Source: Thiocapsa marina 5811 (GTDB taxonomy: Bacteria; Pseudomonadota; Gammaproteobacteria; Chromatiales; Chromatiaceae). Taken from it: 64,000 bases of DNA. Made by a program: the position numbers and the translations under genes. The notes beneath the pieces were generated by a model. That model ran no database searches, had not been told where the DNA came from, and saw only the letters and a program-made list of their open reading frames with translations. The stretch lies in the NCBI RefSeq assembly GCF_000223985.1, contig NZ_AFWV01000003.1, positions 248,001 to 312,000 on the forward strand. The letters run 5' to 3'. Positions 1 to 64,000 of this stretch are shown in pieces; the stretch's first letter is position 1; each line of letters starts with the position of its first letter.

Positions 1-66
1 TTCATCGAATTGGATGGCCCGCGCGACGAGCGTCATCTTCTGATGCAGGTCAACGGAGAGCGTTAG
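1..66 (+). CDS. C-terminal end of an unidentified protein (partial)
   Basis: An open frame enters from the left edge and ends at TAG (64-66), giving 21 residues that finish in QVNGER. The next gene starts 3 bases later, so the two are probably co-transcribed. Too little is present to name a family. It could also be chance reading, but the tight spacing to the next start favours a real gene end. Confidence 0.45.
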   Translation, partial: FIELDGPRDERHLLMQVNGER

Positions 67-69
67 CGA

Positions 70-1374
70 ATGACGGGTGCCGATCTCGAAGGGTTTTTTG
101 CGGATGCGGATACGTTGGATCCGGACGCCTATCTGCGTCTCGACTATTACATGGAGTGTCGGGGGGATCCGCGGTTGGCCGTGGCGCACTTCTGCTCGGA
201 GCAGTCGACCGCACAGTGGCACCGTGTGGGCTCGGGGGAGGACCTGCGCGGCGAGTTCGGCGCCAAGGTCGTTCACCTCGCCGTCGATGCGACACTCCCG
301 GATTTCAGCTACGGTTTGACGGCGCCGGGCGAGGGTAAGATTCACGCCTGTCGCGTCCGCATCGCTCAACCGCATCGCAACTTCGGTCCCCGAATCCCGA
401 ATCTCCTGAGCGCGGTGTGCGGCGAAGGCACCTTCTTCTCGCCCGGCGCCCCGGTCGTGAAATTGCTCGACATTCATTTTCCCGATGCCTATCTGAGCAG
501 ATTCGACGGTCCGCGCTACGGGGTCGAGGGTTTCCGTGACCTCCTCGGGGTTTACGATCGCCCGATCTTTTTCGGCGTCATCAAGCCGAACATCGGACTG
601 CCACCCGAGGATATGGCGGAGCTCGGCCTACAGGGCTGGCTCGGTGGGCTGGATGTCGCCAAAGACGACGAGATGCTTTGCGACACCGATTGGTGTAGCC
701 TCGAGCGTCGTTCCGCGCTCTTGGGTTCGGCGCGTCGGCGGGCGGAAGCGGAGACGGGCAGCGCAAAGGTCTACTTGGCCAACGTCACCGACGAGGTGGA
801 TCGATTGACCGATCTGCACGATATGGCTGTCGCAAATGGAGCGAACGCCCTTCTCGTCAACGCCTTGCCGGTCGGATTGAGCGCTGTTCGAATGCTTGCT
901 CGGCAGACCCGCGTGCCCTTGGTCGCGCATTTCCCGATGATTGCCGCCTTAAGTCGATTGGAGCGTTTCGGCATCGGCTCGGTGGTGATGACCAAGCTTC
1001 AGCGGCTTGCCGGATTCGACGTCATCATCATGCCCGGCTTCGGCGGTCGAATGTTCATGTCTGATACCGAGGTTCGTCGCAACGCCGCGGCATGCCTGGA
1101 GCCGATGGGGCATCTGCGCCCGAGCCTGCCGGTGCCCGGCGGAAGCGATTGGGCCGGGACGCTCGAGCGGGTCCACGATGCGCTCGGAACGCGCGATTTC
1201 GGCTTCGTTCCGGGGCGTGGTGTCTTCGGGCACCCGATGGGCCCTCGTGGCGGTGCCGCAAGCATCCGTCAAGCGTGGGATGCCATTGCTGGCGGGATCC
1301 CGATCGAGGATTACGCCATTCATCATGCGGAGTTGAGCGCCGCGATCGACGCCTTCGGTTGCCGTGCTGCCTGA
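70..1374 (+). CDS. RuBisCO-like protein (form IV, photosynthetic sulfur bacterium type)
   Basis: A 434-residue homologue of the RuBisCO large subunit that should not fix CO2. The overall sequence follows the Chlorobaculum tepidum-type RLP closely from the N-terminal LDYYME and [10 protein letters not shown] segments to [14 protein letters not shown] near residue 385. The carbamylated-lysine motif is kept ([11 protein letters not shown]198, D200, E201), as is K172 in IKPNIG. The second lysine of the KPK motif is N174, and the loop-6 GKLEG region, which carries the essential lysine of true RuBisCO, reads MPGFGGR (321-327). In C. tepidum this type has been linked to sulfur metabolism and oxidative stress; its substrate is not settled. 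It lies 3 bases behind the preceding frame and 48 bases ahead of an IPP isomerase gene. Confidence 0.93.
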
Positions 1375-1422
1375 GCCGCAATGTATCGACGTCGCTCCGA
1401 GACGTTTTGTTGGAGGTCATGA

Positions 1423-1995
1423 TTGAGTGCTCGAATCGTACCGCCGCTTGTGGGCGACGCCTTGGAGCTTGCATCGCAACGTGACGCCCGCGAGCAAGTC
1501 ATCCTGGTCGATGACCGCGATCTCGTCCTTGGCTGCGCCGGGAAGATCGACGCGCATCGCGACGGTCAACTGCACCGAGCCTTCTCGATCCTGGTCTTCG
1601 ATGCGGACGACCGCCTTCTTCTGCAGCGGCGCGCCGATGTCAAATATCATTTCGCGACGCGTTGGTCCAACACCTGTTGCGGGCATCCCCGGCCCGATGA
1701 GGCGACGACGCAGGCCGCCGGCCGACGCCTGAAGGAAGAATTCGGAATCCGGGTACCGCTCACCGAGCGCACGCAGCTCGTCTATCGCGCCGAGGACCGG
1801 GCGTCGGGTCTGATCGAGCACGAGTATCTTCATGTCTTCTTCGGCGTTTACGCCGGCGATCCGCGCCCCGATCCGTCGGAGATCGGGGCCTGGCGATGGA
1901 TGTCCGTCCCGGCCATCCATCGTGCACTCCGGCGACGGCCCGAGTGGTTTACGCCCTGGTTCGGTTTGCTGATGAATCGCCTGTTCCCGCGCTGA
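1423..1995 (+). CDS. idi: Isopentenyl-diphosphate delta-isomerase, type I
   Basis: A 190-residue Nudix-fold enzyme that interconverts isopentenyl and dimethylallyl diphosphate for isoprenoid synthesis (carotenoids, phytyl chains, quinones). The catalytic cysteine lies in SNTCCGHP (C86 by alignment to E. coli C67), and the catalytic glutamate is in IEHEYLH (E132/E134). The metal-binding histidines and the KEEFGI segment are present. The start is TTG at 1423, preceded by GGAGG at 1412-1416 with a spacing of 6; no ATG fits the frame. It follows the RLP gene by 48 bases and is probably in the same operon. Phototrophs often keep an idi gene although the DXP pathway makes both isomers. Confidence 0.92.
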   Translation: MSARIVPPLVGDALELASQRDAREQVILVDDRDLVLGCAGKIDAHRDGQLHRAFSILVFDADDRLLLQRRADVKYHFATRWSNTCCGHPRPDEATTQAAGRRLKEEFGIRVPLTERTQLVYRAEDRASGLIEHEYLHVFFGVYAGDPRPDPSEIGAWRWMSVPAIHRALRRRPEWFTPWFGLLMNRLFPR

Positions 1996-2152
1996 AACAG
2001 CCTCCGACGGGTGCGTTCGCGAAACGTGAAACCCGCACGCAAGGGGGCCCTGATCGAGGCCGGACTGGTGATCGGCCGAGCATGTCCCAAACCTCTCTAG
2101 ACGAAACGCAGCGACTCTCGTAAAGCAGCACGGCAAATGTGCCGAGACGCTT

Positions 2153-2214
2153 CGTTGTCTTTGTCGTCATCGCGGTTTTGGTCGTATCGATGGCCGATGA
2201 CGACAACGACAACG
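2153..2214. repeat. Inverted repeat of CGTTGT-type hexamers
   Basis: Two 20-base arms (2153-2172 and 2195-2214) are reverse complements with one mismatch, separated by 22 bases. Both arms are built from degenerate CGTTGT / ACAACG hexamers, like the larger array at 48243-48327. The structure sits in the 311-base gap between idi and lipA, upstream of the lipA start. No other gene or clear promoter was seen in that gap. Confidence 0.7.
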
Positions 2215-2306
2215 AGCATGATCTCGGACGGTCCAGAGATTTCCGGACTGCACCCCTCGGCGGGTCCGATTCCGATTGCTTACTCCCACCTTGCGCGATA
2301 TCAGCC

Positions 2307-3302
2307 ATGTCTTTTGAACAACCGCTTGACGCACCTTCTCGGACGACACCCGAAACCCATCAGCGCGGGCACGACAAGGTTTCGCGCATCCCCGTCAAGG
2401 TCGAGCCCACGACGGAGATCCTGCGCAAACCGGCATGGATTCGTGCCAAGGCGCCCGTAGGAGCGGGAGTCAGCCGGATCAAGAACCTGCTGCGCGAGGG
2501 CAAGCTGGCGACCGTCTGCGAGGAGGCGATGTGCCCGAACCTGGGCGAGTGCTTCAATCACGGGACCGCGACCTTCATGATCCTGGGCGACATCTGCACG
2601 CGTCGCTGCCCCTTCTGCGATGTGGCGCACGGGCGTCCGCAGCCCCTCGATCCGCTCGAGCCGCGACATCTGGCGGAGTCGATCGCAGCCATGGGCCTGC
2701 GGTATGTCGTGATCACATCGGTCGACCGCGACGATCTTCGCGACGGTGGAGCCGCGCATTTCGCGGCCTGTCTTGCCGCGGTTCGCGAACGCAGTCCGGC
2801 AATCAAGCTCGAGGTCTTGGTCCCGGATTTCCGCGGACGCGAGGCGGTTGCGCTCGAGCAGTTCGTCGGGGCCGGCGTGCCGGACGTCTTCAACCATAAT
2901 CTCGAGACGGTTCCGCGACTCTACCGGGAGGCGCGCCCCGGTGCTGACTATGCGGGCTCGCTGCGGCTGCTCGCCGCGTTCAAGGCGGCGCACCCCGGCG
3001 TTCCGACCAAATCCGGTTTGATGCTCGGGCTCGGGGAGACGCGCGAGGAGGTCGACGAGACTCTGCGGGATCTGCGCGCGCATGGTTGCGACATGCTCAC
3101 CTTGGGCCAATACCTCCAGCCCAGCCGCGATCACCTGCCCGTGAAGCGCTACTGGACACCCGACGAGTTCGACGATCTGCGGCTCTTCGCCGAGTCGATC
3201 GGCTTTTCCAACGTGGCGAGCGCGCCGATGGTGCGCTCGTCGTACCACGCCGATCGGCAGGCGAGCGAGGTGCTCGACGGCGGGACGTCGGCAGAGGTCT
3301 GA
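2307..3302 (+). CDS. lipA: Lipoyl synthase
   Basis: A radical SAM enzyme that inserts two sulfur atoms into protein-bound octanoyl chains to make the lipoyl cofactor of 2-oxoacid dehydrogenases and the glycine cleavage system. It has 331 residues from the chosen ATG. The auxiliary [4Fe-4S] cluster cysteines are C71, C76 and C82 (CX4CX5C), and the radical SAM triad is C97, C101, C104 in CTRRCPFC. The C-terminal half has the expected GETREEV segment and ends with the conserved VRSSYHA. The frame stays open 168 bases upstream, but that extension has no family similarity and runs through the inverted repeat, so ATG 2307 is preferred. No lipB or octanoyltransferase lies nearby. The gene faces the M14 gene tail to tail. 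Confidence 0.95.
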
Positions 3303-3307
3303 GGGAT

Positions 3308-3342
3308 GAAAACGACGCGCTTCGCTCTCTGGACGCGGTTTA
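3308..3342 (-). repeat. Half copy of the TAAACCGCG element (A sub-family, A1)
   Basis: A 35-base segment matching the reverse complement of the signature end seen in full copies (compare 11170-11202). Its last three bases on this strand, TAA, are the stop codon of the leftward M14 gene. It lies in the short gap between lipA and that gene. Confidence 0.65.
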
Positions 3343-4374
3343 GCCTTCGTGCGGCAGATGGTCGCTGTAGCGTTCCATCAGATAACAGAGACAGTCCTGG
3401 CGAATGACGACCTGATTAGTCGTCAGCATCGAGGGCATCACGGGCTGACGCAGACGGAGCTCGTGATCCTCGACATGAAAATAACGCTCGCCGACATCCC
3501 TGCCGTGCTCGTCGCGGACGTCCAGACCGATTCCGAGACCCTGGCGGATGCGCGCGAAGGCCATGCCCCGCGGCAGCTCGCAGAAGTTGAGGTGCTCGAT
3601 CGTCGGATTGAGCTGTAGGTCGGTCTCCTCCGGAGCGAAACCGAATGCTACGTCCTCGCGGACCTTCACCTGGGCAACCGTGTGGAACAGATCGATATCC
3701 TGCGACGCCACCGGATGGGGCGAGATGCGCGCGAGATGCAGCGCGGCATTGATGAAACCGCGGGCATGCTCGATCCCCTGCTGCTCGCCGACCCTGCCGC
3801 ATTCCACCGTGACGGACGGGCACAGCTCGGCCATGGCGAGTGATTGTACGCCGGTCGGCCGGGTGAAATAGACGACGATGCGTCCGAACAGATTCGCAAG
3901 GTTCAGGAATCGATTGTCGAGCCGATTCACGCAGGCGTAGTGCGGATTGGAGCCGGTGTTGTTGTGCAGATCCAGGCTGGCGAACAGCCCGCGGTCGGCC
4001 ATGATGCGCACGACCTCGGCCATGAGATCGTGCTCGGGGGTATGCGCTCGCTCGGTGCCGGGCCAGACACGATTGTAGTCCGGCTGTCCGGGCAGATGGC
4101 GCACCCCGGATGCCGCTGCACTGACGTTGCCGATGAACAGGCTCAGCGCGCGCGGCAGGCGCAGCTCGCCGAAGCGTTCGAGCCGTTCGCGCAGGACGGC
4201 GCGGATCGCCTCCCAACCGACGGTCTCGTTGCCGTGCATGAGCACCGACACGAAGAGCGCGGGCTCGCGGGCGCCGGACAGATGGATCAAGGTCGGCGCA
4301 CCGAGCACCCGATTCAGCTCATGGCTTTCGGCCTCGAGGATGCCTTCCGGAAGGTGATCGAGCTCTTGAAGCAT
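3340..4374 (-). CDS. Succinylglutamate desuccinylase/aspartoacylase-family zinc hydrolase (M14-like)
   Basis: A 344-residue zinc amidohydrolase or carboxypeptidase of the AstE/AspA branch. Ligands are H47 and E50 in HGNE and H137 in DLHNNTG; E191 in TVECG is the probable catalytic base. The C-terminal ~120 residues form the beta-rich domain usual for this family. It likely removes an acyl group from an N-acyl amino acid or cleaves a small peptide; the substrate cannot be read from sequence. It lies 175 bases downstream of the GCS2-family ligase on the same strand, suggesting a shared glutamate- or peptide-related pathway. The stop codon TAA is formed by a repeat element end. There is no strong ribosome binding site at the chosen ATG. 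Confidence 0.82.
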   Translation of the reverse strand: MLQELDHLPEGILEAESHELNRVLGAPTLIHLSGAREPALFVSVLMHGNETVGWEAIRAVLRERLERFGELRLPRALSLFIGNVSAAASGVRHLPGQPDYNRVWPGTERAHTPEHDLMAEVVRIMADRGLFASLDLHNNTGSNPHYACVNRLDNRFLNLANLFGRIVVYFTRPTGVQSLAMAELCPSVTVECGRVGEQQGIEHARGFINAALHLARISPHPVASQDIDLFHTVAQVKVREDVAFGFAPEETDLQLNPTIEHLNFCELPRGMAFARIRQGLGIGLDVRDEHGRDVGERYFHVEDHELRLRQPVMPSMLTTNQVVIRQDCLCYLMERYSDHLPHEG

Positions 4375-4405
4375 GGCGTCTTGGTCGTCGATTCGGGGGT
4401 GAGTT

Positions 4406-4490
4406 TAAACCGCGCCCGGCGCGGTATGCGATGTTTTCGAATGGGACGGCCCCGGCAGACTTGACGGCCGTTGGCGCCGGTGCGGTTTAG
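4406..4490 (-). repeat. TAAACCGCG element, B sub-family, full copy (B1)
   Basis: An 85-base element in the gap between two leftward genes. It begins TAAACCGCGCCCGGCGCGG on the + strand and ends GGTGCGGTTTA, so the termini are inverted repeats. The signature end carries a short GC hairpin followed by ATGCGATGTTTT, which defines the B sub-family. Confidence 0.75.
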
Positions 4491-4549
4491 GTCTCCGGTC
4501 GAGCCCGTGGTGGTCGATGCGAGGGATCCGTAGCTTCGGCTCGATCCGA

Positions 4550-5974
4550 TCAGCCGAGCAGGGTCCACGCGTGTACCGGCCGCCCCGTCCCTTGCTGTTC
4601 CAGATAGGCTGCGGTCAGGCCGGCCATGTCGGGGCCATGGCGCGCGACCCAGGCACGCTGCCAGCGGGCTCCCGTTCGGCCCGTCTCGAGCCGTCGCGCG
4701 ATGATGCCGAGCCAATGCGCGATCTCCGGCGGGTCGATGCCTGCTGAGAGCAGCCCACGCCGTGCTCGGGGCAAGAGATCCTCCCGCAGGATCCGGGCGA
4801 CGGGCGAGATCGCGCCGTCGAGCCACTGGATCTCGGCATCGAGTCCTTCGCGCGCGCAGGTATAAAAGGCTGCGCGGGTCTGCAGGAAGGGCATTCGCGA
4901 CTCCGGCGGCTCGAGTTGTCCGGCTAGATCACGCACGGCACCTAGGTACAAAGCCGCATTCGCGAACATGTCCGCCACGGTCGGGCCGGCCGGAACGACA
5001 CGGTGCTCGATGCGCAGATGCGGCCGCCCTGCCGCATCGAAGCCGAGCAGCGGGCGATTCCAACGCCAGATGGTACCATTGTGAAGACGCAGATGTGCCA
5101 GCGCCTGCGGCTCCTCGACCATGAGGTGCGGGAGCAGAACCGGATAGCGGTCGAGGTTTGCGCGAAAGGTCTCCATGATCGAACGCTCGGCATAGCGGAA
5201 ACCGAAATTCACCCGTTCCTGCAGGATGGGGCCGCCGAGCGAGACTGCCTGCTCGAAGAGCGGGATCCGTGTCTCGTCCCAAAGATCGTGGCCGAAGAGA
5301 TAGGGTGAGTTGGCCGAGATGGCGACCATGGGCCCGCTGATGAGCTTGGATGCGTTGTAGACGCGCGCCGCTTCCCTCGGGGTGACCTTAAGGTGGATCT
5401 GAAACGAGGTCGCGGCGGCCTCCAGCATCACGTCGTGCCACTCCAACGCGAGGCGGTCGCGACCCGCGATGTCGAGCTTCAAAGGCCGGTCGTGCCGCAG
5501 GGCGAAGATCTGGTCGTTGAGGGCCCGGTAACGCTGTCGCGGTGTCATGGCGCCGAGGCTGAGATGTTGCGGGCGCACGGTCGGCAGGATGCCGATCGTC
5601 AGGAGACGGGTCCCCAGTGTCTGCGCCACGCGGTCGCAGCGTTGCAGCGTCGCCGTGAGCTCGGTCGCGAGCCGGGACAGACAGTCGCCCGTCAACGGCC
5701 TCGGTGAACCGTTGATCTCCGCGTTGAAGGTTGCGAGCTCCGCGACCACCAAGGGGTCGTTCAGACCCGCAAGGAGCGACTCGACCTCGGGTGCCGGATC
5801 CAGCCGAGGATCCACGAGCCAAGCCTCCAGCTCGAATCCCGCGGTCGGATCGGATGTCTCGAAGCGATCGGAGTCCAGCCAGTGCTCCAGGAGCGTCGTC
5901 TCCTCGCGCAGCCGGTCGGCAAATTCGACGAAGTCCTGCTCGGTGAAATGCGCCTCTGCAATCTCCTGGCCCAT
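4550..5974 (-). CDS. Glutamate-cysteine ligase GCS2-family protein
   Basis: A 474-residue carboxylate-amine ligase of the GCS2 family (plant-type glutamate-cysteine ligase, YbdK, EgtA). The N-terminal GFELEAWLVD segment matches the FEVE-type start of the ATP/glutamate site, FNAEINGSP follows, and LRIEHRVVP (about residues 325-333) is the conserved C-terminal ligand region. It probably condenses glutamate with an amine such as cysteine. Whether it makes gamma-glutamylcysteine for glutathione or another gamma-glutamyl compound is not decided here. Its downstream neighbour is a zinc amidohydrolase. It ends 3' to 3' with nothing on the right: the murU gene starts further upstream on the same strand, 78 bases separating them. 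Confidence 0.75.
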   Translation of the reverse strand: MGQEIAEAHFTEQDFVEFADRLREETTLLEHWLDSDRFETSDPTAGFELEAWLVDPRLDPAPEVESLLAGLNDPLVVAELATFNAEINGSPRPLTGDCLSRLATELTATLQRCDRVAQTLGTRLLTIGILPTVRPQHLSLGAMTPRQRYRALNDQIFALRHDRPLKLDIAGRDRLALEWHDVMLEAAATSFQIHLKVTPREAARVYNASKLISGPMVAISANSPYLFGHDLWDETRIPLFEQAVSLGGPILQERVNFGFRYAERSIMETFRANLDRYPVLLPHLMVEEPQALAHLRLHNGTIWRWNRPLLGFDAAGRPHLRIEHRVVPAGPTVADMFANAALYLGAVRDLAGQLEPPESRMPFLQTRAAFYTCAREGLDAEIQWLDGAISPVARILREDLLPRARRGLLSAGIDPPEIAHWLGIIARRLETGRTGARWQRAWVARHGPDMAGLTAAYLEQQGTGRPVHAWTLLG

Positions 5975-6051
5975 CCCTTGTCCCCCGTCACGGTTGACTT
6001 AGGCTCCATTATGGTCGGATCTCGGGCCACTCGATAGGCGGCGCGCCGCGA

Positions 6052-6822
<771 letters not shown>

Positions 6823-6928
6823 TCATCCGCGAGCTTGGGGCATGTCCACGGCGGGTTTGGACGCGTGTCGTTGCCGTGGTAGCCTTTTCGCCCATTGTCG
6901 GCCAACCAGGTGACCGAGCGTCGTCGTC

Positions 6929-7747
6929 GTGTTCAAGATCATATCCTTCAATATCAACGGGATTCGTGCGCGACCCCATCAGCTCGAAGCGATCAAGGCC
7001 GCCCATGATCCGGACGTCTTGGGTCTGCAGGAGTGCAAGGTTGCCGACGATGCCTTTCCGGTCGACCTGGTGCGGGGGCTTGGGTTTGCGACCCATTTCC
7101 ACGGTCAGAAGTCGCACTACGGTGTCGCGCTCTTGAGCAAGGCCGAACCGCTCGCAGTTGCCAAAGGCTTTCCGGGGGATGCCGAGGACGCTCAGCGTCG
7201 CGCCATCATCGGGTGCTATCCCTTACCCGGCGGAGGCGAAATCACGGTCATCAACGGCTACTTTCCGCAGGGCGAGAGCCGTGACCATCCGATCAAGTTC
7301 CCGAACAAGCGCAAGTTCTATGCGGATCTCACCGCCTACCTGCGGGAATTCTGCACACCCGATCAGAACCTCGTCGTGTTGGGCGATATGAATGTGGCAC
7401 CCCTTGACCTGGATATCGGCATCGGGGCCGACAACGCCAAGCGCTGGCTGCGCACGGGCAAATGCAGCTTCCTCCCGGAGGAGCGCGAATGGCTGAAAAC
7501 CTTGACCGATTGGGGTCTGGTCGACGCCTATCGCGTGGTGCACCCGGAGGTCGACGACCGCTTCAGCTGGTTCGATTATCGCTCGCGCGGCTTCGAGCGT
7601 GATCCCAAGCACGGTCTGCGGATCGATCATCTGTTGGTGACCGCGCCCCTGCGCGAGCGTCTGCTGGATGCCGATATCGACTATGCCATTCGCGGAATGG
7701 AGAAGCCCTCGGATCATTGTCCCGTCTGGGCGCGGTTCGATCTGTGA
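6929..7747 (+). CDS. xthA: Exodeoxyribonuclease III
   Basis: A 272-residue AP endonuclease / 3'-5' exonuclease of base-excision repair. The family signature runs in order: [10 protein letters not shown] near the start, LGLQECKV with the metal-binding glutamate, the NGYFPQG loop, LGDMNVAP with the catalytic aspartate and asparagine, and PSDHCPVWA at the end with the catalytic histidine. The start is GTG at 6929, the only one that leaves the N-terminus at family length. It is transcribed away from murU, and the 187-base gap between them must hold both promoters. Confidence 0.95.
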
Positions 7748-7783
7748 GTCCCTCCGAGATCGAGCGCCGATTCGGATCCGGAC

Positions 7784-7818
7784 TAAACCGCGTCCGGAGT
7801 GACATGCGTCCTTTTCAT
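7784..7818 (+). repeat. Half copy of the TAAACCGCG element (A2)
   Basis: The signature left end, TAAACCGCGTCCGGAGTGAC followed by ATGCGTCCTTTTC, is present in the gap between xthA and murI. No matching right terminus lies within 120 bases, so this is a truncated copy. Confidence 0.65.
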
Positions 7819-7884
7819 CAACACGGCGATCCTGATGCCTCATATCATGTCCCGAAAACAGACTTCGGCAAGAGCGCTCGATCG

Positions 7885-8745
7885 ATGACGTCGCATCAGC
7901 CGATCGGCGTCTTCGACTCGGGTGTCGGCGGTCTCTCGGTCCTGCGCGAGATCCGGCGTGAGCTGCCGGACGAAGACCTGCTCTATGTCGCCGACTCGGC
8001 CTATGCGCCCTACGGCGATCAGTCTGCCGATGCGATCGAGTTGCGCGCGGTCGCCGTCACCGAGCTGCTGCTCGCACGCGGGGCGAAGGCGATTGTCGTG
8101 GCCTGCAATACGGCCACCGGTGCGGCGGCCCGGGTCCTTCGGAACCGGTATTCGGTGCCGGTGATCGCCATGGAGCCGGCGGTCAAGCCGGCCATCGAGC
8201 AGACCCGCTCGGGCGTGATCGGTGTTCTCGCGACGCGCCAGACCTTGGCCAGCGACACCTTCAAGCAGCTGCTTGCGCGCTTGGGCGAGGGGCCGGAGAT
8301 TCTCCTCCAGGCCTGTCCGGGTCTGGTCGAGCGCGTCGAGGCCGGCGACCTGGAGGGCGAAGGCACGCGCGCCCTGTTGGCTGCCTACCTCGAGCCGCTC
8401 TTGGCCCGACGCGCGGATACCCTGGTTTTGGGCTGCACCCATTATCCGCATCTGGGCGGGCTGGTCGGCGAGATCGTCGGGCCGCGCGTCAGGGTGTTGG
8501 ACTCGGGTGCTGCGGTTGCCCGGCAGGTTCACCGCCGTCTGGCCGAGGCCGGATTGCTGGCGCCGCCCGGCCGTGCGGGAACCGAGCGTTTCTGGACAAG
8601 CGGCGAGCCGATCAAGGTCGCTCCGGTGATGGAACGCCTCTGGGGCGCACCTTTGGAGCTCCATCCGCTGCCCCGGGAGGCCGCGACACCGCTTTTCGGC
8701 GAGGGTGCGGCCCTCGTCGTTCAAGGCGCCGGGTGCGGCCGATGA
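7885..8745 (+). CDS. murI: Glutamate racemase
   Basis: A 286-residue, cofactor-independent racemase that makes D-glutamate for peptidoglycan. It opens with GVFDSGVGGLSV (D11), has YVADSAYAPYG, and carries the two catalytic cysteines C74 in ACNTATG and C184 in GCTHYPH. The frame extends upstream to 7717, through the half repeat and the end of xthA, but only from ATG 7885 does the protein match the family. Its stop overlaps the upstream region of the next, secreted protein gene, so the two are probably co-transcribed. Confidence 0.95.
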   Translation: MTSHQPIGVFDSGVGGLSVLREIRRELPDEDLLYVADSAYAPYGDQSADAIELRAVAVTELLLARGAKAIVVACNTATGAAARVLRNRYSVPVIAMEPAVKPAIEQTRSGVIGVLATRQTLASDTFKQLLARLGEGPEILLQACPGLVERVEAGDLEGEGTRALLAAYLEPLLARRADTLVLGCTHYPHLGGLVGEIVGPRVRVLDSGAAVARQVHRRLAEAGLLAPPGRAGTERFWTSGEPIKVAPVMERLWGAPLELHPLPREAATPLFGEGAALVVQGAGCGR

Positions 8746-8780
8746 TGCACCGTGACCTTCAACCGCGTTGCGGAGGCATC

Positions 8781-9335
8781 ATGCGCGGGACAAGGGGGAT
8801 CCGAATCGCCGCGATCTTCACCCTTCTCCTGGCGGCCTTCGCCTCGTCGGGTGCCTTCGCGAACGAGCCGTGCCTCAAGATGGTGTTCGGGCATTACTGC
8901 CTGGGCGGCGATGTCGGCCCGCTATTGCAGAGCGTTCCGCCCCCGCTTGTGCGCCAAGAACAGGACACGAGCTTGGCCCTGGTGTTCGTCGATGGCCCGG
9001 ATCGCCTCTATGTGCTCGCCTTCAACGGCAAGATCTACAAGGTCGTGCGGGCCTTCGGCGTTTCGACGCAACTGCGCTACGAGGAGACCTATGCGGCCTT
9101 GCGCGACATCTACGGGCCCGGCGAAGACCGCAGCCGCTTCTCCCCCGATGCGACCACGCCCGGGCGCCGTCTGGTCGCGATTCGTCGCGGCGAGGGCGTT
9201 GCCATGCATGTCTGGACGCCGTCGCCGGCGTGGCGAATCGAGCTGTCCTGGACGCGCGAGATGGGCCTCGCGCTTGCGTATGTTGCCACGGAGCTCAGTG
9301 CCGCTCGCGCTGCGCAGATCGACCGGGGCCTCTGA
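8781..9335 (+). CDS. Secreted protein of unknown function
   Basis: A 184-residue protein with a clear Sec signal peptide: RGTRGIR, then a hydrophobic core, cleaved probably after SSGAFA near residue 27. The start ATG 8781 is preceded by CGGAGG at 8771-8776, which decides it over the in-frame GTG at 8733. The mature part has two cysteines close together (KMVFGHYC region), likely a disulfide, and a C-terminal helix ending in a short basic tail. I do not recognise the family. It starts 35 bases after murI. Confidence 0.7.
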   Translation: MRGTRGIRIAAIFTLLLAAFASSGAFANEPCLKMVFGHYCLGGDVGPLLQSVPPPLVRQEQDTSLALVFVDGPDRLYVLAFNGKIYKVVRAFGVSTQLRYEETYAALRDIYGPGEDRSRFSPDATTPGRRLVAIRRGEGVAMHVWTPSPAWRIELSWTREMGLALAYVATELSAARAAQIDRGL

Positions 9336-9352
9336 GCCCGGTTCCGCGTGCC

Positions 9353-10720
9353 TCAGTCCCGGCTGTCCGCGCGCCGATCCTTTGGCTGCCCGACCAGCGC
9401 GAGTTTTCCTTCGTCCAAGCCGGACAGCACGACCCTGACGAGCTCATTGCCGTCGATCGCGGTCCCGTGCGCCGCGACCTGGACCGGCAGATAGTTGGGG
9501 GTGTACCCGAATCGGGTCTCCCGGCGCTCGCCGTCGGGGTTGCCCTCGCAGAGGATCTCGACGGCCTTGCCGATCTGCTCGCGCAAGACCGCCGTGCGCA
9601 TGTGCGTCGCGAGGTCCTTCAGGGCGTTCAATCGCCGATGCTTGGTTTGGCGATCGACCTGGCTCGGCATCTCGGCCGCGCGGGTTCCTGCCCGCGGCGA
9701 GTAGGCAAAGGCATGGATGTATCCGAACCGCACGGACTCGGCGAAGGCGAGCGTGTCGTTCCAGTCCTCGTCGCTCTCGCCGGGGAAACCGACGATGATG
9801 TCGGTCGTGATGTTGAGGTCCGGTACATGCGCGCGACCTTGCTCGACCAGACCCGCGAACTCGGCCGTCTTGCAGCGTCGCGCCATGCGTCGCAGAACAG
9901 GGTCCGAGCCGCTTTGCAGCGGCAGGTGCAGATGCGGCATCAGGCGTGGATCCTCGAAGTTTCGCCAGAAGGCATCGCCGAGGTCCCAAGGCTCCAGCGA
10001 GCCGAGGCGCAGACGGGGAATCCCGGTCTCGCCGAGGATGCGCGCGATCAGGTCCGATAGCGTATCGCCCGAGTCGCTGCCGTATCCGCCGAGATGAACG
10101 CCGGTCAGCACCACCTCGCGGATGCCCTGTGCGACCAGTCGTTCGATCGCGGCGATGATCTCGGCTTGGGAGCGGCTGCGCTCCGCCCCCCGCGCGACGG
10201 TGGTGATGCAGAAGGTACAGCTGTAGCGACAGCCGTCTTGGATCTTGATGAAGGCACGCTGACGGCCGCGCGCGAAGAGTGCTCCGGCGGCATCGTTTGC
10301 AGCCGTCTCGGGCATGGCCGGAAGGTTCAGCGTTTCGAGCGCAATCTCCACCAAACGGTCTTTGTCCCGATTGGCGACGATCAGATCGACACCGGACTCC
10401 GCTGAAACCGCGCTGTCTCCGAGCGTGGCGAGACAGCCGCTGACGATCAGTCGCGCCTCCGGATTGGCGCGTTGGCTGCGCCGCAGGACTCCGCGCGATT
10501 TGCGCACAGCCTCCTGCGTGACGGCGCAGGTGTTGACGACGACCAGGTCAGCGGGGGCGCTCGCGTCGACCACGCGAAAACCCGCGTCCCGAAAGCGTTC
10601 GGCCCACTCTTCGGATTCGGCCTCGTTGAGCCGGCAGCCGAGCGTCGTGAGATGGACGCGACGACCGAGGCTTAAGGCGAGGCCATCTTGATCGGTTTCG
10701 ATCTTAAGCCCCCGGCGCAC
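9353..10720 (-). CDS. mtaB: tRNA (t6A37) C2-methylthiotransferase MtaB
   Basis: A radical SAM methylthiotransferase of 455 residues that converts t6A to ms2t6A at position 37 of ANN-decoding tRNAs. The N-terminal domain has the cluster cysteines C29 (TTLGCRLNE), C65 (VNTCAVT) and C96 (VSGCLA). The radical SAM triad is C164, C168, C171 in CRYSCTFC, followed by VLTGVHLGGYG, which is typical of MtaB rather than MiaB or RimO. A TRAM-like tail ends the protein. The start is GTG at 10720, overlapping the end of the upstream gene by 17 bases, which implies translational coupling. Confidence 0.92.
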   Translation of the reverse strand: MRRGLKIETDQDGLALSLGRRVHLTTLGCRLNEAESEEWAERFRDAGFRVVDASAPADLVVVNTCAVTQEAVRKSRGVLRRSQRANPEARLIVSGCLATLGDSAVSAESGVDLIVANRDKDRLVEIALETLNLPAMPETAANDAAGALFARGRQRAFIKIQDGCRYSCTFCITTVARGAERSRSQAEIIAAIERLVAQGIREVVLTGVHLGGYGSDSGDTLSDLIARILGETGIPRLRLGSLEPWDLGDAFWRNFEDPRLMPHLHLPLQSGSDPVLRRMARRCKTAEFAGLVEQGRAHVPDLNITTDIIVGFPGESDEDWNDTLAFAESVRFGYIHAFAYSPRAGTRAAEMPSQVDRQTKHRRLNALKDLATHMRTAVLREQIGKAVEILCEGNPDGERRETRFGYTPNYLPVQVAAHGTAIDGNELVRVVLSGLDEGKLALVGQPKDRRADSRD

Positions 10721-11102
10721 TCGGCGCCTGCGGCGTCGGGGAGTTCTGATGGATCAGCAGGCGCCAGCCATCGGTCCCTTTCCTGAAGACGTTGGTGCCG
10801 TAGATCGCCGGACCCGGCTGGCCCGGCGCCCCGCCTTGCATCCGTTCTTCGATCAGATGGATCGCGGTCTCTCCGGCCTCGATCCAGGCAAGGTGACGCA
10901 CCTGGATGTCGAAGGCGCCGGCCTGCTCGAAGATGGACCGCCAAAGTTGCATGACCTCCGGCCCCATCACCAGCGGCGTCATCGGCAGGAGACAGGCGAT
11001 ACTTTCCGAGTCCTCCCACACCTCTTTCATGGCGGCGGGGTCGCCCGCCTCCAGCGCATCGTAGAAGGCGTCCTCGGCGTCCTGAGGTGTGTCGAAGGGC
11101 AT
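10704..11102 (-). CDS. SnoaL/NTF2-like small protein
   Basis: A 132-residue protein with the cone-shaped NTF2-like pattern: a helical start (TPQDAEDAFYDALEAGD), a WEDSE segment, then alternating beta strands ending in GWRLLIHQNS. Such proteins are stand-alone ligand-binding or enzymatic domains (SnoaL, DUF4440), and the role here is unknown. ATG 11102 has an AGGA about 11 bases upstream and gives the family-length start; an upstream TTG would add 15 residues. It overlaps mtaB by 17 bases and is probably its operon partner. Confidence 0.72.
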   Translation of the reverse strand: MPFDTPQDAEDAFYDALEAGDPAAMKEVWEDSESIACLLPMTPLVMGPEVMQLWRSIFEQAGAFDIQVRHLAWIEAGETAIHLIEERMQGGAPGQPGPAIYGTNVFRKGTDGWRLLIHQNSPTPQAPSAPGA

Positions 11103-11169
11103 TGGCTTGGGTTCCTGGCTGATGGGCTGCTTTCCGGCTGTAGGCAACCGTTCGATAACAATTGATCGC

Positions 11170-11253
11170 TAAACCGCGTCCAGAGCGACATGCGTCATTT
11201 TCACTTGGTGTCGGGATTAGGGATTTTTCCGAACCTCGTGGAGACGCGGTTTA
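11170..11253 (+). repeat. TAAACCGCG element, A sub-family, full copy (A3)
   Basis: 84 bases, starting TAAACCGCGTCCAGAGCGAC and ending GAGACGCGGTTTA. The outer 11 bases of the two ends are exact reverse complements. The element lies between two leftward genes, where no other feature was seen. Confidence 0.8.
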
Positions 11254-11265
11254 ATCGATGACTGC

Positions 11266-11943
11266 TCACTCCGGTGCAGCTGCACTCCGGCCTGAGTCCG
11301 CGTTCCGCTCCGGCACCGGTGGATTCAACCAAGGCGCCGATCGGCGCAGATCTACACGCGGGATGCGCAGCTGGATCCCGTCCGAGGTCACCTCGCGCGA
11401 CATGGCGGCTATGTCGGCGTCCGGCGGTAAGGCCAGACGCTGACTCGCCGACCCGCTCATGACGCTGTAGCTCCGACCGGAGTCCGCGCCGAACCTGTCT
11501 TCACGATACTCTTCGGCCCGTGTCCGGTACGCAATCCTCAATCCGTGCCCTCGTGAAATGACCTGAACCTGCTCGGGATCGATGTTCGCGAGCCGGATCT
11601 CGACAAGATAGGCATCGGGGGTCGCCCGCCGCGAGATCGACAGACGCCTCGCCTGCCGACTCGATGCCTCGGGCTGCGCGGACGGTGCGTCCGATTGTGC
11701 GGCGAACGGGTTGCTCGGCGGCACAGGTAATCCCGGCGGCTCCATGAGCGGCGGTGGTCCGAAAGATCGCGGCCCGTGCGGGTTGCCCGGATCCACGAAG
11801 AAACCGGGGTTGTTCCATCCGCCGGCCCATGGGGCTGCGGGAGGGTAAGGTCCGGGCGGTGGCGGTCCGTAAGGGCCCCACGCAAAGGTCGGGGCGGAAG
11901 CGACGATGATCAAAACCGCGACGGTCAGGTGAGCGATACGCAT
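11266..11943 (-). CDS. Secreted protein with proline-rich linker and Hsp20-like domain
   Basis: A 225-residue protein. A signal peptide (MRIAHLTVAVLI..., cleaved probably after PTFA) leads into a Gly/Pro-rich segment of about 70 residues (runs of PPPPG, PGNPHGP). The C-terminal ~110 residues look like an alpha-crystallin fold: a strand-rich core around YLVEIRLANIDPEQVQV, then SQRLALPPDADI and a closing GIQLRIPRV, where small heat-shock proteins have L-x-I. AGGAG six bases before ATG 11943 supports the start. A small heat-shock-like domain with a secretion signal is unusual, since these chaperones normally act in the cytoplasm. The function is unknown. Confidence 0.65.
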   Translation of the reverse strand: MRIAHLTVAVLIIVASAPTFAWGPYGPPPPGPYPPAAPWAGGWNNPGFFVDPGNPHGPRSFGPPPLMEPPGLPVPPSNPFAAQSDAPSAQPEASSRQARRLSISRRATPDAYLVEIRLANIDPEQVQVISRGHGLRIAYRTRAEEYREDRFGADSGRSYSVMSGSASQRLALPPDADIAAMSREVTSDGIQLRIPRVDLRRSAPWLNPPVPERNADSGRSAAAPE

Positions 11944-11976
11944 CGGTGACTCCTACTTCTGCGGGGATCCGATACC

Positions 11977-12525
11977 TCAAGTATAGGGCGGTCGAGGACA
12001 TTGGCGTACCCGCCACGTCGGGCGATCCGCCGAATCGACGAGGCCATGCGCCAAGAGCCAGAGTCGAGCATCCTCGGCATCCTCCTCGAACCAACGCTTG
12101 GTCGAGCCCAGCCGGAAGCTATAGCCCCAGGCATCCATGTCGGCGAAGAGGCGCTCGCGCCCGAGACCCGGGACGGCGTCCGCCAGCAAGACCTGGAGAT
12201 AACAGACCGCGTTCTCTTCCGGGTCGTCGCCGCCGGCATCCGTATGCAGTCGCGCGCGCCGATCCGGGTCCATGCAGATCCAATGCCCCGCCTCGTGCAG
12301 AACCGAGTGCAGAGGCGTCTCGGGTGTGGCATGCAGGACGTCGCCGACCAGGCCGGCTTCCGATTCACCCCAATAGGAGCCGGGAATCGGCTGACCTGCG
12401 TCGTGAAGGCTGAACCCCAGGCCGAAACGCCCGAGCAAGGACACGACCTGCGTGATCTGCGCACCCATGGCGCCGAGCGTCTGGACGGGTAGAGGGCTTG
12501 CGGGGGGCGCGTGATCGTCGAACAT
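11977..12525 (-). CDS. Putative HExxH metal-binding protein
   Basis: A 182-residue protein with no signal peptide. It contains LHEAGH (about residue 79), the HExxH zinc-peptidase motif, in a helix followed by WICMDPDRR. A downstream ENAVCYLQVLL segment could supply the third ligand. The rest is not recognised. It lies 33 bases upstream of the secreted Hsp20-like protein on the same strand, so they may share a transcript. ATG 12525 is chosen; a longer frame reaching 12597 lacks a start context. Confidence 0.55.
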   Translation of the reverse strand: MFDDHAPPASPLPVQTLGAMGAQITQVVSLLGRFGLGFSLHDAGQPIPGSYWGESEAGLVGDVLHATPETPLHSVLHEAGHWICMDPDRRARLHTDAGGDDPEENAVCYLQVLLADAVPGLGRERLFADMDAWGYSFRLGSTKRWFEEDAEDARLWLLAHGLVDSADRPTWRVRQCPRPPYT

Positions 12526-13325
12526 GCTGTCGCTGCGGGCTTTCAGGGATCGGTCGCAGGGTTTCGGTCTGCGGTGGGGTGATGCGCGAGAGCACAAGCG
12601 TACCGCGGGTTACGAATGCAAACGGGGCCTCGCTCGCAAGACCCAAGACCTGCCACCCAAAACATCATTCGCTCGTGACACCCGCTCTGCGGTGTCACGC
12701 ATGCCCCCTGGCCCTCTGCGCCACGTTCCACGATGGTACCGGACTGACGAGCAAGGCCGGCATACGGCCCTCCATGCCGCGTTGATGAGCACCGTATCCG
12801 AAGCACACGTTCGCCGCAATGCGTGTGTCGGCAAGGGGCGCCTGCCCATCACCGCCTATCATGACACCGTCGATTCCCCGTTTCGGACGCGCATCCTCTC
12901 CAAAGCTCGGACAAGCATACGATCCTTGCCATCAAGCAGGAAGCGAACAGCGCACGTAAAATGAACAAGCACTGGGAGCCAGGGCGATCCCGGGACGGTT
13001 TGCTTGATTCGCTGGACGAAATGCGGCGGATCGATCGGAGCACGAAGTGACCTTTCCGTGACGAGGGATTGACCGACCGATGGCGAGATTTCCAAGAGTG
13101 GTTGCCCGGGGCCGTGGTCGAGCGCCTATGCCCATCCGTCGGAGCGGACGAGGAGCTTGTCGGCGAACGTCCGCTGTTGGAGCTGATATCCGATCGGCCA
13201 CGGCTCACCGGCGGCGGACCGGAGCCTTTCCGGGGGATGCGGCCGAGACAAAGCACCAGCGCGGTCGCTGCCGACCCGTTGGCCACCCCATTGTCGGCAT
13301 CATTGCAACACTGGAGTTCTGCATC
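12526..13325. other. 800-base gap with no supported gene
   Basis: No frame here has family similarity or good coding character. It contains one REP-like hairpin (12672-12725). At 12960-13110 short + strand frames (from ATG 12961 and around 13069) read like a broken small protein, including LLDSLDEMRRIDRS and then TDRWRDFQEWLPG after a stop. They may be remnants of a lost gene, but nothing identifies it. Confidence 0.4.
12672..12725 (+). repeat. REP-like hairpin repeat, copy 1
   Basis: A 54-base repeat whose first part folds as GTGACAC...GTGTCAC around CCGCTCTGCG. A close copy lies in the opposite orientation at 19799-19852. Confidence 0.7.
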
Positions 13326-14171
13326 ATGAAACGCGCGTGTCGAATCCTGCTTCTGCTCTTGCCCATGTTGACCCTGTCAAGCGGTTGGGCGGCCGAACCG
13401 GCCACCACCGCGCCGGCTCAGTCCGTTCCCCCCGTCGCCGCTGCGGCGCAGATCAAGACCATCGGCGTCATCGGCGGTATCAGCTGGGTCTCGTCGGCGG
13501 AGTATTACCGGCAGCTCAACGAAGGGATCGCCGCACGCTTGGGTGGTCTGCACTCGGCGCCGGTGCTGATGTACTCCATCGCGTTCGGACCGTTCGCCGA
13601 ACAGGAACGCCTCGCACTGGATGGCGACTGGGCGCCGTTGCGCGCGACGATGCTGGACGCCGGTCGGCGGCTGAAGCGCGGCGGCGCGGACTTCATCATC
13701 ATCGCGTCCAACACCATGAACTCCACTGCGGATCTGATAACCCGCGAGGTGGATATCCCGGTGCTGCATATCGCCGACGCCGTCGGTGCCCGCGTCAAAG
13801 CCGCCGGTGTCCGCACCGTCGCGCTCCTCGGGACCAAGTACACGATGGAAGCGGATTTCTACCGCGATCACTTGCGCGAGGGGTTCGGGCTGAACGTCGT
13901 CGTGCCCAGCGCCGAGGAGCAGGACGAGATCAACAGCATCATCTTCGATGAGCTCTGTGCCAACCGCTTTACCGACGAGGCCCGGAAGCGTTTTGTCGCG
14001 ATCATCGAACGGCTGGTGCGCGAGGAGGGGGCCGAGGGCGTGATCCTGGGGTGTACGGAGATCCCTCTCCTGATCGGCCAGCAGGACGTGAGCGTCCCAG
14101 TGTTCGACAGTATGGCGATCCATACCGAGGCAGCGGTTGAGTACGCACTCGGTGCGCCGGACGCTCGCTGA
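13326..14171 (+). CDS. Exported aspartate/glutamate racemase-family protein
   Basis: A 281-residue protein of the Asp/Glu racemase superfamily, closest in pattern to E. coli YgeA: KTIGVIGGISW, EYYRQLNEGI, LHIADA, ALLGTKYTME. It has an N-terminal signal peptide of about 23 residues plus an Ala/Pro linker, so it should act in the periplasm. The second catalytic cysteine is kept (C243 in LGCTEIPLL). The first catalytic position is serine, S128 in ASNTMN, where most racemases have cysteine and YgeA has threonine. The frame is open upstream to 13080, but only from ATG 13326 is there a proper signal peptide. It may interconvert D/L-amino acids or bind them. Confidence 0.82.
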   Translation: MKRACRILLLLLPMLTLSSGWAAEPATTAPAQSVPPVAAAAQIKTIGVIGGISWVSSAEYYRQLNEGIAARLGGLHSAPVLMYSIAFGPFAEQERLALDGDWAPLRATMLDAGRRLKRGGADFIIIASNTMNSTADLITREVDIPVLHIADAVGARVKAAGVRTVALLGTKYTMEADFYRDHLREGFGLNVVVPSAEEQDEINSIIFDELCANRFTDEARKRFVAIIERLVREEGAEGVILGCTEIPLLIGQQDVSVPVFDSMAIHTEAAVEYALGAPDAR

Positions 14172-14246
14172 AGCCACTGTTCGTGTCGTGCTTTTCCGCG
14201 ACTCCGATCCCGACACCGACGCGTTCGGACCACGACGAGGATGCCC

Positions 14247-14807
14247 ATGCTCCACAGCCATTGCGTGACTCGCTCTACGCCGAGAGGATGCCGGCTGTCG
14301 ATCCCGCTTCTGCTCGCCGGGCTGCTGTGCGGTCCTTGCGCCGCGATCCGGGCGGAGGTCCCTGCGCCCCCGCCCGTCGATGCCTGCGCGCTGCTGACCG
14401 AGGCGGATGTCGAGGCGGTGTATGGCTCGATTGTCGGCGAGCCCAACGGCAAGGAGCTCGGTAGCGGGCCGTTTTGGGTGTCGATGTGCAACTACGACAA
14501 CGCCCATACCGACGCGCCGATGCTCAGCGTGGGGCTCTTGGTCAAGGCGCATGGTGCGGCCGATACCGCGCAAGCCTACGCCGATTATTTGGACGAGTTG
14601 CGTCGCGAGCTCGGCGACGTGGCTGTTCTCGTACCGGTCGACGGCCTTGCCGGACCCGCCGGCTGGGATGCGGATACCGGTCAGCTCACGGTGTTCGCGG
14701 GCCCGTACCAGATCATCCTGACATCCGCCGGCCGGTTTGCCGGAGATCGGCTGAGCTTCGGGAAGCTAATCGCGGAGCGCGTGTCGGGTCGCTTGCCCAA
14801 GCCGTAG
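14247..14807 (+). CDS. Secreted protein of unknown function
   Basis: A 186-residue protein with an N-terminal signal sequence (hydrophobic LSIPLLLAGLLCGPCAA region). The mature start, VDACALLTEADVEAVYG, resembles a fold common in actinobacterial and proteobacterial lipoprotein-like sensor domains, but I cannot name it with confidence. GAGG at 14237-14240 is six bases from ATG 14247, which favours it over ATG 14241. The last GCAA near the signal end could be a lipobox-like site, though the context is weak. It starts 75 bases after the racemase-like gene and may belong with it. Confidence 0.6.
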   Translation: MLHSHCVTRSTPRGCRLSIPLLLAGLLCGPCAAIRAEVPAPPPVDACALLTEADVEAVYGSIVGEPNGKELGSGPFWVSMCNYDNAHTDAPMLSVGLLVKAHGAADTAQAYADYLDELRRELGDVAVLVPVDGLAGPAGWDADTGQLTVFAGPYQIILTSAGRFAGDRLSFGKLIAERVSGRLPKP

Positions 14808-15015
14808 CAGACGGACGCGTCGACATGTGAACCACATCCGATGCCCGTCACGATGCCCTCTGATCCTTGGGGTAAGGATCGCGCGCTTCGGCCCGGAGTC
14901 GTATCTCGCCATCGACGACTCTGATCTTGTAGTCGCAGATCAACCGGTCGTCCGCCGCGAAGCGGCGTGATCGCATGCGCTCGACCAACGCCTTGACGAG
15001 GATCACCGAGGCAAG

Positions 15016-15104
15016 GCTTGAGCGCGCCGGCTCCGACAGTCGTCGGAGCCGGCGCGGCCAAGCCACTCCAACGCATGACGCATACCGTACCGGGCGCGGT
15101 TTAG
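15016..15104 (+). repeat. TAAACCGCG element, B sub-family, full copy (B2)
   Basis: About 89 bases, from TTGAGCGCGCCGG to CGGGCGCGGTTTA. It includes an internal hairpin, GGCTCCGAC...GTCGGAGCC. It occupies part of the 404-base gap between 14808 and 15211. A 72-codon frame on the - strand (14848-15066) runs partly through it and is not considered reliable; nothing else was seen in the gap. Confidence 0.7.
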
Positions 15105-15211
15105 CATGCCTAATCGCCCCGCTGCTCTGTCGTGAGACGACCTGCCATCAGCCAAGATCGCGGAGGCGGTATGTGTTTGAGAGGAGGGTCGCCGAAGCGC
15201 CATCCCAGTGG

Positions 15212-16204
15212 TCAGGCGACGGTCGACGGGTCTGGGCAGGTGCGCCGTGCTTGTCCGTCTCCTAAGGCGTCAATGGCTTGCATCTCGTCGTTGTTGAGGG
15301 TGAAGTCATAGATGTCGCGGTTCTCGACCATCCGCACGGCCTTCGTGGTTTTTGGCAGCGCCGTGCGTCCGCTCTGCACATGCCAGCGCAGTACCACCTG
15401 GCCCGGGGTCTTTCCGTGGCGCTCGGCGATGGTGGCCAGCACGGGATCGCGCAGCATGCCGAACGCGCCGCTGGCGAAGGGCGCGTAGGCGGTGACGACG
15501 ATGCCCTGGTCGCGGCAGAAAGACTCCAGCTCCGGGTCCCGGCAGTACGGATGCATCTCCAACTGGTTCACGGTGGGGCGGTACTCCGGTTCCGGTACGT
15601 CCTCCATCAGCTGGCGCAGGTGGGCGATGGTGAAATTGGACACTCCGATGGCGCGCGCCGCGCCCTTGTCCGCCAGCCCGCAGAAGGCGCGCCAGATGGC
15701 GGCGCGGGCCTTGCGCGGGAAGTCGGGGTCGCTGCTCGTGTGCTCTCCGAAGCCGCCGGGCCAGTGCATCAACAGCAGGTCGACGTAGCCGAGGCCCAGG
15801 TCGTCCAGGGTGTCGACCATATCGTCGCGGACCTTCTGCGCAATGTCGTCGACCTTGTCGGCATCCCAGGTGCGCCGGTGCGAGATATTGATGTGCGGCG
15901 GCGCCGCTGGGTGCGCGAGTTTGGTGGTGATGAACAGCTCCTCGCGGGTCAGCTCTCCGCTGGCGAAGCGCTGGCCGAGCAGCGTGCCGACGATGCGCTC
16001 GGTGCCGTAGGCGCGGGCACCGTCGAATGCACGGTAGCCGTTGTCGAGGGCCAGCGAGACGGCGCGCCACGCCTGTTCGGGCAGAAAACCCTGGAACTCG
16101 GTGGCACCCACCCAGTCGCCGAAGGCACAGCCAAAGGCGATGGTGGGCATGACCACCCCGTTGTGCAGGGTGACCTCCTGTGCGCTTGGGGCGTTGTCGG
16201 TCAT
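15212..16204 (-). CDS. Aldo/keto reductase
   Basis: A 330-residue NAD(P)H-dependent oxidoreductase. The catalytic tetrad is visible as D61 (FDGARAYGTE), Y66, K95 (FITTKLA) and H147 (LLMHWPG). The IGVSNF motif and the C-terminal cofactor segment LPKTTKAVRM, which binds the nucleotide phosphate, are present. It is a single-domain enzyme of usual length with a small insertion around 100-120. The physiological carbonyl substrate cannot be inferred. ATG 16204 is chosen because the 59 upstream codons of the open frame have no family similarity. The gene stands alone. Confidence 0.9.
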   Translation of the reverse strand: MTDNAPSAQEVTLHNGVVMPTIAFGCAFGDWVGATEFQGFLPEQAWRAVSLALDNGYRAFDGARAYGTERIVGTLLGQRFASGELTREELFITTKLAHPAAPPHINISHRRTWDADKVDDIAQKVRDDMVDTLDDLGLGYVDLLLMHWPGGFGEHTSSDPDFPRKARAAIWRAFCGLADKGAARAIGVSNFTIAHLRQLMEDVPEPEYRPTVNQLEMHPYCRDPELESFCRDQGIVVTAYAPFASGAFGMLRDPVLATIAERHGKTPGQVVLRWHVQSGRTALPKTTKAVRMVENRDIYDFTLNNDEMQAIDALGDGQARRTCPDPSTVA

Positions 16205-16356
16205 GGCGTGCGATCCTGTTGGTGGTGATTGTGAAACAAAGGCGCTGGGTTTCGGAGGGCACGCGATTTGTCGCCAAAAAACGTGACGCATCCGAAACCA
16301 TTTAGTGCCATCGGGCAATCGGTATGTCGGCACCGCTCGACTGCTCGGTCCGGATT

Positions 16357-16521
16357 GCGGCAGCTGCATTCGTTCGCCCACACTAGGCCGCGTCAGTCAG
16401 GTTCGGTTCTTCCCGCATCCCGGGCGCGCGTTGCACCCTGTTCGGCTGGATCGCGGTCCAATCCTTGCCCGCTAGGTCTCGGCAGCGGTCCCTGGTCGTC
16501 AACGGTGCGACCAGGATCGTG
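16357..16521 (-). pseudogene. Decayed partial duplicate of the adjacent thaumatin-like gene
   Basis: 165 bases align without gaps to 17141-17305, inside the thaumatin-like gene, with about 145 identities. Read in the parental frame, the copy still gives recognisable protein (TILVAPLTTRDRC, then DWTAIQPNRVQRAPGM) and then hits TAG where the parent continues TYAAYC. No start, signal peptide or remainder was found, and flanking sequence to 16716 is unrelated. It is the remnant of a paralogue or of a partial duplication. Confidence 0.85.
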
Positions 16522-16716
16522 CGAGGGAGAGTGGGGTCTTGTAGTCATGCAATGGCTGACGATAAGAACGGATCTGACGCGGTAACGGGCGGATTAACGT
16601 GCTGGGGTCCAGCGACAGCGCGGGCACCTCGAACGCGTCATCTGTCGGGTCCGCCCCGATTTCCCATGCCGGATACCGATGCCATGTTCGTGACGCTCGT
16701 GCCCTTGCGCGCCGGC

Positions 16717-17853
16717 TCAAGACGCGCTCGGAATCCGCGGCAGAGGCGAACCCTCCGGGCAGTAGGTCACGGTATAGCCGCGCTGGCCGCCGCTCGAACA
16801 GGCGCATTGCTTCGGATCGAGGGGATATTGGTAAGCATCTTCGCAACTCACTGTTGTACAAATCAACTGACTGCGGTTTCCAAGGCTGTCGCATGCACAG
16901 TCTCCGCCGGCCATGTCCACGTGGATCGGCACGTTGAAGAAGATATTGGCGCTCGCAGTGACACAGTTGTTCGGGTCGACCCCGGGACCGCAAAGCAAGG
17001 GAGGCATGGCGTTGGTGCTGAGGTTCACGAAGTCCTGCCCCTGGAAGTCCGGCGTCAATTCCAAATGGGTTCCGAACGTCTTGTCGTAGTTCATGTTCGG
17101 ACCGCAGCATGGCGTCTCGGCGGGATCGCTCGAGCATTGTGCGGCAGCTGCATTGGTCGGCTGACAGTAGGCCGCGTAAGTCAGGTTCGGGTCTTCCCAC
17201 ATCCCGGGCTCGCGTTGCACCCTGTTCGGCTGCACCGCGGTCCAATCCTCGCACGCCAGGTCTCCGCATTGGTCCCTGGTCGTCACCGGTGCGACCAAGA
17301 TCGTGTTCGGGCTCCCCGCGTGAAGCTCGCCGATCGGGAAGGTCTCTTGCTCCCCCGCCTGCAGGACATTGCCGTCGATCGCGGCATTGGTGTCCGACAT
17401 CAGCTTCAAGGGCAGGGCGCAGTTGTTGAATAGAATGACCTTTCCGGCGACCGGCGTGATCGATCGACCGGAGACAAGCAGTGCCACCTGATCGACCGCG
17501 CCCAAGGCGCCCTGGTGCAACTGCCGGAGGTGCTTGAAGAGGCCATCGAAGGATTCCTCGGCGCCGGGACAGGATGCGGGATCCTGCAGGACCGTCTCGA
17601 CGTAACGTTGCAGATGCTCGCGATCGCAGTCCTCGAGACCGACTGCCATCCGTGCCGGGTCCTGTGCCTCCCCGTGCAGGTTATCGGCGTGGGCTTCCAA
17701 CAAACACGCGATGTAATCGCCTGCGATGACGCCGACCTCGGCCTCGCATGATCCGCCGACCGCCGGATCGGCCGAAACCTGCGAGGCGAGCAGCAATGCG
17801 CCGCAGGCGCAGGCGCGAAACGGGCGCACGACGACAGAAGGGTTATTGTTCAT
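16717..17853 (-). CDS. Secreted thaumatin-like protein
   Basis: A 378-residue, cysteine-rich exported protein. A signal peptide is followed by a helical region of about 110 residues with its own cysteines. From about residue 135 the pattern is that of thaumatin-like domains: a FNNCALPLKL start, an LELTPDFQGQDFVNLS strand pair, an NVPIHV segment, and the C-terminal signature CEDAYQYPLD...YTVTYCP. Many paired cysteines imply periplasmic or extracellular disulfide formation. ATG 17853 is preceded by GAGG about nine bases upstream, which favours it over ATG 17877. Thaumatin-like proteins are mainly known from plants and fungi; bacterial members are scarce and of unknown role. The start of a duplicate copy lies downstream. 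Confidence 0.65.
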   Translation of the reverse strand: MNNNPSVVVRPFRACACGALLLASQVSADPAVGGSCEAEVGVIAGDYIACLLEAHADNLHGEAQDPARMAVGLEDCDREHLQRYVETVLQDPASCPGAEESFDGLFKHLRQLHQGALGAVDQVALLVSGRSITPVAGKVILFNNCALPLKLMSDTNAAIDGNVLQAGEQETFPIGELHAGSPNTILVAPVTTRDQCGDLACEDWTAVQPNRVQREPGMWEDPNLTYAAYCQPTNAAAAQCSSDPAETPCCGPNMNYDKTFGTHLELTPDFQGQDFVNLSTNAMPPLLCGPGVDPNNCVTASANIFFNVPIHVDMAGGDCACDSLGNRSQLICTTVSCEDAYQYPLDPKQCACSSGGQRGYTVTYCPEGSPLPRIPSAS

Positions 17854-18211
17854 CGATCGATCCTCGCGAATCCTCATGGATCGGGCCGGGGTTCGCCGTC
17901 AATGGGAGTTGGAGTTCCGAGAACAGTGTACTCAATTCCCTCGGCAAGATGCCTGATCGGGTGGAGCGCGAAGAGAGTCTTCAGCTCCGGTGACAATTCG
18001 CACAAGTACGGCGGGCCCGACGCTGATCCAAGTACGCCGACTCCGGAACCCGACTAGGCGGCTGAAGGCGGCTCGGCATGCCGAAATCCCAGACCCGGAT
18101 TTGCCTACCGAAGCCCTGGCCAGCGCCTGTTTTCTCCGAGGGAGAGTCCGCCGTTGCGATCCCCATGTGCCTGGGCTAAGCTAAGTAAGTCCGGTTGATT
18201 GGAGAGACACG
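17854..18211. other. 358-base gap without a gene
   Basis: This is the divergent intergenic region between the leftward thaumatin-like gene and the rightward toxin-antitoxin pair. It must carry both promoters, but none was clear enough to mark. No repeat family was found in it. Confidence 0.4.
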
Positions 18212-18460
18212 ATGATGGCGGTGAACATGCACGACGCGAAGACCAACCTGTCCCGCCTGGTCGAGCAGGCTGCCCGCGGCGAGCCCTTCGTTATCGCCCG
18301 CGCCGGCAAACCGCTCGTCAAGGTGGTCCCGCTGGATACGCCGGAGCCGAAGCAATGCCGGAGGCTCGGCTTCCTGCGCGGGGAGATCGAGGTCCCCGAC
18401 GACTTCGATCGGATGCGCGTTGACGAGATCGCAGCGCTGTTCAGCGGCGGCGACGCATGA
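18212..18460 (+). CDS. Antitoxin of the Phd/YefM type
   Basis: An 82-residue protein starting with the family pattern VNMHDAKTNLSRLVEQAARGEPFVIARAGKPLVKVVP, a DNA-binding strand-helix unit. The C-terminal tail (EVPDDFDRM onwards) is the part that wraps the toxin. Its stop overlaps the toxin start by 4 bases (ATGA). It would repress its own promoter and neutralise the PIN toxin. A GGAG lies about nine bases before the ATG. Confidence 0.88.
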   Translation: MMAVNMHDAKTNLSRLVEQAARGEPFVIARAGKPLVKVVPLDTPEPKQCRRLGFLRGEIEVPDDFDRMRVDEIAALFSGGDA

Positions 18461-18843
18461 AACTGCTGCTCGACACCCATCTGCTGCTCTGGGCCGCCGG
18501 TTGGCCTGAGCGCTTGCCCGACATCGCGCGCGCCATGCTCGACAACGACGAGCACACGCCGATGTTCAGCCCCGCGAGCCTATGGGAGGTTGCAATCAAG
18601 CGCGGTTTGGGACGGCCGGATTTCCGCGTCGATCCGGGACTGTTGCGCCGAGGGCTAGTGGACAATGGCTGGTTGGAGCTGCCGATCGACGGCCGGCACG
18701 CAGTTGCCGTCGCCGGACTGGAGCCGATCCATAAGGACCCCTTTGACCGGATCTTGGTGGCTCAGGCGTTGGTCGAGGGGATTTTGCTGTTGACGTCCGA
18801 TCCCGTCGTCGGGCGCTATACGGGACCGATCCGAGTGGTCTGA
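18457..18843 (+). CDS. vapC: PIN-domain toxin (VapC-type)
   Basis: A 128-residue PIN-domain ribonuclease. Acidic metal ligands appear as D6 (LLLDTHLLLW), E44 (SLWEVAIK), an aspartate in HKDPFDRILVAQA and one in LLTSDP. This is the VapC sub-type usually paired with Phd-like antitoxins, and it cleaves RNA when unopposed. It overlaps the antitoxin gene by 4 bases, so translation is coupled. All catalytic positions look intact. Confidence 0.9.
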   Translation: MKLLLDTHLLLWAAGWPERLPDIARAMLDNDEHTPMFSPASLWEVAIKRGLGRPDFRVDPGLLRRGLVDNGWLELPIDGRHAVAVAGLEPIHKDPFDRILVAQALVEGILLLTSDPVVGRYTGPIRVV

Positions 18844-19009
18844 TCCGAAAGGAAAGCGATCAGGCTCAAGGACTTCTATTCTTTCCGACCGGCGCCGAGG
18901 TTCGCGCGAAGACCGAAAAATGGTCTAACACCGCCACGGTTGGGCACATTCAGGAGCATCGGGCAGCGCCCAAAAAATCTGAATTGTCACGGCCGGTTGA
19001 AAATCAATG

Positions 19010-19099
19010 TGGCGGAGAGGGTGGGATTCGAACCCACGGAAGGCTTGCGCCTTCTCTTGATTTCGAGTCAAGCCCGTTCGGCCACTCCGGCACCTCTCC
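19010..19099 (-). tRNA. tRNA-Ser (CGA)
   Basis: The acceptor stem GGAGAGG pairs with CCTCTCC, and CCA is encoded. The anticodon arm is CTTGA-CTCGAAA-TCAAG with anticodon CGA, reading UCG. A long variable arm (GAAGGC...GCCTTC) is as expected for a serine tRNA, and the T arm GTGGGTTCGAATCCCAC is intact. Length is 90 bases with CCA. Confidence 0.97.
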
Positions 19100-19161
19100 G
19101 AGATTGTCTGTCGTGCGAATTGCTCGCTTTCGACAAGCTGGTAAGTGTAAGTCGCGGAACC

Positions 19162-19852
<691 letters not shown>

Positions 19853-19932
19853 TCCCCCACAAGTGGGTGGTTTAAGGTGCGACGCGCTAAGCGGGCCAAT
19901 CTTGTTCGGCTACGGCCTTTCGCGCCGCGCGG

Positions 19933-21507
19933 TTACTCCCACTCGATCGTCCCCGGCGGTTTGCCGGTGATGTCGTAGACGACACGGGAGACGCCGGGCA
20001 CCTCGTTGACGATACGCCGGCACACCAGATCCAGGAAATCGTAGGGGATGTGGGCCCAGCGCGCGGTCATGAAGTCGAGTGTCTCCACCGCACGCAACGC
20101 GATGACGTGCGCGTACTGGCGGTTGTCGCCGACGACGCCGACGGAGCGCACCGGCAGGAAGACGGCGAAGGCCTGTGAGACCTGATCGTAGAGGTCGGCG
20201 CGGCGCAGCTCTTCGATGAAGATTTGGTCGGCCTGGCGCAGTGTAACGGCGTCGTCCTTTTGGACCTCGCCCAGGATGCGTACGCCGAGGCCGGGCCCGG
20301 GGAAGGGGTGACGATAGACCATCTCGGAGGGCAGGCCGAGCTCGATGCCGATCTTGCGGACCTCGTCCTTGAAGAGCTCGCGCAGGGGCTCGACCAGCTT
20401 GAGGTTCATCTCCTCGGGCAGGCCACCCACGTTGTGGTGTGACTTGATGACGGTGGCCTTGCCCGACTTGGCCCCGGCGGATTCGATCACGTCCGGGTAG
20501 ATGGTGCCCTGTGCGAGCCACTGGACGTTGTCGAGCTTGCTCGCTTCGTCGTCGAACACCTCGATGAAGGTGTTGCCGATGATCTTGCGCTTCTGCTCCG
20601 GATCGGTCACGCCCTTGAGACGACCGAGGAAACGGTCTTCGGCATCGACCCGGATCACCCGCACGCCCATGTGGCGCGCGAAGGTGCTCATGACCTGATC
20701 GCCCTCGCCGAGGCGCAGCAGTCCGTTGTCGACGAAGACGCAGGTCAGCTGGCTGCCGATCGCGCGATGCAGCAGTGCGGCGACGACGCTGGAGTCTACG
20801 CCGCCCGAGAGTCCGAGCAGGACGGCATCGCTGCCGACCTGATCGCGGACCTTGGCGATGCTGTCATCGATGATGTTGCCGGGGGTCCAGAGACGCCCGC
20901 AGCCGCAGATCTCGTGGATGAATCGCCCGATGATCCGTTGGCCTTGGCGGGTGTGTGTGACCTCCGGATGGAACTGCACGCCGTAGAAGCGGCGCTCCTC
21001 GTCGGCGATGCCGGCCAGCGGTGCATTGGCGGTTTCGGCGATGACCTGGAAGCCCGCCGGCAGGGCCTCGACCCGGTCGCCGTGGCTCATCCAGACATCC
21101 AGCAGGCCGTAACCTTCCGGGCTGGTGTGATCCTCGATATCGCGCAGCAGGCGCGAGTGCCCACGCGCGCGCACCTGCGCATAGCCGTACTCGCGATGTG
21201 CCGCCGGCGCGACGCTGCCCCCGAGCTGTGCGGCCATCGTCTGCATGCCGTAACAGATGCCCAGGACGGGCACGCCCAGATCGAACACCAGCGGATCCGC
21301 GCGAGGCGTCTCGTCCTCATGGACGGACTGGTGACCGCCGGACAGGATCACGCCGCTCGGTGCGAACTCCCGGATCGCCGACGCACCCATGTCATGCGGG
21401 TGCAGCTCGCAGTAAACCCCCGCCTCGCGCACCCGCCGCGCGATCAGTTGTGTGTACTGAGACCCGAAGTCGAGGATCAGGATGCGGTCGGCGTGGATAT
21501 TGGTCAT
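19933..21507 (-). CDS. guaA: GMP synthase (glutamine-hydrolysing)
   Basis: A 524-residue, two-domain enzyme that aminates XMP to GMP. The N-terminal class I glutamine amidotransferase domain has the nucleophile C85 in GICYGMQ. The ATP pyrophosphatase domain carries the PP-loop LSGGVDSSV, and the C-terminal dimerisation domain ends with GTIEWE. It is the second gene of a guaB-guaA operon, with 159 bases between the two that contain a strong hairpin. The start at 21507 matches the family N-terminus ([12 protein letters not shown]). Confidence 0.97.
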
Positions 21508-21624
21508 GGCGTGATGATGGTTCCGGGCGACGAGCGGGGGAAGAAGGCGGGAAAAACAGCGATCCGCGCAACGGCAGAACGCCAGGAAAGCAGAAAAACT
21601 TTAATTAACTAAGCATCTTGATTT

Positions 21625-21663
21625 CTTGCGCCGGATTGTGCCCCAAGCACAATCCGGCGCAAG
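21625..21663 (-). promoter_or_regulatory. Perfect 16-bp hairpin in the guaB-guaA spacer
   Basis: The arms 21625-21640 and 21648-21663 are exact reverse complements around a 7-base loop. The hairpin begins 3 bases after the guaB stop codon on the transcribed strand. No U-run follows, so it may be a processing or stability element, or a partial terminator that sets guaA below guaB, rather than a simple terminator. Confidence 0.7.
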
Positions 21664-21666
21664 ACA

Positions 21667-23133
21667 TCAATTGTCGATCCGGTAGTTCGGCGCTTCTTTC
21701 GTAATCTGCACATCATGGACATGCGACTCGCGCATTCCGGCTGCGCTCACGCGCACGAACTGCGGCTTGGTGCGCATCTCCTCGATCGTCGCGCAGCCGG
21801 TGTAGCCCATGCTCGACCCCAAGCCGCCGACCAACTGATGGATGACGTTCAGCACACTGCCCTTGTAGGGCACGCGGCCCTCGATGCCCTCCGGGACCAG
21901 CTTTTCCTTCTCGGTGTCTTCCTGGAAATAGCGATCGCTCGAGCCTTCCGACGAGCCCATGGCACCGAGCGAGCCCATCCCGCGGTAGGACTTGTAGGAG
22001 CGTCCCTGGTAGATCTCGACATCTCCCGGTGCCTCGTCGGTGCCGGCGAAAAGTCCGCCGATCATGACGCTGTTGGCGCCGGCGGCGATGACCTTGGCGA
22101 CGTCTCCGGAGAAGCGCAGACCGCCGTCGGCGATGAGCGGGACACCCGTTCCCTCCAGTGCCTCGGTGACGTTCGCGACCGCCGTGATCTGGGGGACGCC
22201 GACGCCGGCCACGATGCGGGTGGTGCAGATGGAGCCGGGCCCGATCCCGACCTTCACCGCATCGGCGCCTGCGTCGACCAGCGCGCGGGCTGCATCCGCG
22301 GTGGCGATGTTGCCGCCGATGACCTGGACCTCGGGGTAGCGGACCTTGACCCACTCGACGCGATCCAGCACGCCTTGCGAGTGCCCGTGTGCCGTATCGA
22401 CCACGATCACGTCCACCCCGGCCTCGACCAGGGCAGCGACGCGCTCGTCCGTTCCCTTGCCGACGCTGACGGCCGCACCGCAGCGCAACCGCTCCTGGGC
22501 GTCGCGCGAGGCCTTCGGGAAGTCCTTCGCCTTCTGAATGTCCTTGACCGTGATGAGGCCGCGCAGCTCGAACCGATCGTTGATCACCAGCACCTTCTCG
22601 ATGCGGTGCTCGTGAAGGAGTCGCACGACATCCTCGCGGCTTGCCCCTTCGCGCACCGTCACCAGGCGTTCCTGCGGGGTCATGATGGTCGAGACCGGCT
22701 CGGACATGCGGGTCTCGAAACGCAGATCCCGTCCGGTGACGATGCCGACGAGCAGGCCGTTCTCCGTCACCGGCACGCCCGAGATCTTGTGCGAGTGGGT
22801 GAGCTGCAGCACCTCGCCGATGCTGGTCTGCGGCCCGACCGTAATCGGATTGCGGATGATGCCGCTCTCGTAGCGCTTGACCGCCATGACCTCGCGGGCC
22901 TGGCGCTCGGCGTTCATGTTCTTGTGGATGATGCCGATGCCGCCTTCCAGCGCCATCGCGATCGCCAGACGGGCCTCCGTGACCGTGTCCATCGCGGCCG
23001 AGACAAGGGGAATCTTCAACGCGATGCCGCGGGTCAGCCGGGTCTGAAAATCGACCTCGTTCGGGAGCACCCGCGAGTGCGCCGGGACAAGCAGGACGTC
23101 GTCGAAGGTGAGTGCTTCCTGGATCAGGCGCAT
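21667..23133 (-). CDS. guaB: IMP dehydrogenase
   Basis: A 488-residue enzyme that oxidises IMP to XMP, the committed step of GMP synthesis. The catalytic cysteine is C303 in GPGSICTTR. Two CBS domains are inserted at about residues 95-205, and the flap region ([18 protein letters not shown]) is present. The frame is open far upstream antisense to xseA, but ATG 23133 has CGGAG six bases before it and gives the exact family start ([15 protein letters not shown]). It is divergent from xseA, so the 123 bases between them hold both promoters. Confidence 0.97.
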
Positions 23134-23256
23134 GGGAGACTCCGCAATCAGTGACCAGAACAGGAAAGTAACCCGAAAGTATAGAATTTCAACGGGCGCA
23201 GGTAAACTCCGTGTCCGTCCTCGGTCTCTTGAAGCCTTTGCTTGCGAATCTTGCCC

Positions 23257-24627
23257 ATGCCGCTCGAACGACCTGTCCGTGCCCTCGACGACGACCGCGA
23301 CATCTACAGCGTGTCCCGACTGGCGAGCGAGGTGCGCGCCGTGCTCGACGGGAGCTTCCCGGTGCTCTGGGTACAGGGCGAGATCTCGAATTTGGCCCAG
23401 CCGGCATCCGGGCACATCTATTTCACGCTCAAGGACGCGGGGGCGCAGGTTCGATGTGCCATGTTTCGGCCCAAGCGGGTGCTCTTGAATTTTCGCCCGA
23501 CCAACGGTCAAGAGGTGCTGGTCCGCGGTCGCGCGACGCTCTTCGAGCCGCGCGGCGACTTCCAGTTGATCATCGACCACATGGAGCCTGGCGGCGAGGG
23601 TGCGCTCCGGCTCGAGTTCGAGCGCCTGAAGCGCAAGCTGGCCGCTGAAGGTCTCTTCGACGAGGCCGCCAAGCGGCCGATTCCGGGCTTTCCGCGACAG
23701 GTCGGTCTGATCACCTCGCCCAGCGGTGCTGCCGTGCGTGATCTGTTGGCCGTCCTGAAACGGCGGTTCGCGGCCTTGCCGGTGGTGATCTATCCGGCTC
23801 AGGTTCAAGGCGAGGCAGCCCCGGCGTCGCTCCGCGCCGCGTTGGCGGCGGCCAACGCCCGTGCCGAGTGCGATGTGCTCATCCTGGCTCGTGGCGGGGG
23901 CTCGCTCGAAGACCTGCATGCCTTCAACGACGAGGGCCTGGCGCGGGCGATTCGCGCCTCGGCCATCCCGGTCGTCACCGGGGTCGGGCACGAGAGCGAC
24001 GTCAGCATCGCCGATCTGGTCGCCGACCGACGCGGGGCGACCCCCTCGGCGGCAGCCGAGCTTGTGGCGCCCTCGGGCGATCATCTGCGCCATCGTCTCG
24101 TCGCCTTGAGCCGGCGGCTGGACGCGGCCCACGCGCGTCATCGCCTCGCCGCCCGCCAGCGACTGAACGCCGTGGCGCGTCACCTGGCGTTGCTCCATCC
24201 CTCCGCGCGACTGCAACAGCGCGCTCAGCGGCTCGACCAGCTCGAGCAGCGTCTGGTCTCGCTGCTGTCGAATCGGTTGGCGCAGGCGCAGTCGCGGCTG
24301 CGTCCGGCGGCGGCGCGCCTGATTTTCGCATCGCCGGGGCGACAATTGGCGGGGCTCGGAGTCAGGGTCGCTGCGCTCGCCGAGCGCCTCGCTCGCGCCC
24401 GCGTCCGGCTCGCCGAGACCCGGCGCGAGCGGTTGATGCGCGCGGTCGCCGGCCTGGAGGCCCGCAGCCCCTTGGCCACGCTCGCCCGCGGCTACGCCAT
24501 CGTGACGCGCCTGCCCGATGGCGCGATCGTTCGCACGCCGGAGCAGGCGCCGGAGGGCACGCGGATCGAGGCACGGCTCGCGCGGGGACGCTTGATCGCG
24601 GTCGTCGAGTCCGACAGCAGCACTTGA
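23257..24627 (+). CDS. xseA: Exodeoxyribonuclease VII large subunit
   Basis: A 456-residue large subunit of exonuclease VII. An N-terminal OB fold ([25 protein letters not shown]) is followed by the catalytic domain with [24 protein letters not shown] and [19 protein letters not shown] long coiled-coil region (about 280-400) binds the small subunits, and the C-terminal LARGYAIV motif is present. The small subunit gene xseB is not in the window. An in-frame TTG 15 bases upstream is possible; ATG 23257 is taken. Confidence 0.95.
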
Positions 24628-24762
24628 TCGAGGCGCCCGACTGCGTTGCAACGCGTTGTCGTAGAACCACTACGACGCCTCGTCGCGCCTTGCCGGACAC
24701 CACGCGGGACGCACTCCAGGGGCCGTTCAACTGCCGGATCTAGGCTAAGGGATTCGAAGAGC

Positions 24763-24802
24763 CTAAACCGCGCCCGGCGCGGTGTGCGATGTTTTTGGAT
24801 GG
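24763..24802 (-). repeat. Half copy of the TAAACCGCG element, B sub-family (B3)
   Basis: CCTAAACCGCGCCCGGCGCG followed by GTGTGCGATGTTTTT matches the signature end of the B copies. No opposite end was found. It lies in the 293-base gap between xseA and the GGDEF-EAL gene. Confidence 0.65.
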
Positions 24803-24920
24803 AAACCTCGGAGCGCCGTTCGCTTCCTCGCCAACGAACCCCTTCAGGCCGTACTCTTGTCGGTGGAGACGATTGGACTTCCTACTCGTCGGACGTGCCG
24901 ATAGCGAGAGAAGGGCCGCG

Positions 24921-27900
24921 ATGACCATTCAGAGCACCCACGAGCATCCCCCCGGCAATCGAATGCGTGCTCGGACACCCCGAACCCCCGAGCCTCAAGC
25001 CGAGTCGATAAACCAAGCAGAGAGGATAGGTCGTCAGCTCGTTCAACTCCTGTCTCTTTCGACCGTCGGCTTGGGCCTGGTCGCCGGGGTGTCATGGTGG
25101 TTCGATGGTTGGCACGTCCTGGCGTTCGGCGCAAGCAATGTCCCGATGGCGCCGTCGACGGCATTTCTGTTCGTCCTGTTGGGGATGTTGCTCTTCACCT
25201 CCAGTCGCTGGCCGTTTTCACGGGTCGTTCGCCTTTTCAACATCGGCGGTCTGGCGATCGTCGCTGTTCTCAGCTTGCTCTCGGCCTCGCAGATCATCGG
25301 CGGCCATACCCTCTTCGAGCAGTGGATCGTCGGAGACATCTCGACGTCCACCGGGATCCCGGTCGGGCGGATGTCCCCCCTGACGGCTGTGGCGTTTCTG
25401 TTTGCGAGCGTCGCACTCTTCTGCCGGTGGTCGACGTTCAACCGCCATCCGGTTTGCCTCTTCACCTCGGCGGTACTGTCCTGGGGCATTTTCGTGATCA
25501 GCGAGGTGACGCTCACCGGATACGTCTCGGGTCTGCCACCGGTCTTGGGCAATTCGACGATTCCCCCGGCGGCGTTGACGGCGTTGGCCTTCATGCTGGC
25601 GAGCGTGGCCATTTTGCTGCCGTCCTTGACGCAGATGAGGCTGTTCCAACCGCCTGCCGATACGCAGGCCCGCGAGACGGTCCGGCGGGTCGTCTTGATT
25701 GCGGTGATCGGCGTTGTGTTTGCCGCCGCTCTGCGTCTGGCCATCGTCGGCGAAGATGGGGGAGACGTCCTTCCATACGTCACCTTTTACCCGGCGGTCC
25801 TGATCATCGCGCTGTCCACCGGGCTCTCGGGTGGTTTGCTGGCAACCCTGCTCGCAGGCATCTATGTCCAGGCCTGGCTGCACGGCGGCGAGCTGACTGC
25901 AACCGAATGGCTCGCCCTGACGGTCTTTTTGATCGGCAGCACACTGACGAGCTTGATCTGCGAAGCGATGCGCCAGAGTCGGGCGGGCGCGAGACGAGCC
26001 GGAATCGAGCTCGAACGTGCGCTCCTCGCGTCGCAGCAGGCCGCAAACGCATTACAGGAGAGCGAGCGGAGGTTTCGATCTGTTTTCGAGCAAGCGGCCG
26101 TGGGGATGGCTCGACTTGCACCGGACGGGACCTGGCTGGACGTCAATGACAAGCTCTGCAGCATCGTTGGTTATACACGAGAGGAGCTCTTGTCGAAATC
26201 GTTCCAAGACACCACTCATCCGGATGACCTGCAGGCCGATCTAGACTACGTCGATCAGCTGCTTCAGGGTAGGATCCGCGCCTATGCAATGGAAAAGCGC
26301 TATTACAAAAAGAGTGGCGATGTCGTCTGGATCAATCTTGCCGTCAGTCTCGAGCGAGACCATAACGGGAACCCCGCCTATTTGATCTCGGTTATCGAAG
26401 ATATCACCGAGCGCGTGGAGCTGCATAACCGCATCGAGAAGATCGCGGCGCATGTCCCCGGCATGATCTATCAGTTTCAACAGTGGCCGGACGGGCACGC
26501 TGTCTTCCCCTATGCCAGCATCGGTATCAGAGACATCTATGGCGTGGAGCCGGACGAGGCCGCGGCTGACGCGACCCCCGTCTTCGACGTGCTGCATCCC
26601 GACGACCGGCCAAGGGTCGAGGCCAAGGTTGCCGAGTCGATGCGTGAGTTGACCACCTGGCGTGACAGCTACCGGATCACCCGTCCCGACGGACGCCTGA
26701 TCTGGGTCGAGGGCGAAGCATCGCCCGAGCCGCAGCCGGACGGCAGTGTCTTGTGGCACGGCTCGATTCGGGATGTCACCGACCGCAAGCAGGCTGAAGA
26801 GAAATTGCGCCTCGCCGCCAGCGTCTTTCAGCACAGCTTCGAGGCGATTCTGATCACGGATGCCGAAAACCGGATCGTCGACACCAATCCGGCGTTCAGC
26901 GCCATCACGGGCTACGAACAGAGCAGTGTTCTTGGCCAGGATCCCAAGATCCTCGCCTCCGGACGGCACGATGAGGCGTTCTTCCGTCAGATGTGGGATG
27001 CGATCACACAGAAGGGGTCTTGGCAGGGCGAGATCTGGAATCGACGCAAGGATGGTGAGCTCTACGCCGAGCTCTTGTCGATCTCGGCGGTCCGCCGTGC
27101 CGACCGCTCGGTCGCAAACTACATTGGGATGTTTTCCGATATCAGCGAGCTCAAGGCCCATGAGGCGGAATTGGATCGTATCGCCAATTACGACCAACTC
27201 ACCGGGCTGCCGAACCGGCGGCTCTTGTTCGATCGAATCGAGCAGGCGAGCGCTCGAGCCCAACGTTCAGGCAGACTCATGGCCGTCTGCTATCTCGACC
27301 TCGATGACTTCAAGCCCATCAACGATCAGTATGGACACGGCGTCGGCGATCAGGTGTTGATCGGCATTGCAGGTCAGCTGCGCAAGGTGCTGCGGGCGCA
27401 GGACACGGTGGCCCGACTCGGCGGTGACGAGTTCGTGATGCTCCTGAATGACCTGACGCGTCTGGAAGACATGCTTGTTCTGCTGGAACGGGTGTTGGCT
27501 GCATGCGGCAGGCCCATCGTCTTGGATGGAGTCACCCACCGTGTCTCCGCCAGCATCGGGGTGACGCTGAGTCCGCCTGATGGTTTGCCCGATGTCGACA
27601 GCGCCGACATCTTGCTGCGCCATGCCGATCAGGCCATGTACCGCGCCAAAGAAGCGGGCAGGAATCGCTATCACTTGTACGACGCCAAACAGGACCGGCA
27701 GCTCCAGGATCGTCGGCTGAAGCTGCAACGTATCAAAGAGGCGCTGGCCGGCGATGAGCTCGTACTCTTCTACCAGCCCAAGGTCGACATGGTCAGCCGC
27801 GAGGTCATCGGCGTCGAGGCGCTGATCCGTTGGCGGCATCCGCAAGAGGGTCTGCTGTTGCCGGGCGCCTTCCTGCCCGTGATCGAAGGCAGCGACCTGG

Positions 27901-28874
27901 AGATCGCCATCGGCGAGTGGGTCATCGCGGCGGCACTGAACCAAGTCGCCATCTGGAAGCGCGGCGGCCTCGATTTGCCGATCAGCGTCAATATCAGCGC
28001 GGGGCATTTGTCGGCGCCGAGCTTCGCTCGGCGTTTGGGGGAGTTGCTTGCCGCGCATCCCGAGTGTGATCCCGGCTGCCTTGAAATGGAGATCCTGGAG
28101 ACGTCGGCCTTGAGCGATATCGTGCAAGCCGGCCAAACCCTGAAGACTTGCCGTGCACTGGGGGTGCGTTTCGCGCTGGATGACTTCGGCACGGGCTACT
28201 CATCGCTCGCCTATTTCCGCCGATTGCCGATCGACGTGCTGAAGGTCGACCAGAGTTTCGTGCGCGATATGCTCGACGATCCGGAGGATATGGATATCGT
28301 CGAGAGTGTCGTCAGACTGGCGCGCGCCTTCAAGCGGGTGGTCATTGCCGAGGGCGTCGAGACACCCGAGCATGGGGCCTTGTTGATCCTGCTTGGTTGC
28401 CCCCTGGGCCAGGGCTTCGGCATTGCCCGTCCGATGCCCGCGGATGCGGTTCCCGCGTGGGTCTCGACTTGGCCCGAGCAGGGCGAGGGCATGGTCGTCG
28501 AGCAGGGCATCGGCAAGGATGACATTCCGCTGATGATGGCCATGCAGAACCACCGACGTTGGGTCGAGACCTTTGTCGAGGCGCTCGAGGACGCGGACAT
28601 CTCGAGACTCGCCGAGATCGAGAGAGAGCCTTGTCGGTTCGGACGCTGGTACCAAGGCAGCGGATCAGCCCACTACGGGACACTCGAGCAGTTCGATGCG
28701 GTCGGTCGCAGTCACGTCGCGGCGCATGAGGTGGCGAGCGCCATCATGGCGATCGCCGAACAGGGCGAGATGGATGCGGCGCGGGCGCAGTTGCCGAGTC
28801 TCTTCAAGGCTCGCGACGAACTGATCGGTCATCTCGAGGGATTCATCGGGAGGCTGAAGACGGCGGGCGACTGA
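24921..28874 (+). CDS. Membrane PAS-GGDEF-EAL protein with C-terminal CZB-like domain
   Basis: A 1317-residue cyclic di-GMP turnover protein. Residues ~30-330 contain about eight or nine hydrophobic membrane segments. Three PAS domains follow (~380-505, 505-625, 631-755), the first beginning ESERRFRSVFEQA. The GGDEF domain has the intact active-site motif RLGGDEF (834-838). The EAL domain has EALIRW (966-968) and DDFGTGYSSL, both consistent with activity. The last ~110 residues resemble the chemoreceptor zinc-binding (CZB) domain: an H..W pair near 1210, CRFGRWY, and HVAAHE. ATG 24921 has AAGGG six bases upstream; the frame upstream of it runs through a repeat. It is a probable bifunctional or phosphodiesterase-type regulator with zinc input. 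It is monocistronic. Confidence 0.9.
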   Translation: MTIQSTHEHPPGNRMRARTPRTPEPQAESINQAERIGRQLVQLLSLSTVGLGLVAGVSWWFDGWHVLAFGASNVPMAPSTAFLFVLLGMLLFTSSRWPFSRVVRLFNIGGLAIVAVLSLLSASQIIGGHTLFEQWIVGDISTSTGIPVGRMSPLTAVAFLFASVALFCRWSTFNRHPVCLFTSAVLSWGIFVISEVTLTGYVSGLPPVLGNSTIPPAALTALAFMLASVAILLPSLTQMRLFQPPADTQARETVRRVVLIAVIGVVFAAALRLAIVGEDGGDVLPYVTFYPAVLIIALSTGLSGGLLATLLAGIYVQAWLHGGELTATEWLALTVFLIGSTLTSLICEAMRQSRAGARRAGIELERALLASQQAANALQESERRFRSVFEQAAVGMARLAPDGTWLDVNDKLCSIVGYTREELLSKSFQDTTHPDDLQADLDYVDQLLQGRIRAYAMEKRYYKKSGDVVWINLAVSLERDHNGNPAYLISVIEDITERVELHNRIEKIAAHVPGMIYQFQQWPDGHAVFPYASIGIRDIYGVEPDEAAADATPVFDVLHPDDRPRVEAKVAESMRELTTWRDSYRITRPDGRLIWVEGEASPEPQPDGSVLWHGSIRDVTDRKQAEEKLRLAASVFQHSFEAILITDAENRIVDTNPAFSAITGYEQSSVLGQDPKILASGRHDEAFFRQMWDAITQKGSWQGEIWNRRKDGELYAELLSISAVRRADRSVANYIGMFSDISELKAHEAELDRIANYDQLTGLPNRRLLFDRIEQASARAQRSGRLMAVCYLDLDDFKPINDQYGHGVGDQVLIGIAGQLRKVLRAQDTVARLGGDEFVMLLNDLTRLEDMLVLLERVLAACGRPIVLDGVTHRVSASIGVTLSPPDGLPDVDSADILLRHADQAMYRAKEAGRNRYHLYDAKQDRQLQDRRLKLQRIKEALAGDELVLFYQPKVDMVSREVIGVEALIRWRHPQEGLLLPGAFLPVIEGSDLEIAIGEWVIAAALNQVAIWKRGGLDLPISVNISAGHLSAPSFARRLGELLAAHPECDPGCLEMEILETSALSDIVQAGQTLKTCRALGVRFALDDFGTGYSSLAYFRRLPIDVLKVDQSFVRDMLDDPEDMDIVESVVRLARAFKRVVIAEGVETPEHGALLILLGCPLGQGFGIARPMPADAVPAWVSTWPEQGEGMVVEQGIGKDDIPLMMAMQNHRRWVETFVEALEDADISRLAEIEREPCRFGRWYQGSGSAHYGTLEQFDAVGRSHVAAHEVASAIMAIAEQGEMDAARAQLPSLFKARDELIGHLEGFIGRLKTAGD

Positions 28875-29212
28875 CCGCTGGCGAGACGACGCGCAGGGCG
28901 AGCCTTGTTGTCGGTCACTGTGTTCCACGAGAATGCCTCAGGGCCATCCGCGCTGACCCTACCGGATCGTCCACCGCTTTTGCGGCTGCCTGCGGTCCAG
29001 CTGGTTTTGGTGGGTTCAGGCGACCCTAGCGGCAGCAACCGACCCATTGCAGCTCCTGGGTATCCGACGGCATGAGTCCGCATTGGAATCGACACCGGAC
29101 ACTCGCAACGTCCACGAGTTACAGATACTGTCTCCAGGGCTCCGCACCCTCAACATCGACGCCGTCCGCTGCGCTTACCAAACCCGATCATGGGGTAGTC
29201 GCTCTGAGTCAA
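28875..29212. other. 338-base gap without a gene
   Basis: This is the convergent region between the GGDEF-EAL gene and the MscS gene. No frame with family similarity, no repeat of the families listed here and no clear terminator hairpin with a U-run was seen. Confidence 0.4.
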
Positions 29213-30565
29213 TCACGGCGTCGGCTCGTGAGACGCGGCCCCGGAACCGCGTTGCGTCCCGACAGTGACGAGCAGGTCGGTCACCACGTCCACCGTTCTT
29301 GCGCTCGGGTCGGGTTCTGCGAAATCACTCTCTGTCTGGAAGATCCTCAATCCGAATATGGGAATCAGCGACAGCAAGTGGTCGAAGATCGTCGCCTGGA
29401 TGCCCTCGTAAAACGCCCATCGGGTGTCGGTGGTGAAGCAATACAGCTCCAACGGGATGCCGGTCTCGGTCGGCTGCAGCTGCCGCACGAGGAGGGTCAT
29501 TGCGTCATGGTGGATCTTCGGATGTTGTTGCAGGTAGACAAGGCAGTACTGGCGGAAGAGGCCGCTGTTGGTGACGAGCAGGCCGTTGGCGCATTCAGGA
29601 TTATCAGCCACGGCCTCCCTTTCCAATGCCAGCGCCTGATCCACGAGAGGAAGCTTGGCAAGTTGATCCAGCTCTTTCTCAGACAACGTCCTGAACGTCC
29701 GCTGATCCAGAAACAGCGAGCGCTTGATGCGCCTTCCCCCAGCGTCAAACATTCCCCGCCAGTTGGTGAACGAATTCTGGACCAAGGTGTAGGTCGGAAG
29801 GCTGGTCACGGTCTTGTCGAAGTTCTGCACCTTGAGCACGTTCAAAGAGAGTTCCGTCACATAGCCGTTTGCATCGGTGCCGCTCACTGCGATCCAGTCT
29901 CCCACACGGACCAGGTCTCCAGTGGTGACGATGACGTTGGCAAACATGGACAAGAGCGTGTCCCGAAAGACGATGAGGAGAACCGCGGACATTGCACCCA
30001 GGCCGGTGAGGAAGTAGGCCGGAGATTTACCCATCAATGTGGCAAGGATTAGGATCACCGCCACGCCGTATACAAGGAAAGACCCCACCGTGACGTACCC
30101 GCGAAAGGCTCCTTCCCGGTTGACCGAGGACAGGCTTGAGTAGTACGCGTCGACAAACCGAAAAGCCCGCACGATCACCTGGACAATGACAAGGATTAGC
30201 AAGGCCGTAATGACCCGGTCGGTCAGATCTTGGAACTGCTGGTTGAGGTTGGGTAGCAGGTCGAGCACGATATCGATCACGATGAGTCCGACAGCCGTGG
30301 CTAGACTACCCAGTACACGGCTCTTCAGGACCTGGTTGAACCTCGCGCTTTTTGCAGCAAAGGTGCTCCTCGCAATCGGCTTGAAGATGAGGAACTTGAA
30401 GATCAGGTAGGTCAGCCAAAACAGGAAGATCAGGCCGGCAACGACAATGACTGGATACAGGATTCTGTCCGATGTCAGGCCGCCGAGGGTGTCACCCAGC
30501 CATTGCGTGATCGAATTCGCCTTGACAAAATCCGGTAGAGCAATGAGCCCTTTGTCCTCTGACAC
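29213..30565 (-). CDS. MscS-family mechanosensitive channel (YbdG-like)
   Basis: A 450-residue inner-membrane channel. There are five hydrophobic segments: around 25-45, 75-95, 115-135, 155-175 and 180-205. The last contains the pore helix region SAVLLIVFRDTLLSMFANVIV. It is followed by the MscS beta domain (GDWIAVSGTDANGYVTELSLNVLKVQNFDKTVTSLPTYTL) and the long C-terminal cytoplasmic domain with the IFDHLLSLIPIFGLRIFQ tail typical of YbdG. It would protect against mild osmotic downshock. An ATG at 30583 is in frame, but AAGGAG sits inside the extra codons five bases before GTG 30565, so GTG is taken as start. Confidence 0.88.
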   Translation of the reverse strand: MSEDKGLIALPDFVKANSITQWLGDTLGGLTSDRILYPVIVVAGLIFLFWLTYLIFKFLIFKPIARSTFAAKSARFNQVLKSRVLGSLATAVGLIVIDIVLDLLPNLNQQFQDLTDRVITALLILVIVQVIVRAFRFVDAYYSSLSSVNREGAFRGYVTVGSFLVYGVAVILILATLMGKSPAYFLTGLGAMSAVLLIVFRDTLLSMFANVIVTTGDLVRVGDWIAVSGTDANGYVTELSLNVLKVQNFDKTVTSLPTYTLVQNSFTNWRGMFDAGGRRIKRSLFLDQRTFRTLSEKELDQLAKLPLVDQALALEREAVADNPECANGLLVTNSGLFRQYCLVYLQQHPKIHHDAMTLLVRQLQPTETGIPLELYCFTTDTRWAFYEGIQATIFDHLLSLIPIFGLRIFQTESDFAEPDPSARTVDVVTDLLVTVGTQRGSGAASHEPTP

Positions 30566-31050
30566 GTTGTCTCCTTCTTGCATATAGCTGCGACGGGATT
30601 GGGGTCTGGTCTTTCCTTTTGCCCGCCAGAAGCGATGAGAGCCACAACGTAGGCTGATCTAGACATCATGTCTAGCTGCAAGGGCCGCTCGCTTGTGCAG
30701 GAGCACCGACAACTCCAGGCCGAAGGCCGCCTCTGACCCTTAAGCGGGGCCGTGTCCGCCGTCTGCCACGCAAAGATTCCGGGCGCGGCAAGTTAGTGGC
30801 GGATAGGAGCGTTTACTGGACGCTCCCCGCGGACAACCAAGTGAGGGGAATTTGCCGGCAACGACCTTTCGGCGCCGCAAGTCTGAGCGACCGCGACTGA
30901 CTGCTCCTGGGGCGGAACGACAAGTCCGTGCCCCAAGTCGGGCGACTGAACGACGCACATTGCCGACACTGACAGACGGCCGAGAACGGTGATAAGGTTT
31001 TTGCCGTCATCAACGTTGTCAACGCCCAAGGTTGTTGTCATGGTTACAAC
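30566..31050. other. 485-base gap without a gene
   Basis: This is the divergent region between the MscS gene and the TumE-like pseudogene. A 164-codon frame on the - strand (30793-31287) covers much of it and overlaps the pseudogene antisense. Its composition and lack of any motif argue against it. Base composition is mixed and less GC-rich than the flanks. Confidence 0.35.
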
Positions 31051-31326
31051 ATGCCAGCTGCCCTGCTCCTGAGATCGCGCGTCAAGCTGAGCGACAACCG
31101 CGTTGCAGGTATTGTGATCCGGCAGCTCCCCGAACCCGCGCCAGGCAGTCGACATTCCTTCAAGTACCGTTTGGCCTGAGTGATCGATGAGGTCTGCGTA
31201 CTGCGCTACGACAACGAGAGCGGCAAGGGAGACCACAAGCACATGGGCGCTCGTGATGTCTCGTATGCCTTCACGACACTCGATCAATTGGTCGATGATT
31301 TCTGGGCCGATGTCGCCCGACTGTGA
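31051..31326 (+). pseudogene. TumE-type (DUF6516) toxin gene with an in-frame stop
   Basis: Read from ATG 31051 the frame gives a 91-residue product matching the TumE/DUF6516 pattern throughout: LLLRSRVKLSDN, PGSRHSFKYRLA, then after the interruption VLRYDNESGKGDHKH and LVDDFWADVARL. The only defect is TGA at 31177-31179, between KYRLA and VIDEV. Both halves align to the family without any shift in frame, so this is a point nonsense mutation rather than a frameshift. It ends 8 bases before the probable antitoxin gene. In the family the toxin gene comes first, as here. The toxin is therefore probably inactive. Confidence 0.75.
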
Positions 31327-31334
31327 GGCACCCC

Positions 31335-31676
31335 ATGACCACTGTGACGATCGAAGTCGCCGACATCGAAGCCACCAAGCGGCGCACCAAAGGTGCTTTT
31401 CACGGCGAGGCGCAAGGCTGTTTCATCACGTTTCCGAGCTACGAGGATCTCTGGGCGACGTTGACAGGCAACCGTTGGGGGATTCTCAAAGTGATGACGG
31501 GGGCCGGACCGCTCGGGGTGCGCGAGCTCGCGCGGCGCGTCGGGCGCGATGTCAAAGGCGTGCATACCGATGCTCAGGCACTGGTGGCCTGTGGTGTGCT
31601 CGACAAGACCGATGACGGCAAACTGGTGTTTCCTTATTACGAGGTGCGCATGGAGATCGTGCTGAAAGCGGCGTAG
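31335..31676 (+). CDS. TumA-like HTH antitoxin
   Basis: A 113-residue protein with a winged-helix DNA-binding pattern in its middle (LKVMTGAGPLGVRELARRVGRDVKGVHTDAQALVACGVLDKTDDGKLVFPY). Proteins of this type sit directly downstream of DUF6516 toxins and act as antitoxin and autorepressor. The gene looks intact although its upstream partner has a stop codon. The in-frame GTG at 31323 is an alternative start. A second gene fragment follows 73 bases downstream. Confidence 0.75.
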   Translation: MTTVTIEVADIEATKRRTKGAFHGEAQGCFITFPSYEDLWATLTGNRWGILKVMTGAGPLGVRELARRVGRDVKGVHTDAQALVACGVLDKTDDGKLVFPYYEVRMEIVLKAA

Positions 31677-31749
31677 GACGCGCCGGCTGGTTGCAACGGT
31701 TGCTGCGGCAGAGGCCTCAGCGGTGCCCTGCTTTGAACTGGAATCCCGC

Positions 31750-32025
31750 ATGCCGAAGAAACCCAGCAAGACCAAGCCCGGACGACCACAACCCGAAGCC
31801 GCCCAACGGAAGGCGATCGAGCGCCTGATCGAAGCAGGCGAGTACACCAAAGCGGTCCAGCAGCTCAAACCGCCGGTTCACCGATGTCCTGATCATGGCG
31901 GACTCAGACGCCTTCTGGTCGAGGCATTGGAGCGCAGCAAGGGGATCCGTGCGGCCGGGCTTGCCGCGTTCGAATGGGCCGAGCGTCGACCCAACAGTGT
32001 CCAGGCCCAGGGGCGCAGGGACTGA
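31750..32025 (+). CDS. Short hypothetical protein, probably a truncated remnant
   Basis: A 91-residue frame starting MPKKPSKTKPGRPQPEAAQ. The middle (RLIEAGEYTKAVQQLK...DHGGLRRLLVEALERSKG) has the helix-turn-helix spacing of tetratricopeptide-like repeats. It stops soon after AAFEWAERRPNS, where such a protein would be expected to go on, so it may be the head of a larger broken gene. It lies 93 bases from the end of the AttH-like gene, convergent to it. No function is assigned. Confidence 0.4.
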   Translation: MPKKPSKTKPGRPQPEAAQRKAIERLIEAGEYTKAVQQLKPPVHRCPDHGGLRRLLVEALERSKGIRAAGLAAFEWAERRPNSVQAQGRRD

Positions 32026-32118
32026 CGATTCCCTTGGCGGGGGCAACCGCTAGGCGTCTGGACGACGCCCTGCTCCAGCGCGATGCCGGTCGGGGCCCGA
32101 TTGCTGCGCCGTTCGGGA

Positions 32119-33198
32119 TCAAAGGCTGTCCGGCCGTTGCGCATACCCCGTCATCTCCAGATAGCCGCGTCCGACCTCCCGATCCGCCTCGTAAACCCTG
32201 ACGGCACCCTCCCAGTAGACGATGCCGGTGGAGCGGCGGCCGTCGAGCTCCTGATCGTCCATCAAGGGCTCGAGGCGCAATGTCCTGCCCGCGACCTCCA
32301 AGGTCCACTCGACCGGATACCGGGTCCCGGTGCGGGGCGACTGCCAGAGGCGACCGGGCTGGAAGCGCACCTCGTCCGGGACGAGTGTTCGAGCGGGCGC
32401 GGCGCCGTCTCGGAGCGTTCCGGAGGTCCAGAGGGCCGAGCCGTCGCGCCCGCGCATCCGGAACGCCATCAGCGAGCCGCCGTCGTGCAGGTTGATGCCG
32501 ATCCAATCCCAGCCTTGGGCCTCCTCGGGCATGATCTCGCTGGACCATTCGTGGTCGAGCCAGGCATGGCCCGTCACGTGACGATCCGTGCCGTCGAGCC
32601 GAATGCGGCCCTCGACGGCGAGTTGGGGTCGGCTGTAGTAGTAGCTGGCGTTGCTCGGGTCGGGGGTCTTTTGGCTGAATCCGCCGCGGCCGTTCGGCAG
32701 GGGCGGACCGGTCGTGACCAGCTCGAGATCAAGCGCGAAGTCGTCCGCCTCGATTCGAGTCCGATATCGCTCGGGCCCGTCCGTGGCATCCGACGCGAGC
32801 TCCCAGTCCGCGATCCATGCTCGGGTTTGCCCCATGGCCGCACCGGCCAGGGGCTCGAGTGCGCGCTCGATCCGCTCGGCATGGATCAGCGACCCGACCG
32901 ACGGATCGGCGATCGCCGCATGGGCCAGGATGAGCTGGCGCGGTGCGAAGCGGCTTGGGTTGTCCGCGCCGATGCCGGTGCCGACCCGGAAGAAGGTGAC
33001 CTGAAAGCCCCGCTCGATACCTGTCTCGTCGGTCAGCCAGCCGGTGATGTACCACCACTCGGTGCGGTAGTCCGGATGCGCGCCCGTGTCCGCGGGAAAG
33101 GCCAGGGGGCGGCCTTCGATCACCGGCGCAAAGTCGCTCGCCGCGGCAAACGCGATCGGCCAGCAGAGTGCGAGTGTCAGTGCGAGCCAAACCGGCAT
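32119..33198 (-). CDS. Secreted AttH/CrtC-like (lipocalin-fold) protein
   Basis: A 359-residue exported protein with a signal peptide (MPVWLALTLALCWPIAFAAA). It has the family marks of the AttH / hydroxyneurosporene-synthase (CrtC) superfamily: HPDYRTEWWYITGWL near the start, FQVTFFR, the ASYYYSRPQL segment, and HVTGHAWLDHEWSS with acidic and histidine residues. The start ATG shares one base with the stop of the upstream permease gene. It is therefore the third gene of an ABC transporter operon. This gene set recurs in Gram-negative bacteria; the substrate is unknown. It is probably not the carotenoid hydratase itself, because the other members of a crt cluster are absent. Confidence 0.8.
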   Translation of the reverse strand: MPVWLALTLALCWPIAFAAASDFAPVIEGRPLAFPADTGAHPDYRTEWWYITGWLTDETGIERGFQVTFFRVGTGIGADNPSRFAPRQLILAHAAIADPSVGSLIHAERIERALEPLAGAAMGQTRAWIADWELASDATDGPERYRTRIEADDFALDLELVTTGPPLPNGRGGFSQKTPDPSNASYYYSRPQLAVEGRIRLDGTDRHVTGHAWLDHEWSSEIMPEEAQGWDWIGINLHDGGSLMAFRMRGRDGSALWTSGTLRDGAAPARTLVPDEVRFQPGRLWQSPRTGTRYPVEWTLEVAGRTLRLEPLMDDQELDGRRSTGIVYWEGAVRVYEADREVGRGYLEMTGYAQRPDSL

Positions 33199-35768
33199 CA
33201 CCAATCCTCCCGCACCGCAAGCACCGCATCCTGGCGCATCGCCTGCCGACCCGCGAGTCGGGCGGCGAGCGCGGCGAGGAGGATCATCGCCGAGCCGAAA
33301 ACGAGCAGCGTGGCGAGCGGAAGCTGCATGTCCATGCTCCAATGAAAACTCTGGGGATTGATGACCCGGATCAGCACCAGCGCGATCGCCGCGCCTGCGG
33401 CCAGTCCGACGCCCACGCCGACCGCGGCGGTCAGCGCCGCCTCCAGGGCCAGAAGTGTCCCGATCCGGCGTCTCGGCAGCCCCAGATGACGCAGGATCCC
33501 GAACTCCTTTTGGCGGCTGCTCGCGAGCGCGGCGAAGGTGGTCCCGATGCCGAACAGGCCGATCGTCACCGCGACAGCCAGCATGAGATAGGTTGCCAGG
33601 AAGGTGCGGTCGAAGACCTGCAGGATCATGCTGCGCAGCTCCCCGGGCAGGATCATCTCGCTGACCCGATCGCCGAGAGTGGCGCGGATAGCGCTCATCA
33701 CCTCGACGGGATCCGTTCCGGGCGCAAGGCTGAGGCCCAAATCATTAGTGCGGCGATCGCCCGTCAGTGCGCGGAAGGTCTCCAGCTCGATGACCGCCGC
33801 GCCCTGTTGGCGTGCATAGTCGCGCCAGATCCCGACGATGCGAAAGGTCTGAATTTGCTCGCCGAGGGGCAGGGCGAGCGGATCATCGACCCCGAGATCC
33901 AGCCGATCGGCCAGGGCCTCCGAGATCCAGGTCGGCGGATCCGTTCCCGGCCCGGCGGGCGGGTCGAGCGTGCCGGCGACGAGCGGAAGCCCGGAGGTGT
34001 CCTGCACCGGTCGGGCGATGAGTGCGATCGCCTCGCGGACCTCGCCGATGCGCAGGTTCTCGAAGCGCACCGGTCGCACGCCCGCCACGCCCGGCAGCGC
34101 GGCGACGCGCGCCACGGCATCCGGATCCAGATAGCCGCTTGCGCCCGAGTCGGATGCGCGCAGATAGAGATCCGCCGGGAGCATCCGGGTCAGCCAGGCG
34201 TCGAGCGAATCGCGGAACGAGTCGACCATGATGGCCATGGAGACCGCCAAGGCGACGCTGGCCACGACCCCGACACCGGCCACGACCGCCTGCCCCGGGG
34301 CGGCGGCCAGTCGTGCCCGCGCCAATCGGGTCACGAGCGAGCCCCGCACCGGCAAGAGACGCATGGCGCCGACCGTGGCGCCCGGGATGGCGAGAACGGC
34401 GGCGACCAGGATGAGCGCGACGGCCAGATAACCGGACACAGGCACCCCGCCGATCGGCGGGAGCAGACAGAGCAGTGCGGCGACGGACAGCGCGATCAGT
34501 GCCGCACCCCGGCGCGGACGCGCCTGATAGACCTCGGCCTCGTCGCCCGCCCGCAGACCGCGAGCGGGCACCATCCGTGCGGCCTCGCGTGCCGGCAGCC
34601 AGGCGCCGGCCACACCCGCGAGCACGCCGAGCCCGAGATAGGCCAGCGTCAGGACCGGCTCGACGCGCAGCTGCGGGGCGACGCCTCGAAAAAAGCCGGC
34701 GCCCAGATCGCCGCCGATCAGACGAAAGGCGAGTGCCGTCAGCAGATAGGCCAGGAGCACGCCGGCGATGCCGCCGATCAGGCCGAGCAGGGCGCCCTCC
34801 GTGAGCAACCCGCGCTCGAGGCTGTTGCGGTCCAGGCCGAGCGCGCGCAGGAAGGCGAATTCGCGGCGTCGGCGCACGACCGCAAGCCACTGCGTCGAGA
34901 AGACCAGGAAGCCGCCGGTCAGCAGCGCGATCGCCGCCAGCATGGTCAGATTGACCCGATAGGCACGCGACACGCCCGTGACCTCGGAGGCCGTCTCCTC
35001 CGGGGTCAGAAGCGTGACGCCCGGCGGCAACAGGTCGCGCAGCAGCTCCTGCGCCGGCCCGCGCTCGATCCCCGGGGCGAGCCGCAGATCGATCCGGGTC
35101 AGACGACCGATCCGATCGAAGGTCTGCTGAGCACCGGCAATGTCCATCACTGCCAGTACCTGCCCGACGCCGGCGCTCGGCACGGAGCCCGCAACCCGCA
35201 AACGCGCCTCGCCGATCCCGACCTGGACCACGACCGCATCCCCGGCATCGAGCTCGAGTCGCGTGCTCGCGGCAGGGCTCAGGAAGAGGGCGTCGGGCTG
35301 GAGTGCAGCCAGTCGATCGGGGCGATCCGCGTCGGAGCCTTCGGGGTCCTCGCCGTCCGCCGCCGCCGTCTCGACGATGGGCAACAACGAGGGCGTCACC
35401 TGCGCAACGCGGAAGAGATCGATCCCGAACACCCGCAAGGTTTCGTCGCGACCCGGCAGCCGGGCTTGAATCTCCAGGAGCGGGCTCGCCGCGGCCACCG
35501 TCGGATGCAGGGCGATCCGCGCATAGACCGCGTCGTCGAAGCCGCTGCGCGGGCCGACCACCTGAAGATCGGCTTCCCCGCTCAGCAGGCGCATCCCGCG
35601 ATCGAGCTCGTCGAGCGCGGCGGTATGGATGAGCTGCACCGCCAGCCCGAGCGCCACGCCGAGCGCGATCGCGAGCAGAGACAGCGCGGTGGCGAGGCGC
35701 CGCCGCCGAAGACTGGCGAGAAAGACATGCCGCAGTGCAGCGCTGTTGCCGGATCCGAGGATGCCCAT
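33198..35768 (-). CDS. ABC transporter permease, FtsX-like, two-repeat type
   Basis: An 856-residue permease with a membrane helix after residue 20, a large periplasmic domain (about 45-255), three helices around 265-385, a second helix set at about 420-480 and a second periplasmic domain. It ends with three C-terminal helices (about 710-840). The FtsX pattern is doubled, as in the AttF/AttG or MacB-like long permeases, so one polypeptide may form a whole transporter half-pair. It is coupled to the ATPase gene upstream (4-base gap) and to the AttH-like gene downstream (1-base overlap). It probably moves a lipid-like or envelope substrate from the outer leaflet of the inner membrane, as LolCE does. 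GTG 35783 is a weaker alternative start. Confidence 0.85.
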   Translation of the reverse strand: MGILGSGNSAALRHVFLASLRRRRLATALSLLAIALGVALGLAVQLIHTAALDELDRGMRLLSGEADLQVVGPRSGFDDAVYARIALHPTVAAASPLLEIQARLPGRDETLRVFGIDLFRVAQVTPSLLPIVETAAADGEDPEGSDADRPDRLAALQPDALFLSPAASTRLELDAGDAVVVQVGIGEARLRVAGSVPSAGVGQVLAVMDIAGAQQTFDRIGRLTRIDLRLAPGIERGPAQELLRDLLPPGVTLLTPEETASEVTGVSRAYRVNLTMLAAIALLTGGFLVFSTQWLAVVRRRREFAFLRALGLDRNSLERGLLTEGALLGLIGGIAGVLLAYLLTALAFRLIGGDLGAGFFRGVAPQLRVEPVLTLAYLGLGVLAGVAGAWLPAREAARMVPARGLRAGDEAEVYQARPRRGAALIALSVAALLCLLPPIGGVPVSGYLAVALILVAAVLAIPGATVGAMRLLPVRGSLVTRLARARLAAAPGQAVVAGVGVVASVALAVSMAIMVDSFRDSLDAWLTRMLPADLYLRASDSGASGYLDPDAVARVAALPGVAGVRPVRFENLRIGEVREAIALIARPVQDTSGLPLVAGTLDPPAGPGTDPPTWISEALADRLDLGVDDPLALPLGEQIQTFRIVGIWRDYARQQGAAVIELETFRALTGDRRTNDLGLSLAPGTDPVEVMSAIRATLGDRVSEMILPGELRSMILQVFDRTFLATYLMLAVAVTIGLFGIGTTFAALASSRQKEFGILRHLGLPRRRIGTLLALEAALTAAVGVGVGLAAGAAIALVLIRVINPQSFHWSMDMQLPLATLLVFGSAMILLAALAARLAGRQAMRQDAVLAVREDW

Positions 35769-35772
35769 CGTC

Positions 35773-36444
35773 CTATCCCACATCCGCGACCAGGCCGCTC
35801 GCGGTTAGGCGCAGGATGCGGTCGGCATGGGCGGCGGCCGCGCGCGAATGCGTGACCAGGATCCCGATTGCACCGGCGTTGTGGATGCCCTCGAACAGTA
35901 GCTCGAGCACACCCTGCGCGCGTTCTGGGTCGAGGTTCCCGGTTGGCTCGTCGCAGAGCACGACCGCCGGCGCATGCACCAGCGCGCGGGCGATGGCGAC
36001 GCGTTGCAGCTCGCCGCCGGAGAGATGACGCGGCCAGTCGTCGCCGCGCCGACCCAGTCCCACGCGCTCGAGCATGGCGCGGGCGCGCCGGTCGGCGACG
36101 GCCTCCTGCTCGTCGAGCAGCCACAGCGGCAGGGCGACGTTCTGAGCCAAGGTCAGGTGCGGCAGGACATGGAACGCCTGGAATACGAACCCCAGCTCGC
36201 GCCGACGCATCCGGGAGCAGGCGTCCTCGTCGAGCGAGGTCACCTCGGTGTCGCGCAACCGGATACGGCCGCCGTCGACCGGCTCCAGACCCGCGATGCA
36301 GTTCAGAAAGGTCGACTTGCCCACGCCGGACTCGCCCATCACGGCGACCGACTCGCCCGGCGAGAGGTGCAAGGACACCTGCTCGAAGAGTGGATGATCG
36401 AGGGAGGTGTCGAAACGCTTCGAGAGGTTTTCGATAGACAGCAT
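35773..36444 (-). CDS. ABC transporter ATPase (LolD-like)
   Basis: A 223-residue nucleotide-binding subunit. Walker A is GESGVGKST (37-45), the Q loop is FVFQAFHVLP, the signature motif is LSGGELQR, Walker B is VVLCDEPTGNLD, and the H loop is LVTHSRAAA. The sequence belongs to the LolD/MacB-type group, which drives mechanotransmission permeases of the FtsX fold. It is first gene of a three-gene operon with the permease and the AttH-like exported protein. Confidence 0.92.
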   Translation of the reverse strand: MLSIENLSKRFDTSLDHPLFEQVSLHLSPGESVAVMGESGVGKSTFLNCIAGLEPVDGGRIRLRDTEVTSLDEDACSRMRRRELGFVFQAFHVLPHLTLAQNVALPLWLLDEQEAVADRRARAMLERVGLGRRGDDWPRHLSGGELQRVAIARALVHAPAVVLCDEPTGNLDPERAQGVLELLFEGIHNAGAIGILVTHSRAAAAHADRILRLTASGLVADVG

Positions 36445-36698
36445 CGGTGACCGATAGTGGTGAGTGGTGAGTGGCTGGAAACGAAAGCGTGAACAGTGGC
36501 TTAGTAACCGGAAAGCCGAGAGGCCGGCGCCTGTCGGGTCTACATCCGGCCATGGGCCCGGACCATTCTATATCGAGGCGGCCCCCGAAAACCCTTTGCG
36601 TCCTTCGCGCCTTTGCGGTTCAAATTAACCGACCTCGGCCGGCTGCCGACATCCAGGCGGGCCTCGACCGACATGACCATCTGCCGAAGAGGCCATCC

Positions 36699-37406
36699 AT
36701 GAGGGTTCAGGTCCTGCAGCACGTCCCGTTCGAGGACATCGGCTCGATGGCGTCGTGGTTGGCGGAGCGCGGCATCACCCCGAGCTACACGCGCTTTTAC
36801 GACGATGGTGGGCTTCCGCCGATCGATGGCCTCGACCTCGTCATCGTCATGGGCGGTCCGATGAGCGTCAACGACGAGGCGCAGCTGCCATGGCTGCGCG
36901 CCGAGAAGCGGTTCTTGCGCGAGGCGATCGCGCACGGGGTTCGGGTGCTCGGGGTCTGTCTGGGCGCACAACTGATTGCCGACGCACTCGGTGCCCATGT
37001 CTATCCCAATGCGGAGAAGGAGATCGGCTGGTTCCCGATTCACGGGATCCGCGAGGGCGCCGATACGGCTGAAGACTGTTGCCGCTTTCCGGTCGACAGC
37101 CTGGTCTTCCACTGGCACGGCGAGACCTTCGAGCTTCCGTCCGGCGCCGTGCGTTTGGCGCGCAGCATGGCCTGCGAGAACCAGGCGTTCCGGATCGGCC
37201 GGCAGGTGGTCGGACTCCAGTTTCACCTGGAGACCACGGCGCAGAGTGCGGCGGCGATCCTCGATCACTGCCGGGACGAGCTGGTACCGGGGCCCTGGAT
37301 CCAGACCGAGGCGGCGATTCGCGCGGTCGACGCGGGGGTTTACGCCGAGGCCAATCGGCTCATGAGTCGAATCCTGGACGATCTCGTCGGACCAGCGAGG
37401 CCCTGA
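36699..37406 (+). CDS. Class I glutamine amidotransferase
   Basis: A 235-residue stand-alone amidotransferase-fold protein. The triad is C87 in LGVCLGAQL, H176 and E178 in LQFHLE. GGPMSVND forms the oxyanion-hole region. The protein resembles stand-alone GMP-synthase-like amidotransferases that hydrolyse gamma-glutamyl bonds or other amides. AAGAGG lies six bases before ATG 36699; the frame upstream of it has no support. It may be linked in function to the GCS2 ligase elsewhere in the window, but nothing near it shows this. Confidence 0.88.
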   Translation: MRVQVLQHVPFEDIGSMASWLAERGITPSYTRFYDDGGLPPIDGLDLVIVMGGPMSVNDEAQLPWLRAEKRFLREAIAHGVRVLGVCLGAQLIADALGAHVYPNAEKEIGWFPIHGIREGADTAEDCCRFPVDSLVFHWHGETFELPSGAVRLARSMACENQAFRIGRQVVGLQFHLETTAQSAAAILDHCRDELVPGPWIQTEAAIRAVDAGVYAEANRLMSRILDDLVGPARP

Positions 37407-37470
37407 TTCGGCCAAACGACGGATCAAAACGTAGCTACGGCGCCGCGTCTTAGGCGGCGGTGGGTGGTCT

Positions 37471-37545
37471 GGGTGGGCGAGCGGGAGCGAAGTCCACCGG
37501 ACCCCGTGCCGACGCTGGTGGGCTGCGCTGCGCTTTGCCCAACCC
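37471..37545 (+). repeat. 75-base repeat, copy 1
   Basis: GGGTGGGCGAGCGGGAGCGA... aligns without gaps to 40811-40884, matching at about 55 of the first 70 positions. It has weak dyad symmetry (GGGTGG...CCAACCC). It lies between the amidotransferase gene and the DUF3096 gene. Confidence 0.65.
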
Positions 37546-37653
37546 GTTCATCTTTGATCTTGCATCGTTTCGAAGTTGCCTCGAGCCCCGGCGAATCCCA
37601 CGAATCGAGGCCGCATCCCGAGTTTCAACCAGACCAGCAAAGGTGATAGACCG

Positions 37654-37950
37654 ATGGAGATCCCGAGCGTCCTCGTCCAGTGGCCGTTGCAGGCCGTTCT
37701 TGCGATCGTTGCGGGCCTGATCATCCTGATGGTTCCACGGGTTCTCAACTATGCCGTGGCAACCTATCTGCTCGGGGTCGGTGCACTCGGTCTTCTTCTG
37801 GTCTACCAGGGGCAGGCCGTGAAGGCGCAAACGATCATCGCCCTGGTGGCCGGTGTGCTGATCCTGGTCAAGCCCAACATCCTCAACTACGTCATCGGGA
37901 TTTACCTGATTCTCGTGGGCCTGCTCGAGTCCGGCGTCATCCGCATCTAA
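37654..37950 (+). CDS. DUF3096 small membrane protein
   Basis: A 98-residue hydrophobic protein made of two near-identical halves. The first reads AIVAGLIILMVPRVLNYAVATYLLGVGALGLL and the second repeats the plan with ALVAGVLILVKPNILNYVIG. Each half gives two membrane-spanning segments with a P-x-x-LNY turn between them. The role of the family is unknown. ATG 37654 has AAGG about ten bases upstream. The stop codon TAA is the first three bases of a repeat element (37948-38032). Confidence 0.85.
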   Translation: MEIPSVLVQWPLQAVLAIVAGLIILMVPRVLNYAVATYLLGVGALGLLLVYQGQAVKAQTIIALVAGVLILVKPNILNYVIGIYLILVGLLESGVIRI

Positions 37951-38032
37951 ACCGCGTCCGGAGCGGCATGCGTCGTTCTTGGATGGGAGCTGCCACCGTC
38001 GGATCCTTGAACGTCCCAGCTGACGCGGTTTA
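37948..38032 (+). repeat. TAAACCGCG element, A sub-family, full copy (A4)
   Basis: 85 bases, from TAAACCGCGTCCGGAGCGGC to GCTGACGCGGTTTA, with 11-base inverted termini. Its first bases supply the stop codon of the DUF3096 gene. The rest of the gap to accA (38033-38291) holds nothing recognisable. Confidence 0.8.
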
Positions 38033-38297
38033 GGATTCTGAAAAACAGAAACTTTAACCTGCGTGCCGGCCGAGTTTCAGGCGTGCGCTCACCGTAGGAC
38101 TCACCCGGAGTTCAGCAACTCGCTCCGGACTCGGCTTAAGCGCTCATCCGGTGCGGATCGATCGCCAGGGTGCGCGCATCCTCAGCCTTGCGCGCTGATG
38201 CGCCGCGTGCCGGCAACCCAAAGATCCTCGACGGCGGCTTGAACTCGCGGGACGGCAATGCCAGACTCCCGCAGCTTCCAACGAGGATCCTGTGGTT

Positions 38298-39272
38298 ATG
38301 GACCTGAACTTTCTCGACTTCGAACAGCCCATCGCAGAGCTCGAGGCCAAGATCGAAGAGCTGCGTCTTGTCGGCTTCGACAACGAGCTGAACATCCAAG
38401 AAGAGATCGAGCGGCTTCATACCAAGTGTGTCGCGCTCACCGAATCCATCTTCTCCGCGCTCACCCCTTGGCAGATCTCGCAGCTCTCGCGGCATCCGCA
38501 GCGGCCTTACCTGCTTGACTACGTGCGGCGGATCTTCGACGAGTTCCACGAGCTGCACGGCGACCGTGCCTTTGCGGACGACCGCGCCATCGTGGGCGGG
38601 ATGGCGCGCATCGAGGGTCGGCCGGTCATGGTGATCGGCCATCAGAAGGGCCGCGACACCAAGGAGAAGATCCTGCGCAACTTCGGGATGCCGCGTCCCG
38701 AAGGCTATCGCAAGGCGCTGCGTTTGATGGAGATGGCGGAGCGCTTCAGTCTGCCGATCCTGACCTTCATCGACACACCCGGGGCCTATCCGGGCGTGGG
38801 TGCCGAGGAGCGCGGCCAGAGCGAGGCGATCGCGCGCAATCTGCGCGAGATGTCCAGGCTCCGCACCCCGATCCTTTGTACGGTCGTCGGCGAGGGTGGC
38901 TCCGGCGGTGCACTCGCGATCGGCGTCGGCGACTGGCTGGGCATGCTGCAGTTCAGCACCTACTCGGTGATCTCGCCCGAGGGCTGCGCCTCGATCCTCT
39001 GGAAGAGCGCGGATAAGGCCCAGCTCGCCGCCGAGGCGATGGCCATCACCTCGGACAAGCTCCTCGAGCAGGGCCTGATCGATCAGATCATCAAAGAGCC
39101 GCTCGGCGGCGCGCACCGCAACCCGGAGGCGACCGCGGCGTCGATCAAGGCCGCTCTCGTGAGCCGTCTCGACGAGCTGTGCGGGACCGATCCGGATGTG
39201 CTGATCGCCGGGCGCTACAAGCGCTTGATGGGCTACGGCAAGTTCAAGGACGAACGCTCCGCGCCGCGGTGA
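38298..39272 (+). CDS. accA: Acetyl-CoA carboxylase carboxyltransferase subunit alpha
   Basis: A 324-residue subunit of the carboxyltransferase half of acetyl-CoA carboxylase, the first step of fatty acid synthesis. The N-terminus [19 protein letters not shown] aligns exactly with E. coli Acc[18 protein letters not shown] and [15 protein letters not shown] form the carboxybiotin and oxyanion regions. An in-frame GTG at 38292 lies better spaced (5 bases) from GAGG at 38283-38286 and may be the true start, adding two residues. tilS follows after 4 bases, an arrangement common in gammaproteobacteria. Confidence 0.96.
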
Positions 39273-39276
39273 GTCC

Positions 39277-40632
39277 GTGACCGGGTACGTCCCCGAGCAC
39301 CTGGCCGAGGCGCTCCGCCGACTCGGCCCGTTCGGTGACTGCTGGATCGCCTTCAGCGGCGGCACGGATTCGACGGCTCTGCTTCACGCGGCCGCCGCCG
39401 GAGCCGATCAAAGGCTCGGCGTGCTGCGTGCCATCCACATCGACCACGGTCTCCACCCGGACTCGCCGCTCTGGGCCGATCACTGTCGCCGCATCTGCGA
39501 CAGCCTCGGCGTGCCCCTCGTGGTGCGCTGTCTGAATCTCGCACCCATCCCCGGAGAGAGCCTCGAGGCGACGGCGCGCGAGGCGCGCTACCGCACGCTC
39601 GCCGAGGTGCTGCGCCCCCGCGATCTCATGCTGACGGCGCACAATCAGGACGATCAGGCCGAGACGCTGTTGCTCGCGCTCTTGCGCGGGAGCGGGGTTC
39701 ACGGGTTGGCGGCGATGCCGTGCGAGGCCGTGCTCGGGCGTGGCCGCCTGGTGCGGCCGCTGCTCGATGTTCCGAGGGCGATGCTCGAGCAGTACGTCCG
39801 TGATCTCGGGCTATCGTGGATCGAGGACCCGAGCAACGCGTCGGTCCGGATGGACCGCAACTATCTGCGCAGCAGCGTCGTCCCGTTGCTGCGCTCGCGT
39901 TGGCCGGCACTCTCCTCGACCATCTCTCGCAGTGCGGGGCATTGTGCAGAGGCGGCCCGACTGGTCGACGGCCTGGCCGATGAGCGGATGGAGGCGTGCA
40001 CCGGCGCGCATCCCGGTACGCTTGCCATCCCGGCGCTCGCAGGTTTGGAGCGCGCGCGTCGCAAGGCCGTGCTGCGATTGTGGCTGCGCCGCCGCGGCTT
40101 CGCGCTACCCGACGTGCGTCATCTCGAGCGCATCCTCGACGAGGTCTTGACTGCTCGCTCCGAAGCCGACCCGTTGGTCGCCTGGTCGGGTTGCGAGGTG
40201 CGCCGCTATCGGGACGACCTTTTTGCACTGGATCCCTTGCCGCCGTCGCCCGGCCCATTGACGATCCGTCGAGCGCCGAGCGGGATGCCGCCGGTGCTCG
40301 AGCTTCCGGCCGGACTCGGGTGGCTGCAATGGGAGGATACGAGCGACGGCTCGGAGCTGGCTCCGACGGTGCGCTTCGGCTCGACCGGGCTGACCTGTCG
40401 GCCGAGCCCGACGTCCCGCCGGCGCACCCTCAAGAACCTCTTTCAGGAAGCAGGCATCCCGCGCTGGCTGCGTCCCTACGTCCCCTTGGTGTTTTCGGGC
40501 GACATCCTGATTGCCGTTGCCGGTGTGTGCGGATGCCGCGGCGCGTCCCGGGACCCGGCCACGCATGAGGTACCGCAATGGCTCGGCCATCCCTGGGAAG
40601 AGCTCGGCCTCTTTTGCGATCAGGCCGACTGA
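39277..40632 (+). CDS. tilS: tRNA(Ile)-lysidine synthase
   Basis: A 451-residue enzyme that adds lysine to C34 of the minor tRNA-Ile, so that it reads AUA. The PP-loop SGGTDS is at residues 27-32, followed by the HIDHGLHPDS segment and TAHNQDDQAETLLL. The TilS-specific domain and C-terminal RPSPTSRRRTLKNLFQEAGIP...RPYVPLVF are complete. The start is GTG 39277, 4 bases after accA, so the genes form one operon. Confidence 0.95.
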   Translation: MTGYVPEHLAEALRRLGPFGDCWIAFSGGTDSTALLHAAAAGADQRLGVLRAIHIDHGLHPDSPLWADHCRRICDSLGVPLVVRCLNLAPIPGESLEATAREARYRTLAEVLRPRDLMLTAHNQDDQAETLLLALLRGSGVHGLAAMPCEAVLGRGRLVRPLLDVPRAMLEQYVRDLGLSWIEDPSNASVRMDRNYLRSSVVPLLRSRWPALSSTISRSAGHCAEAARLVDGLADERMEACTGAHPGTLAIPALAGLERARRKAVLRLWLRRRGFALPDVRHLERILDEVLTARSEADPLVAWSGCEVRRYRDDLFALDPLPPSPGPLTIRRAPSGMPPVLELPAGLGWLQWEDTSDGSELAPTVRFGSTGLTCRPSPTSRRRTLKNLFQEAGIPRWLRPYVPLVFSGDILIAVAGVCGCRGASRDPATHEVPQWLGHPWEELGLFCDQAD

Positions 40633-40703
40633 TCCCCCGCACCCGCCGCCATTGCAGGCGATTTCCGTGAAGAGGCATCCTGAATGCATATGCACGGGAG
40701 ACC

Positions 40704-40740
40704 TGTAGGGCATGTCAGGACGAATGAATTCGCCCCTACA
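40704..40740. repeat. Imperfect palindrome (TGTAGGG...CCCTACA)
   Basis: A 37-base dyad with outer arms TGTAGGG and CCCTACA and inner arms around CGAATGAATTCG. It resembles small dispersed palindromes of the GTAGGGGCGAATTC type found in many proteobacteria. Only one copy was noticed here. It lies in the 349-base gap after tilS, which otherwise holds the repeat at 40811-40884. Confidence 0.55.
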
Positions 40741-40810
40741 TGCAGGCCGATCTTTATCCCTGAAACGACCAAAACCGGAGTCTAGCGTTGTTCATGAAGC
40801 TCGGCCGGTA

Positions 40811-40884
40811 GGGTGGATGAGCGAGAGCGACGTCCACCGAGCCCCGCACCGACGCAGGTGGACTGCGCTACACTTGTCCACCCT
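40811..40884 (+). repeat. 75-base repeat, copy 2
   Basis: A near copy of 37471-37545 in the same orientation, here with clearer dyad ends (GGGTGGA...TCCACCC). It lies between tilS and cnoX, both of which end in this region. Confidence 0.65.
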
Positions 40885-40981
40885 ACGGCACTTGTCCACC
40901 CGGCCGCTGTGATCGGCGACGTGGCCGGGTTTGCGGGCGGGGCTGGGGTTTAAGGCGATCGCTCGGTAGGCGACTCAAGAC

Positions 40982-41842
40982 TCAGTAGAGTGCATTCATC
41001 ATCTTGGCGCGATACCCGGCGACCAGGTCGCCGCCGCCGAGCAGATCGAAGATCGCCAGCATCCCTTTGCGCGCTGCGTCCTCTTGAAATGTGCGGTCGC
41101 GTTTCATGAGGGTCAGAAGATTCTCAAGCGCGGACGCATAATCACCGCGCACGACCTGGTGTGCGGCGAGCTGGTAGCGGGCCAGGCTGTCCTTGGGATC
41201 TTCGGAGAGCCGCGCGATCAGATCCGACTCCGGCGGCGCGTCTTCGAGTGCCGTCGCGAACCGCAGCTGTCCGCGCAGCGCCAAGACCTCGGGTTCGCCT
41301 GCAAGCTCGATCGGGAGCTTGTCGATCGCCTCCTGAGCCTCGGCGATCTCGCCACGAGCCGCCATCAGCTGCAACTCGGCGAGCGCCAGGCGGGCGTTCT
41401 CCGGATCGGCCTCCCGCGCCTTGTCGATCAGGGCTCGGGCACCGGCGAGATCACCTCCGGCCAACAGGCCCTGCGCCTGGGCCAGGAGTCCGTCGGAGGC
41501 GCGCGGGATGTGCCGGTCGAGAAACTCGCGGATCTGGCCCTCGGGAAGGGCGCCCATGAACTGATCCACGGGTTGCCCGGACTTGAACAGCTGCACCGTG
41601 GGGAGGCTGCGGATACCGAACTCGGCGGCCAACGCCTGTTGCTCTTCGGTATTGACCTTCGCCAGAATGAATCGCCCGCGGTACTCGGCGGCCAGATTGG
41701 CGAGAATGGGCATCAGCATGCGACAGGGCGCGCACCAGTCGGCCCAGAAGTCGACCAGGATGGGACGGTCGAACGAGCCTTCCAGGACAACCGCCTGAAA
41801 ATTCTCCGTCGTAACGGTCACAATATTCGGTGAATCGGCCAT
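40982..41842 (-). CDS. cnoX: Chaperedoxin CnoX / YbbN-type thioredoxin-TPR protein
   Basis: A 286-residue protein with an N-terminal thioredoxin domain (1-108) and a C-terminal TPR-like helical domain that holds unfolded proteins and binds GroEL. Unlike E. coli CnoX, which has lost the first active-site cysteine, the active site here is WCAPC (C37, C40), so dithiol oxidoreductase activity should be kept. It probably protects proteins against oxidative overload. GGAG lies about nine bases before the ATG. It is divergent from trxC, with two repeat elements between. Confidence 0.92.
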   Translation of the reverse strand: MADSPNIVTVTTENFQAVVLEGSFDRPILVDFWADWCAPCRMLMPILANLAAEYRGRFILAKVNTEEQQALAAEFGIRSLPTVQLFKSGQPVDQFMGALPEGQIREFLDRHIPRASDGLLAQAQGLLAGGDLAGARALIDKAREADPENARLALAELQLMAARGEIAEAQEAIDKLPIELAGEPEVLALRGQLRFATALEDAPPESDLIARLSEDPKDSLARYQLAAHQVVRGDYASALENLLTLMKRDRTFQEDAARKGMLAIFDLLGGGDLVAGYRAKMMNALY

Positions 41843-41882
41843 GATCGGGACACTCCTGCAGACGGGTCGGATAGGGTGGATC

Positions 41883-41965
41883 TAAATCGCGTCCAGAGCG
41901 ACATGCGTCGTTGTCGTGTTCCGTCGGGCTCGGGGGTATGTCCGACCTTTCTGGAGGCGCGGTTT
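41883..41965 (+). repeat. TAAACCGCG element, A sub-family, full copy (A5)
   Basis: 83 bases, TAAATCGCGTCCAGAGCGAC to GAGGCGCGGTTTG. Both ends have single changes, so it is an older copy. It is joined to copy B4 by a 23-base AT-rich spacer, forming the composite 41883-42076. Confidence 0.75.
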
Positions 41966-41988
41966 GAAAGTTAACATTTTTGAGTACC

Positions 41989-42076
41989 TTAAGCGGCGCC
42001 AGCCCCGGCAGTCGTCGGAGCCGGCACGGTCGAGCCCATCCAGCAAACGACGCATACCGCATCGGGCGCGGTTTAA
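41989..42076 (+). repeat. TAAACCGCG element, B sub-family, full copy (B4)
   Basis: 88 bases, TTAAGCGGCGCC to GGGCGCGGTTTAA, reading as an inverted relative of the A copies. It is the right half of the composite unit upstream of trxC. Confidence 0.75.
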
Positions 42077-42157
42077 CGGTCGAACATAACTGTCGGATCA
42101 GGTCGATTCAAGCCGATCGAGCCGGGTATCCGGATACAACCGCAAGGAGTCATCGCC

Positions 42158-42592
42158 ATGTCCGAATCGCTTCACGTTGTCTGCCCCGCCTGCGACGCGG
42201 TCAACCGGGTCCCTCGGGAGCGTCTCGGTGCCGCAGCGAAATGCGGCAAGTGTCACGGTCCGCTGTTTCTCGGCCGGCCGCTGGCGCTGGATGAGTCCCG
42301 CTTTGCGCGTCATCTCTCGCGCAGCGACCTGCCGCTCTTGGTGGATTTTTGGGCGCCTTGGTGCGGGCCTTGCCGGATGATGGCCCCGGCCTTCGAGGCC
42401 GCCGCAGGCCGGCTCGAGCCGAACCTGCGTCTCGTGAAGGTCAACACCGAAGAGGCGCAAGCCCTGGGTGCGCGTTTCGGTATTCGGAGCATCCCGACTT
42501 TGGCGCTGTTTCGCGGGGGAGCCGAGGTTGCGCGCACGGCCGGGGCGATGGACACGAACGGAATCGTCGCTTGGGCGCGGCAGGCGCTCTAA
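42158..42592 (+). CDS. trxC: Thioredoxin 2
   Basis: A 144-residue cytoplasmic thioredoxin. The N-terminal zinc site is C9, C12, C29, C32 (CPAC and CGKC). The redox site is WCGPC (C69, C72), followed by the cis-proline in RSIPTLALF. AAGGAG at 42141-42146 is well placed for ATG 42158. The stop codon TAA is the first three bases of element A6. The gene is bracketed by two ~195-base composite repeats in direct orientation. Confidence 0.95.
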   Translation: MSESLHVVCPACDAVNRVPRERLGAAAKCGKCHGPLFLGRPLALDESRFARHLSRSDLPLLVDFWAPWCGPCRMMAPAFEAAAGRLEPNLRLVKVNTEEAQALGARFGIRSIPTLALFRGGAEVARTAGAMDTNGIVAWARQAL

Positions 42593-42672
42593 ACCGCGTC
42601 TGAAGCGAGATGCTGATTTTCGAGTGAACTCGACGTTTGGTGCATCCACAACCCTTAGCGGGACGCGCTTTA
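42590..42672 (+). repeat. TAAACCGCG element, A sub-family, full copy (A6)
   Basis: 83 bases, TAAACCGCGTCTGAAGCGAG to GGGACGCGCTTTA, with one change in the right terminus. Its TAA is the trxC stop codon. A 22-base AT-rich spacer links it to B5. Confidence 0.78.
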
Positions 42673-42694
42673 GAATAATATATTTTTTAATATC

Positions 42695-42785
42695 TTAAGC
42701 CGCGCCGGCTCAAACGGTCGTCAATTCTGCCGGGATCGGTTGCTCTTAGCCGAAAACATCTCATACCGCGCCGGGCGCGGTTTAA
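42695..42785 (+). repeat. TAAACCGCG element, B sub-family, full copy (B5)
   Basis: 91 bases, TTAAGCCGCGCCGGC to CGGGCGCGGTTTAA. It is the right half of the second composite unit (42590-42785). The rest of the gap up to carA (42786-43051) shows no gene; the carA promoter should lie there. Confidence 0.78.
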
Positions 42786-43051
42786 TACTGAATCCGGTAC
42801 CGCGTCCGAGACGCAGGCCTCGTTTCGGGTGTTGCGCACGGCATAACTTGAGGGTTTCGCCGCGCCCTGTGGTGTCGCACCCCTGCGCTCGGAGACGTTC
42901 GGCCTCGCGGTGCACATGGACACCCGCGCGCGGCTTCTTTAGAATTCCCGCGGGTCAGGGCGTCGCCCGTGAGCCCGCCCAGGCGTCCATGCGCCGCCAC
43001 CTGCGTTTGCGTCGCGGCCGCTGCACGCCCCCGCCCGGATCGGAGAAACCC

Positions 43052-44197
43052 TTGAGCAAACCCGCGGTACTCGTGCTGGAGGACGGCTCCGTCTTCCGGG
43101 GAATGTCGATCGGCGCCGATGGATCGAGCGTCGGCGAGGTGGTGTTCAACACCGCCATGTCTGGATATCAAGAGATCCTGACCGATCCCTCGTATCTGCG
43201 ACAGCTCGTCACCCTAACCTATCCGCATATCGGCAACGTCGGCACCAACCCGGAGGACGAGGAGTCCGACCGCGTTCAGGCCGCCGGCCTCATCATCCGC
43301 GACCTGCCGCTCCTGCCCAGCAACTTTCGCATGACCGAGCGTCTCGACGCCTATCTGCGGCGACAGGGCATCGTCGGCATCGCCGATATCGACACTCGGC
43401 GTCTGACCCGCCTGCTGCGCGAGAAGGGCGCGCAGAACGGCTGTCTTCAGGCCGGCGACGGGATCGACGAGGCGGCGGCACTGCGCGCCGCACAGGGCTT
43501 TCCGGGCCTCAAGGGCATGGATCTGGCGCAAGAGGCATCGACGTCGGAAACCTATTCCTGGACCCAAGGCGTTTGGGTCTTGGGCGAAGGCCATCCCGAG
43601 TCCATCCATCCGGTCGGCGATCGACTGCCCTTCCACGTGGTCGCCTACGACTACGGTATCAAGCGCAACATCCTGCGGATGTTGGCCTCGCGCGGCTGTC
43701 ATGTCACGGTCGTGCCCGCGCACATGCCGGCGACGACGGTGCTGGGCCTGAAGCCGGACGGGGTGTTTCTCTCCAACGGTCCGGGCGATCCGGAGCCCTG
43801 CGATTACGCCATCGCGGCGATCCGCGAGCTGCTCGACACCGACATGCCGCTCTTCGGCATCTGTCTCGGGCACCAGCTGCTGGGTCTTGCCAGCGGAGCG
43901 CGCACGCTGAAGATGAAGTTCGGCCATCACGGCGCGAATCATCCGGTGCAGGATCTCGCCACGGGCGAGGTCATGATCAGCAGCCAAAACCACGGCTTCG
44001 CGGTCGACGAGGAGACTCTGCCCCCGACGGTCGAGGCCACGCATCGCTCCTTGTTCGACGGCAGCTTGCAAGGCATCCGGCATCGGGATCGCCCGGCGTT
44101 CGGATTCCAGGGTCACCCCGAGGCGAGTCCGGGCCCCCATGATCTCGCGCCGCTCTTCGATCGTTTCATCGAGCTCATGCGCGCGCGCAAGGCCTAA
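43052..44197 (+). CDS. carA: Carbamoyl-phosphate synthase small subunit
   Basis: A 381-residue glutaminase subunit that feeds ammonia to CarB for arginine and pyrimidine synthesis. The N-terminal domain begins [13 protein letters not shown]. The amidotransferase domain has GICLGHQLL (nucleophile cysteine) and HPEASPGP with the catalytic histidine and glutamate. The start is TTG 43052, with CGGAG six bases upstream and exact family length; the frame extends further upstream without similarity. The stop codon TAA belongs to repeat element B6. Confidence 0.96.
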
Positions 44198-44266
44198 AGC
44201 GCTCGTCGAGTCTTCCGGAGCCGATCCCATTCAAAAACATCGCATACCGCGCTGGGCGCGGCTTAA
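44195..44266 (+). repeat. TAAACCGCG element, B sub-family, shortened copy (B6)
   Basis: 72 bases, TAAAGCGCTCGTCGAG to GGGCGCGGCTTAA, filling nearly the whole 86-base carA-carB spacer. It begins with the carA stop codon, so carA and carB are co-transcribed through it. Confidence 0.7.
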
Positions 44267-44283
44267 CCGGCGAATGAACCCCC

Positions 44284-47493
<3,210 letters not shown>

Positions 47494-47500
47494 TCGATCT

Positions 47501-47532
47501 CGCGGGCGCCTTTTGGCGCCCGCGATCTTTTC
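47501..47532 (+). terminator. Rho-independent terminator after carB
   Basis: A perfect 10-bp GC stem (CGCGGGCGCC / GGCGCCCGCG) around a TTTT loop is followed by a T-rich stretch (ATCTTTTCT). It begins 7 bases after the carB stop and separates carAB from greA. Confidence 0.88.
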
Positions 47533-47624
47533 TATTCGACACCCCGAGTATCCGAACCGCCGCGCGCCATGCGCTCGACCCGCGGACCGGATGAAGGCGG
47601 TGCATCCGAGCGAGGAAGTCACCC

Positions 47625-48101
47625 ATGAACCAGGTCCCTCTGACCGTCAGAGGCGCTGAGCAATTGCGCGAAGAGCTCGAGCGTCTCAAGCGCATCGAGC
47701 GTCCACGAATCATCGAGGCGATCGCCGAGGCGCGGGCGCACGGCGATCTCAAGGAGAACGCCGAGTACCATGCCGCGCGCGAGCAGCAGGGTTTCGTCGA
47801 AGGGCGCATCCAGGAAATCGAGGGCAAACTCGCGAACGCCCAGATCATCGACGTGACGCAGCTCGCCGCCAACGGTCGGGTTGTCTTCGGCGCGACCGTG
47901 CAGGTCTTGGAGCTGGATAAGGATGTCGAGCACAGCTTCCAGATCGTCGGCGAGGACGAGGCCGATCTCAAGCAGGGAAAGATCTCGGTCGGTTCACCCA
48001 TCGCACGCTGCCTGATCGGCAAGAGCGAGGGCGATGTCACCTCGGTGCAGGTGCCGGGGGGGGTGCGGGAGTTCGAGATTCTGGAAGTGCGTTACGTTTA
48101 A
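47625..48101 (+). CDS. greA: Transcription elongation factor GreA
   Basis: A 158-residue factor that rescues backtracked RNA polymerase. The N-terminal coiled coil carries the acidic tip in [17 protein letters not shown]. The C-terminal FKBP-like domain ends with [23 protein letters not shown] about ten bases before ATG 47625 supports the start. The stop TAA is the first three bases of element A7. It has its own transcription unit after the carB terminator. Confidence 0.96.
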
Positions 48102-48182
48102 ACCGCGTCCGGCTGTATCTGCGACGGCAGTTGGTGGGGCTTGCCTTGGCTGATCTCCGATGCGTCGGCTGGACGCGGTTTA
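48099..48182 (+). repeat. TAAACCGCG element, A sub-family, full copy (A7)
   Basis: 84 bases, with TAAACCGCGTCC and GGACGCGGTTTA as perfect 12-base inverted termini, the cleanest copy in the window. It starts with the greA stop codon. The interior differs from the other copies. Confidence 0.82.
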
Positions 48183-48241
48183 AACGGATGTTTTTTGTTT
48201 ACGGGTTCGATGGAACCGAGAAACCTGGTCGTAGACCCCGT

Positions 48242-48327
<86 letters not shown>

Positions 48328-48352
48328 AAACATTCTTCGGCGTTTGCGTATG

Positions 48353-49207
48353 TTATCCGGCACCGCCGCGCGAGATGCGCGCGATGACCCAATCCAGCGC
48401 GCTGTCGGGCAGGATCCGGGTGAGCACGCCGAAGAGGTGAGTGGGGAAGGTGACCGCATAGCGAATGCGCGGGCGTGGACTTTCCAGGGCATGGATAAGC
48501 GTCTTCAGCACCGCCTCGGGCGGGAGCGTGAAGGGCTGTGCGGCGCCGGTCTTGGTGAGTCGCTGCTGCGCACGCGCGTAGGCCGCGTGGTGGACACTGT
48601 GCTCGGTGTCGATGTTCGCCTTCAAGGCGGCGTAGGCGTTCTCGCGAAAGCGACTCAGGATCGGGCCCGGCTCGATCAGGGAGACCGAGATCCCGCTGCC
48701 GCGCAACTCCAGACGCAGGGTATCCGTGAGCCCTTCCAGCGCGTATTTGCTCGCGACATAGGCGCCGCGAAAGGGGAGCGGGATGAAGCCGAGGATGGAG
48801 CTGTTCTGCACGATGCGCCCATGGCCTTGCTTGCGCATGATGGGGATCACCCGGCAGGTCAGATCGTGCCAGCCCAGCAGATTGGTCTCCAGTTGGGCGC
48901 GCAGCACGTCTCGGCCCAGATCCTCGACTGCACCCGGCTGTCCGTAGGCGCCGTTGTTGAAAAGTGCGTCGAGTCTGCCGCCCGTGATATCGAGGGTTTG
49001 CGCGAGTGCGTTCGCGATACTCTCGGGGTCGTCCAGGTCGAGCTGAACCGCCGTGAGGCCCTGCTCCTTCAGGCGGGATACGTCGTCCGCCTTGCGCGCG
49101 GATGCGATAACCAGCCAGTCGCGTTGAGCCAGCCCCAGCGCGCAGGCAAGTCCGATGCCGCTCGAGCAGCCGGTGACAAGGATGGTTCGTTTGATCGAGG
49201 ATGTCAT
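48353..49207 (-). CDS. Short-chain dehydrogenase/reductase
   Basis: A 284-residue classical SDR. The nucleotide-binding motif is TGCSSGIG (TGxxxGxG), then NNGAYG, a catalytic serine in NSSILGF, and YVASK with catalytic tyrosine and lysine. The C-terminal helix region is long and hydrophobic, as in SDRs acting on lipid-like substrates (17-beta-HSD-like). The substrate is unknown. It stands alone, convergent with greA. Confidence 0.9.
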   Translation of the reverse strand: MTSSIKRTILVTGCSSGIGLACALGLAQRDWLVIASARKADDVSRLKEQGLTAVQLDLDDPESIANALAQTLDITGGRLDALFNNGAYGQPGAVEDLGRDVLRAQLETNLLGWHDLTCRVIPIMRKQGHGRIVQNSSILGFIPLPFRGAYVASKYALEGLTDTLRLELRGSGISVSLIEPGPILSRFRENAYAALKANIDTEHSVHHAAYARAQQRLTKTGAAQPFTLPPEAVLKTLIHALESPRPRIRYAVTFPTHLFGVLTRILPDSALDWVIARISRGGAG

Positions 49208-49226
49208 CGGTGTTTTGAATCGGCGC

Positions 49227-49670
49227 TCAACATGGTCGGGGATTGTCGTTCTCGGAGGTCTTGAAGGGATTCCACACCCGCATGGATCCGATCTTCCATC
49301 CGTCCTGAAGGTCTTCCGTGATCAGCAGGTGGGCCTTTTCGGCCAGTGCGGTCTCCACGATCAGGCCGTCCCAAAAGGAGATCCGCGAGTCAATGCTGCG
49401 GCTGATGCCCCGAGTGACCAGGTCCGGGGTGATCACCGCGACAGGATAGGTCTTGAGGTGTTGCACGGCGGCCAAGCCTTGTCGGGGCGACATCGGACGC
49501 CCCAGTTTGCGGGTGACCGTGACAAAAAATTCCGCAAGCACCTGGGTGCTGAGCCGAATCCCGGAATCGTCGCGTAAGATCCGCTCGGCAATGGCCTGTT
49601 TCGTCGGCGCATCGTCATCGAAGAGATAGACGAGTACGTTGGTGTCGAGAAAGCGGATCTCACCGCTCAT
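49227..49670 (-). CDS. vapC: PIN-domain toxin (VapC-type)
   Basis: A 147-residue PIN ribonuclease. Acidic residues appear in IRFLDTNVLVYLFD, a glutamate in VLAEFFV, an aspartate in SFWDGLIVETAL, and ITEDLQDG. All the positions needed are present. It overlaps the antitoxin gene by 11 bases, so translation is coupled. ATG 49670 is chosen because the upstream 58 codons of the frame overlap the antitoxin gene and lack family similarity. Confidence 0.88.
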   Translation of the reverse strand: MSGEIRFLDTNVLVYLFDDDAPTKQAIAERILRDDSGIRLSTQVLAEFFVTVTRKLGRPMSPRQGLAAVQHLKTYPVAVITPDLVTRGISRSIDSRISFWDGLIVETALAEKAHLLITEDLQDGWKIGSMRVWNPFKTSENDNPRPC

Positions 49671-49899
49671 GCAGATCCTCTCGCGTCCAGGTTTGTCCGG
49701 CGCGGCCGCAACCGCACTGCTGCGCCAACGCAAGGAGGGCGTCGAGTGCTTCTTGGCGGCGCTGTCGCGCCTCGTCGGCGCGCGCGTAGTCTTGCAGGTA
49801 GCGCCCGAGTATGGCGTTGACTGAGCTGTTCTCTTCCAGTGCACGCATTCGCGCCTGCTTGAGAACCTCGTCGTCGACTGTGATTGTCAGATTGGCCAT
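49660..49899 (-). CDS. Ribbon-helix-helix antitoxin of the VapB type
   Basis: A 79-residue protein that begins ANLTITVDDEVLKQARMRALEENSSVNAILGRYLQDY, a ribbon-helix-helix DNA-binding unit. The C-terminal half is rich in Arg, Glu and Ala and probably wraps the PIN toxin. It is first in a two-gene operon. ATG 49899 fits the family start, and GGAG lies ahead of it in the leader (CGGAGACCTTC). Confidence 0.85.
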   Translation of the reverse strand: MANLTITVDDEVLKQARMRALEENSSVNAILGRYLQDYARADEARQRRQEALDALLALAQQCGCGRAGQTWTREDLHER

Positions 49900-50051
49900 G
49901 AAGGTCTCCGCACGAGTACACTGGATCAGTGTAGCACGAGGCCGGCTAAGGGGCTGTTCTCGCTGCCCCGGCCGGTTGCGTCCTGCGGTATCCATTCTCT
50001 CTGAAACGCCTGATAATTGGCGCCAGCTTGCTTTTGTTTGAGGAACGAACG

Positions 50052-50411
50052 ATGCCGATCTACGAGTACCGCTGCGAGGCCTGCGGTCATGCGCTTGAGC
50101 AGATTCAGAAGATCAGCGACCCGCCGCTGGTCGACTGCCCCGCGTGCGGTCAGCCGACGCTGCGCAAGCAGATCTCCGCTGCCGCCTTCAGGTTGAAGGG
50201 CGGCGGTTGGTACGAGACCGACTTCAAGAAGTCGAATCAGAAGAACTTGCACGACAGCGGCAAGAAGAAAGAGACCAAGTCGGGCGACAGCGCGGCTTCC
50301 GGGTCCAAGTCCGGCTCCGGCTCGGGCGACAAAGGCAGCAGCGCGACGGCGAAGCCAGATGCGAGCGCCGCCCCGAAGCCGAAGCCGGTCGAAAAAAAGC
50401 CCGCGGCTTGA
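50052..50411 (+). CDS. FmdB-family zinc-ribbon regulatory protein
   Basis: A 119-residue protein. The N-terminal zinc ribbon, [16 protein letters not shown]...DCPACGQP, has two CxxC pairs and is the FmdB signature. Residues ~65-119 are low-complexity, rich in Ser, Gly, Lys, Ala and Pro. The role of the family is poorly known; it was first seen as a regulator of formamidase genes. AGGAA six bases upstream supports ATG 50052. It precedes aspS, as in many gammaproteobacteria. Confidence 0.9.
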
Positions 50412-50460
50412 GCCGGACGCGGCGACCGACCTTTCCCCACCCCCATCACGCAATACACCT

Positions 50461-50492
50461 CATCGAGCGACGCGCTGTTGCGTCGCTCGATG
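50461..50492 (+). promoter_or_regulatory. Perfect 13-bp hairpin upstream of aspS
   Basis: Arms 50461-50473 and 50480-50492 are exact reverse complements with a 6-base loop (GCTGTT). It ends 23 bases before the aspS ATG. No U-run follows, so it is more likely a leader structure or mRNA-processing site than a terminator. Confidence 0.65.
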
Positions 50493-50515
50493 CGAAGACA
50501 CGAGGCGAGACGACG

Positions 50516-52294
<1,779 letters not shown>

Positions 52295-52436
52295 GCCGGG
52301 GATGCCTGTCGATGGGGCGGGGATGATGCCGGGGCCGGCCGTCGATGATTCCGCGCGGCCGGTTCGACCGCGCGAGGAGACGCCGAGCATTGCGCTCGGC
52401 GTTCAAGCCGATGACCAGACCTTGGAGCCGGCACCC

Positions 52437-52883
52437 ATGTCGGACGAGACCCGCAAGCGCGCTCAATCGGTGCTGGTCGTCATCTGCACCCGCGGAGGCG
52501 AGTTTCTGCTGCTGAAACGGACCCGCCCTGCCGGCTTCTGGCAGTCGGTCACCGGCAGCCTGGCGCTCGGCGAGTCGCCGCGACACGCGGCGGCACGCGA
52601 GGTCTTCGAAGAGACCGGCTTGCGGGTCGGCGGCGCCCTGATCGATCTGCGGCACTCCAACCTCTTTCCCATCATCCAAGCCTGGCGGAAACGCTACGCC
52701 CCCAACGTCTGCTTCAATCGCGAATATTGGTTCGCCCTGGTGTTGGAGACGCGACGCTTCATCCGGCTCGATCCACGCGAGCACACCGAGTACCGATGGC
52801 TGTCGGCCCACCCGGCGTTGGCCTTGGCGACGTCCCGCACCAATCGGGATGCCATTCGCGGGCTGGCCGGTATTCCTTGGTAG
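52437..52883 (+). CDS. nudB: Dihydroneopterin triphosphate diphosphatase (NudB-like Nudix hydrolase)
   Basis: A 148-residue Nudix hydrolase. The Nudix box runs from G40 (GSLALGES...) to REVFEETGL, with the expected glutamates. NREYWFALVLE and HTEYRWL match the folate-pathway enzyme that removes pyrophosphate from dihydroneopterin triphosphate. The location right after aspS is the usual one for nudB in gammaproteobacteria. GGAG eight bases upstream supports ATG 52437 over more distal starts in the same frame. Confidence 0.85.
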   Translation: MSDETRKRAQSVLVVICTRGGEFLLLKRTRPAGFWQSVTGSLALGESPRHAAAREVFEETGLRVGGALIDLRHSNLFPIIQAWRKRYAPNVCFNREYWFALVLETRRFIRLDPREHTEYRWLSAHPALALATSRTNRDAIRGLAGIPW

Positions 52884-52910
52884 AGGCATCGCTCGGGTGT
52901 ACCCGTCGGA

Positions 52911-53366
52911 ATGTCGCGGCACGAGCTGCCCCGCCGTACCGGCGAGGCCCACCTCTACCGTCTCAATCACCCGCTTGCCGAGGCCCTCGGCGCCAGGGCC
53001 AAGGGCCGCGACCTTCCACCCGCCGAGATCCGTTTCGACTACGCCAAACATCCCGGTAAGATCAGCCGTGTCGAGCCGCTGATCGGTCGTTCCGGCGGGC
53101 TCACACTCTGTACCTTCAGCGTGGAATCCTTGGGCCAATCAGAGGATCATCTGATCTTCGCTGCCGCGACGGATGAGGGCGAGCCGCTTGATCCTGAGAC
53201 TGCCGCCCGCTTGATGACCTTACCCGGCGAGGTCTCGCGCCTCGCACCCGACGATGAGCCGGACGCGCGCCAAGGCCAGCTTGCCGTGCAGATTTCCGAG
53301 CAACGTGACACTATTGAACACGGCATTTCCGAGCGCAACGCGCGGATCGATGGACGACACGAATGA
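52911..53366 (+). pseudogene. C-terminal remnant of an SNF2-type helicase
   Basis: A 151-residue frame that looks like the tail region of a large SNF2/DEAD-type helicase common in defence islands: LNHPLAEALGARAKGRDLPPAEIRFDY, GKISRVEPLIGRSGGLTL, and QRDTIEHGISERNAR. The ATPase domains are absent. The similarity ends at NAR (about 53340), just where related proteins go on into a long coiled region, and the last few codons read into unrelated DNA. It overlaps the next frame by 4 bases. It is an internal fragment left by deletions at both ends. Confidence 0.6.
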
Positions 53367-54496
53367 GATATGAGCCTGTCACCGGCGTGCAGCCGGAGAT
53401 TTTTCGTTGGGCGAGGGTCTCGGTCGGCCTGAGCGTGACCGACGTGGCGGCCATGCTCAAACGCGACCCCGAAGACGTTGCGGCGTGGGAGGCCGGCACC
53501 AAGGCACCGACCTACCCGCAACTGGAGACGTTGGCGTATCAGGTTTACAAACGTCCGCTGGCGGTCTTCTTTCTTCCGAGCCCGCCGGAGGAGCAGCTAC
53601 CACAGCGCGAATTCCGAACCCTCCCGGACGCGGACATGCAGACCCTCGCGCGGGATACTGACCTCCATATCCGGCGCGCTCATACCTATCAGCTTGCCTT
53701 TAGGGATCTTTCAAAATCGACTTTCGATGACCTAATCGCAGACCAAAGGATTTGGTGGGGAAAGACAGGCCGAACCTTCCCGTTCCGGAAGCGGTTCCGT
53801 TCGGAACTTGGAGAACTCGTACCAACGACAGTCTGGATTGCACCCAATCCCGGGGACCTGGTTCTGGACTCCTTCGCCGGCTCCGGCACCACCGGCGCAG
53901 TCGCCCACAAGATGGGCCGTCGCTGGATCATCGTGGAGCTGGGCGAGCAGTGTCACACCCATATCATCCCGCGTCTGAGGAAAGTTATCGACGGCAAGGA
54001 TCCCGGCGGCATCACCAAGGCGGTCGACTGGAAAGGCGGCGGCGGTTTCCGCTACTACCGCCTCGCGCCCTCGCTGCTGGAGAAGGACACCTGGGGCAAC
54101 TGGGTGATCAACCGCGACTACAACGCCGCCATGCTCGCCGAGGCACTGTGCAAGCTGGAGGGCTTCATCTACGCTCCGTCGGACACCCTCTACTGGCAGC
54201 ACGGCTACTCCACCGAGAGCGACTTCATCTATATCACCACCGCCAACCTGAGCCATGAGCAGCTTGAGCAACTGAACGACGAGGTCGGACCCGAGCGTAG
54301 CCTCCTGGTGCTCTGCACCGCCTTTCGTGCCCGAGCCGACCTCTACTCCAATCTCACGATCAAAAAGATTCCCCGACAGATCCTCTCGCGCTGCGAGTGG
54401 GGCCGCGACGATTACTCGCTTCGGGTGGAGAATCTTCCGAGCGCGCCGCCACAGCCGGGGCAGCATGGGTTTGATTTCGGTCAAGAGGATTCCTGA
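53363..54496 (+). pseudogene. Chimera: HTH/ImmA-like head joined to a deleted type III DNA methyltransferase
   Basis: A 377-codon open frame made of three pieces. Residues 1-~116 are the head of an XRE-HTH/ImmA-IrrE-type protein (EIFRWARVSVGLSVTDVAAMLKRDPE, then KRPLAVFFLPSPP) without the metallopeptidase motif. Residues ~117-158 (IADQRIWWGKTGRTFPFRKRF) are from the middle of a type III Mod protein and are encoded by more AT-rich DNA. Residues 159-377 are the Mod C-terminus, with the S-adenosylmethionine motif LDSFAGSGTTG. The DPPY catalytic motif and the target recognition domain are missing. The frame is open, but the product cannot be an active methyltransferase. It overlaps the MntA start. 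Confidence 0.7.
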
Positions 54497-54789
54497 TGAA
54501 CAGAGAACAGGCCTTATCGGTTCTGAACGGGCATCGCGATGAGATTCGGCAACGGTTCGGCGTGAAGCATCTTGCTCTGTTCGGATCCGCTGCCCGCGAT
54601 GAACTTCGGGACGGCAGTGATATCGATCTCCTGGTGGAATTCGAAGGCCCGCCGACCTTCGACGGCTATATGGATCTTAAGGATTACCTGGAGGCACTGT
54701 TCGGCACCAAGGTCGACCTTGCAACGGATGCGATGATCAAACCCCGGTTGCGCAGACATATCGAAAAGGATCTGCTCCGTGTCGCGTGA
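54496..54789 (+). CDS. mntA: MntA-type nucleotidyltransferase antitoxin
   Basis: A 97-residue minimal nucleotidyltransferase. The signature GSAARDELRDGSDIDLLVEF is intact (GSxxR, then SDIDL with two metal-binding aspartates). In known HepT-MntA pairs the enzyme AMPylates the HEPN toxin and so blocks it. The start overlaps the upstream frame's stop (ATGA), with AAGAGGA ahead of it. It overlaps the HepT gene by 11 bases. It looks functional although both flanking genes are wrecked. Confidence 0.88.
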   Translation: MNREQALSVLNGHRDEIRQRFGVKHLALFGSAARDELRDGSDIDLLVEFEGPPTFDGYMDLKDYLEALFGTKVDLATDAMIKPRLRRHIEKDLLRVA

Positions 54790-55147
54790 CTGGACGCTAC
54801 TGCTCGAAGACATCCTGGACGCCTGCCGCTTGGTAGAGCAATTCACGGCCGGGATCTCGAAAAAGGCGTTTGGACGTGACGTCCTGGTTTTTCACGCAAA
54901 CGTTCGCAATCTGGACATCATCGGAGAGGCGACGAAGCAGCCCCCGGATGACGTCAAGACGAGGATGCCGGAGGTCGACTGGAGAGGCGCGGCCCGGTTT
55001 CGGGACGTCATCGCGCATCGCTACTTTGCACTCGATCCCGAAGTCGTTTGGGATATCGTCAAGACGAAGATTCCGGGGCTTAAGCAGGCAACGGCACGGC
55101 TACTGGCCGAAATGGATCAAAACGACTTTCAAGGAGGTGGTTCGTGA
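54779..55147 (+). CDS. hepT: HepT-type HEPN ribonuclease toxin
   Basis: A 122-residue HEPN protein of the DUF86 family. The catalytic R-x4-H-x-Y motif is R75-DVIA-H80-R-Y82, and the helical core before it (NVRNLDIIGEA) is typical. It cleaves RNA unless modified by MntA. The start is GTG 54779, inside the mntA end. Its stop overlaps the first codon of the downstream restriction gene (GTGA). It appears intact. Confidence 0.9.
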   Translation: MSRDWTLLLEDILDACRLVEQFTAGISKKAFGRDVLVFHANVRNLDIIGEATKQPPDDVKTRMPEVDWRGAARFRDVIAHRYFALDPEVVWDIVKTKIPGLKQATARLLAEMDQNDFQGGGS

Positions 55148-56391
55148 CTGTCCGCCATGTGAACGCCATCGCCGGCCGCCTGAGCCTGCGCCCGCCCCAG
55201 CGCCGATCGCTGGAGATCCTGCATCGGATCATGGACATCACGCCGCCCGGCAAGGCGCCCGACGTCGCCGCTGTGCTGGACATCATCCGCGGGGAGTTCC
55301 CTTCGGTCTCGGATTTCGAGCGGGACTTCCCTTCGCTGTGTTTCGCGCTCGCGACCGGCGTGGGCAAGATCCGACTCATGGGCGCCTTCATCAGCTATCT
55401 GCATCAGGCCCACGGCATCGACAACTTCTTCGTGCTGGCGCCCAACCTGACCATCTACAACAAGCTGATCACGGACTTCACGCCGAACACGACAAAGTAT
55501 GTCTTCCGGGGTATCGCCGAATTCGCGACCAACCCGCCCATGGTCATCACGGGCGACACCTATCGAACAACAGAATGTCACCGGGGGCGGCCTGTTCGGG
55601 ATGGTGCGGATCAACATCTTCAACATCTCCAAGATCAACTCGGAGGTGCGCGGCGGCAAGGCCCCACGCATCAAGCGGCTGTCCGAGTACATCGGCACCA
55701 GCTACTTCGACGATCTGGCCGGACTGCCGGATCTGGTGCTCCTGATGGACGAGTCGCACCGCTACCGCGCGAGTGCGGGGATTCGGGCGATCAACGAGCT
55801 TCGTCCGATCCTCGGGCTCGAGCTGACGGCCACGCCCTATGTCGAGACCAGCCGGGGCGCCGTCGCCTTCAAGAACGTGATCCACGTGAACATGCTCAAG
55901 GAGGGCTGGGACGTCACCAACCTCTACACCATCGTGCCCCTGCGCGCGGCCAATGCGCGCGTCCTGATCGAGCAATCCATCGGGCGGGGTTTGCGCCTGC
56001 CTTACGGCGTTCGAACCGGTGTGACTACCGTGGACCGCCTGAACATCGTCGCACATGACTGGCGACCTTGCGATACGCGCCGGTCTCCGACGAGTTATGG
56101 GTCCAGCACCTGCGCACCGGGCAACGCGACGGCGCCGACCATCGCGAATACCAGCCCGACTTCGTCGCGGAAACGGACGCAGCCGTCTACATGCTGGAGC
56201 CGAAGATGCGTAAAGAGATGGCGGATACGGTGGTTCTCGCCAAGAAAGCCGCACCGCTGCGCTGGTGTGCCAACGCCACCGTTCATGCACTCGCCCACGG
56301 CGGCAAACCCTGGCAGTACCTGCTGATCCCTCACGACGCGATTGCGGAGAACATGACCCTGAGCGGCCTTGCCAGCCAGTTCGGAGACTAG
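55144..56391 (+). pseudogene. Type III restriction enzyme Res subunit, frameshifted and deleted
   Basis: The N-terminus has the usual Res start (LSLRPPQRRSLEIL) and a P-loop region, ATGVGKIRLMGAF, where threonine of GKT is now isoleucine. Around 55558-55577 the frame shifts, and the reading continues in another frame (QQNVTGGGLFGM, then LLMDESHRYRASAG for the DEAD-like box). Around 55855 the text jumps in frame from the ATPase domain (ELTATPYVET) to the helicase motif region VNMLKEGWDVTN, skipping about 200 residues. A third frame begins near 56068 and gives the end (YQPDFVAETDAAVYMLEPKM). The first frame begins at GTG with AAGGAGG upstream. It is not functional. Confidence 0.85.
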
Positions 56392-56597
56392 GGTTACCGG
56401 TTCAATCGCCGCTTCGACCCCGCGGCCATGCTGCCGCGCCTCGGCGTTGCGGCCGCGCGGACCCCGCCCATGCCCTAGCGCATGCTCATATTGGCCGAGG
56501 CTCATTGGTAGTCAGGTAAGAGAATGCCCGCGCACCTGTTGGTTGCGAGCTGTGCCGGGACGCCCGTCGTGGCTGCGGGTTGCGCAAGGGGCGCCTG

Positions 56598-57446
56598 TTA
56601 CAGCGCCGTCTTGTTCTTCTCGCGCACCCGTAGATACAGCTCCTCCATCAGTCCGACAAACGAGGCATCCTTGTCCCAGAACGGGGGATAGTCGCCGCCT
56701 TTTCGGATCAGGATGGCAGGCACCTCGGCCGGGCGCAGGGCCGGCAGCTCGCGCGGCAGGCGCTTGGTGCCGTGCCAGAACGCGTGGTAGTCGGGCGATG
56801 CGCTCGCGGGCTCGGGCCGCGTGAAGTAGCTCTCGGTGGCGACCGGCTCCGGTTTGGTGGTGTCGGTGAGGCCGTGCAGCGCGTGGCCGAGCGGGGTTTT
56901 GCTCAGGGCCGCGCGCAGCTGCTCGCGGCCGAGACCGCGCAGCTCGAACAGCAGGAAAGGATCCTGGTCGAGTTGGTTGGCCAGGCGGTAATAGACTCCG
57001 GCGATGTGCTTGCAGGGGTTGGCGTAGTCGGGGCAGGAGCAGTCGGTGAGCTTGAAATCCTGGCGATTGCGTGGCAGCAGGGAGTGGGATTGACCCTGTC
57101 CGGTGCCGGCAAAGGCGGACTCGATATTGTCCGGCATCTCGCTCATCAAGAGGCGCGCGACGAGGTCGGCGCGGCTGCCGATCCGGGCGATGGCGCGGGC
57201 CCAGTCGGCCTTCGCCAGCGGGGTCATTTGGATGCGGGTCTTGTACTTTGGTTCCTTGTAGACGCCGTAGTAGGGGTTGACGTTGCCGCGCACGGTGGCG
57301 GTGACGATGCCGTCGACGATGGCGAACTCAAGGATGCGATTGTCGCTGCTGTAGGCGCGTCCGCGCTGCAGGCGGCCGCTGTCGGTGAAGCCTTCCAGTG
57401 CCGCGAGGAAGCGGTTCCCCCACCAGGTTCTGCCCGGGTTGCTCAT
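56598..57446 (-). CDS. SWIM zinc-finger protein
   Basis: A 282-residue protein. The SWIM motif is C136-S-C138...C145-K-H147 (CxCx6CxH), a zinc site for nucleic-acid or protein binding. An N-terminal strand-rich part (AYSSDNRILEFAIVDGIVTATVRG) precedes it. The gene lies 23 bases downstream of an SNF2-family gene on the same strand; SWIM proteins of this type are regularly paired with SNF2 ATPases. It probably helps target the ATPase to DNA. The biological role is unknown. Confidence 0.88.
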   Translation of the reverse strand: MSNPGRTWWGNRFLAALEGFTDSGRLQRGRAYSSDNRILEFAIVDGIVTATVRGNVNPYYGVYKEPKYKTRIQMTPLAKADWARAIARIGSRADLVARLLMSEMPDNIESAFAGTGQGQSHSLLPRNRQDFKLTDCSCPDYANPCKHIAGVYYRLANQLDQDPFLLFELRGLGREQLRAALSKTPLGHALHGLTDTTKPEPVATESYFTRPEPASASPDYHAFWHGTKRLPRELPALRPAEVPAILIRKGGDYPPFWDKDASFVGLMEELYLRVREKNKTAL

Positions 57447-57469
57447 GGTTGTCGTCGCCTATCGCCGCG

Positions 57470-60400
57470 TCAGCCCATCACCGCCTGGCGATTGAGGCGG
57501 ATCAAGTCCTTGAAGCGGTCGTTGTCGAGTTGCGTCAGCCAGGACTCGTCGCTGCCGACGATGGCCCCGGCCAGCGCCTTTTTGTCCTGGATCATGGCGT
57601 CGATGCGCTCTTCCAGCGTGCCGATCGTGACGAACTTGTGCACGAACACGGTCTTTTGCTGGCCGATGCGGTAGGCGCGATCGCTCGCTTGGTCCTCCAC
57701 CGCCGGGTTCCACCAGCGGTCGAAGTGGAATACATGGTTGGCGCGGGTCAAGGTGATGCCGACGCCGCCGGCCTTCAGCGAGAGCACGAACACCGACGGC
57801 TCGCCGTCCGGGTCTTGGAAGGCGTCGATCATCTGCTCGCGCCGGGCGCGCGAGGTGCCGCCGTGCAGATAGTAGGTGTTGTAATGGCTGTCGCGCCGCA
57901 GCGTGCGTTCGAGCTGCTCGCCGATCTCGGTGAACTGCGAGAAGATCAGCACGCTGTCGCCCTCGGCCATGGCCTCTTCGAGCATCGCGTGCAGGCGTTC
58001 GAGCTTGTGCGAGCGCGCGGCGGTGAAGGCGCTGCCGTCTTGCAGGAACTGTGCAGGATGGTTGCAGATCTGCTTCAGGCGCGTCAGCGTGGAGAGCATC
58101 AGGCCCTGACGTTCGATGCCGGTCTTCTCTTCGAGCTGCTGCTCGACGTCGCGCACCACCGATTCGTACAGCGCCGCTTGCTCGCGGCTGAGATTGCAGT
58201 AGGCGATGGCCTCGAGCTTGTCCGGTAGGTCGGCGATGATGGACTTGTCTGTCTTCACGCGGCGCAGGATGAAAGGCTCCACCAGGCGCTTGAGGGTCGC
58301 GGTCTGCACCGGATCGTTGTCGCGCTGCACGGGCAGCTCGAAGCGTTTGCGAAAGCGTGGCTGGGTGTCGAGATAGCCGGGATTGACGAAGTTGAAGATC
58401 GACCAGAGGTCGGTGAGCCGGTTCTCGACCGGGGTGCCGGTCAGGGCGAGCCGATGCCGGGCTTGGAGCTTGCACACGGCGCGGGTCTGGTCGGCCTTCG
58501 GGTTTTTGATGTTCTGCGCCTCGTCGAGCACCAGGCGGTGCCAGTCCACACCGGCGAGCAGCTTTTGGTCGCGCCTCACCAGGGCGTAAGAGGTGATGAT
58601 GAGGTCGTGCTTAGCGGCCTGGGCTTGGAACGCCTTGGTGTCCTGCTCGCGTTTCGCGCCGTGATGAATCCAGGTGCTTAAGCCCGGCGCGAAGCGCTCG
58701 ACCTCTTTCTGCCAGTTGCCGATGACCGAGGTCGGCGCGACCAACAGGGTCGGCGCGATCCGGTCCGCTCCGGCCCGTTCCTGCACCAGTCGTGCGATGA
58801 CCTGCATGGTCTTGCCCAGACCCATGTCGTCGGCCAGGCAGCCGTTCAGCCCCAGCTCCTCCAGGAACCCGATCCAGGCCAGGCCGCGTTTTTGGTAGTC
58901 GCGCAGGTCGGCGTGCAGACCCGCCGGGTTATCGACCGGCTGCAGCCGACTCTGGTCGCGCAATCGCTCCAGCATCGCGGCCAGGGCGTGCTCCGGGTCG
59001 ACCTCGAAGGCGTCGTCCTCGGCGGTGCGTTGCAGGATCTCCTGCAGGCTCATGCTCGGCATCTCGCCGCCGTGCTCGCGCCAGAAGGCGAGCATCTCCT
59101 GCATCTTCTCGCGGTCCAGCTCGACCCATTGGCCGCGGAAGCGCACCAGCGGTGTTTTGGCCTCGACCAGTTGTTGCCATTCCTCGGAGGTCAGGGTCTG
59201 ATCACCGATGGCCAGCTCGTAGCGGTACTGGATCAGGTTGGACAGGTTGACGTGGCCCGCGCCGGGGCTGCTGCCTGTGCTTGCGCCTGCCTTGCCTGTG
59301 GACGGGCGCAGCCGCAGCTTGACGCGCTGGCGGCCTTTGGGTGTCCACCAGGCCGGCACGATGATGCTGTAGCCGGCGTCTTCCAGCACCCAGGCGGCCT
59401 CCTTCAGGAAGCTGAAGGCGCTGTCCAGGTCCAACGCCACGGACTGCGGCTCGGCGTTGTCGAGCCCGCCCCAAAGCATCGGCACCATCCGCGCGGCAAG
59501 GCCGAGATTCAGCAGCAGGACCTGCTCGAAGTCGGCGCCGAAGCGGGATCGGTGCGCGGCCCGTTGTGATGGCGATGCGGCCCAGTAGTCCGCCAGCGCC
59601 AAACGGTGCGACGGATCGTCTGTGGCGATGGCGACGAAGTGCAGGTGCCACGTGTCTTCATCGCCGCTCTGATGGCCGATGTGGTCGCTGTCTCGGTCGC
59701 CGGCATCGTCCGTCGACGGTTCCGCGAGCTGAAAGCCCAAGCGGAAGGCCGCGTTGCGTTCGCTGCCGAGGATGCGCTCTCGCCACGCCAGCCACTGGCG
59801 CAGCATCTCCGGTCCGGCCGCCGGGTTCTGCGCGGACGGTGTCCAGCGGGCAGCGGCCGGCGTGGGCGCCAGGCAGGGCGCGATGAGGGTCTCATCGACG
59901 CGCTTGTGGAACGCAGCGGGCCACTTGGTCTGTCGAATCAGTTGGTCGAGGAGGACGTCGGCGCAGTGCCGTAGAAGACTGGTGGATTCGAACCACTGTT
60001 GGCCGTGCCCATGCGGACCCGTATCCCGGCCGGAGCCGAGCCGGGCATCGAGGCCGGCGCCGCAGGCCGCGGGCATGCGCTGGGCCGCCGACGCGATCAG
60101 CGGGTCCTCATGGCCCGCTGCCCACTGCCAAGCACCGAAGAGCTCGGGCGCAGGCGCTTTGCGTTTGCCTTTCGGCGTCGGCGGTTGACGATAACGCAAC
60201 GCCGGCAGGTATTGATCGCGCAGCAGCCGTTGCTTCAATTCCTGCGTGAACCAGTACCAGAAGAGGACGTCGCTGCCGGGCTCCAGGTCGTCGAACCCGA
60301 AGGCGGCCAGGTAGTGAATGTCGCCGAGCTGCTTGATGGGCCGCTCGAGCGGGATCGTATCCACCTCCCAGGTCCGCAGCGTCGCGCCGGCAACGTCCAC

Positions 60401-60691
60401 CGGTTCCGGTAGGGCTCTGGCGAGCTCGGGGCAAGGCAATGGCCTCGCGCCTTGGCTCGGCAAACGCACCAAGCTCGGGGTCGGGTTGAGGACCGTCGTT
60501 CCGCTCGCGAGCCCGAGACCCTCGAGCAGTGCCGGCCAGTCCGATCGCGGCAATTGGCTGGGGTGCCGGACCGATGTCGGTTCCGGGTCGTCCGGATCGG
60601 CCGGGTCGGTTTCGCACCACAGGCGCAAGGTTCCCGACTGAACAAAGTCGGGGTTTGTCTCCGGAAGCCAGAACGCGTGCAGGATCCTCAT
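57470..60691 (-). CDS. SNF2-family ATPase with long N-terminal domain
   Basis: A 1073-residue Swi2/Snf2-type ATPase. Residues 1-~590 are the family-specific N-terminal region (a conserved part starts around LEDAGYSIIVPAWW). The ATPase half follows: DDMGLGKTMQVIA (Walker A), VLDEAQNIKN (DEAQ box), ALTGTPVENRLTDLWSIF. The helicase C half has YLHGGTS and SLKAGGVGITLTRANHVFHFDRWWNPAVEDQASDRAYRIGQ. It is intact. It probably remodels protein-DNA complexes as a translocase together with the downstream SWIM protein. No nuclease domain is seen. Confidence 0.93.
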   Translation of the reverse strand: MRILHAFWLPETNPDFVQSGTLRLWCETDPADPDDPEPTSVRHPSQLPRSDWPALLEGLGLASGTTVLNPTPSLVRLPSQGARPLPCPELARALPEPVDVAGATLRTWEVDTIPLERPIKQLGDIHYLAAFGFDDLEPGSDVLFWYWFTQELKQRLLRDQYLPALRYRQPPTPKGKRKAPAPELFGAWQWAAGHEDPLIASAAQRMPAACGAGLDARLGSGRDTGPHGHGQQWFESTSLLRHCADVLLDQLIRQTKWPAAFHKRVDETLIAPCLAPTPAAARWTPSAQNPAAGPEMLRQWLAWRERILGSERNAAFRLGFQLAEPSTDDAGDRDSDHIGHQSGDEDTWHLHFVAIATDDPSHRLALADYWAASPSQRAAHRSRFGADFEQVLLLNLGLAARMVPMLWGGLDNAEPQSVALDLDSAFSFLKEAAWVLEDAGYSIIVPAWWTPKGRQRVKLRLRPSTGKAGASTGSSPGAGHVNLSNLIQYRYELAIGDQTLTSEEWQQLVEAKTPLVRFRGQWVELDREKMQEMLAFWREHGGEMPSMSLQEILQRTAEDDAFEVDPEHALAAMLERLRDQSRLQPVDNPAGLHADLRDYQKRGLAWIGFLEELGLNGCLADDMGLGKTMQVIARLVQERAGADRIAPTLLVAPTSVIGNWQKEVERFAPGLSTWIHHGAKREQDTKAFQAQAAKHDLIITSYALVRRDQKLLAGVDWHRLVLDEAQNIKNPKADQTRAVCKLQARHRLALTGTPVENRLTDLWSIFNFVNPGYLDTQPRFRKRFELPVQRDNDPVQTATLKRLVEPFILRRVKTDKSIIADLPDKLEAIAYCNLSREQAALYESVVRDVEQQLEEKTGIERQGLMLSTLTRLKQICNHPAQFLQDGSAFTAARSHKLERLHAMLEEAMAEGDSVLIFSQFTEIGEQLERTLRRDSHYNTYYLHGGTSRARREQMIDAFQDPDGEPSVFVLSLKAGGVGITLTRANHVFHFDRWWNPAVEDQASDRAYRIGQQKTVFVHKFVTIGTLEERIDAMIQDKKALAGAIVGSDESWLTQLDNDRFKDLIRLNRQAVMG

Positions 60692-60889
60692 GCCCGCTAT
60701 TGCAGCTTTCGCCGTCCTTCAAGTCAATCGACGCGAGCGTCCCGATCGAGGACACTGTCCAAGCCAATGACAGCGGCGAGGAGAAGGGTTCGGCGTCGGC
60801 CACTTGGACGCGGGCCAGCGGCGACAACCCGACCGGCTTGCCGAACCGGCGCGCGCATCGATTCGGCCGCGGGTTTCGAGGTCCGGATA

Positions 60890-61321
60890 TCAGCCGCTGC
60901 TGATATAGTGCTCGAGCTGCTCGATGATGAATTTGTGCTCCGATACGATGGACTTGATCAGATCGCCGATCGAGATGAGGCCGATGACCTTGCCGTCGGC
61001 GATGACCGGGAGATGGCGTACACGCTTCTCCGTCATCAGGGCCATCGCCTCTTCAAGGGTCTGCTCCGGTTGGGTGCAGACCACGCGCTCGGTCATGACG
61101 TCGCTTACCAGCGTCTCTTTGGACGTCCGTCCCCTCAAGATCACGCTGCGCGCGTAGTCGCGCTCCGAGATCAGACCGATCATTGCGCCGTCGTCCATGA
61201 CCAAAAGTGCGCCGATCTGCTTCTCGGCCATGAGCACGAGTGCGTCGTAGACGCTTGCATCGGGGCCGATCGACCAAACCTGCGAGCCTTTGTCGCCGAG
61301 CAGTTGTTGGATCGTCTTCAT
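60890..61321 (-). CDS. Two-CBS-domain protein
   Basis: A 143-residue protein built of two CBS motifs: residues about 10-65 (YDALVLMAEKQIGALLVMDDGAMIGLISERDYAR) and 75-130 (EAMALMTEKRVRHLPVIADGKVIGLISIGDLIKS). Stand-alone CBS pairs bind adenine nucleotides and act as energy or metabolite sensors. There is no partner domain. The start has GAAGAG upstream. The 198 bases between it and the SNF2 gene hold nothing recognised. Confidence 0.92.
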   Translation of the reverse strand: MKTIQQLLGDKGSQVWSIGPDASVYDALVLMAEKQIGALLVMDDGAMIGLISERDYARSVILRGRTSKETLVSDVMTERVVCTQPEQTLEEAMALMTEKRVRHLPVIADGKVIGLISIGDLIKSIVSEHKFIIEQLEHYISSG

Positions 61322-61568
61322 CGTCTCTTCGAGCTCCCTTGGTGGTGGGGAATCGACTCCTGCTGTGTTGTCGGCGTTCCCTGCCCGGGCCCGATCACGG
61401 TCGCCGACCGCGACTCGGTTCCCCCGAGGTTAGCAGAGGGTTAACCGATGGTCCTAGTCGGAATCGGAGGGCGGGGCCGAGCCGAGCGTTCCGGTCGGGC
61501 CCGTCGGGGCGCCGAATCCTTTGACATCGAGCGGAGAACCCCGCTGTCGTCCCAACGAGATCAGACCT

Positions 61569-63398
61569 ATGCGAGAGCAAGCCGTCACCCCCAACGATCG
61601 TCCCGGTACCCGTAACCTTGGAGCCTTGCGGCGGCTCCTTGGTTTCACCCGGCCCTATGGCTGGCAGCTCGCGGGGGCGCTTGTGGCACTCTTCGTCGGT
61701 GCCGGTTCGGTGCTCGCCTTCGGACAGGTGATTCGCACCCTGGTGGATTCGGGCCTGACCAGCGGCTCGACGCAGGCGTTGAATCAGGCGTTGATGCTGT
61801 TTCTCACCGTCGTTCTCGCGACCGGCATCGCCGTGGGTCTGCGCAGCTATCTGCTTAATTGGATCGGCGAGCGGGTGGTCGCGGATATCCGCAAGAGTGT
61901 CTTCGATCGGGTGTTGTCGCTCGATGTCGGCTTCTTCGAGACGACGCGGGTCGGCGAGGTGATCTCGCGTCTGACCAGCGACACGGCCTTGCTGCAGGTC
62001 GTGGTCGGCTCGACCCTGGCGATGGTGCTGCGCACCGGCCTGTTGATGATCGGCGGCATCGTCATGCTCGCGATCACCAGCCCGGCCCTGACCGGTTTGG
62101 TCCTGCTCGGGGTGCCCTTCGTGATCCTCCCGGCCTGGCTCTTGGGGTATCGGGTGCGACGTCTCTCGCGCGCCAGCCAGGACCGGATCGCCGACGTCGG
62201 GGCCTATGTCGACGAGGTGATCCACGGGATTCGCACGGTGCAGGCCTGCTGTCACGAGCCGATCGATCGCGAGCGCTACGGCACGCAGGTGGAATCCGCC
62301 TTCGAGGTCGCGGCGCGGCGCTCCCAAACCAGCGCCTTGCTGGCCGCGGTGTCGACCCTGCTGACCTTCGGCGCCATCGGAGTGGTGCTCTGGGTCGGCG
62401 GCCGGCAGGTCTTGGCCGGCGCCATCAGCGGGGGGGAGCTCTCGGCCTTTCTCTTCTACGCCGTGGTGGTCGCCGGGTCCGTCGGCTCCTTGAGCGAGCT
62501 GATGGGTCAGTTGCTGCGCGGCGCGGGTGCGAGCGAGCGCCTGATGGAGTTGTTGGAGTCCGAGCCGAGTATTCGCACACCGCCCGATCCGCAGGCGTTG
62601 CCGGAGCCGGCACGCGGGCGCGTCGAGTTCGATGCGGTCCGCTTTGTTTATCCGGCCCGCCCGGATACCCCGGCACTCGATCGTCTCGATCTGGTCATCG
62701 AGCCCGGCGAGCGGGTGGCGCTGGTCGGTCCCTCCGGCGCCGGTAAATCCACGCTCTTTCAACTGCTGCTGCGCTTCTACGATCCGGTCGCCGGCGCGGT
62801 GCGGTTCGACGGGGTGGATCTGCGCGATCTCGCGCCCGCCGAGCTGCGTCGCCACATGTCGCTCGTCCCGCAGGATCCGGTCATCTTCGGGGCGAATGCG
62901 TGGGAGAACATCCGTTACGGTCTTGTCGATGCGAGCGACGCGGATGTCCGCCGTGCCGCCGAGGCCGCCCACGCGGCCGAGTTTCTAGACCGGTTACCGC
63001 AGGGTTTCGACACCTTCCTGGGCGAGCGCGGGGTCAGGCTCTCGGGCGGCGAGCGTCAGCGCATCGCCATTGCACGCACGGTGCTGCGCAATCCGGTCCT
63101 GCTGTTGCTCGACGAGGCGACCAGTGCCCTGGATGCCGAGAGCGAGCGGCTGGTGCAGGAGGCGTTGGAGCATCTCATGCAGGGTCGCACCAGTATCGTC
63201 ATCGCCCATCGGCTGGCGACCGTACGCACGGCCGACCGCATCCTGGTCCTGGATCAGGGTCGCATCGTTGCGAGCGGGCGCCACGAGGAGTTGATGGCCG
63301 AGGATGGGCTCTATGCGCGGCTGGCGTCGTTGCAGTTCCAGGATGCGGGGGCTGTTCCGGCCCAGGCACCGCCTGCATTGCGTCTTGCGCTGCCTTGA
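61569..63398 (+). CDS. ABCB-type ABC exporter (membrane plus ATPase)
   Basis: A 609-residue half-transporter that should act as a homodimer. Six membrane helices lie in residues ~30-320. The nucleotide-binding domain has Walker A GPSGAGKST (about 387-395), the Q loop LVPQDPVIFG, the signature LSGGERQR, Walker B LLLLDEATSALD (about 510) and the H loop VIAHRL. All catalytic residues are present. The type includes MsbA-like lipid flippases and multidrug exporters; the substrate cannot be inferred. ATG 61569 is chosen because the 16 codons upstream in frame have no similarity. Confidence 0.92.
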   Translation: MREQAVTPNDRPGTRNLGALRRLLGFTRPYGWQLAGALVALFVGAGSVLAFGQVIRTLVDSGLTSGSTQALNQALMLFLTVVLATGIAVGLRSYLLNWIGERVVADIRKSVFDRVLSLDVGFFETTRVGEVISRLTSDTALLQVVVGSTLAMVLRTGLLMIGGIVMLAITSPALTGLVLLGVPFVILPAWLLGYRVRRLSRASQDRIADVGAYVDEVIHGIRTVQACCHEPIDRERYGTQVESAFEVAARRSQTSALLAAVSTLLTFGAIGVVLWVGGRQVLAGAISGGELSAFLFYAVVVAGSVGSLSELMGQLLRGAGASERLMELLESEPSIRTPPDPQALPEPARGRVEFDAVRFVYPARPDTPALDRLDLVIEPGERVALVGPSGAGKSTLFQLLLRFYDPVAGAVRFDGVDLRDLAPAELRRHMSLVPQDPVIFGANAWENIRYGLVDASDADVRRAAEAAHAAEFLDRLPQGFDTFLGERGVRLSGGERQRIAIARTVLRNPVLLLLDEATSALDAESERLVQEALEHLMQGRTSIVIAHRLATVRTADRILVLDQGRIVASGRHEELMAEDGLYARLASLQFQDAGAVPAQAPPALRLALP

Positions 63399-63451
63399 CG
63401 GGGCGGTCGCGCGTTTGGGATCCGTAATCAGGCGAGACGCAACCGCTCGCG

Positions 63452-64000
63452 TCAAGAGACATTCTCATCCTCGTCGGTCTCGACCGTCTTGGCCATCCGT
63501 TTGGCGAAGTAGTAGATCCGCTTGAGCTTCTCGATGATGTCGATCTCGATCGTGTAGGCGGGGATGCGATTCGGCTCTTCAGCGACGAGGCGTTGTGCTT
63601 GGTGGATGGCCGCGGAGTCGGCGATATGTTGGATCTCCTGTTTCATGGAGGTCACGGTGCGTGCGGCCATCTCGTTGTTCTGCGCGACGGCCTGGACCGC
63701 GGCGGCGACCGAGCGTGTCACGATGCGGTGAAAGCCCATGAGGATCTGGCGGGTCGGCGCGCTGATGGAGACACCCGCATCGATGCGCTCGCGTCCGAGC
63801 ACGATCAGGTTGGTTTCCACGACGTCGCCGATGTTCTCCAGGTCGTTGACCGCAGCCATCAACCGCATCAGGGTTCCGGTTTGCTTCTCGGTGAGCGACA
63901 GACGGCTGATCTTGCCCAAATAGGTGATGATCTGGGCGTGCAGGGTGTCGACGTCGTTGTCCATCAGCTCGATCTCGCGCAGCGTACGGCGATTGCCGCT
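63452..64000 (-). CDS. PhoU-domain protein, C-terminal part (partial, runs off the window)
   Basis: The C-terminal 182 residues of a protein whose reading frame is open across the right edge (SGNRRTLREIELMDNDVD... precedes the first internal Met). The region is a helical PhoU-like domain with two repeats (KQTGTLMRLMAAVNDLENIGDVVETN and IHQAQRLVAEEPNRIPAYTIEIDIIEKLKRIYYFAKRMAKTV). It is typical of the tail of Na/phosphate co-transporter-type proteins (NptA/YjbB). It converges on the ABC exporter gene, with 53 bases between them. Confidence 0.8.
   Translation of the reverse strand, partial: SGNRRTLREIELMDNDVDTLHAQIITYLGKISRLSLTEKQTGTLMRLMAAVNDLENIGDVVETNLIVLGRERIDAGVSISAPTRQILMGFHRIVTRSVAAAVQAVAQNNEMAARTVTSMKQEIQHIADSAAIHQAQRLVAEEPNRIPAYTIEIDIIEKLKRIYYFAKRMAKTVETDEDENVS

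Follow-up and report, generated by a model that had tools for sequence, protein, structure and literature searches.

The closest described counterparts of the repeat reported here are the bacterial MITEs RUP, Correia/NEMIS and ERIC, which carry TA at their termini and duplicate their target (PMC2229807). The Thiocapsa element shares with them the short length, the lack of coding sequence, terminal inverted repeats, TA duplication, high copy number and predicted base-paired transcripts, and is set apart by its two-unit composite build with a conserved spacer, its other end sequence and an excess at stop codons which grows with age. TA is also the target, again with duplication, of ISY100 from the IS630 family (PMC2170065), and a title in the reference list of that article indicates that IS630 prefers the TA in CTAG. 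Our element has in common with IS630/Tc1-mariner the insertion at TA with duplication and a target that is more often CTAG than any other sequence (27 of 96 clusters); the AACCGCG ends were present on no IS630-family copy examined. The location of palindromic repeats at gene 3' ends resembles REP/BIME sequences and palindromes with GTAG or CGTC tags; GTAG REPs often supply a TAG stop, and lower translation was reported for REPs at most 15 nt from the stop (PMC3733652, PMC12306157). In comparison, the Thiocapsa units are larger (~84 bp, with a composite of ~192 bp) and duplicate TA, and no adjoining Y1 transposase was found. Enrichment near gene 3' ends is likewise described for SPRITE of Streptococcus pneumoniae, with co-option as terminators suggested (PMC3049150); unlike SPRITE, the Thiocapsa element lacks a T-tract, and its empty sites and target duplication were seen.

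The window, i.e., the whole 64,000-nucleotide stretch of Thiocapsa marina 5811 DNA analysed, contains TAAACCGCG with at most one mismatch 32 times, versus 9.8 ± 3.1 times in shuffles (shuffle maximum 18). The dispersed repeats of the original prediction were found at, or a few bases from, their predicted positions. Their A and B copies, thought to be independent and opposite sub-families, are the two halves of one ~192-bp element, and it is this pair that moves rather than the proposed unit of 83–91 bp. In the composite, a unit of type A or C is followed by a conserved spacer (AT-rich, ~23 bp) and an inverted unit of type B or D, and the heads of both units point outward. All 35 close-neighbour pairs are spaced by 21–26 bp, 34 of them in the heads-out arrangement. 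Unit ends measure 9 bp, the termini carry TA and then AACC (TA-AACC), and AACCGCG is the sequence by which the ends were looked for on transposons. Besides the composites, ~84-bp single units and remnants occur.

The two halves are joined by a 23-bp spacer in the composites at 41883..42075 (+; A unit 41883–41966, spacer 41967–41989, reverse D unit 41990–42075) and 42590..42784 (+; C unit 42590–42672, spacer 42673–42695, reverse B unit 42696–42784). The former has divergent genes on either side, and its site is empty in the genomes G023, G071 and G102, which have the TA in common; in the latter, the TAA of the C unit is the stop of the thioredoxin-2 gene (gene end 42592). The copy at 37948, taken for a full A copy, is continued by a decayed second half, giving a composite at 37948..38138 (+; unit 37948–38032, spacer 38033–38054, reverse decayed C-type unit 38055–38138). 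A DUF3096 gene (gene end 37950) uses the TAA of the first unit as its stop, and composites stand at the orthologous sites of G071 and G102. The supposed B copy between carA and carB proved to be a deletion remnant of a composite (44195..44265, −) with the carA TAA stop at 44195 (carA end 44197); this site holds a complete 191–192-bp composite in G023, G071 and G139 and is empty in G102 and G123. The half copy at 7784 does exist and is likewise a remnant, of an A-type head (7784..7821, +), with a complete 192-bp composite at the orthologous site of G023. Another half copy, with an A/C-type head, lies at 3305..3342 (−), its terminal TAA being the stop of the AstE/AspA-like ORF 3340–4374(−), and a B-type head remnant at 24764..24802 (+). 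The lone units comprise an 84-bp B-type unit at 4406..4489 (+), matched by ~190 bp at the orthologous site of G023, an 84-bp A-type unit at 11170..11253 (+) with exact 9-bp ends on both sides, and a D-type unit at 15018..15103 (−), which was correctly predicted at 15016 except that its left outer end is degraded; the other B copies are real as well, several with at least one end mismatch. The last lone unit, at 48099..48182 (+), shares its TAA with the greA stop codon (greA end 48101) and has a strong predicted hairpin (fold z = −5.0); G023, G071 and G102 carry it at the same position, G139 and G123 do not. The description of all copies as intergenic needs qualification, the terminal TAA itself doubling as a stop codon at 5 of 11 window loci (ORF 3340–4374(−), DUF3096, thioredoxin-2, carA and greA). 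Of the 483 units in all the DNA retrieved for the analysis, 51 overlap called genes.

A search of this genome and of other Chromatiaceae, as the original prediction had proposed, recovered 328 units with intact ends here, against 0 in a reversed control, and 46–483 units in each of 8 of the 145 other family genomes sampled. Sister species provided the anticipated empty sites and target-site duplication of 2 bp, TA: of 26 comparisons with an empty or near-empty site, covering 11 loci, 21 overlapped by exactly 2 bp. At six of these loci the TA is intact in the relative, and at the other five TG or GA stands in place of the expected TA. The target conforms to YTAR at 87 of 96 clusters, most commonly as CTAG, and at 27 of 30 copies of a burst in another Thiocapsa, G139. 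This genome holds at least 40 full-length copies with 97–100% identity, and these point to recent movement. The element thus has the short length, terminal inverted repeats, numerous copies, target-site duplication and insertion polymorphism of a MITE, and the TA duplication and preference for CTAG-like sites of an IS630-derived one. Of the predicted MITE or REP nature, the first option is borne out by copy number, TA-duplicating insertion polymorphism and the burst. We regard the repeat as probably a TA-targeting two-hairpin MITE of ~192 bp, with some copies retained as hairpins at 3' ends. It would be a non-autonomous DNA transposon of two related units with inverted-repeat ends and outward heads around the ~23-bp AT-rich spacer. 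The composite inserts as one unit at TA within YTAR, duplicating the TA. Deletion between direct copies of the 9-bp ends may then produce the single units.

Such sequences might instead be fixed, non-mobile host structures, such as terminators or 3'-end hairpins. A comparison of five Thiocapsa genomes that bear the element shows two single-unit loci, their ends conserved, at an identical gene end in every genome and four further loci retained in four of the five, so that the fixed positions across species, named beforehand as a sign of regulatory structures, are in part present; the strong greA fold agrees with this. Nevertheless, the 11 loci with empty sites and the burst of near-identical copies already contradict fixed structures as the sole explanation. 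Moreover, no T-tract follows the single units (T fraction of 0.17–0.37 per 5-nt bin after 31 single units at stops), and a composite lies within the carA–carB spacer, a place at which strong termination would be detrimental; we therefore give this explanation hardly any weight. An assignment to intrinsic terminators was dropped for a stem without an immediate T-tract, and only a tRNA scored above the Rfam gathering threshold in the window. Both statements hold: the element moves, and some of its old copies seem to have been retained.

The mobilising enzyme might be a cut-and-paste DDE transposase of the IS630/Tc1-mariner type acting in trans. In the partly read genomes, no transposase with AACCGCG ends was detected among 30 PF13358 loci and 20 further regions, 28 of 30 PF01609 loci and 27 solo heads, nor among the PF13340 and PF13359 transposases examined, loci L187 and L188 lying outside the scanned set. 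The ends of the IS630 loci examined differ from those of the element, which consequently lacks the terminal repeats of a resident IS630 in a comparison where not all 53 matches could be bounded. One candidate autonomous copy, suggested by two solo heads 1.3 kb apart (L276), was resolved into a truncated head and one composite unit at the end of an unrelated gene. Alternatively, a RAYT (Y1) transposase might move the paired units as a REP/REPIN-type doublet. Inverted doublets with fixed spacing at gene ends would suit this, as would the 8 Y1-transposase matches in the genome and the stop codons that GTAG REPs can also supply (PMC3733652). Yet a REPIN should flank its RAYT gene, and the 8 Y1 loci of the window's genome all lack flanking copies of the element (one locus has a single end motif ~1.4 kb off); the exact TA duplication, the symmetrical ends and the absence of a 20–40-bp palindrome with a basal GTAG or CGTC tag also make the REP part of the original prediction very unlikely, if slightly less so than fixed structures.

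For the MITE, the ends of settled copies are paired and conserved, and their changes are often compensatory. Orthologs differ by 5.1% in the ends and by 15.1% in the interior, about threefold less, a contrast weakened by the selection of query copies by their ends; these values replace a biased earlier count on hand-picked copies (2.4% versus 14.6%). Matching changes in both arms numbered 60, with 3.9 expected, the stem is 96.2% paired, and its covariation was reached by 0 of 500 shuffles. The record for strict in-situ compensation is thin: four double changes at three loci, all paired, with about one double expected. In the gene-sense strand, the preference for G-U over A-C mispairs was not significant (45 versus 32, p = 0.17), and with the T-tract also missing there is no direct sign that RNA matters. 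A purely DNA-level origin is a serious possibility, although we hold it to be appreciably less than an even chance: template switching or palindrome correction would symmetrise the arms, copies at stops would accumulate by purging elsewhere, and the hairpins would be functionless. The mispairs without RNA-strand bias and the absence of T-tracts fit it. In comparison, the lower overall change in the ends is unpredicted by symmetry correction alone, a point that the same choice of queries weakens.

Copies at stop codons are enriched, and more so among insertions shared between species. The terminal TAA (or TGA) coincides with a gene stop at 28 of 57 loci, compared with 125 of 1,263 (9.9%) non-coding YTAR sites; this count replaces an earlier 39 of 74, in which some orthologs stayed unmerged. 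By age, the share was 15 of 22 for species-shared insertions, 1 of 8 for private insertions with an empty relative and 6 of 30 for the burst, whose excess over background was not significant (p = 0.11). Since the burst copies lie mostly off stops, several of them between divergent genes, purging alone could enrich stops over time, as the DNA-level origin demands. With TA-AACC at its end, the element restores TAA when it inserts at a TAA or TAG stop, and the protein stays unchanged, as seen at carA. It is conceivable, and slightly favoured by us over the DNA-level origin while short of an even bet, that the mobile element supplies ready-made gene 3' ends, with the stop rebuilt and a hairpin on it, and that the host keeps such copies, cuts many of them down to a single unit and preserves the stem through compensatory changes. 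If so, a transposon has reshaped the 3' ends of numerous genes in Thiocapsa and relatives, including greA, carA and thioredoxin-2. Hairpin formation at the 3' end of the mRNA might explain why some copies persist, for instance by hindering exonucleases or by acting on ribosomes that terminate there. Fresh burst, shared insertions and old single units form a dated series in which the conversion of a selfish repeat into a settled hairpin at the 3' end can be traced at orthologous genes. This opens a direct test of the old question of whether palindromic gene-end repeats are parasitic or do work for the cell. In G139, the missing transposase should still be active or have been lost a short time ago.

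Outside these genomes, neither viral contigs searched with the exact pattern nor phage and plasmid records searched with one composite gave a match. A Laspinema match (L201), the interior of which is unlike any unit, was judged to be due to chance. In an earlier plasmid search with 6.3 kb, the matches listed covered carAB.

Allowing up to one mismatch, the window contained 32 occurrences of the terminal sequence TAAACCGCG, compared with 9.8 ± 3.1 for shuffled sequences, and the dispersed copies listed in the original prediction were recovered there by a repeat finder. Across the 5.59-Mb genome of Thiocapsa marina 5811 (G000), end pairs at the spacing of a unit numbered 328 on one strand and 323 on the other, with no occurrence of a reversed control pattern. 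The anatomy was derived from approximately 1.02 Mb of ten genomes, partly picked around known copies, which contained 118 units of 82–89 bp with up to two end mismatches. All 35 unit pairs lying less than 60 bp apart were separated by 21–26 bp; the heads pointed outward in 34 of them, and an A/C-type unit was partnered with a B/D-type unit in 33, the exceptions being weakly classified. The spacer, about AAATTTTATATTTTTTAATAYCT from the A/C side, is alike in Thiocapsa and G033 from the same family, and most composites measured 187–197 bp. The A and B copies, previously taken for separate opposite sub-families, are instead two halves of one composite element.

Mobility was investigated in adjacent stretches, joined to 100–300 kb, from five element-bearing Thiocapsa genomes and from G123, a Thiocapsa without exact copies. 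For 96 clusters with clean boundaries, the flanks on either side were located in the other genomes; 26 of the 105 ortholog comparisons were empty or near-empty, with a flank overlap of exactly 2 bp in 21 of these 26. The empty comparisons spread over 11 loci, with TA at the empty site in six and TG or GA, read as later substitution, in five. The target-site duplication and the empty sites in relatives that the original prediction associated with mobile units were thus both observed. The target was YTAR at 87 of the 96 clusters, most commonly CTAG (27). G102 (at the 196154 locus) and G139 (at the window's 41883 locus) have a small number of additional bases at the insertion site, which could be excision footprints. 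The window composite at 41883–42075 is missing from G023, G071 and G102, and the carA-carB composite, partly deleted in the window (44195–44265), is present in G023, G071 and G139 and missing from G102 and G123. With one composite as query, G139 yielded at least 40 full-length copies of 97–100% identity (40 of 418 first-look candidates scored), a recent burst. Two adjacent composites in its joined stretch (17470–17852, 383 bp) have one terminal TA in common, the site being empty in G000.

One locus carries an A-D composite in G000 and an A unit alone in G023, while the thioredoxin-2 stop (window 42590–42784) is occupied by B-C in G071, C-B in G000, a single B in G023 and a single D in G139. 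Such single units with intact ends would result if deletion took place between 9-bp ends in direct orientation, which lie about 107 bp apart; the opposite unit orders at the thioredoxin-2 site mean either reinsertion or inversion. A mobilizing enzyme was not found among the part of the Y1/RAYT, IS630, PF01609, PF13340 and PF13359 loci inspected, and a single autonomous copy may have escaped since the genomes were read in part. The fetched DNA, 3.16 Mb with some overlap between pieces, contained 497 heads, 27 of them without a tail; the only pair of these placed so as to enclose a gene proved not to do so. In the same family, the 5-Mb genome G132 has 142 PF01609 transposase matches, dozens of them near-identical 385-aa frames. 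The literature searches yielded no account of this repeat in Chromatiaceae; the nearest precedents include the TA-duplicating MITEs RUP, Correia and ERIC (PMC2229807), SPRITE near gene 3′ ends (PMC3049150) and ISY100 with its TA target (PMC2170065).

At filled orthologous sites found by their flanks (58 comparisons, 32 unique pairs, many counted both ways, with query copies picked by their ends), the 11-bp ends differed at 65 of 1276 positions (5.1%), the interiors at 914 of 6055 (15.1%) and the flanks at 736 of 6930 (10.6%). A two-arm test covered 483 distinct units in 190 flank clusters, one lumping 250 units; up to four end mismatches were tolerated, and some units may be chance pairs. Matching-base changes in both arms occurred at 60 locus-positions against 3.9 expected under independence, alongside 150 with a one-sided or unpaired change only (example arm pairs are TGAACC/GGTTCA, TAAATCGCG/CGCGATTTA, TAAAACGCG/CGCGTTTTA and TAAACTGCG/CGCAGTTTA). 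Because position 2 supplies 32 of the 60, part of this signal may be an inherited variant end. Position 10 matched its partner in 264 of 283 units with exact 9-bp ends (137 expected), much of it due to one T-A/C-G split between sub-families. Among 70 diverse units the 11-pair stem was 96.2% paired with 34 two-sided changes, a covariation reached by none of 500 shuffles, and slid controls gave at most 12 such changes. Strict ortholog pairs had four double changes at three loci, the pair being kept in all. As to RNA-level signs, the predicted fold was clear against shuffles for the greA unit at 48099–48182 (z = −5.0) and weaker for five further copies in the window (z −2.9 to −1.2). Gene-sense mispairs (45 G-U versus 32 A-C, p = 0.17) and the lack of a T-tract after single units count against an RNA-level reading.

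Genes were called by a simple method based on codon usage. Of the 96 clusters, 53 have a terminal stop codon in common with a neighboring gene (10/24 in G000, 10/18 in G023, 14/25 in G139, 10/16 in G071, 9/13 in G102) and nine overlap a called gene. The 483 units in all the fetched DNA divide into 172 with a shared stop, 51 in overlap with a called gene and 260 with neither feature. After merging by flanks, 28 of 57 loci were at stops versus 125 of the 1263 YTAR sites in non-coding DNA that lie outside elements (Fisher p about 5e-13, the loci being not fully independent). Since the element ends start TA-AACC, insertion at TAA or TAG restores TAA; in G102 and G123, where the site is empty, carA terminates at the corresponding residue. 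Earlier reports describe a TAG stop supplied by GTAG REPs (PMC3733652) and lower translation for REPs near stop codons (PMC3733652, PMC12306157). Of the 22 loci with an insertion common to at least two genomes, 15 lie at stops, compared with 1 of 8 that are private and have an empty relative (p = 0.012); among loci classed as neither the share is 12 of 27. The G139 burst was at stops in 6 of 30 copies fetched from the at least 40 (p = 0.0007 versus shared loci), no significant departure from background (p = 0.11). With shared loci richer in stops than private or burst copies, the excess therefore seems to accrue mainly after insertion, via retention, loss elsewhere, or both.

The copies anticipated elsewhere in the genome and in Chromatiaceae relatives exist: at least one match was found in 21 of the 146 sampled genomes of the family, nine (G000 included) with 46–483 and twelve with 1–4. 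Counts of 1–2 per genome are near noise, since the reversed control also yields 1–3 in a few genomes. The matches listed by a named-genome pattern scan included Thiocapsa, Thiobaca, Thiocystis, Lamprocystis and other Chromatiaceae, as well as one in Laspinema that looks like chance. A covariance model gave at least 150 matches in each of eight genomes, 98 in G142, 14 in G031, 11 in G123, 10 in G107, 4 in G057, 2 weak ones in G030 and none in G117. No match was obtained in viral contigs with the exact pattern or in phage and plasmid records with one composite as query.

Other repeats lie nearby. A second, unrelated palindromic repeat, CGTGACANCCGCTCNGCGGTGTCACG, occupies 12672–12706 (+) and 19818–19852 (−) of the window and, with up to two mismatches, 42 places in G000 (reversed control, 0). 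The segments 16356–16521 and 17140–17305 form a 166-bp direct repeat with 88% identity. A TCGTTG-type microsatellite (48242–48307) lies a short distance downstream of the greA unit, and comparable runs adjoin two of the burst insertions in G139 (L294 and L305) and follow greA in G107.
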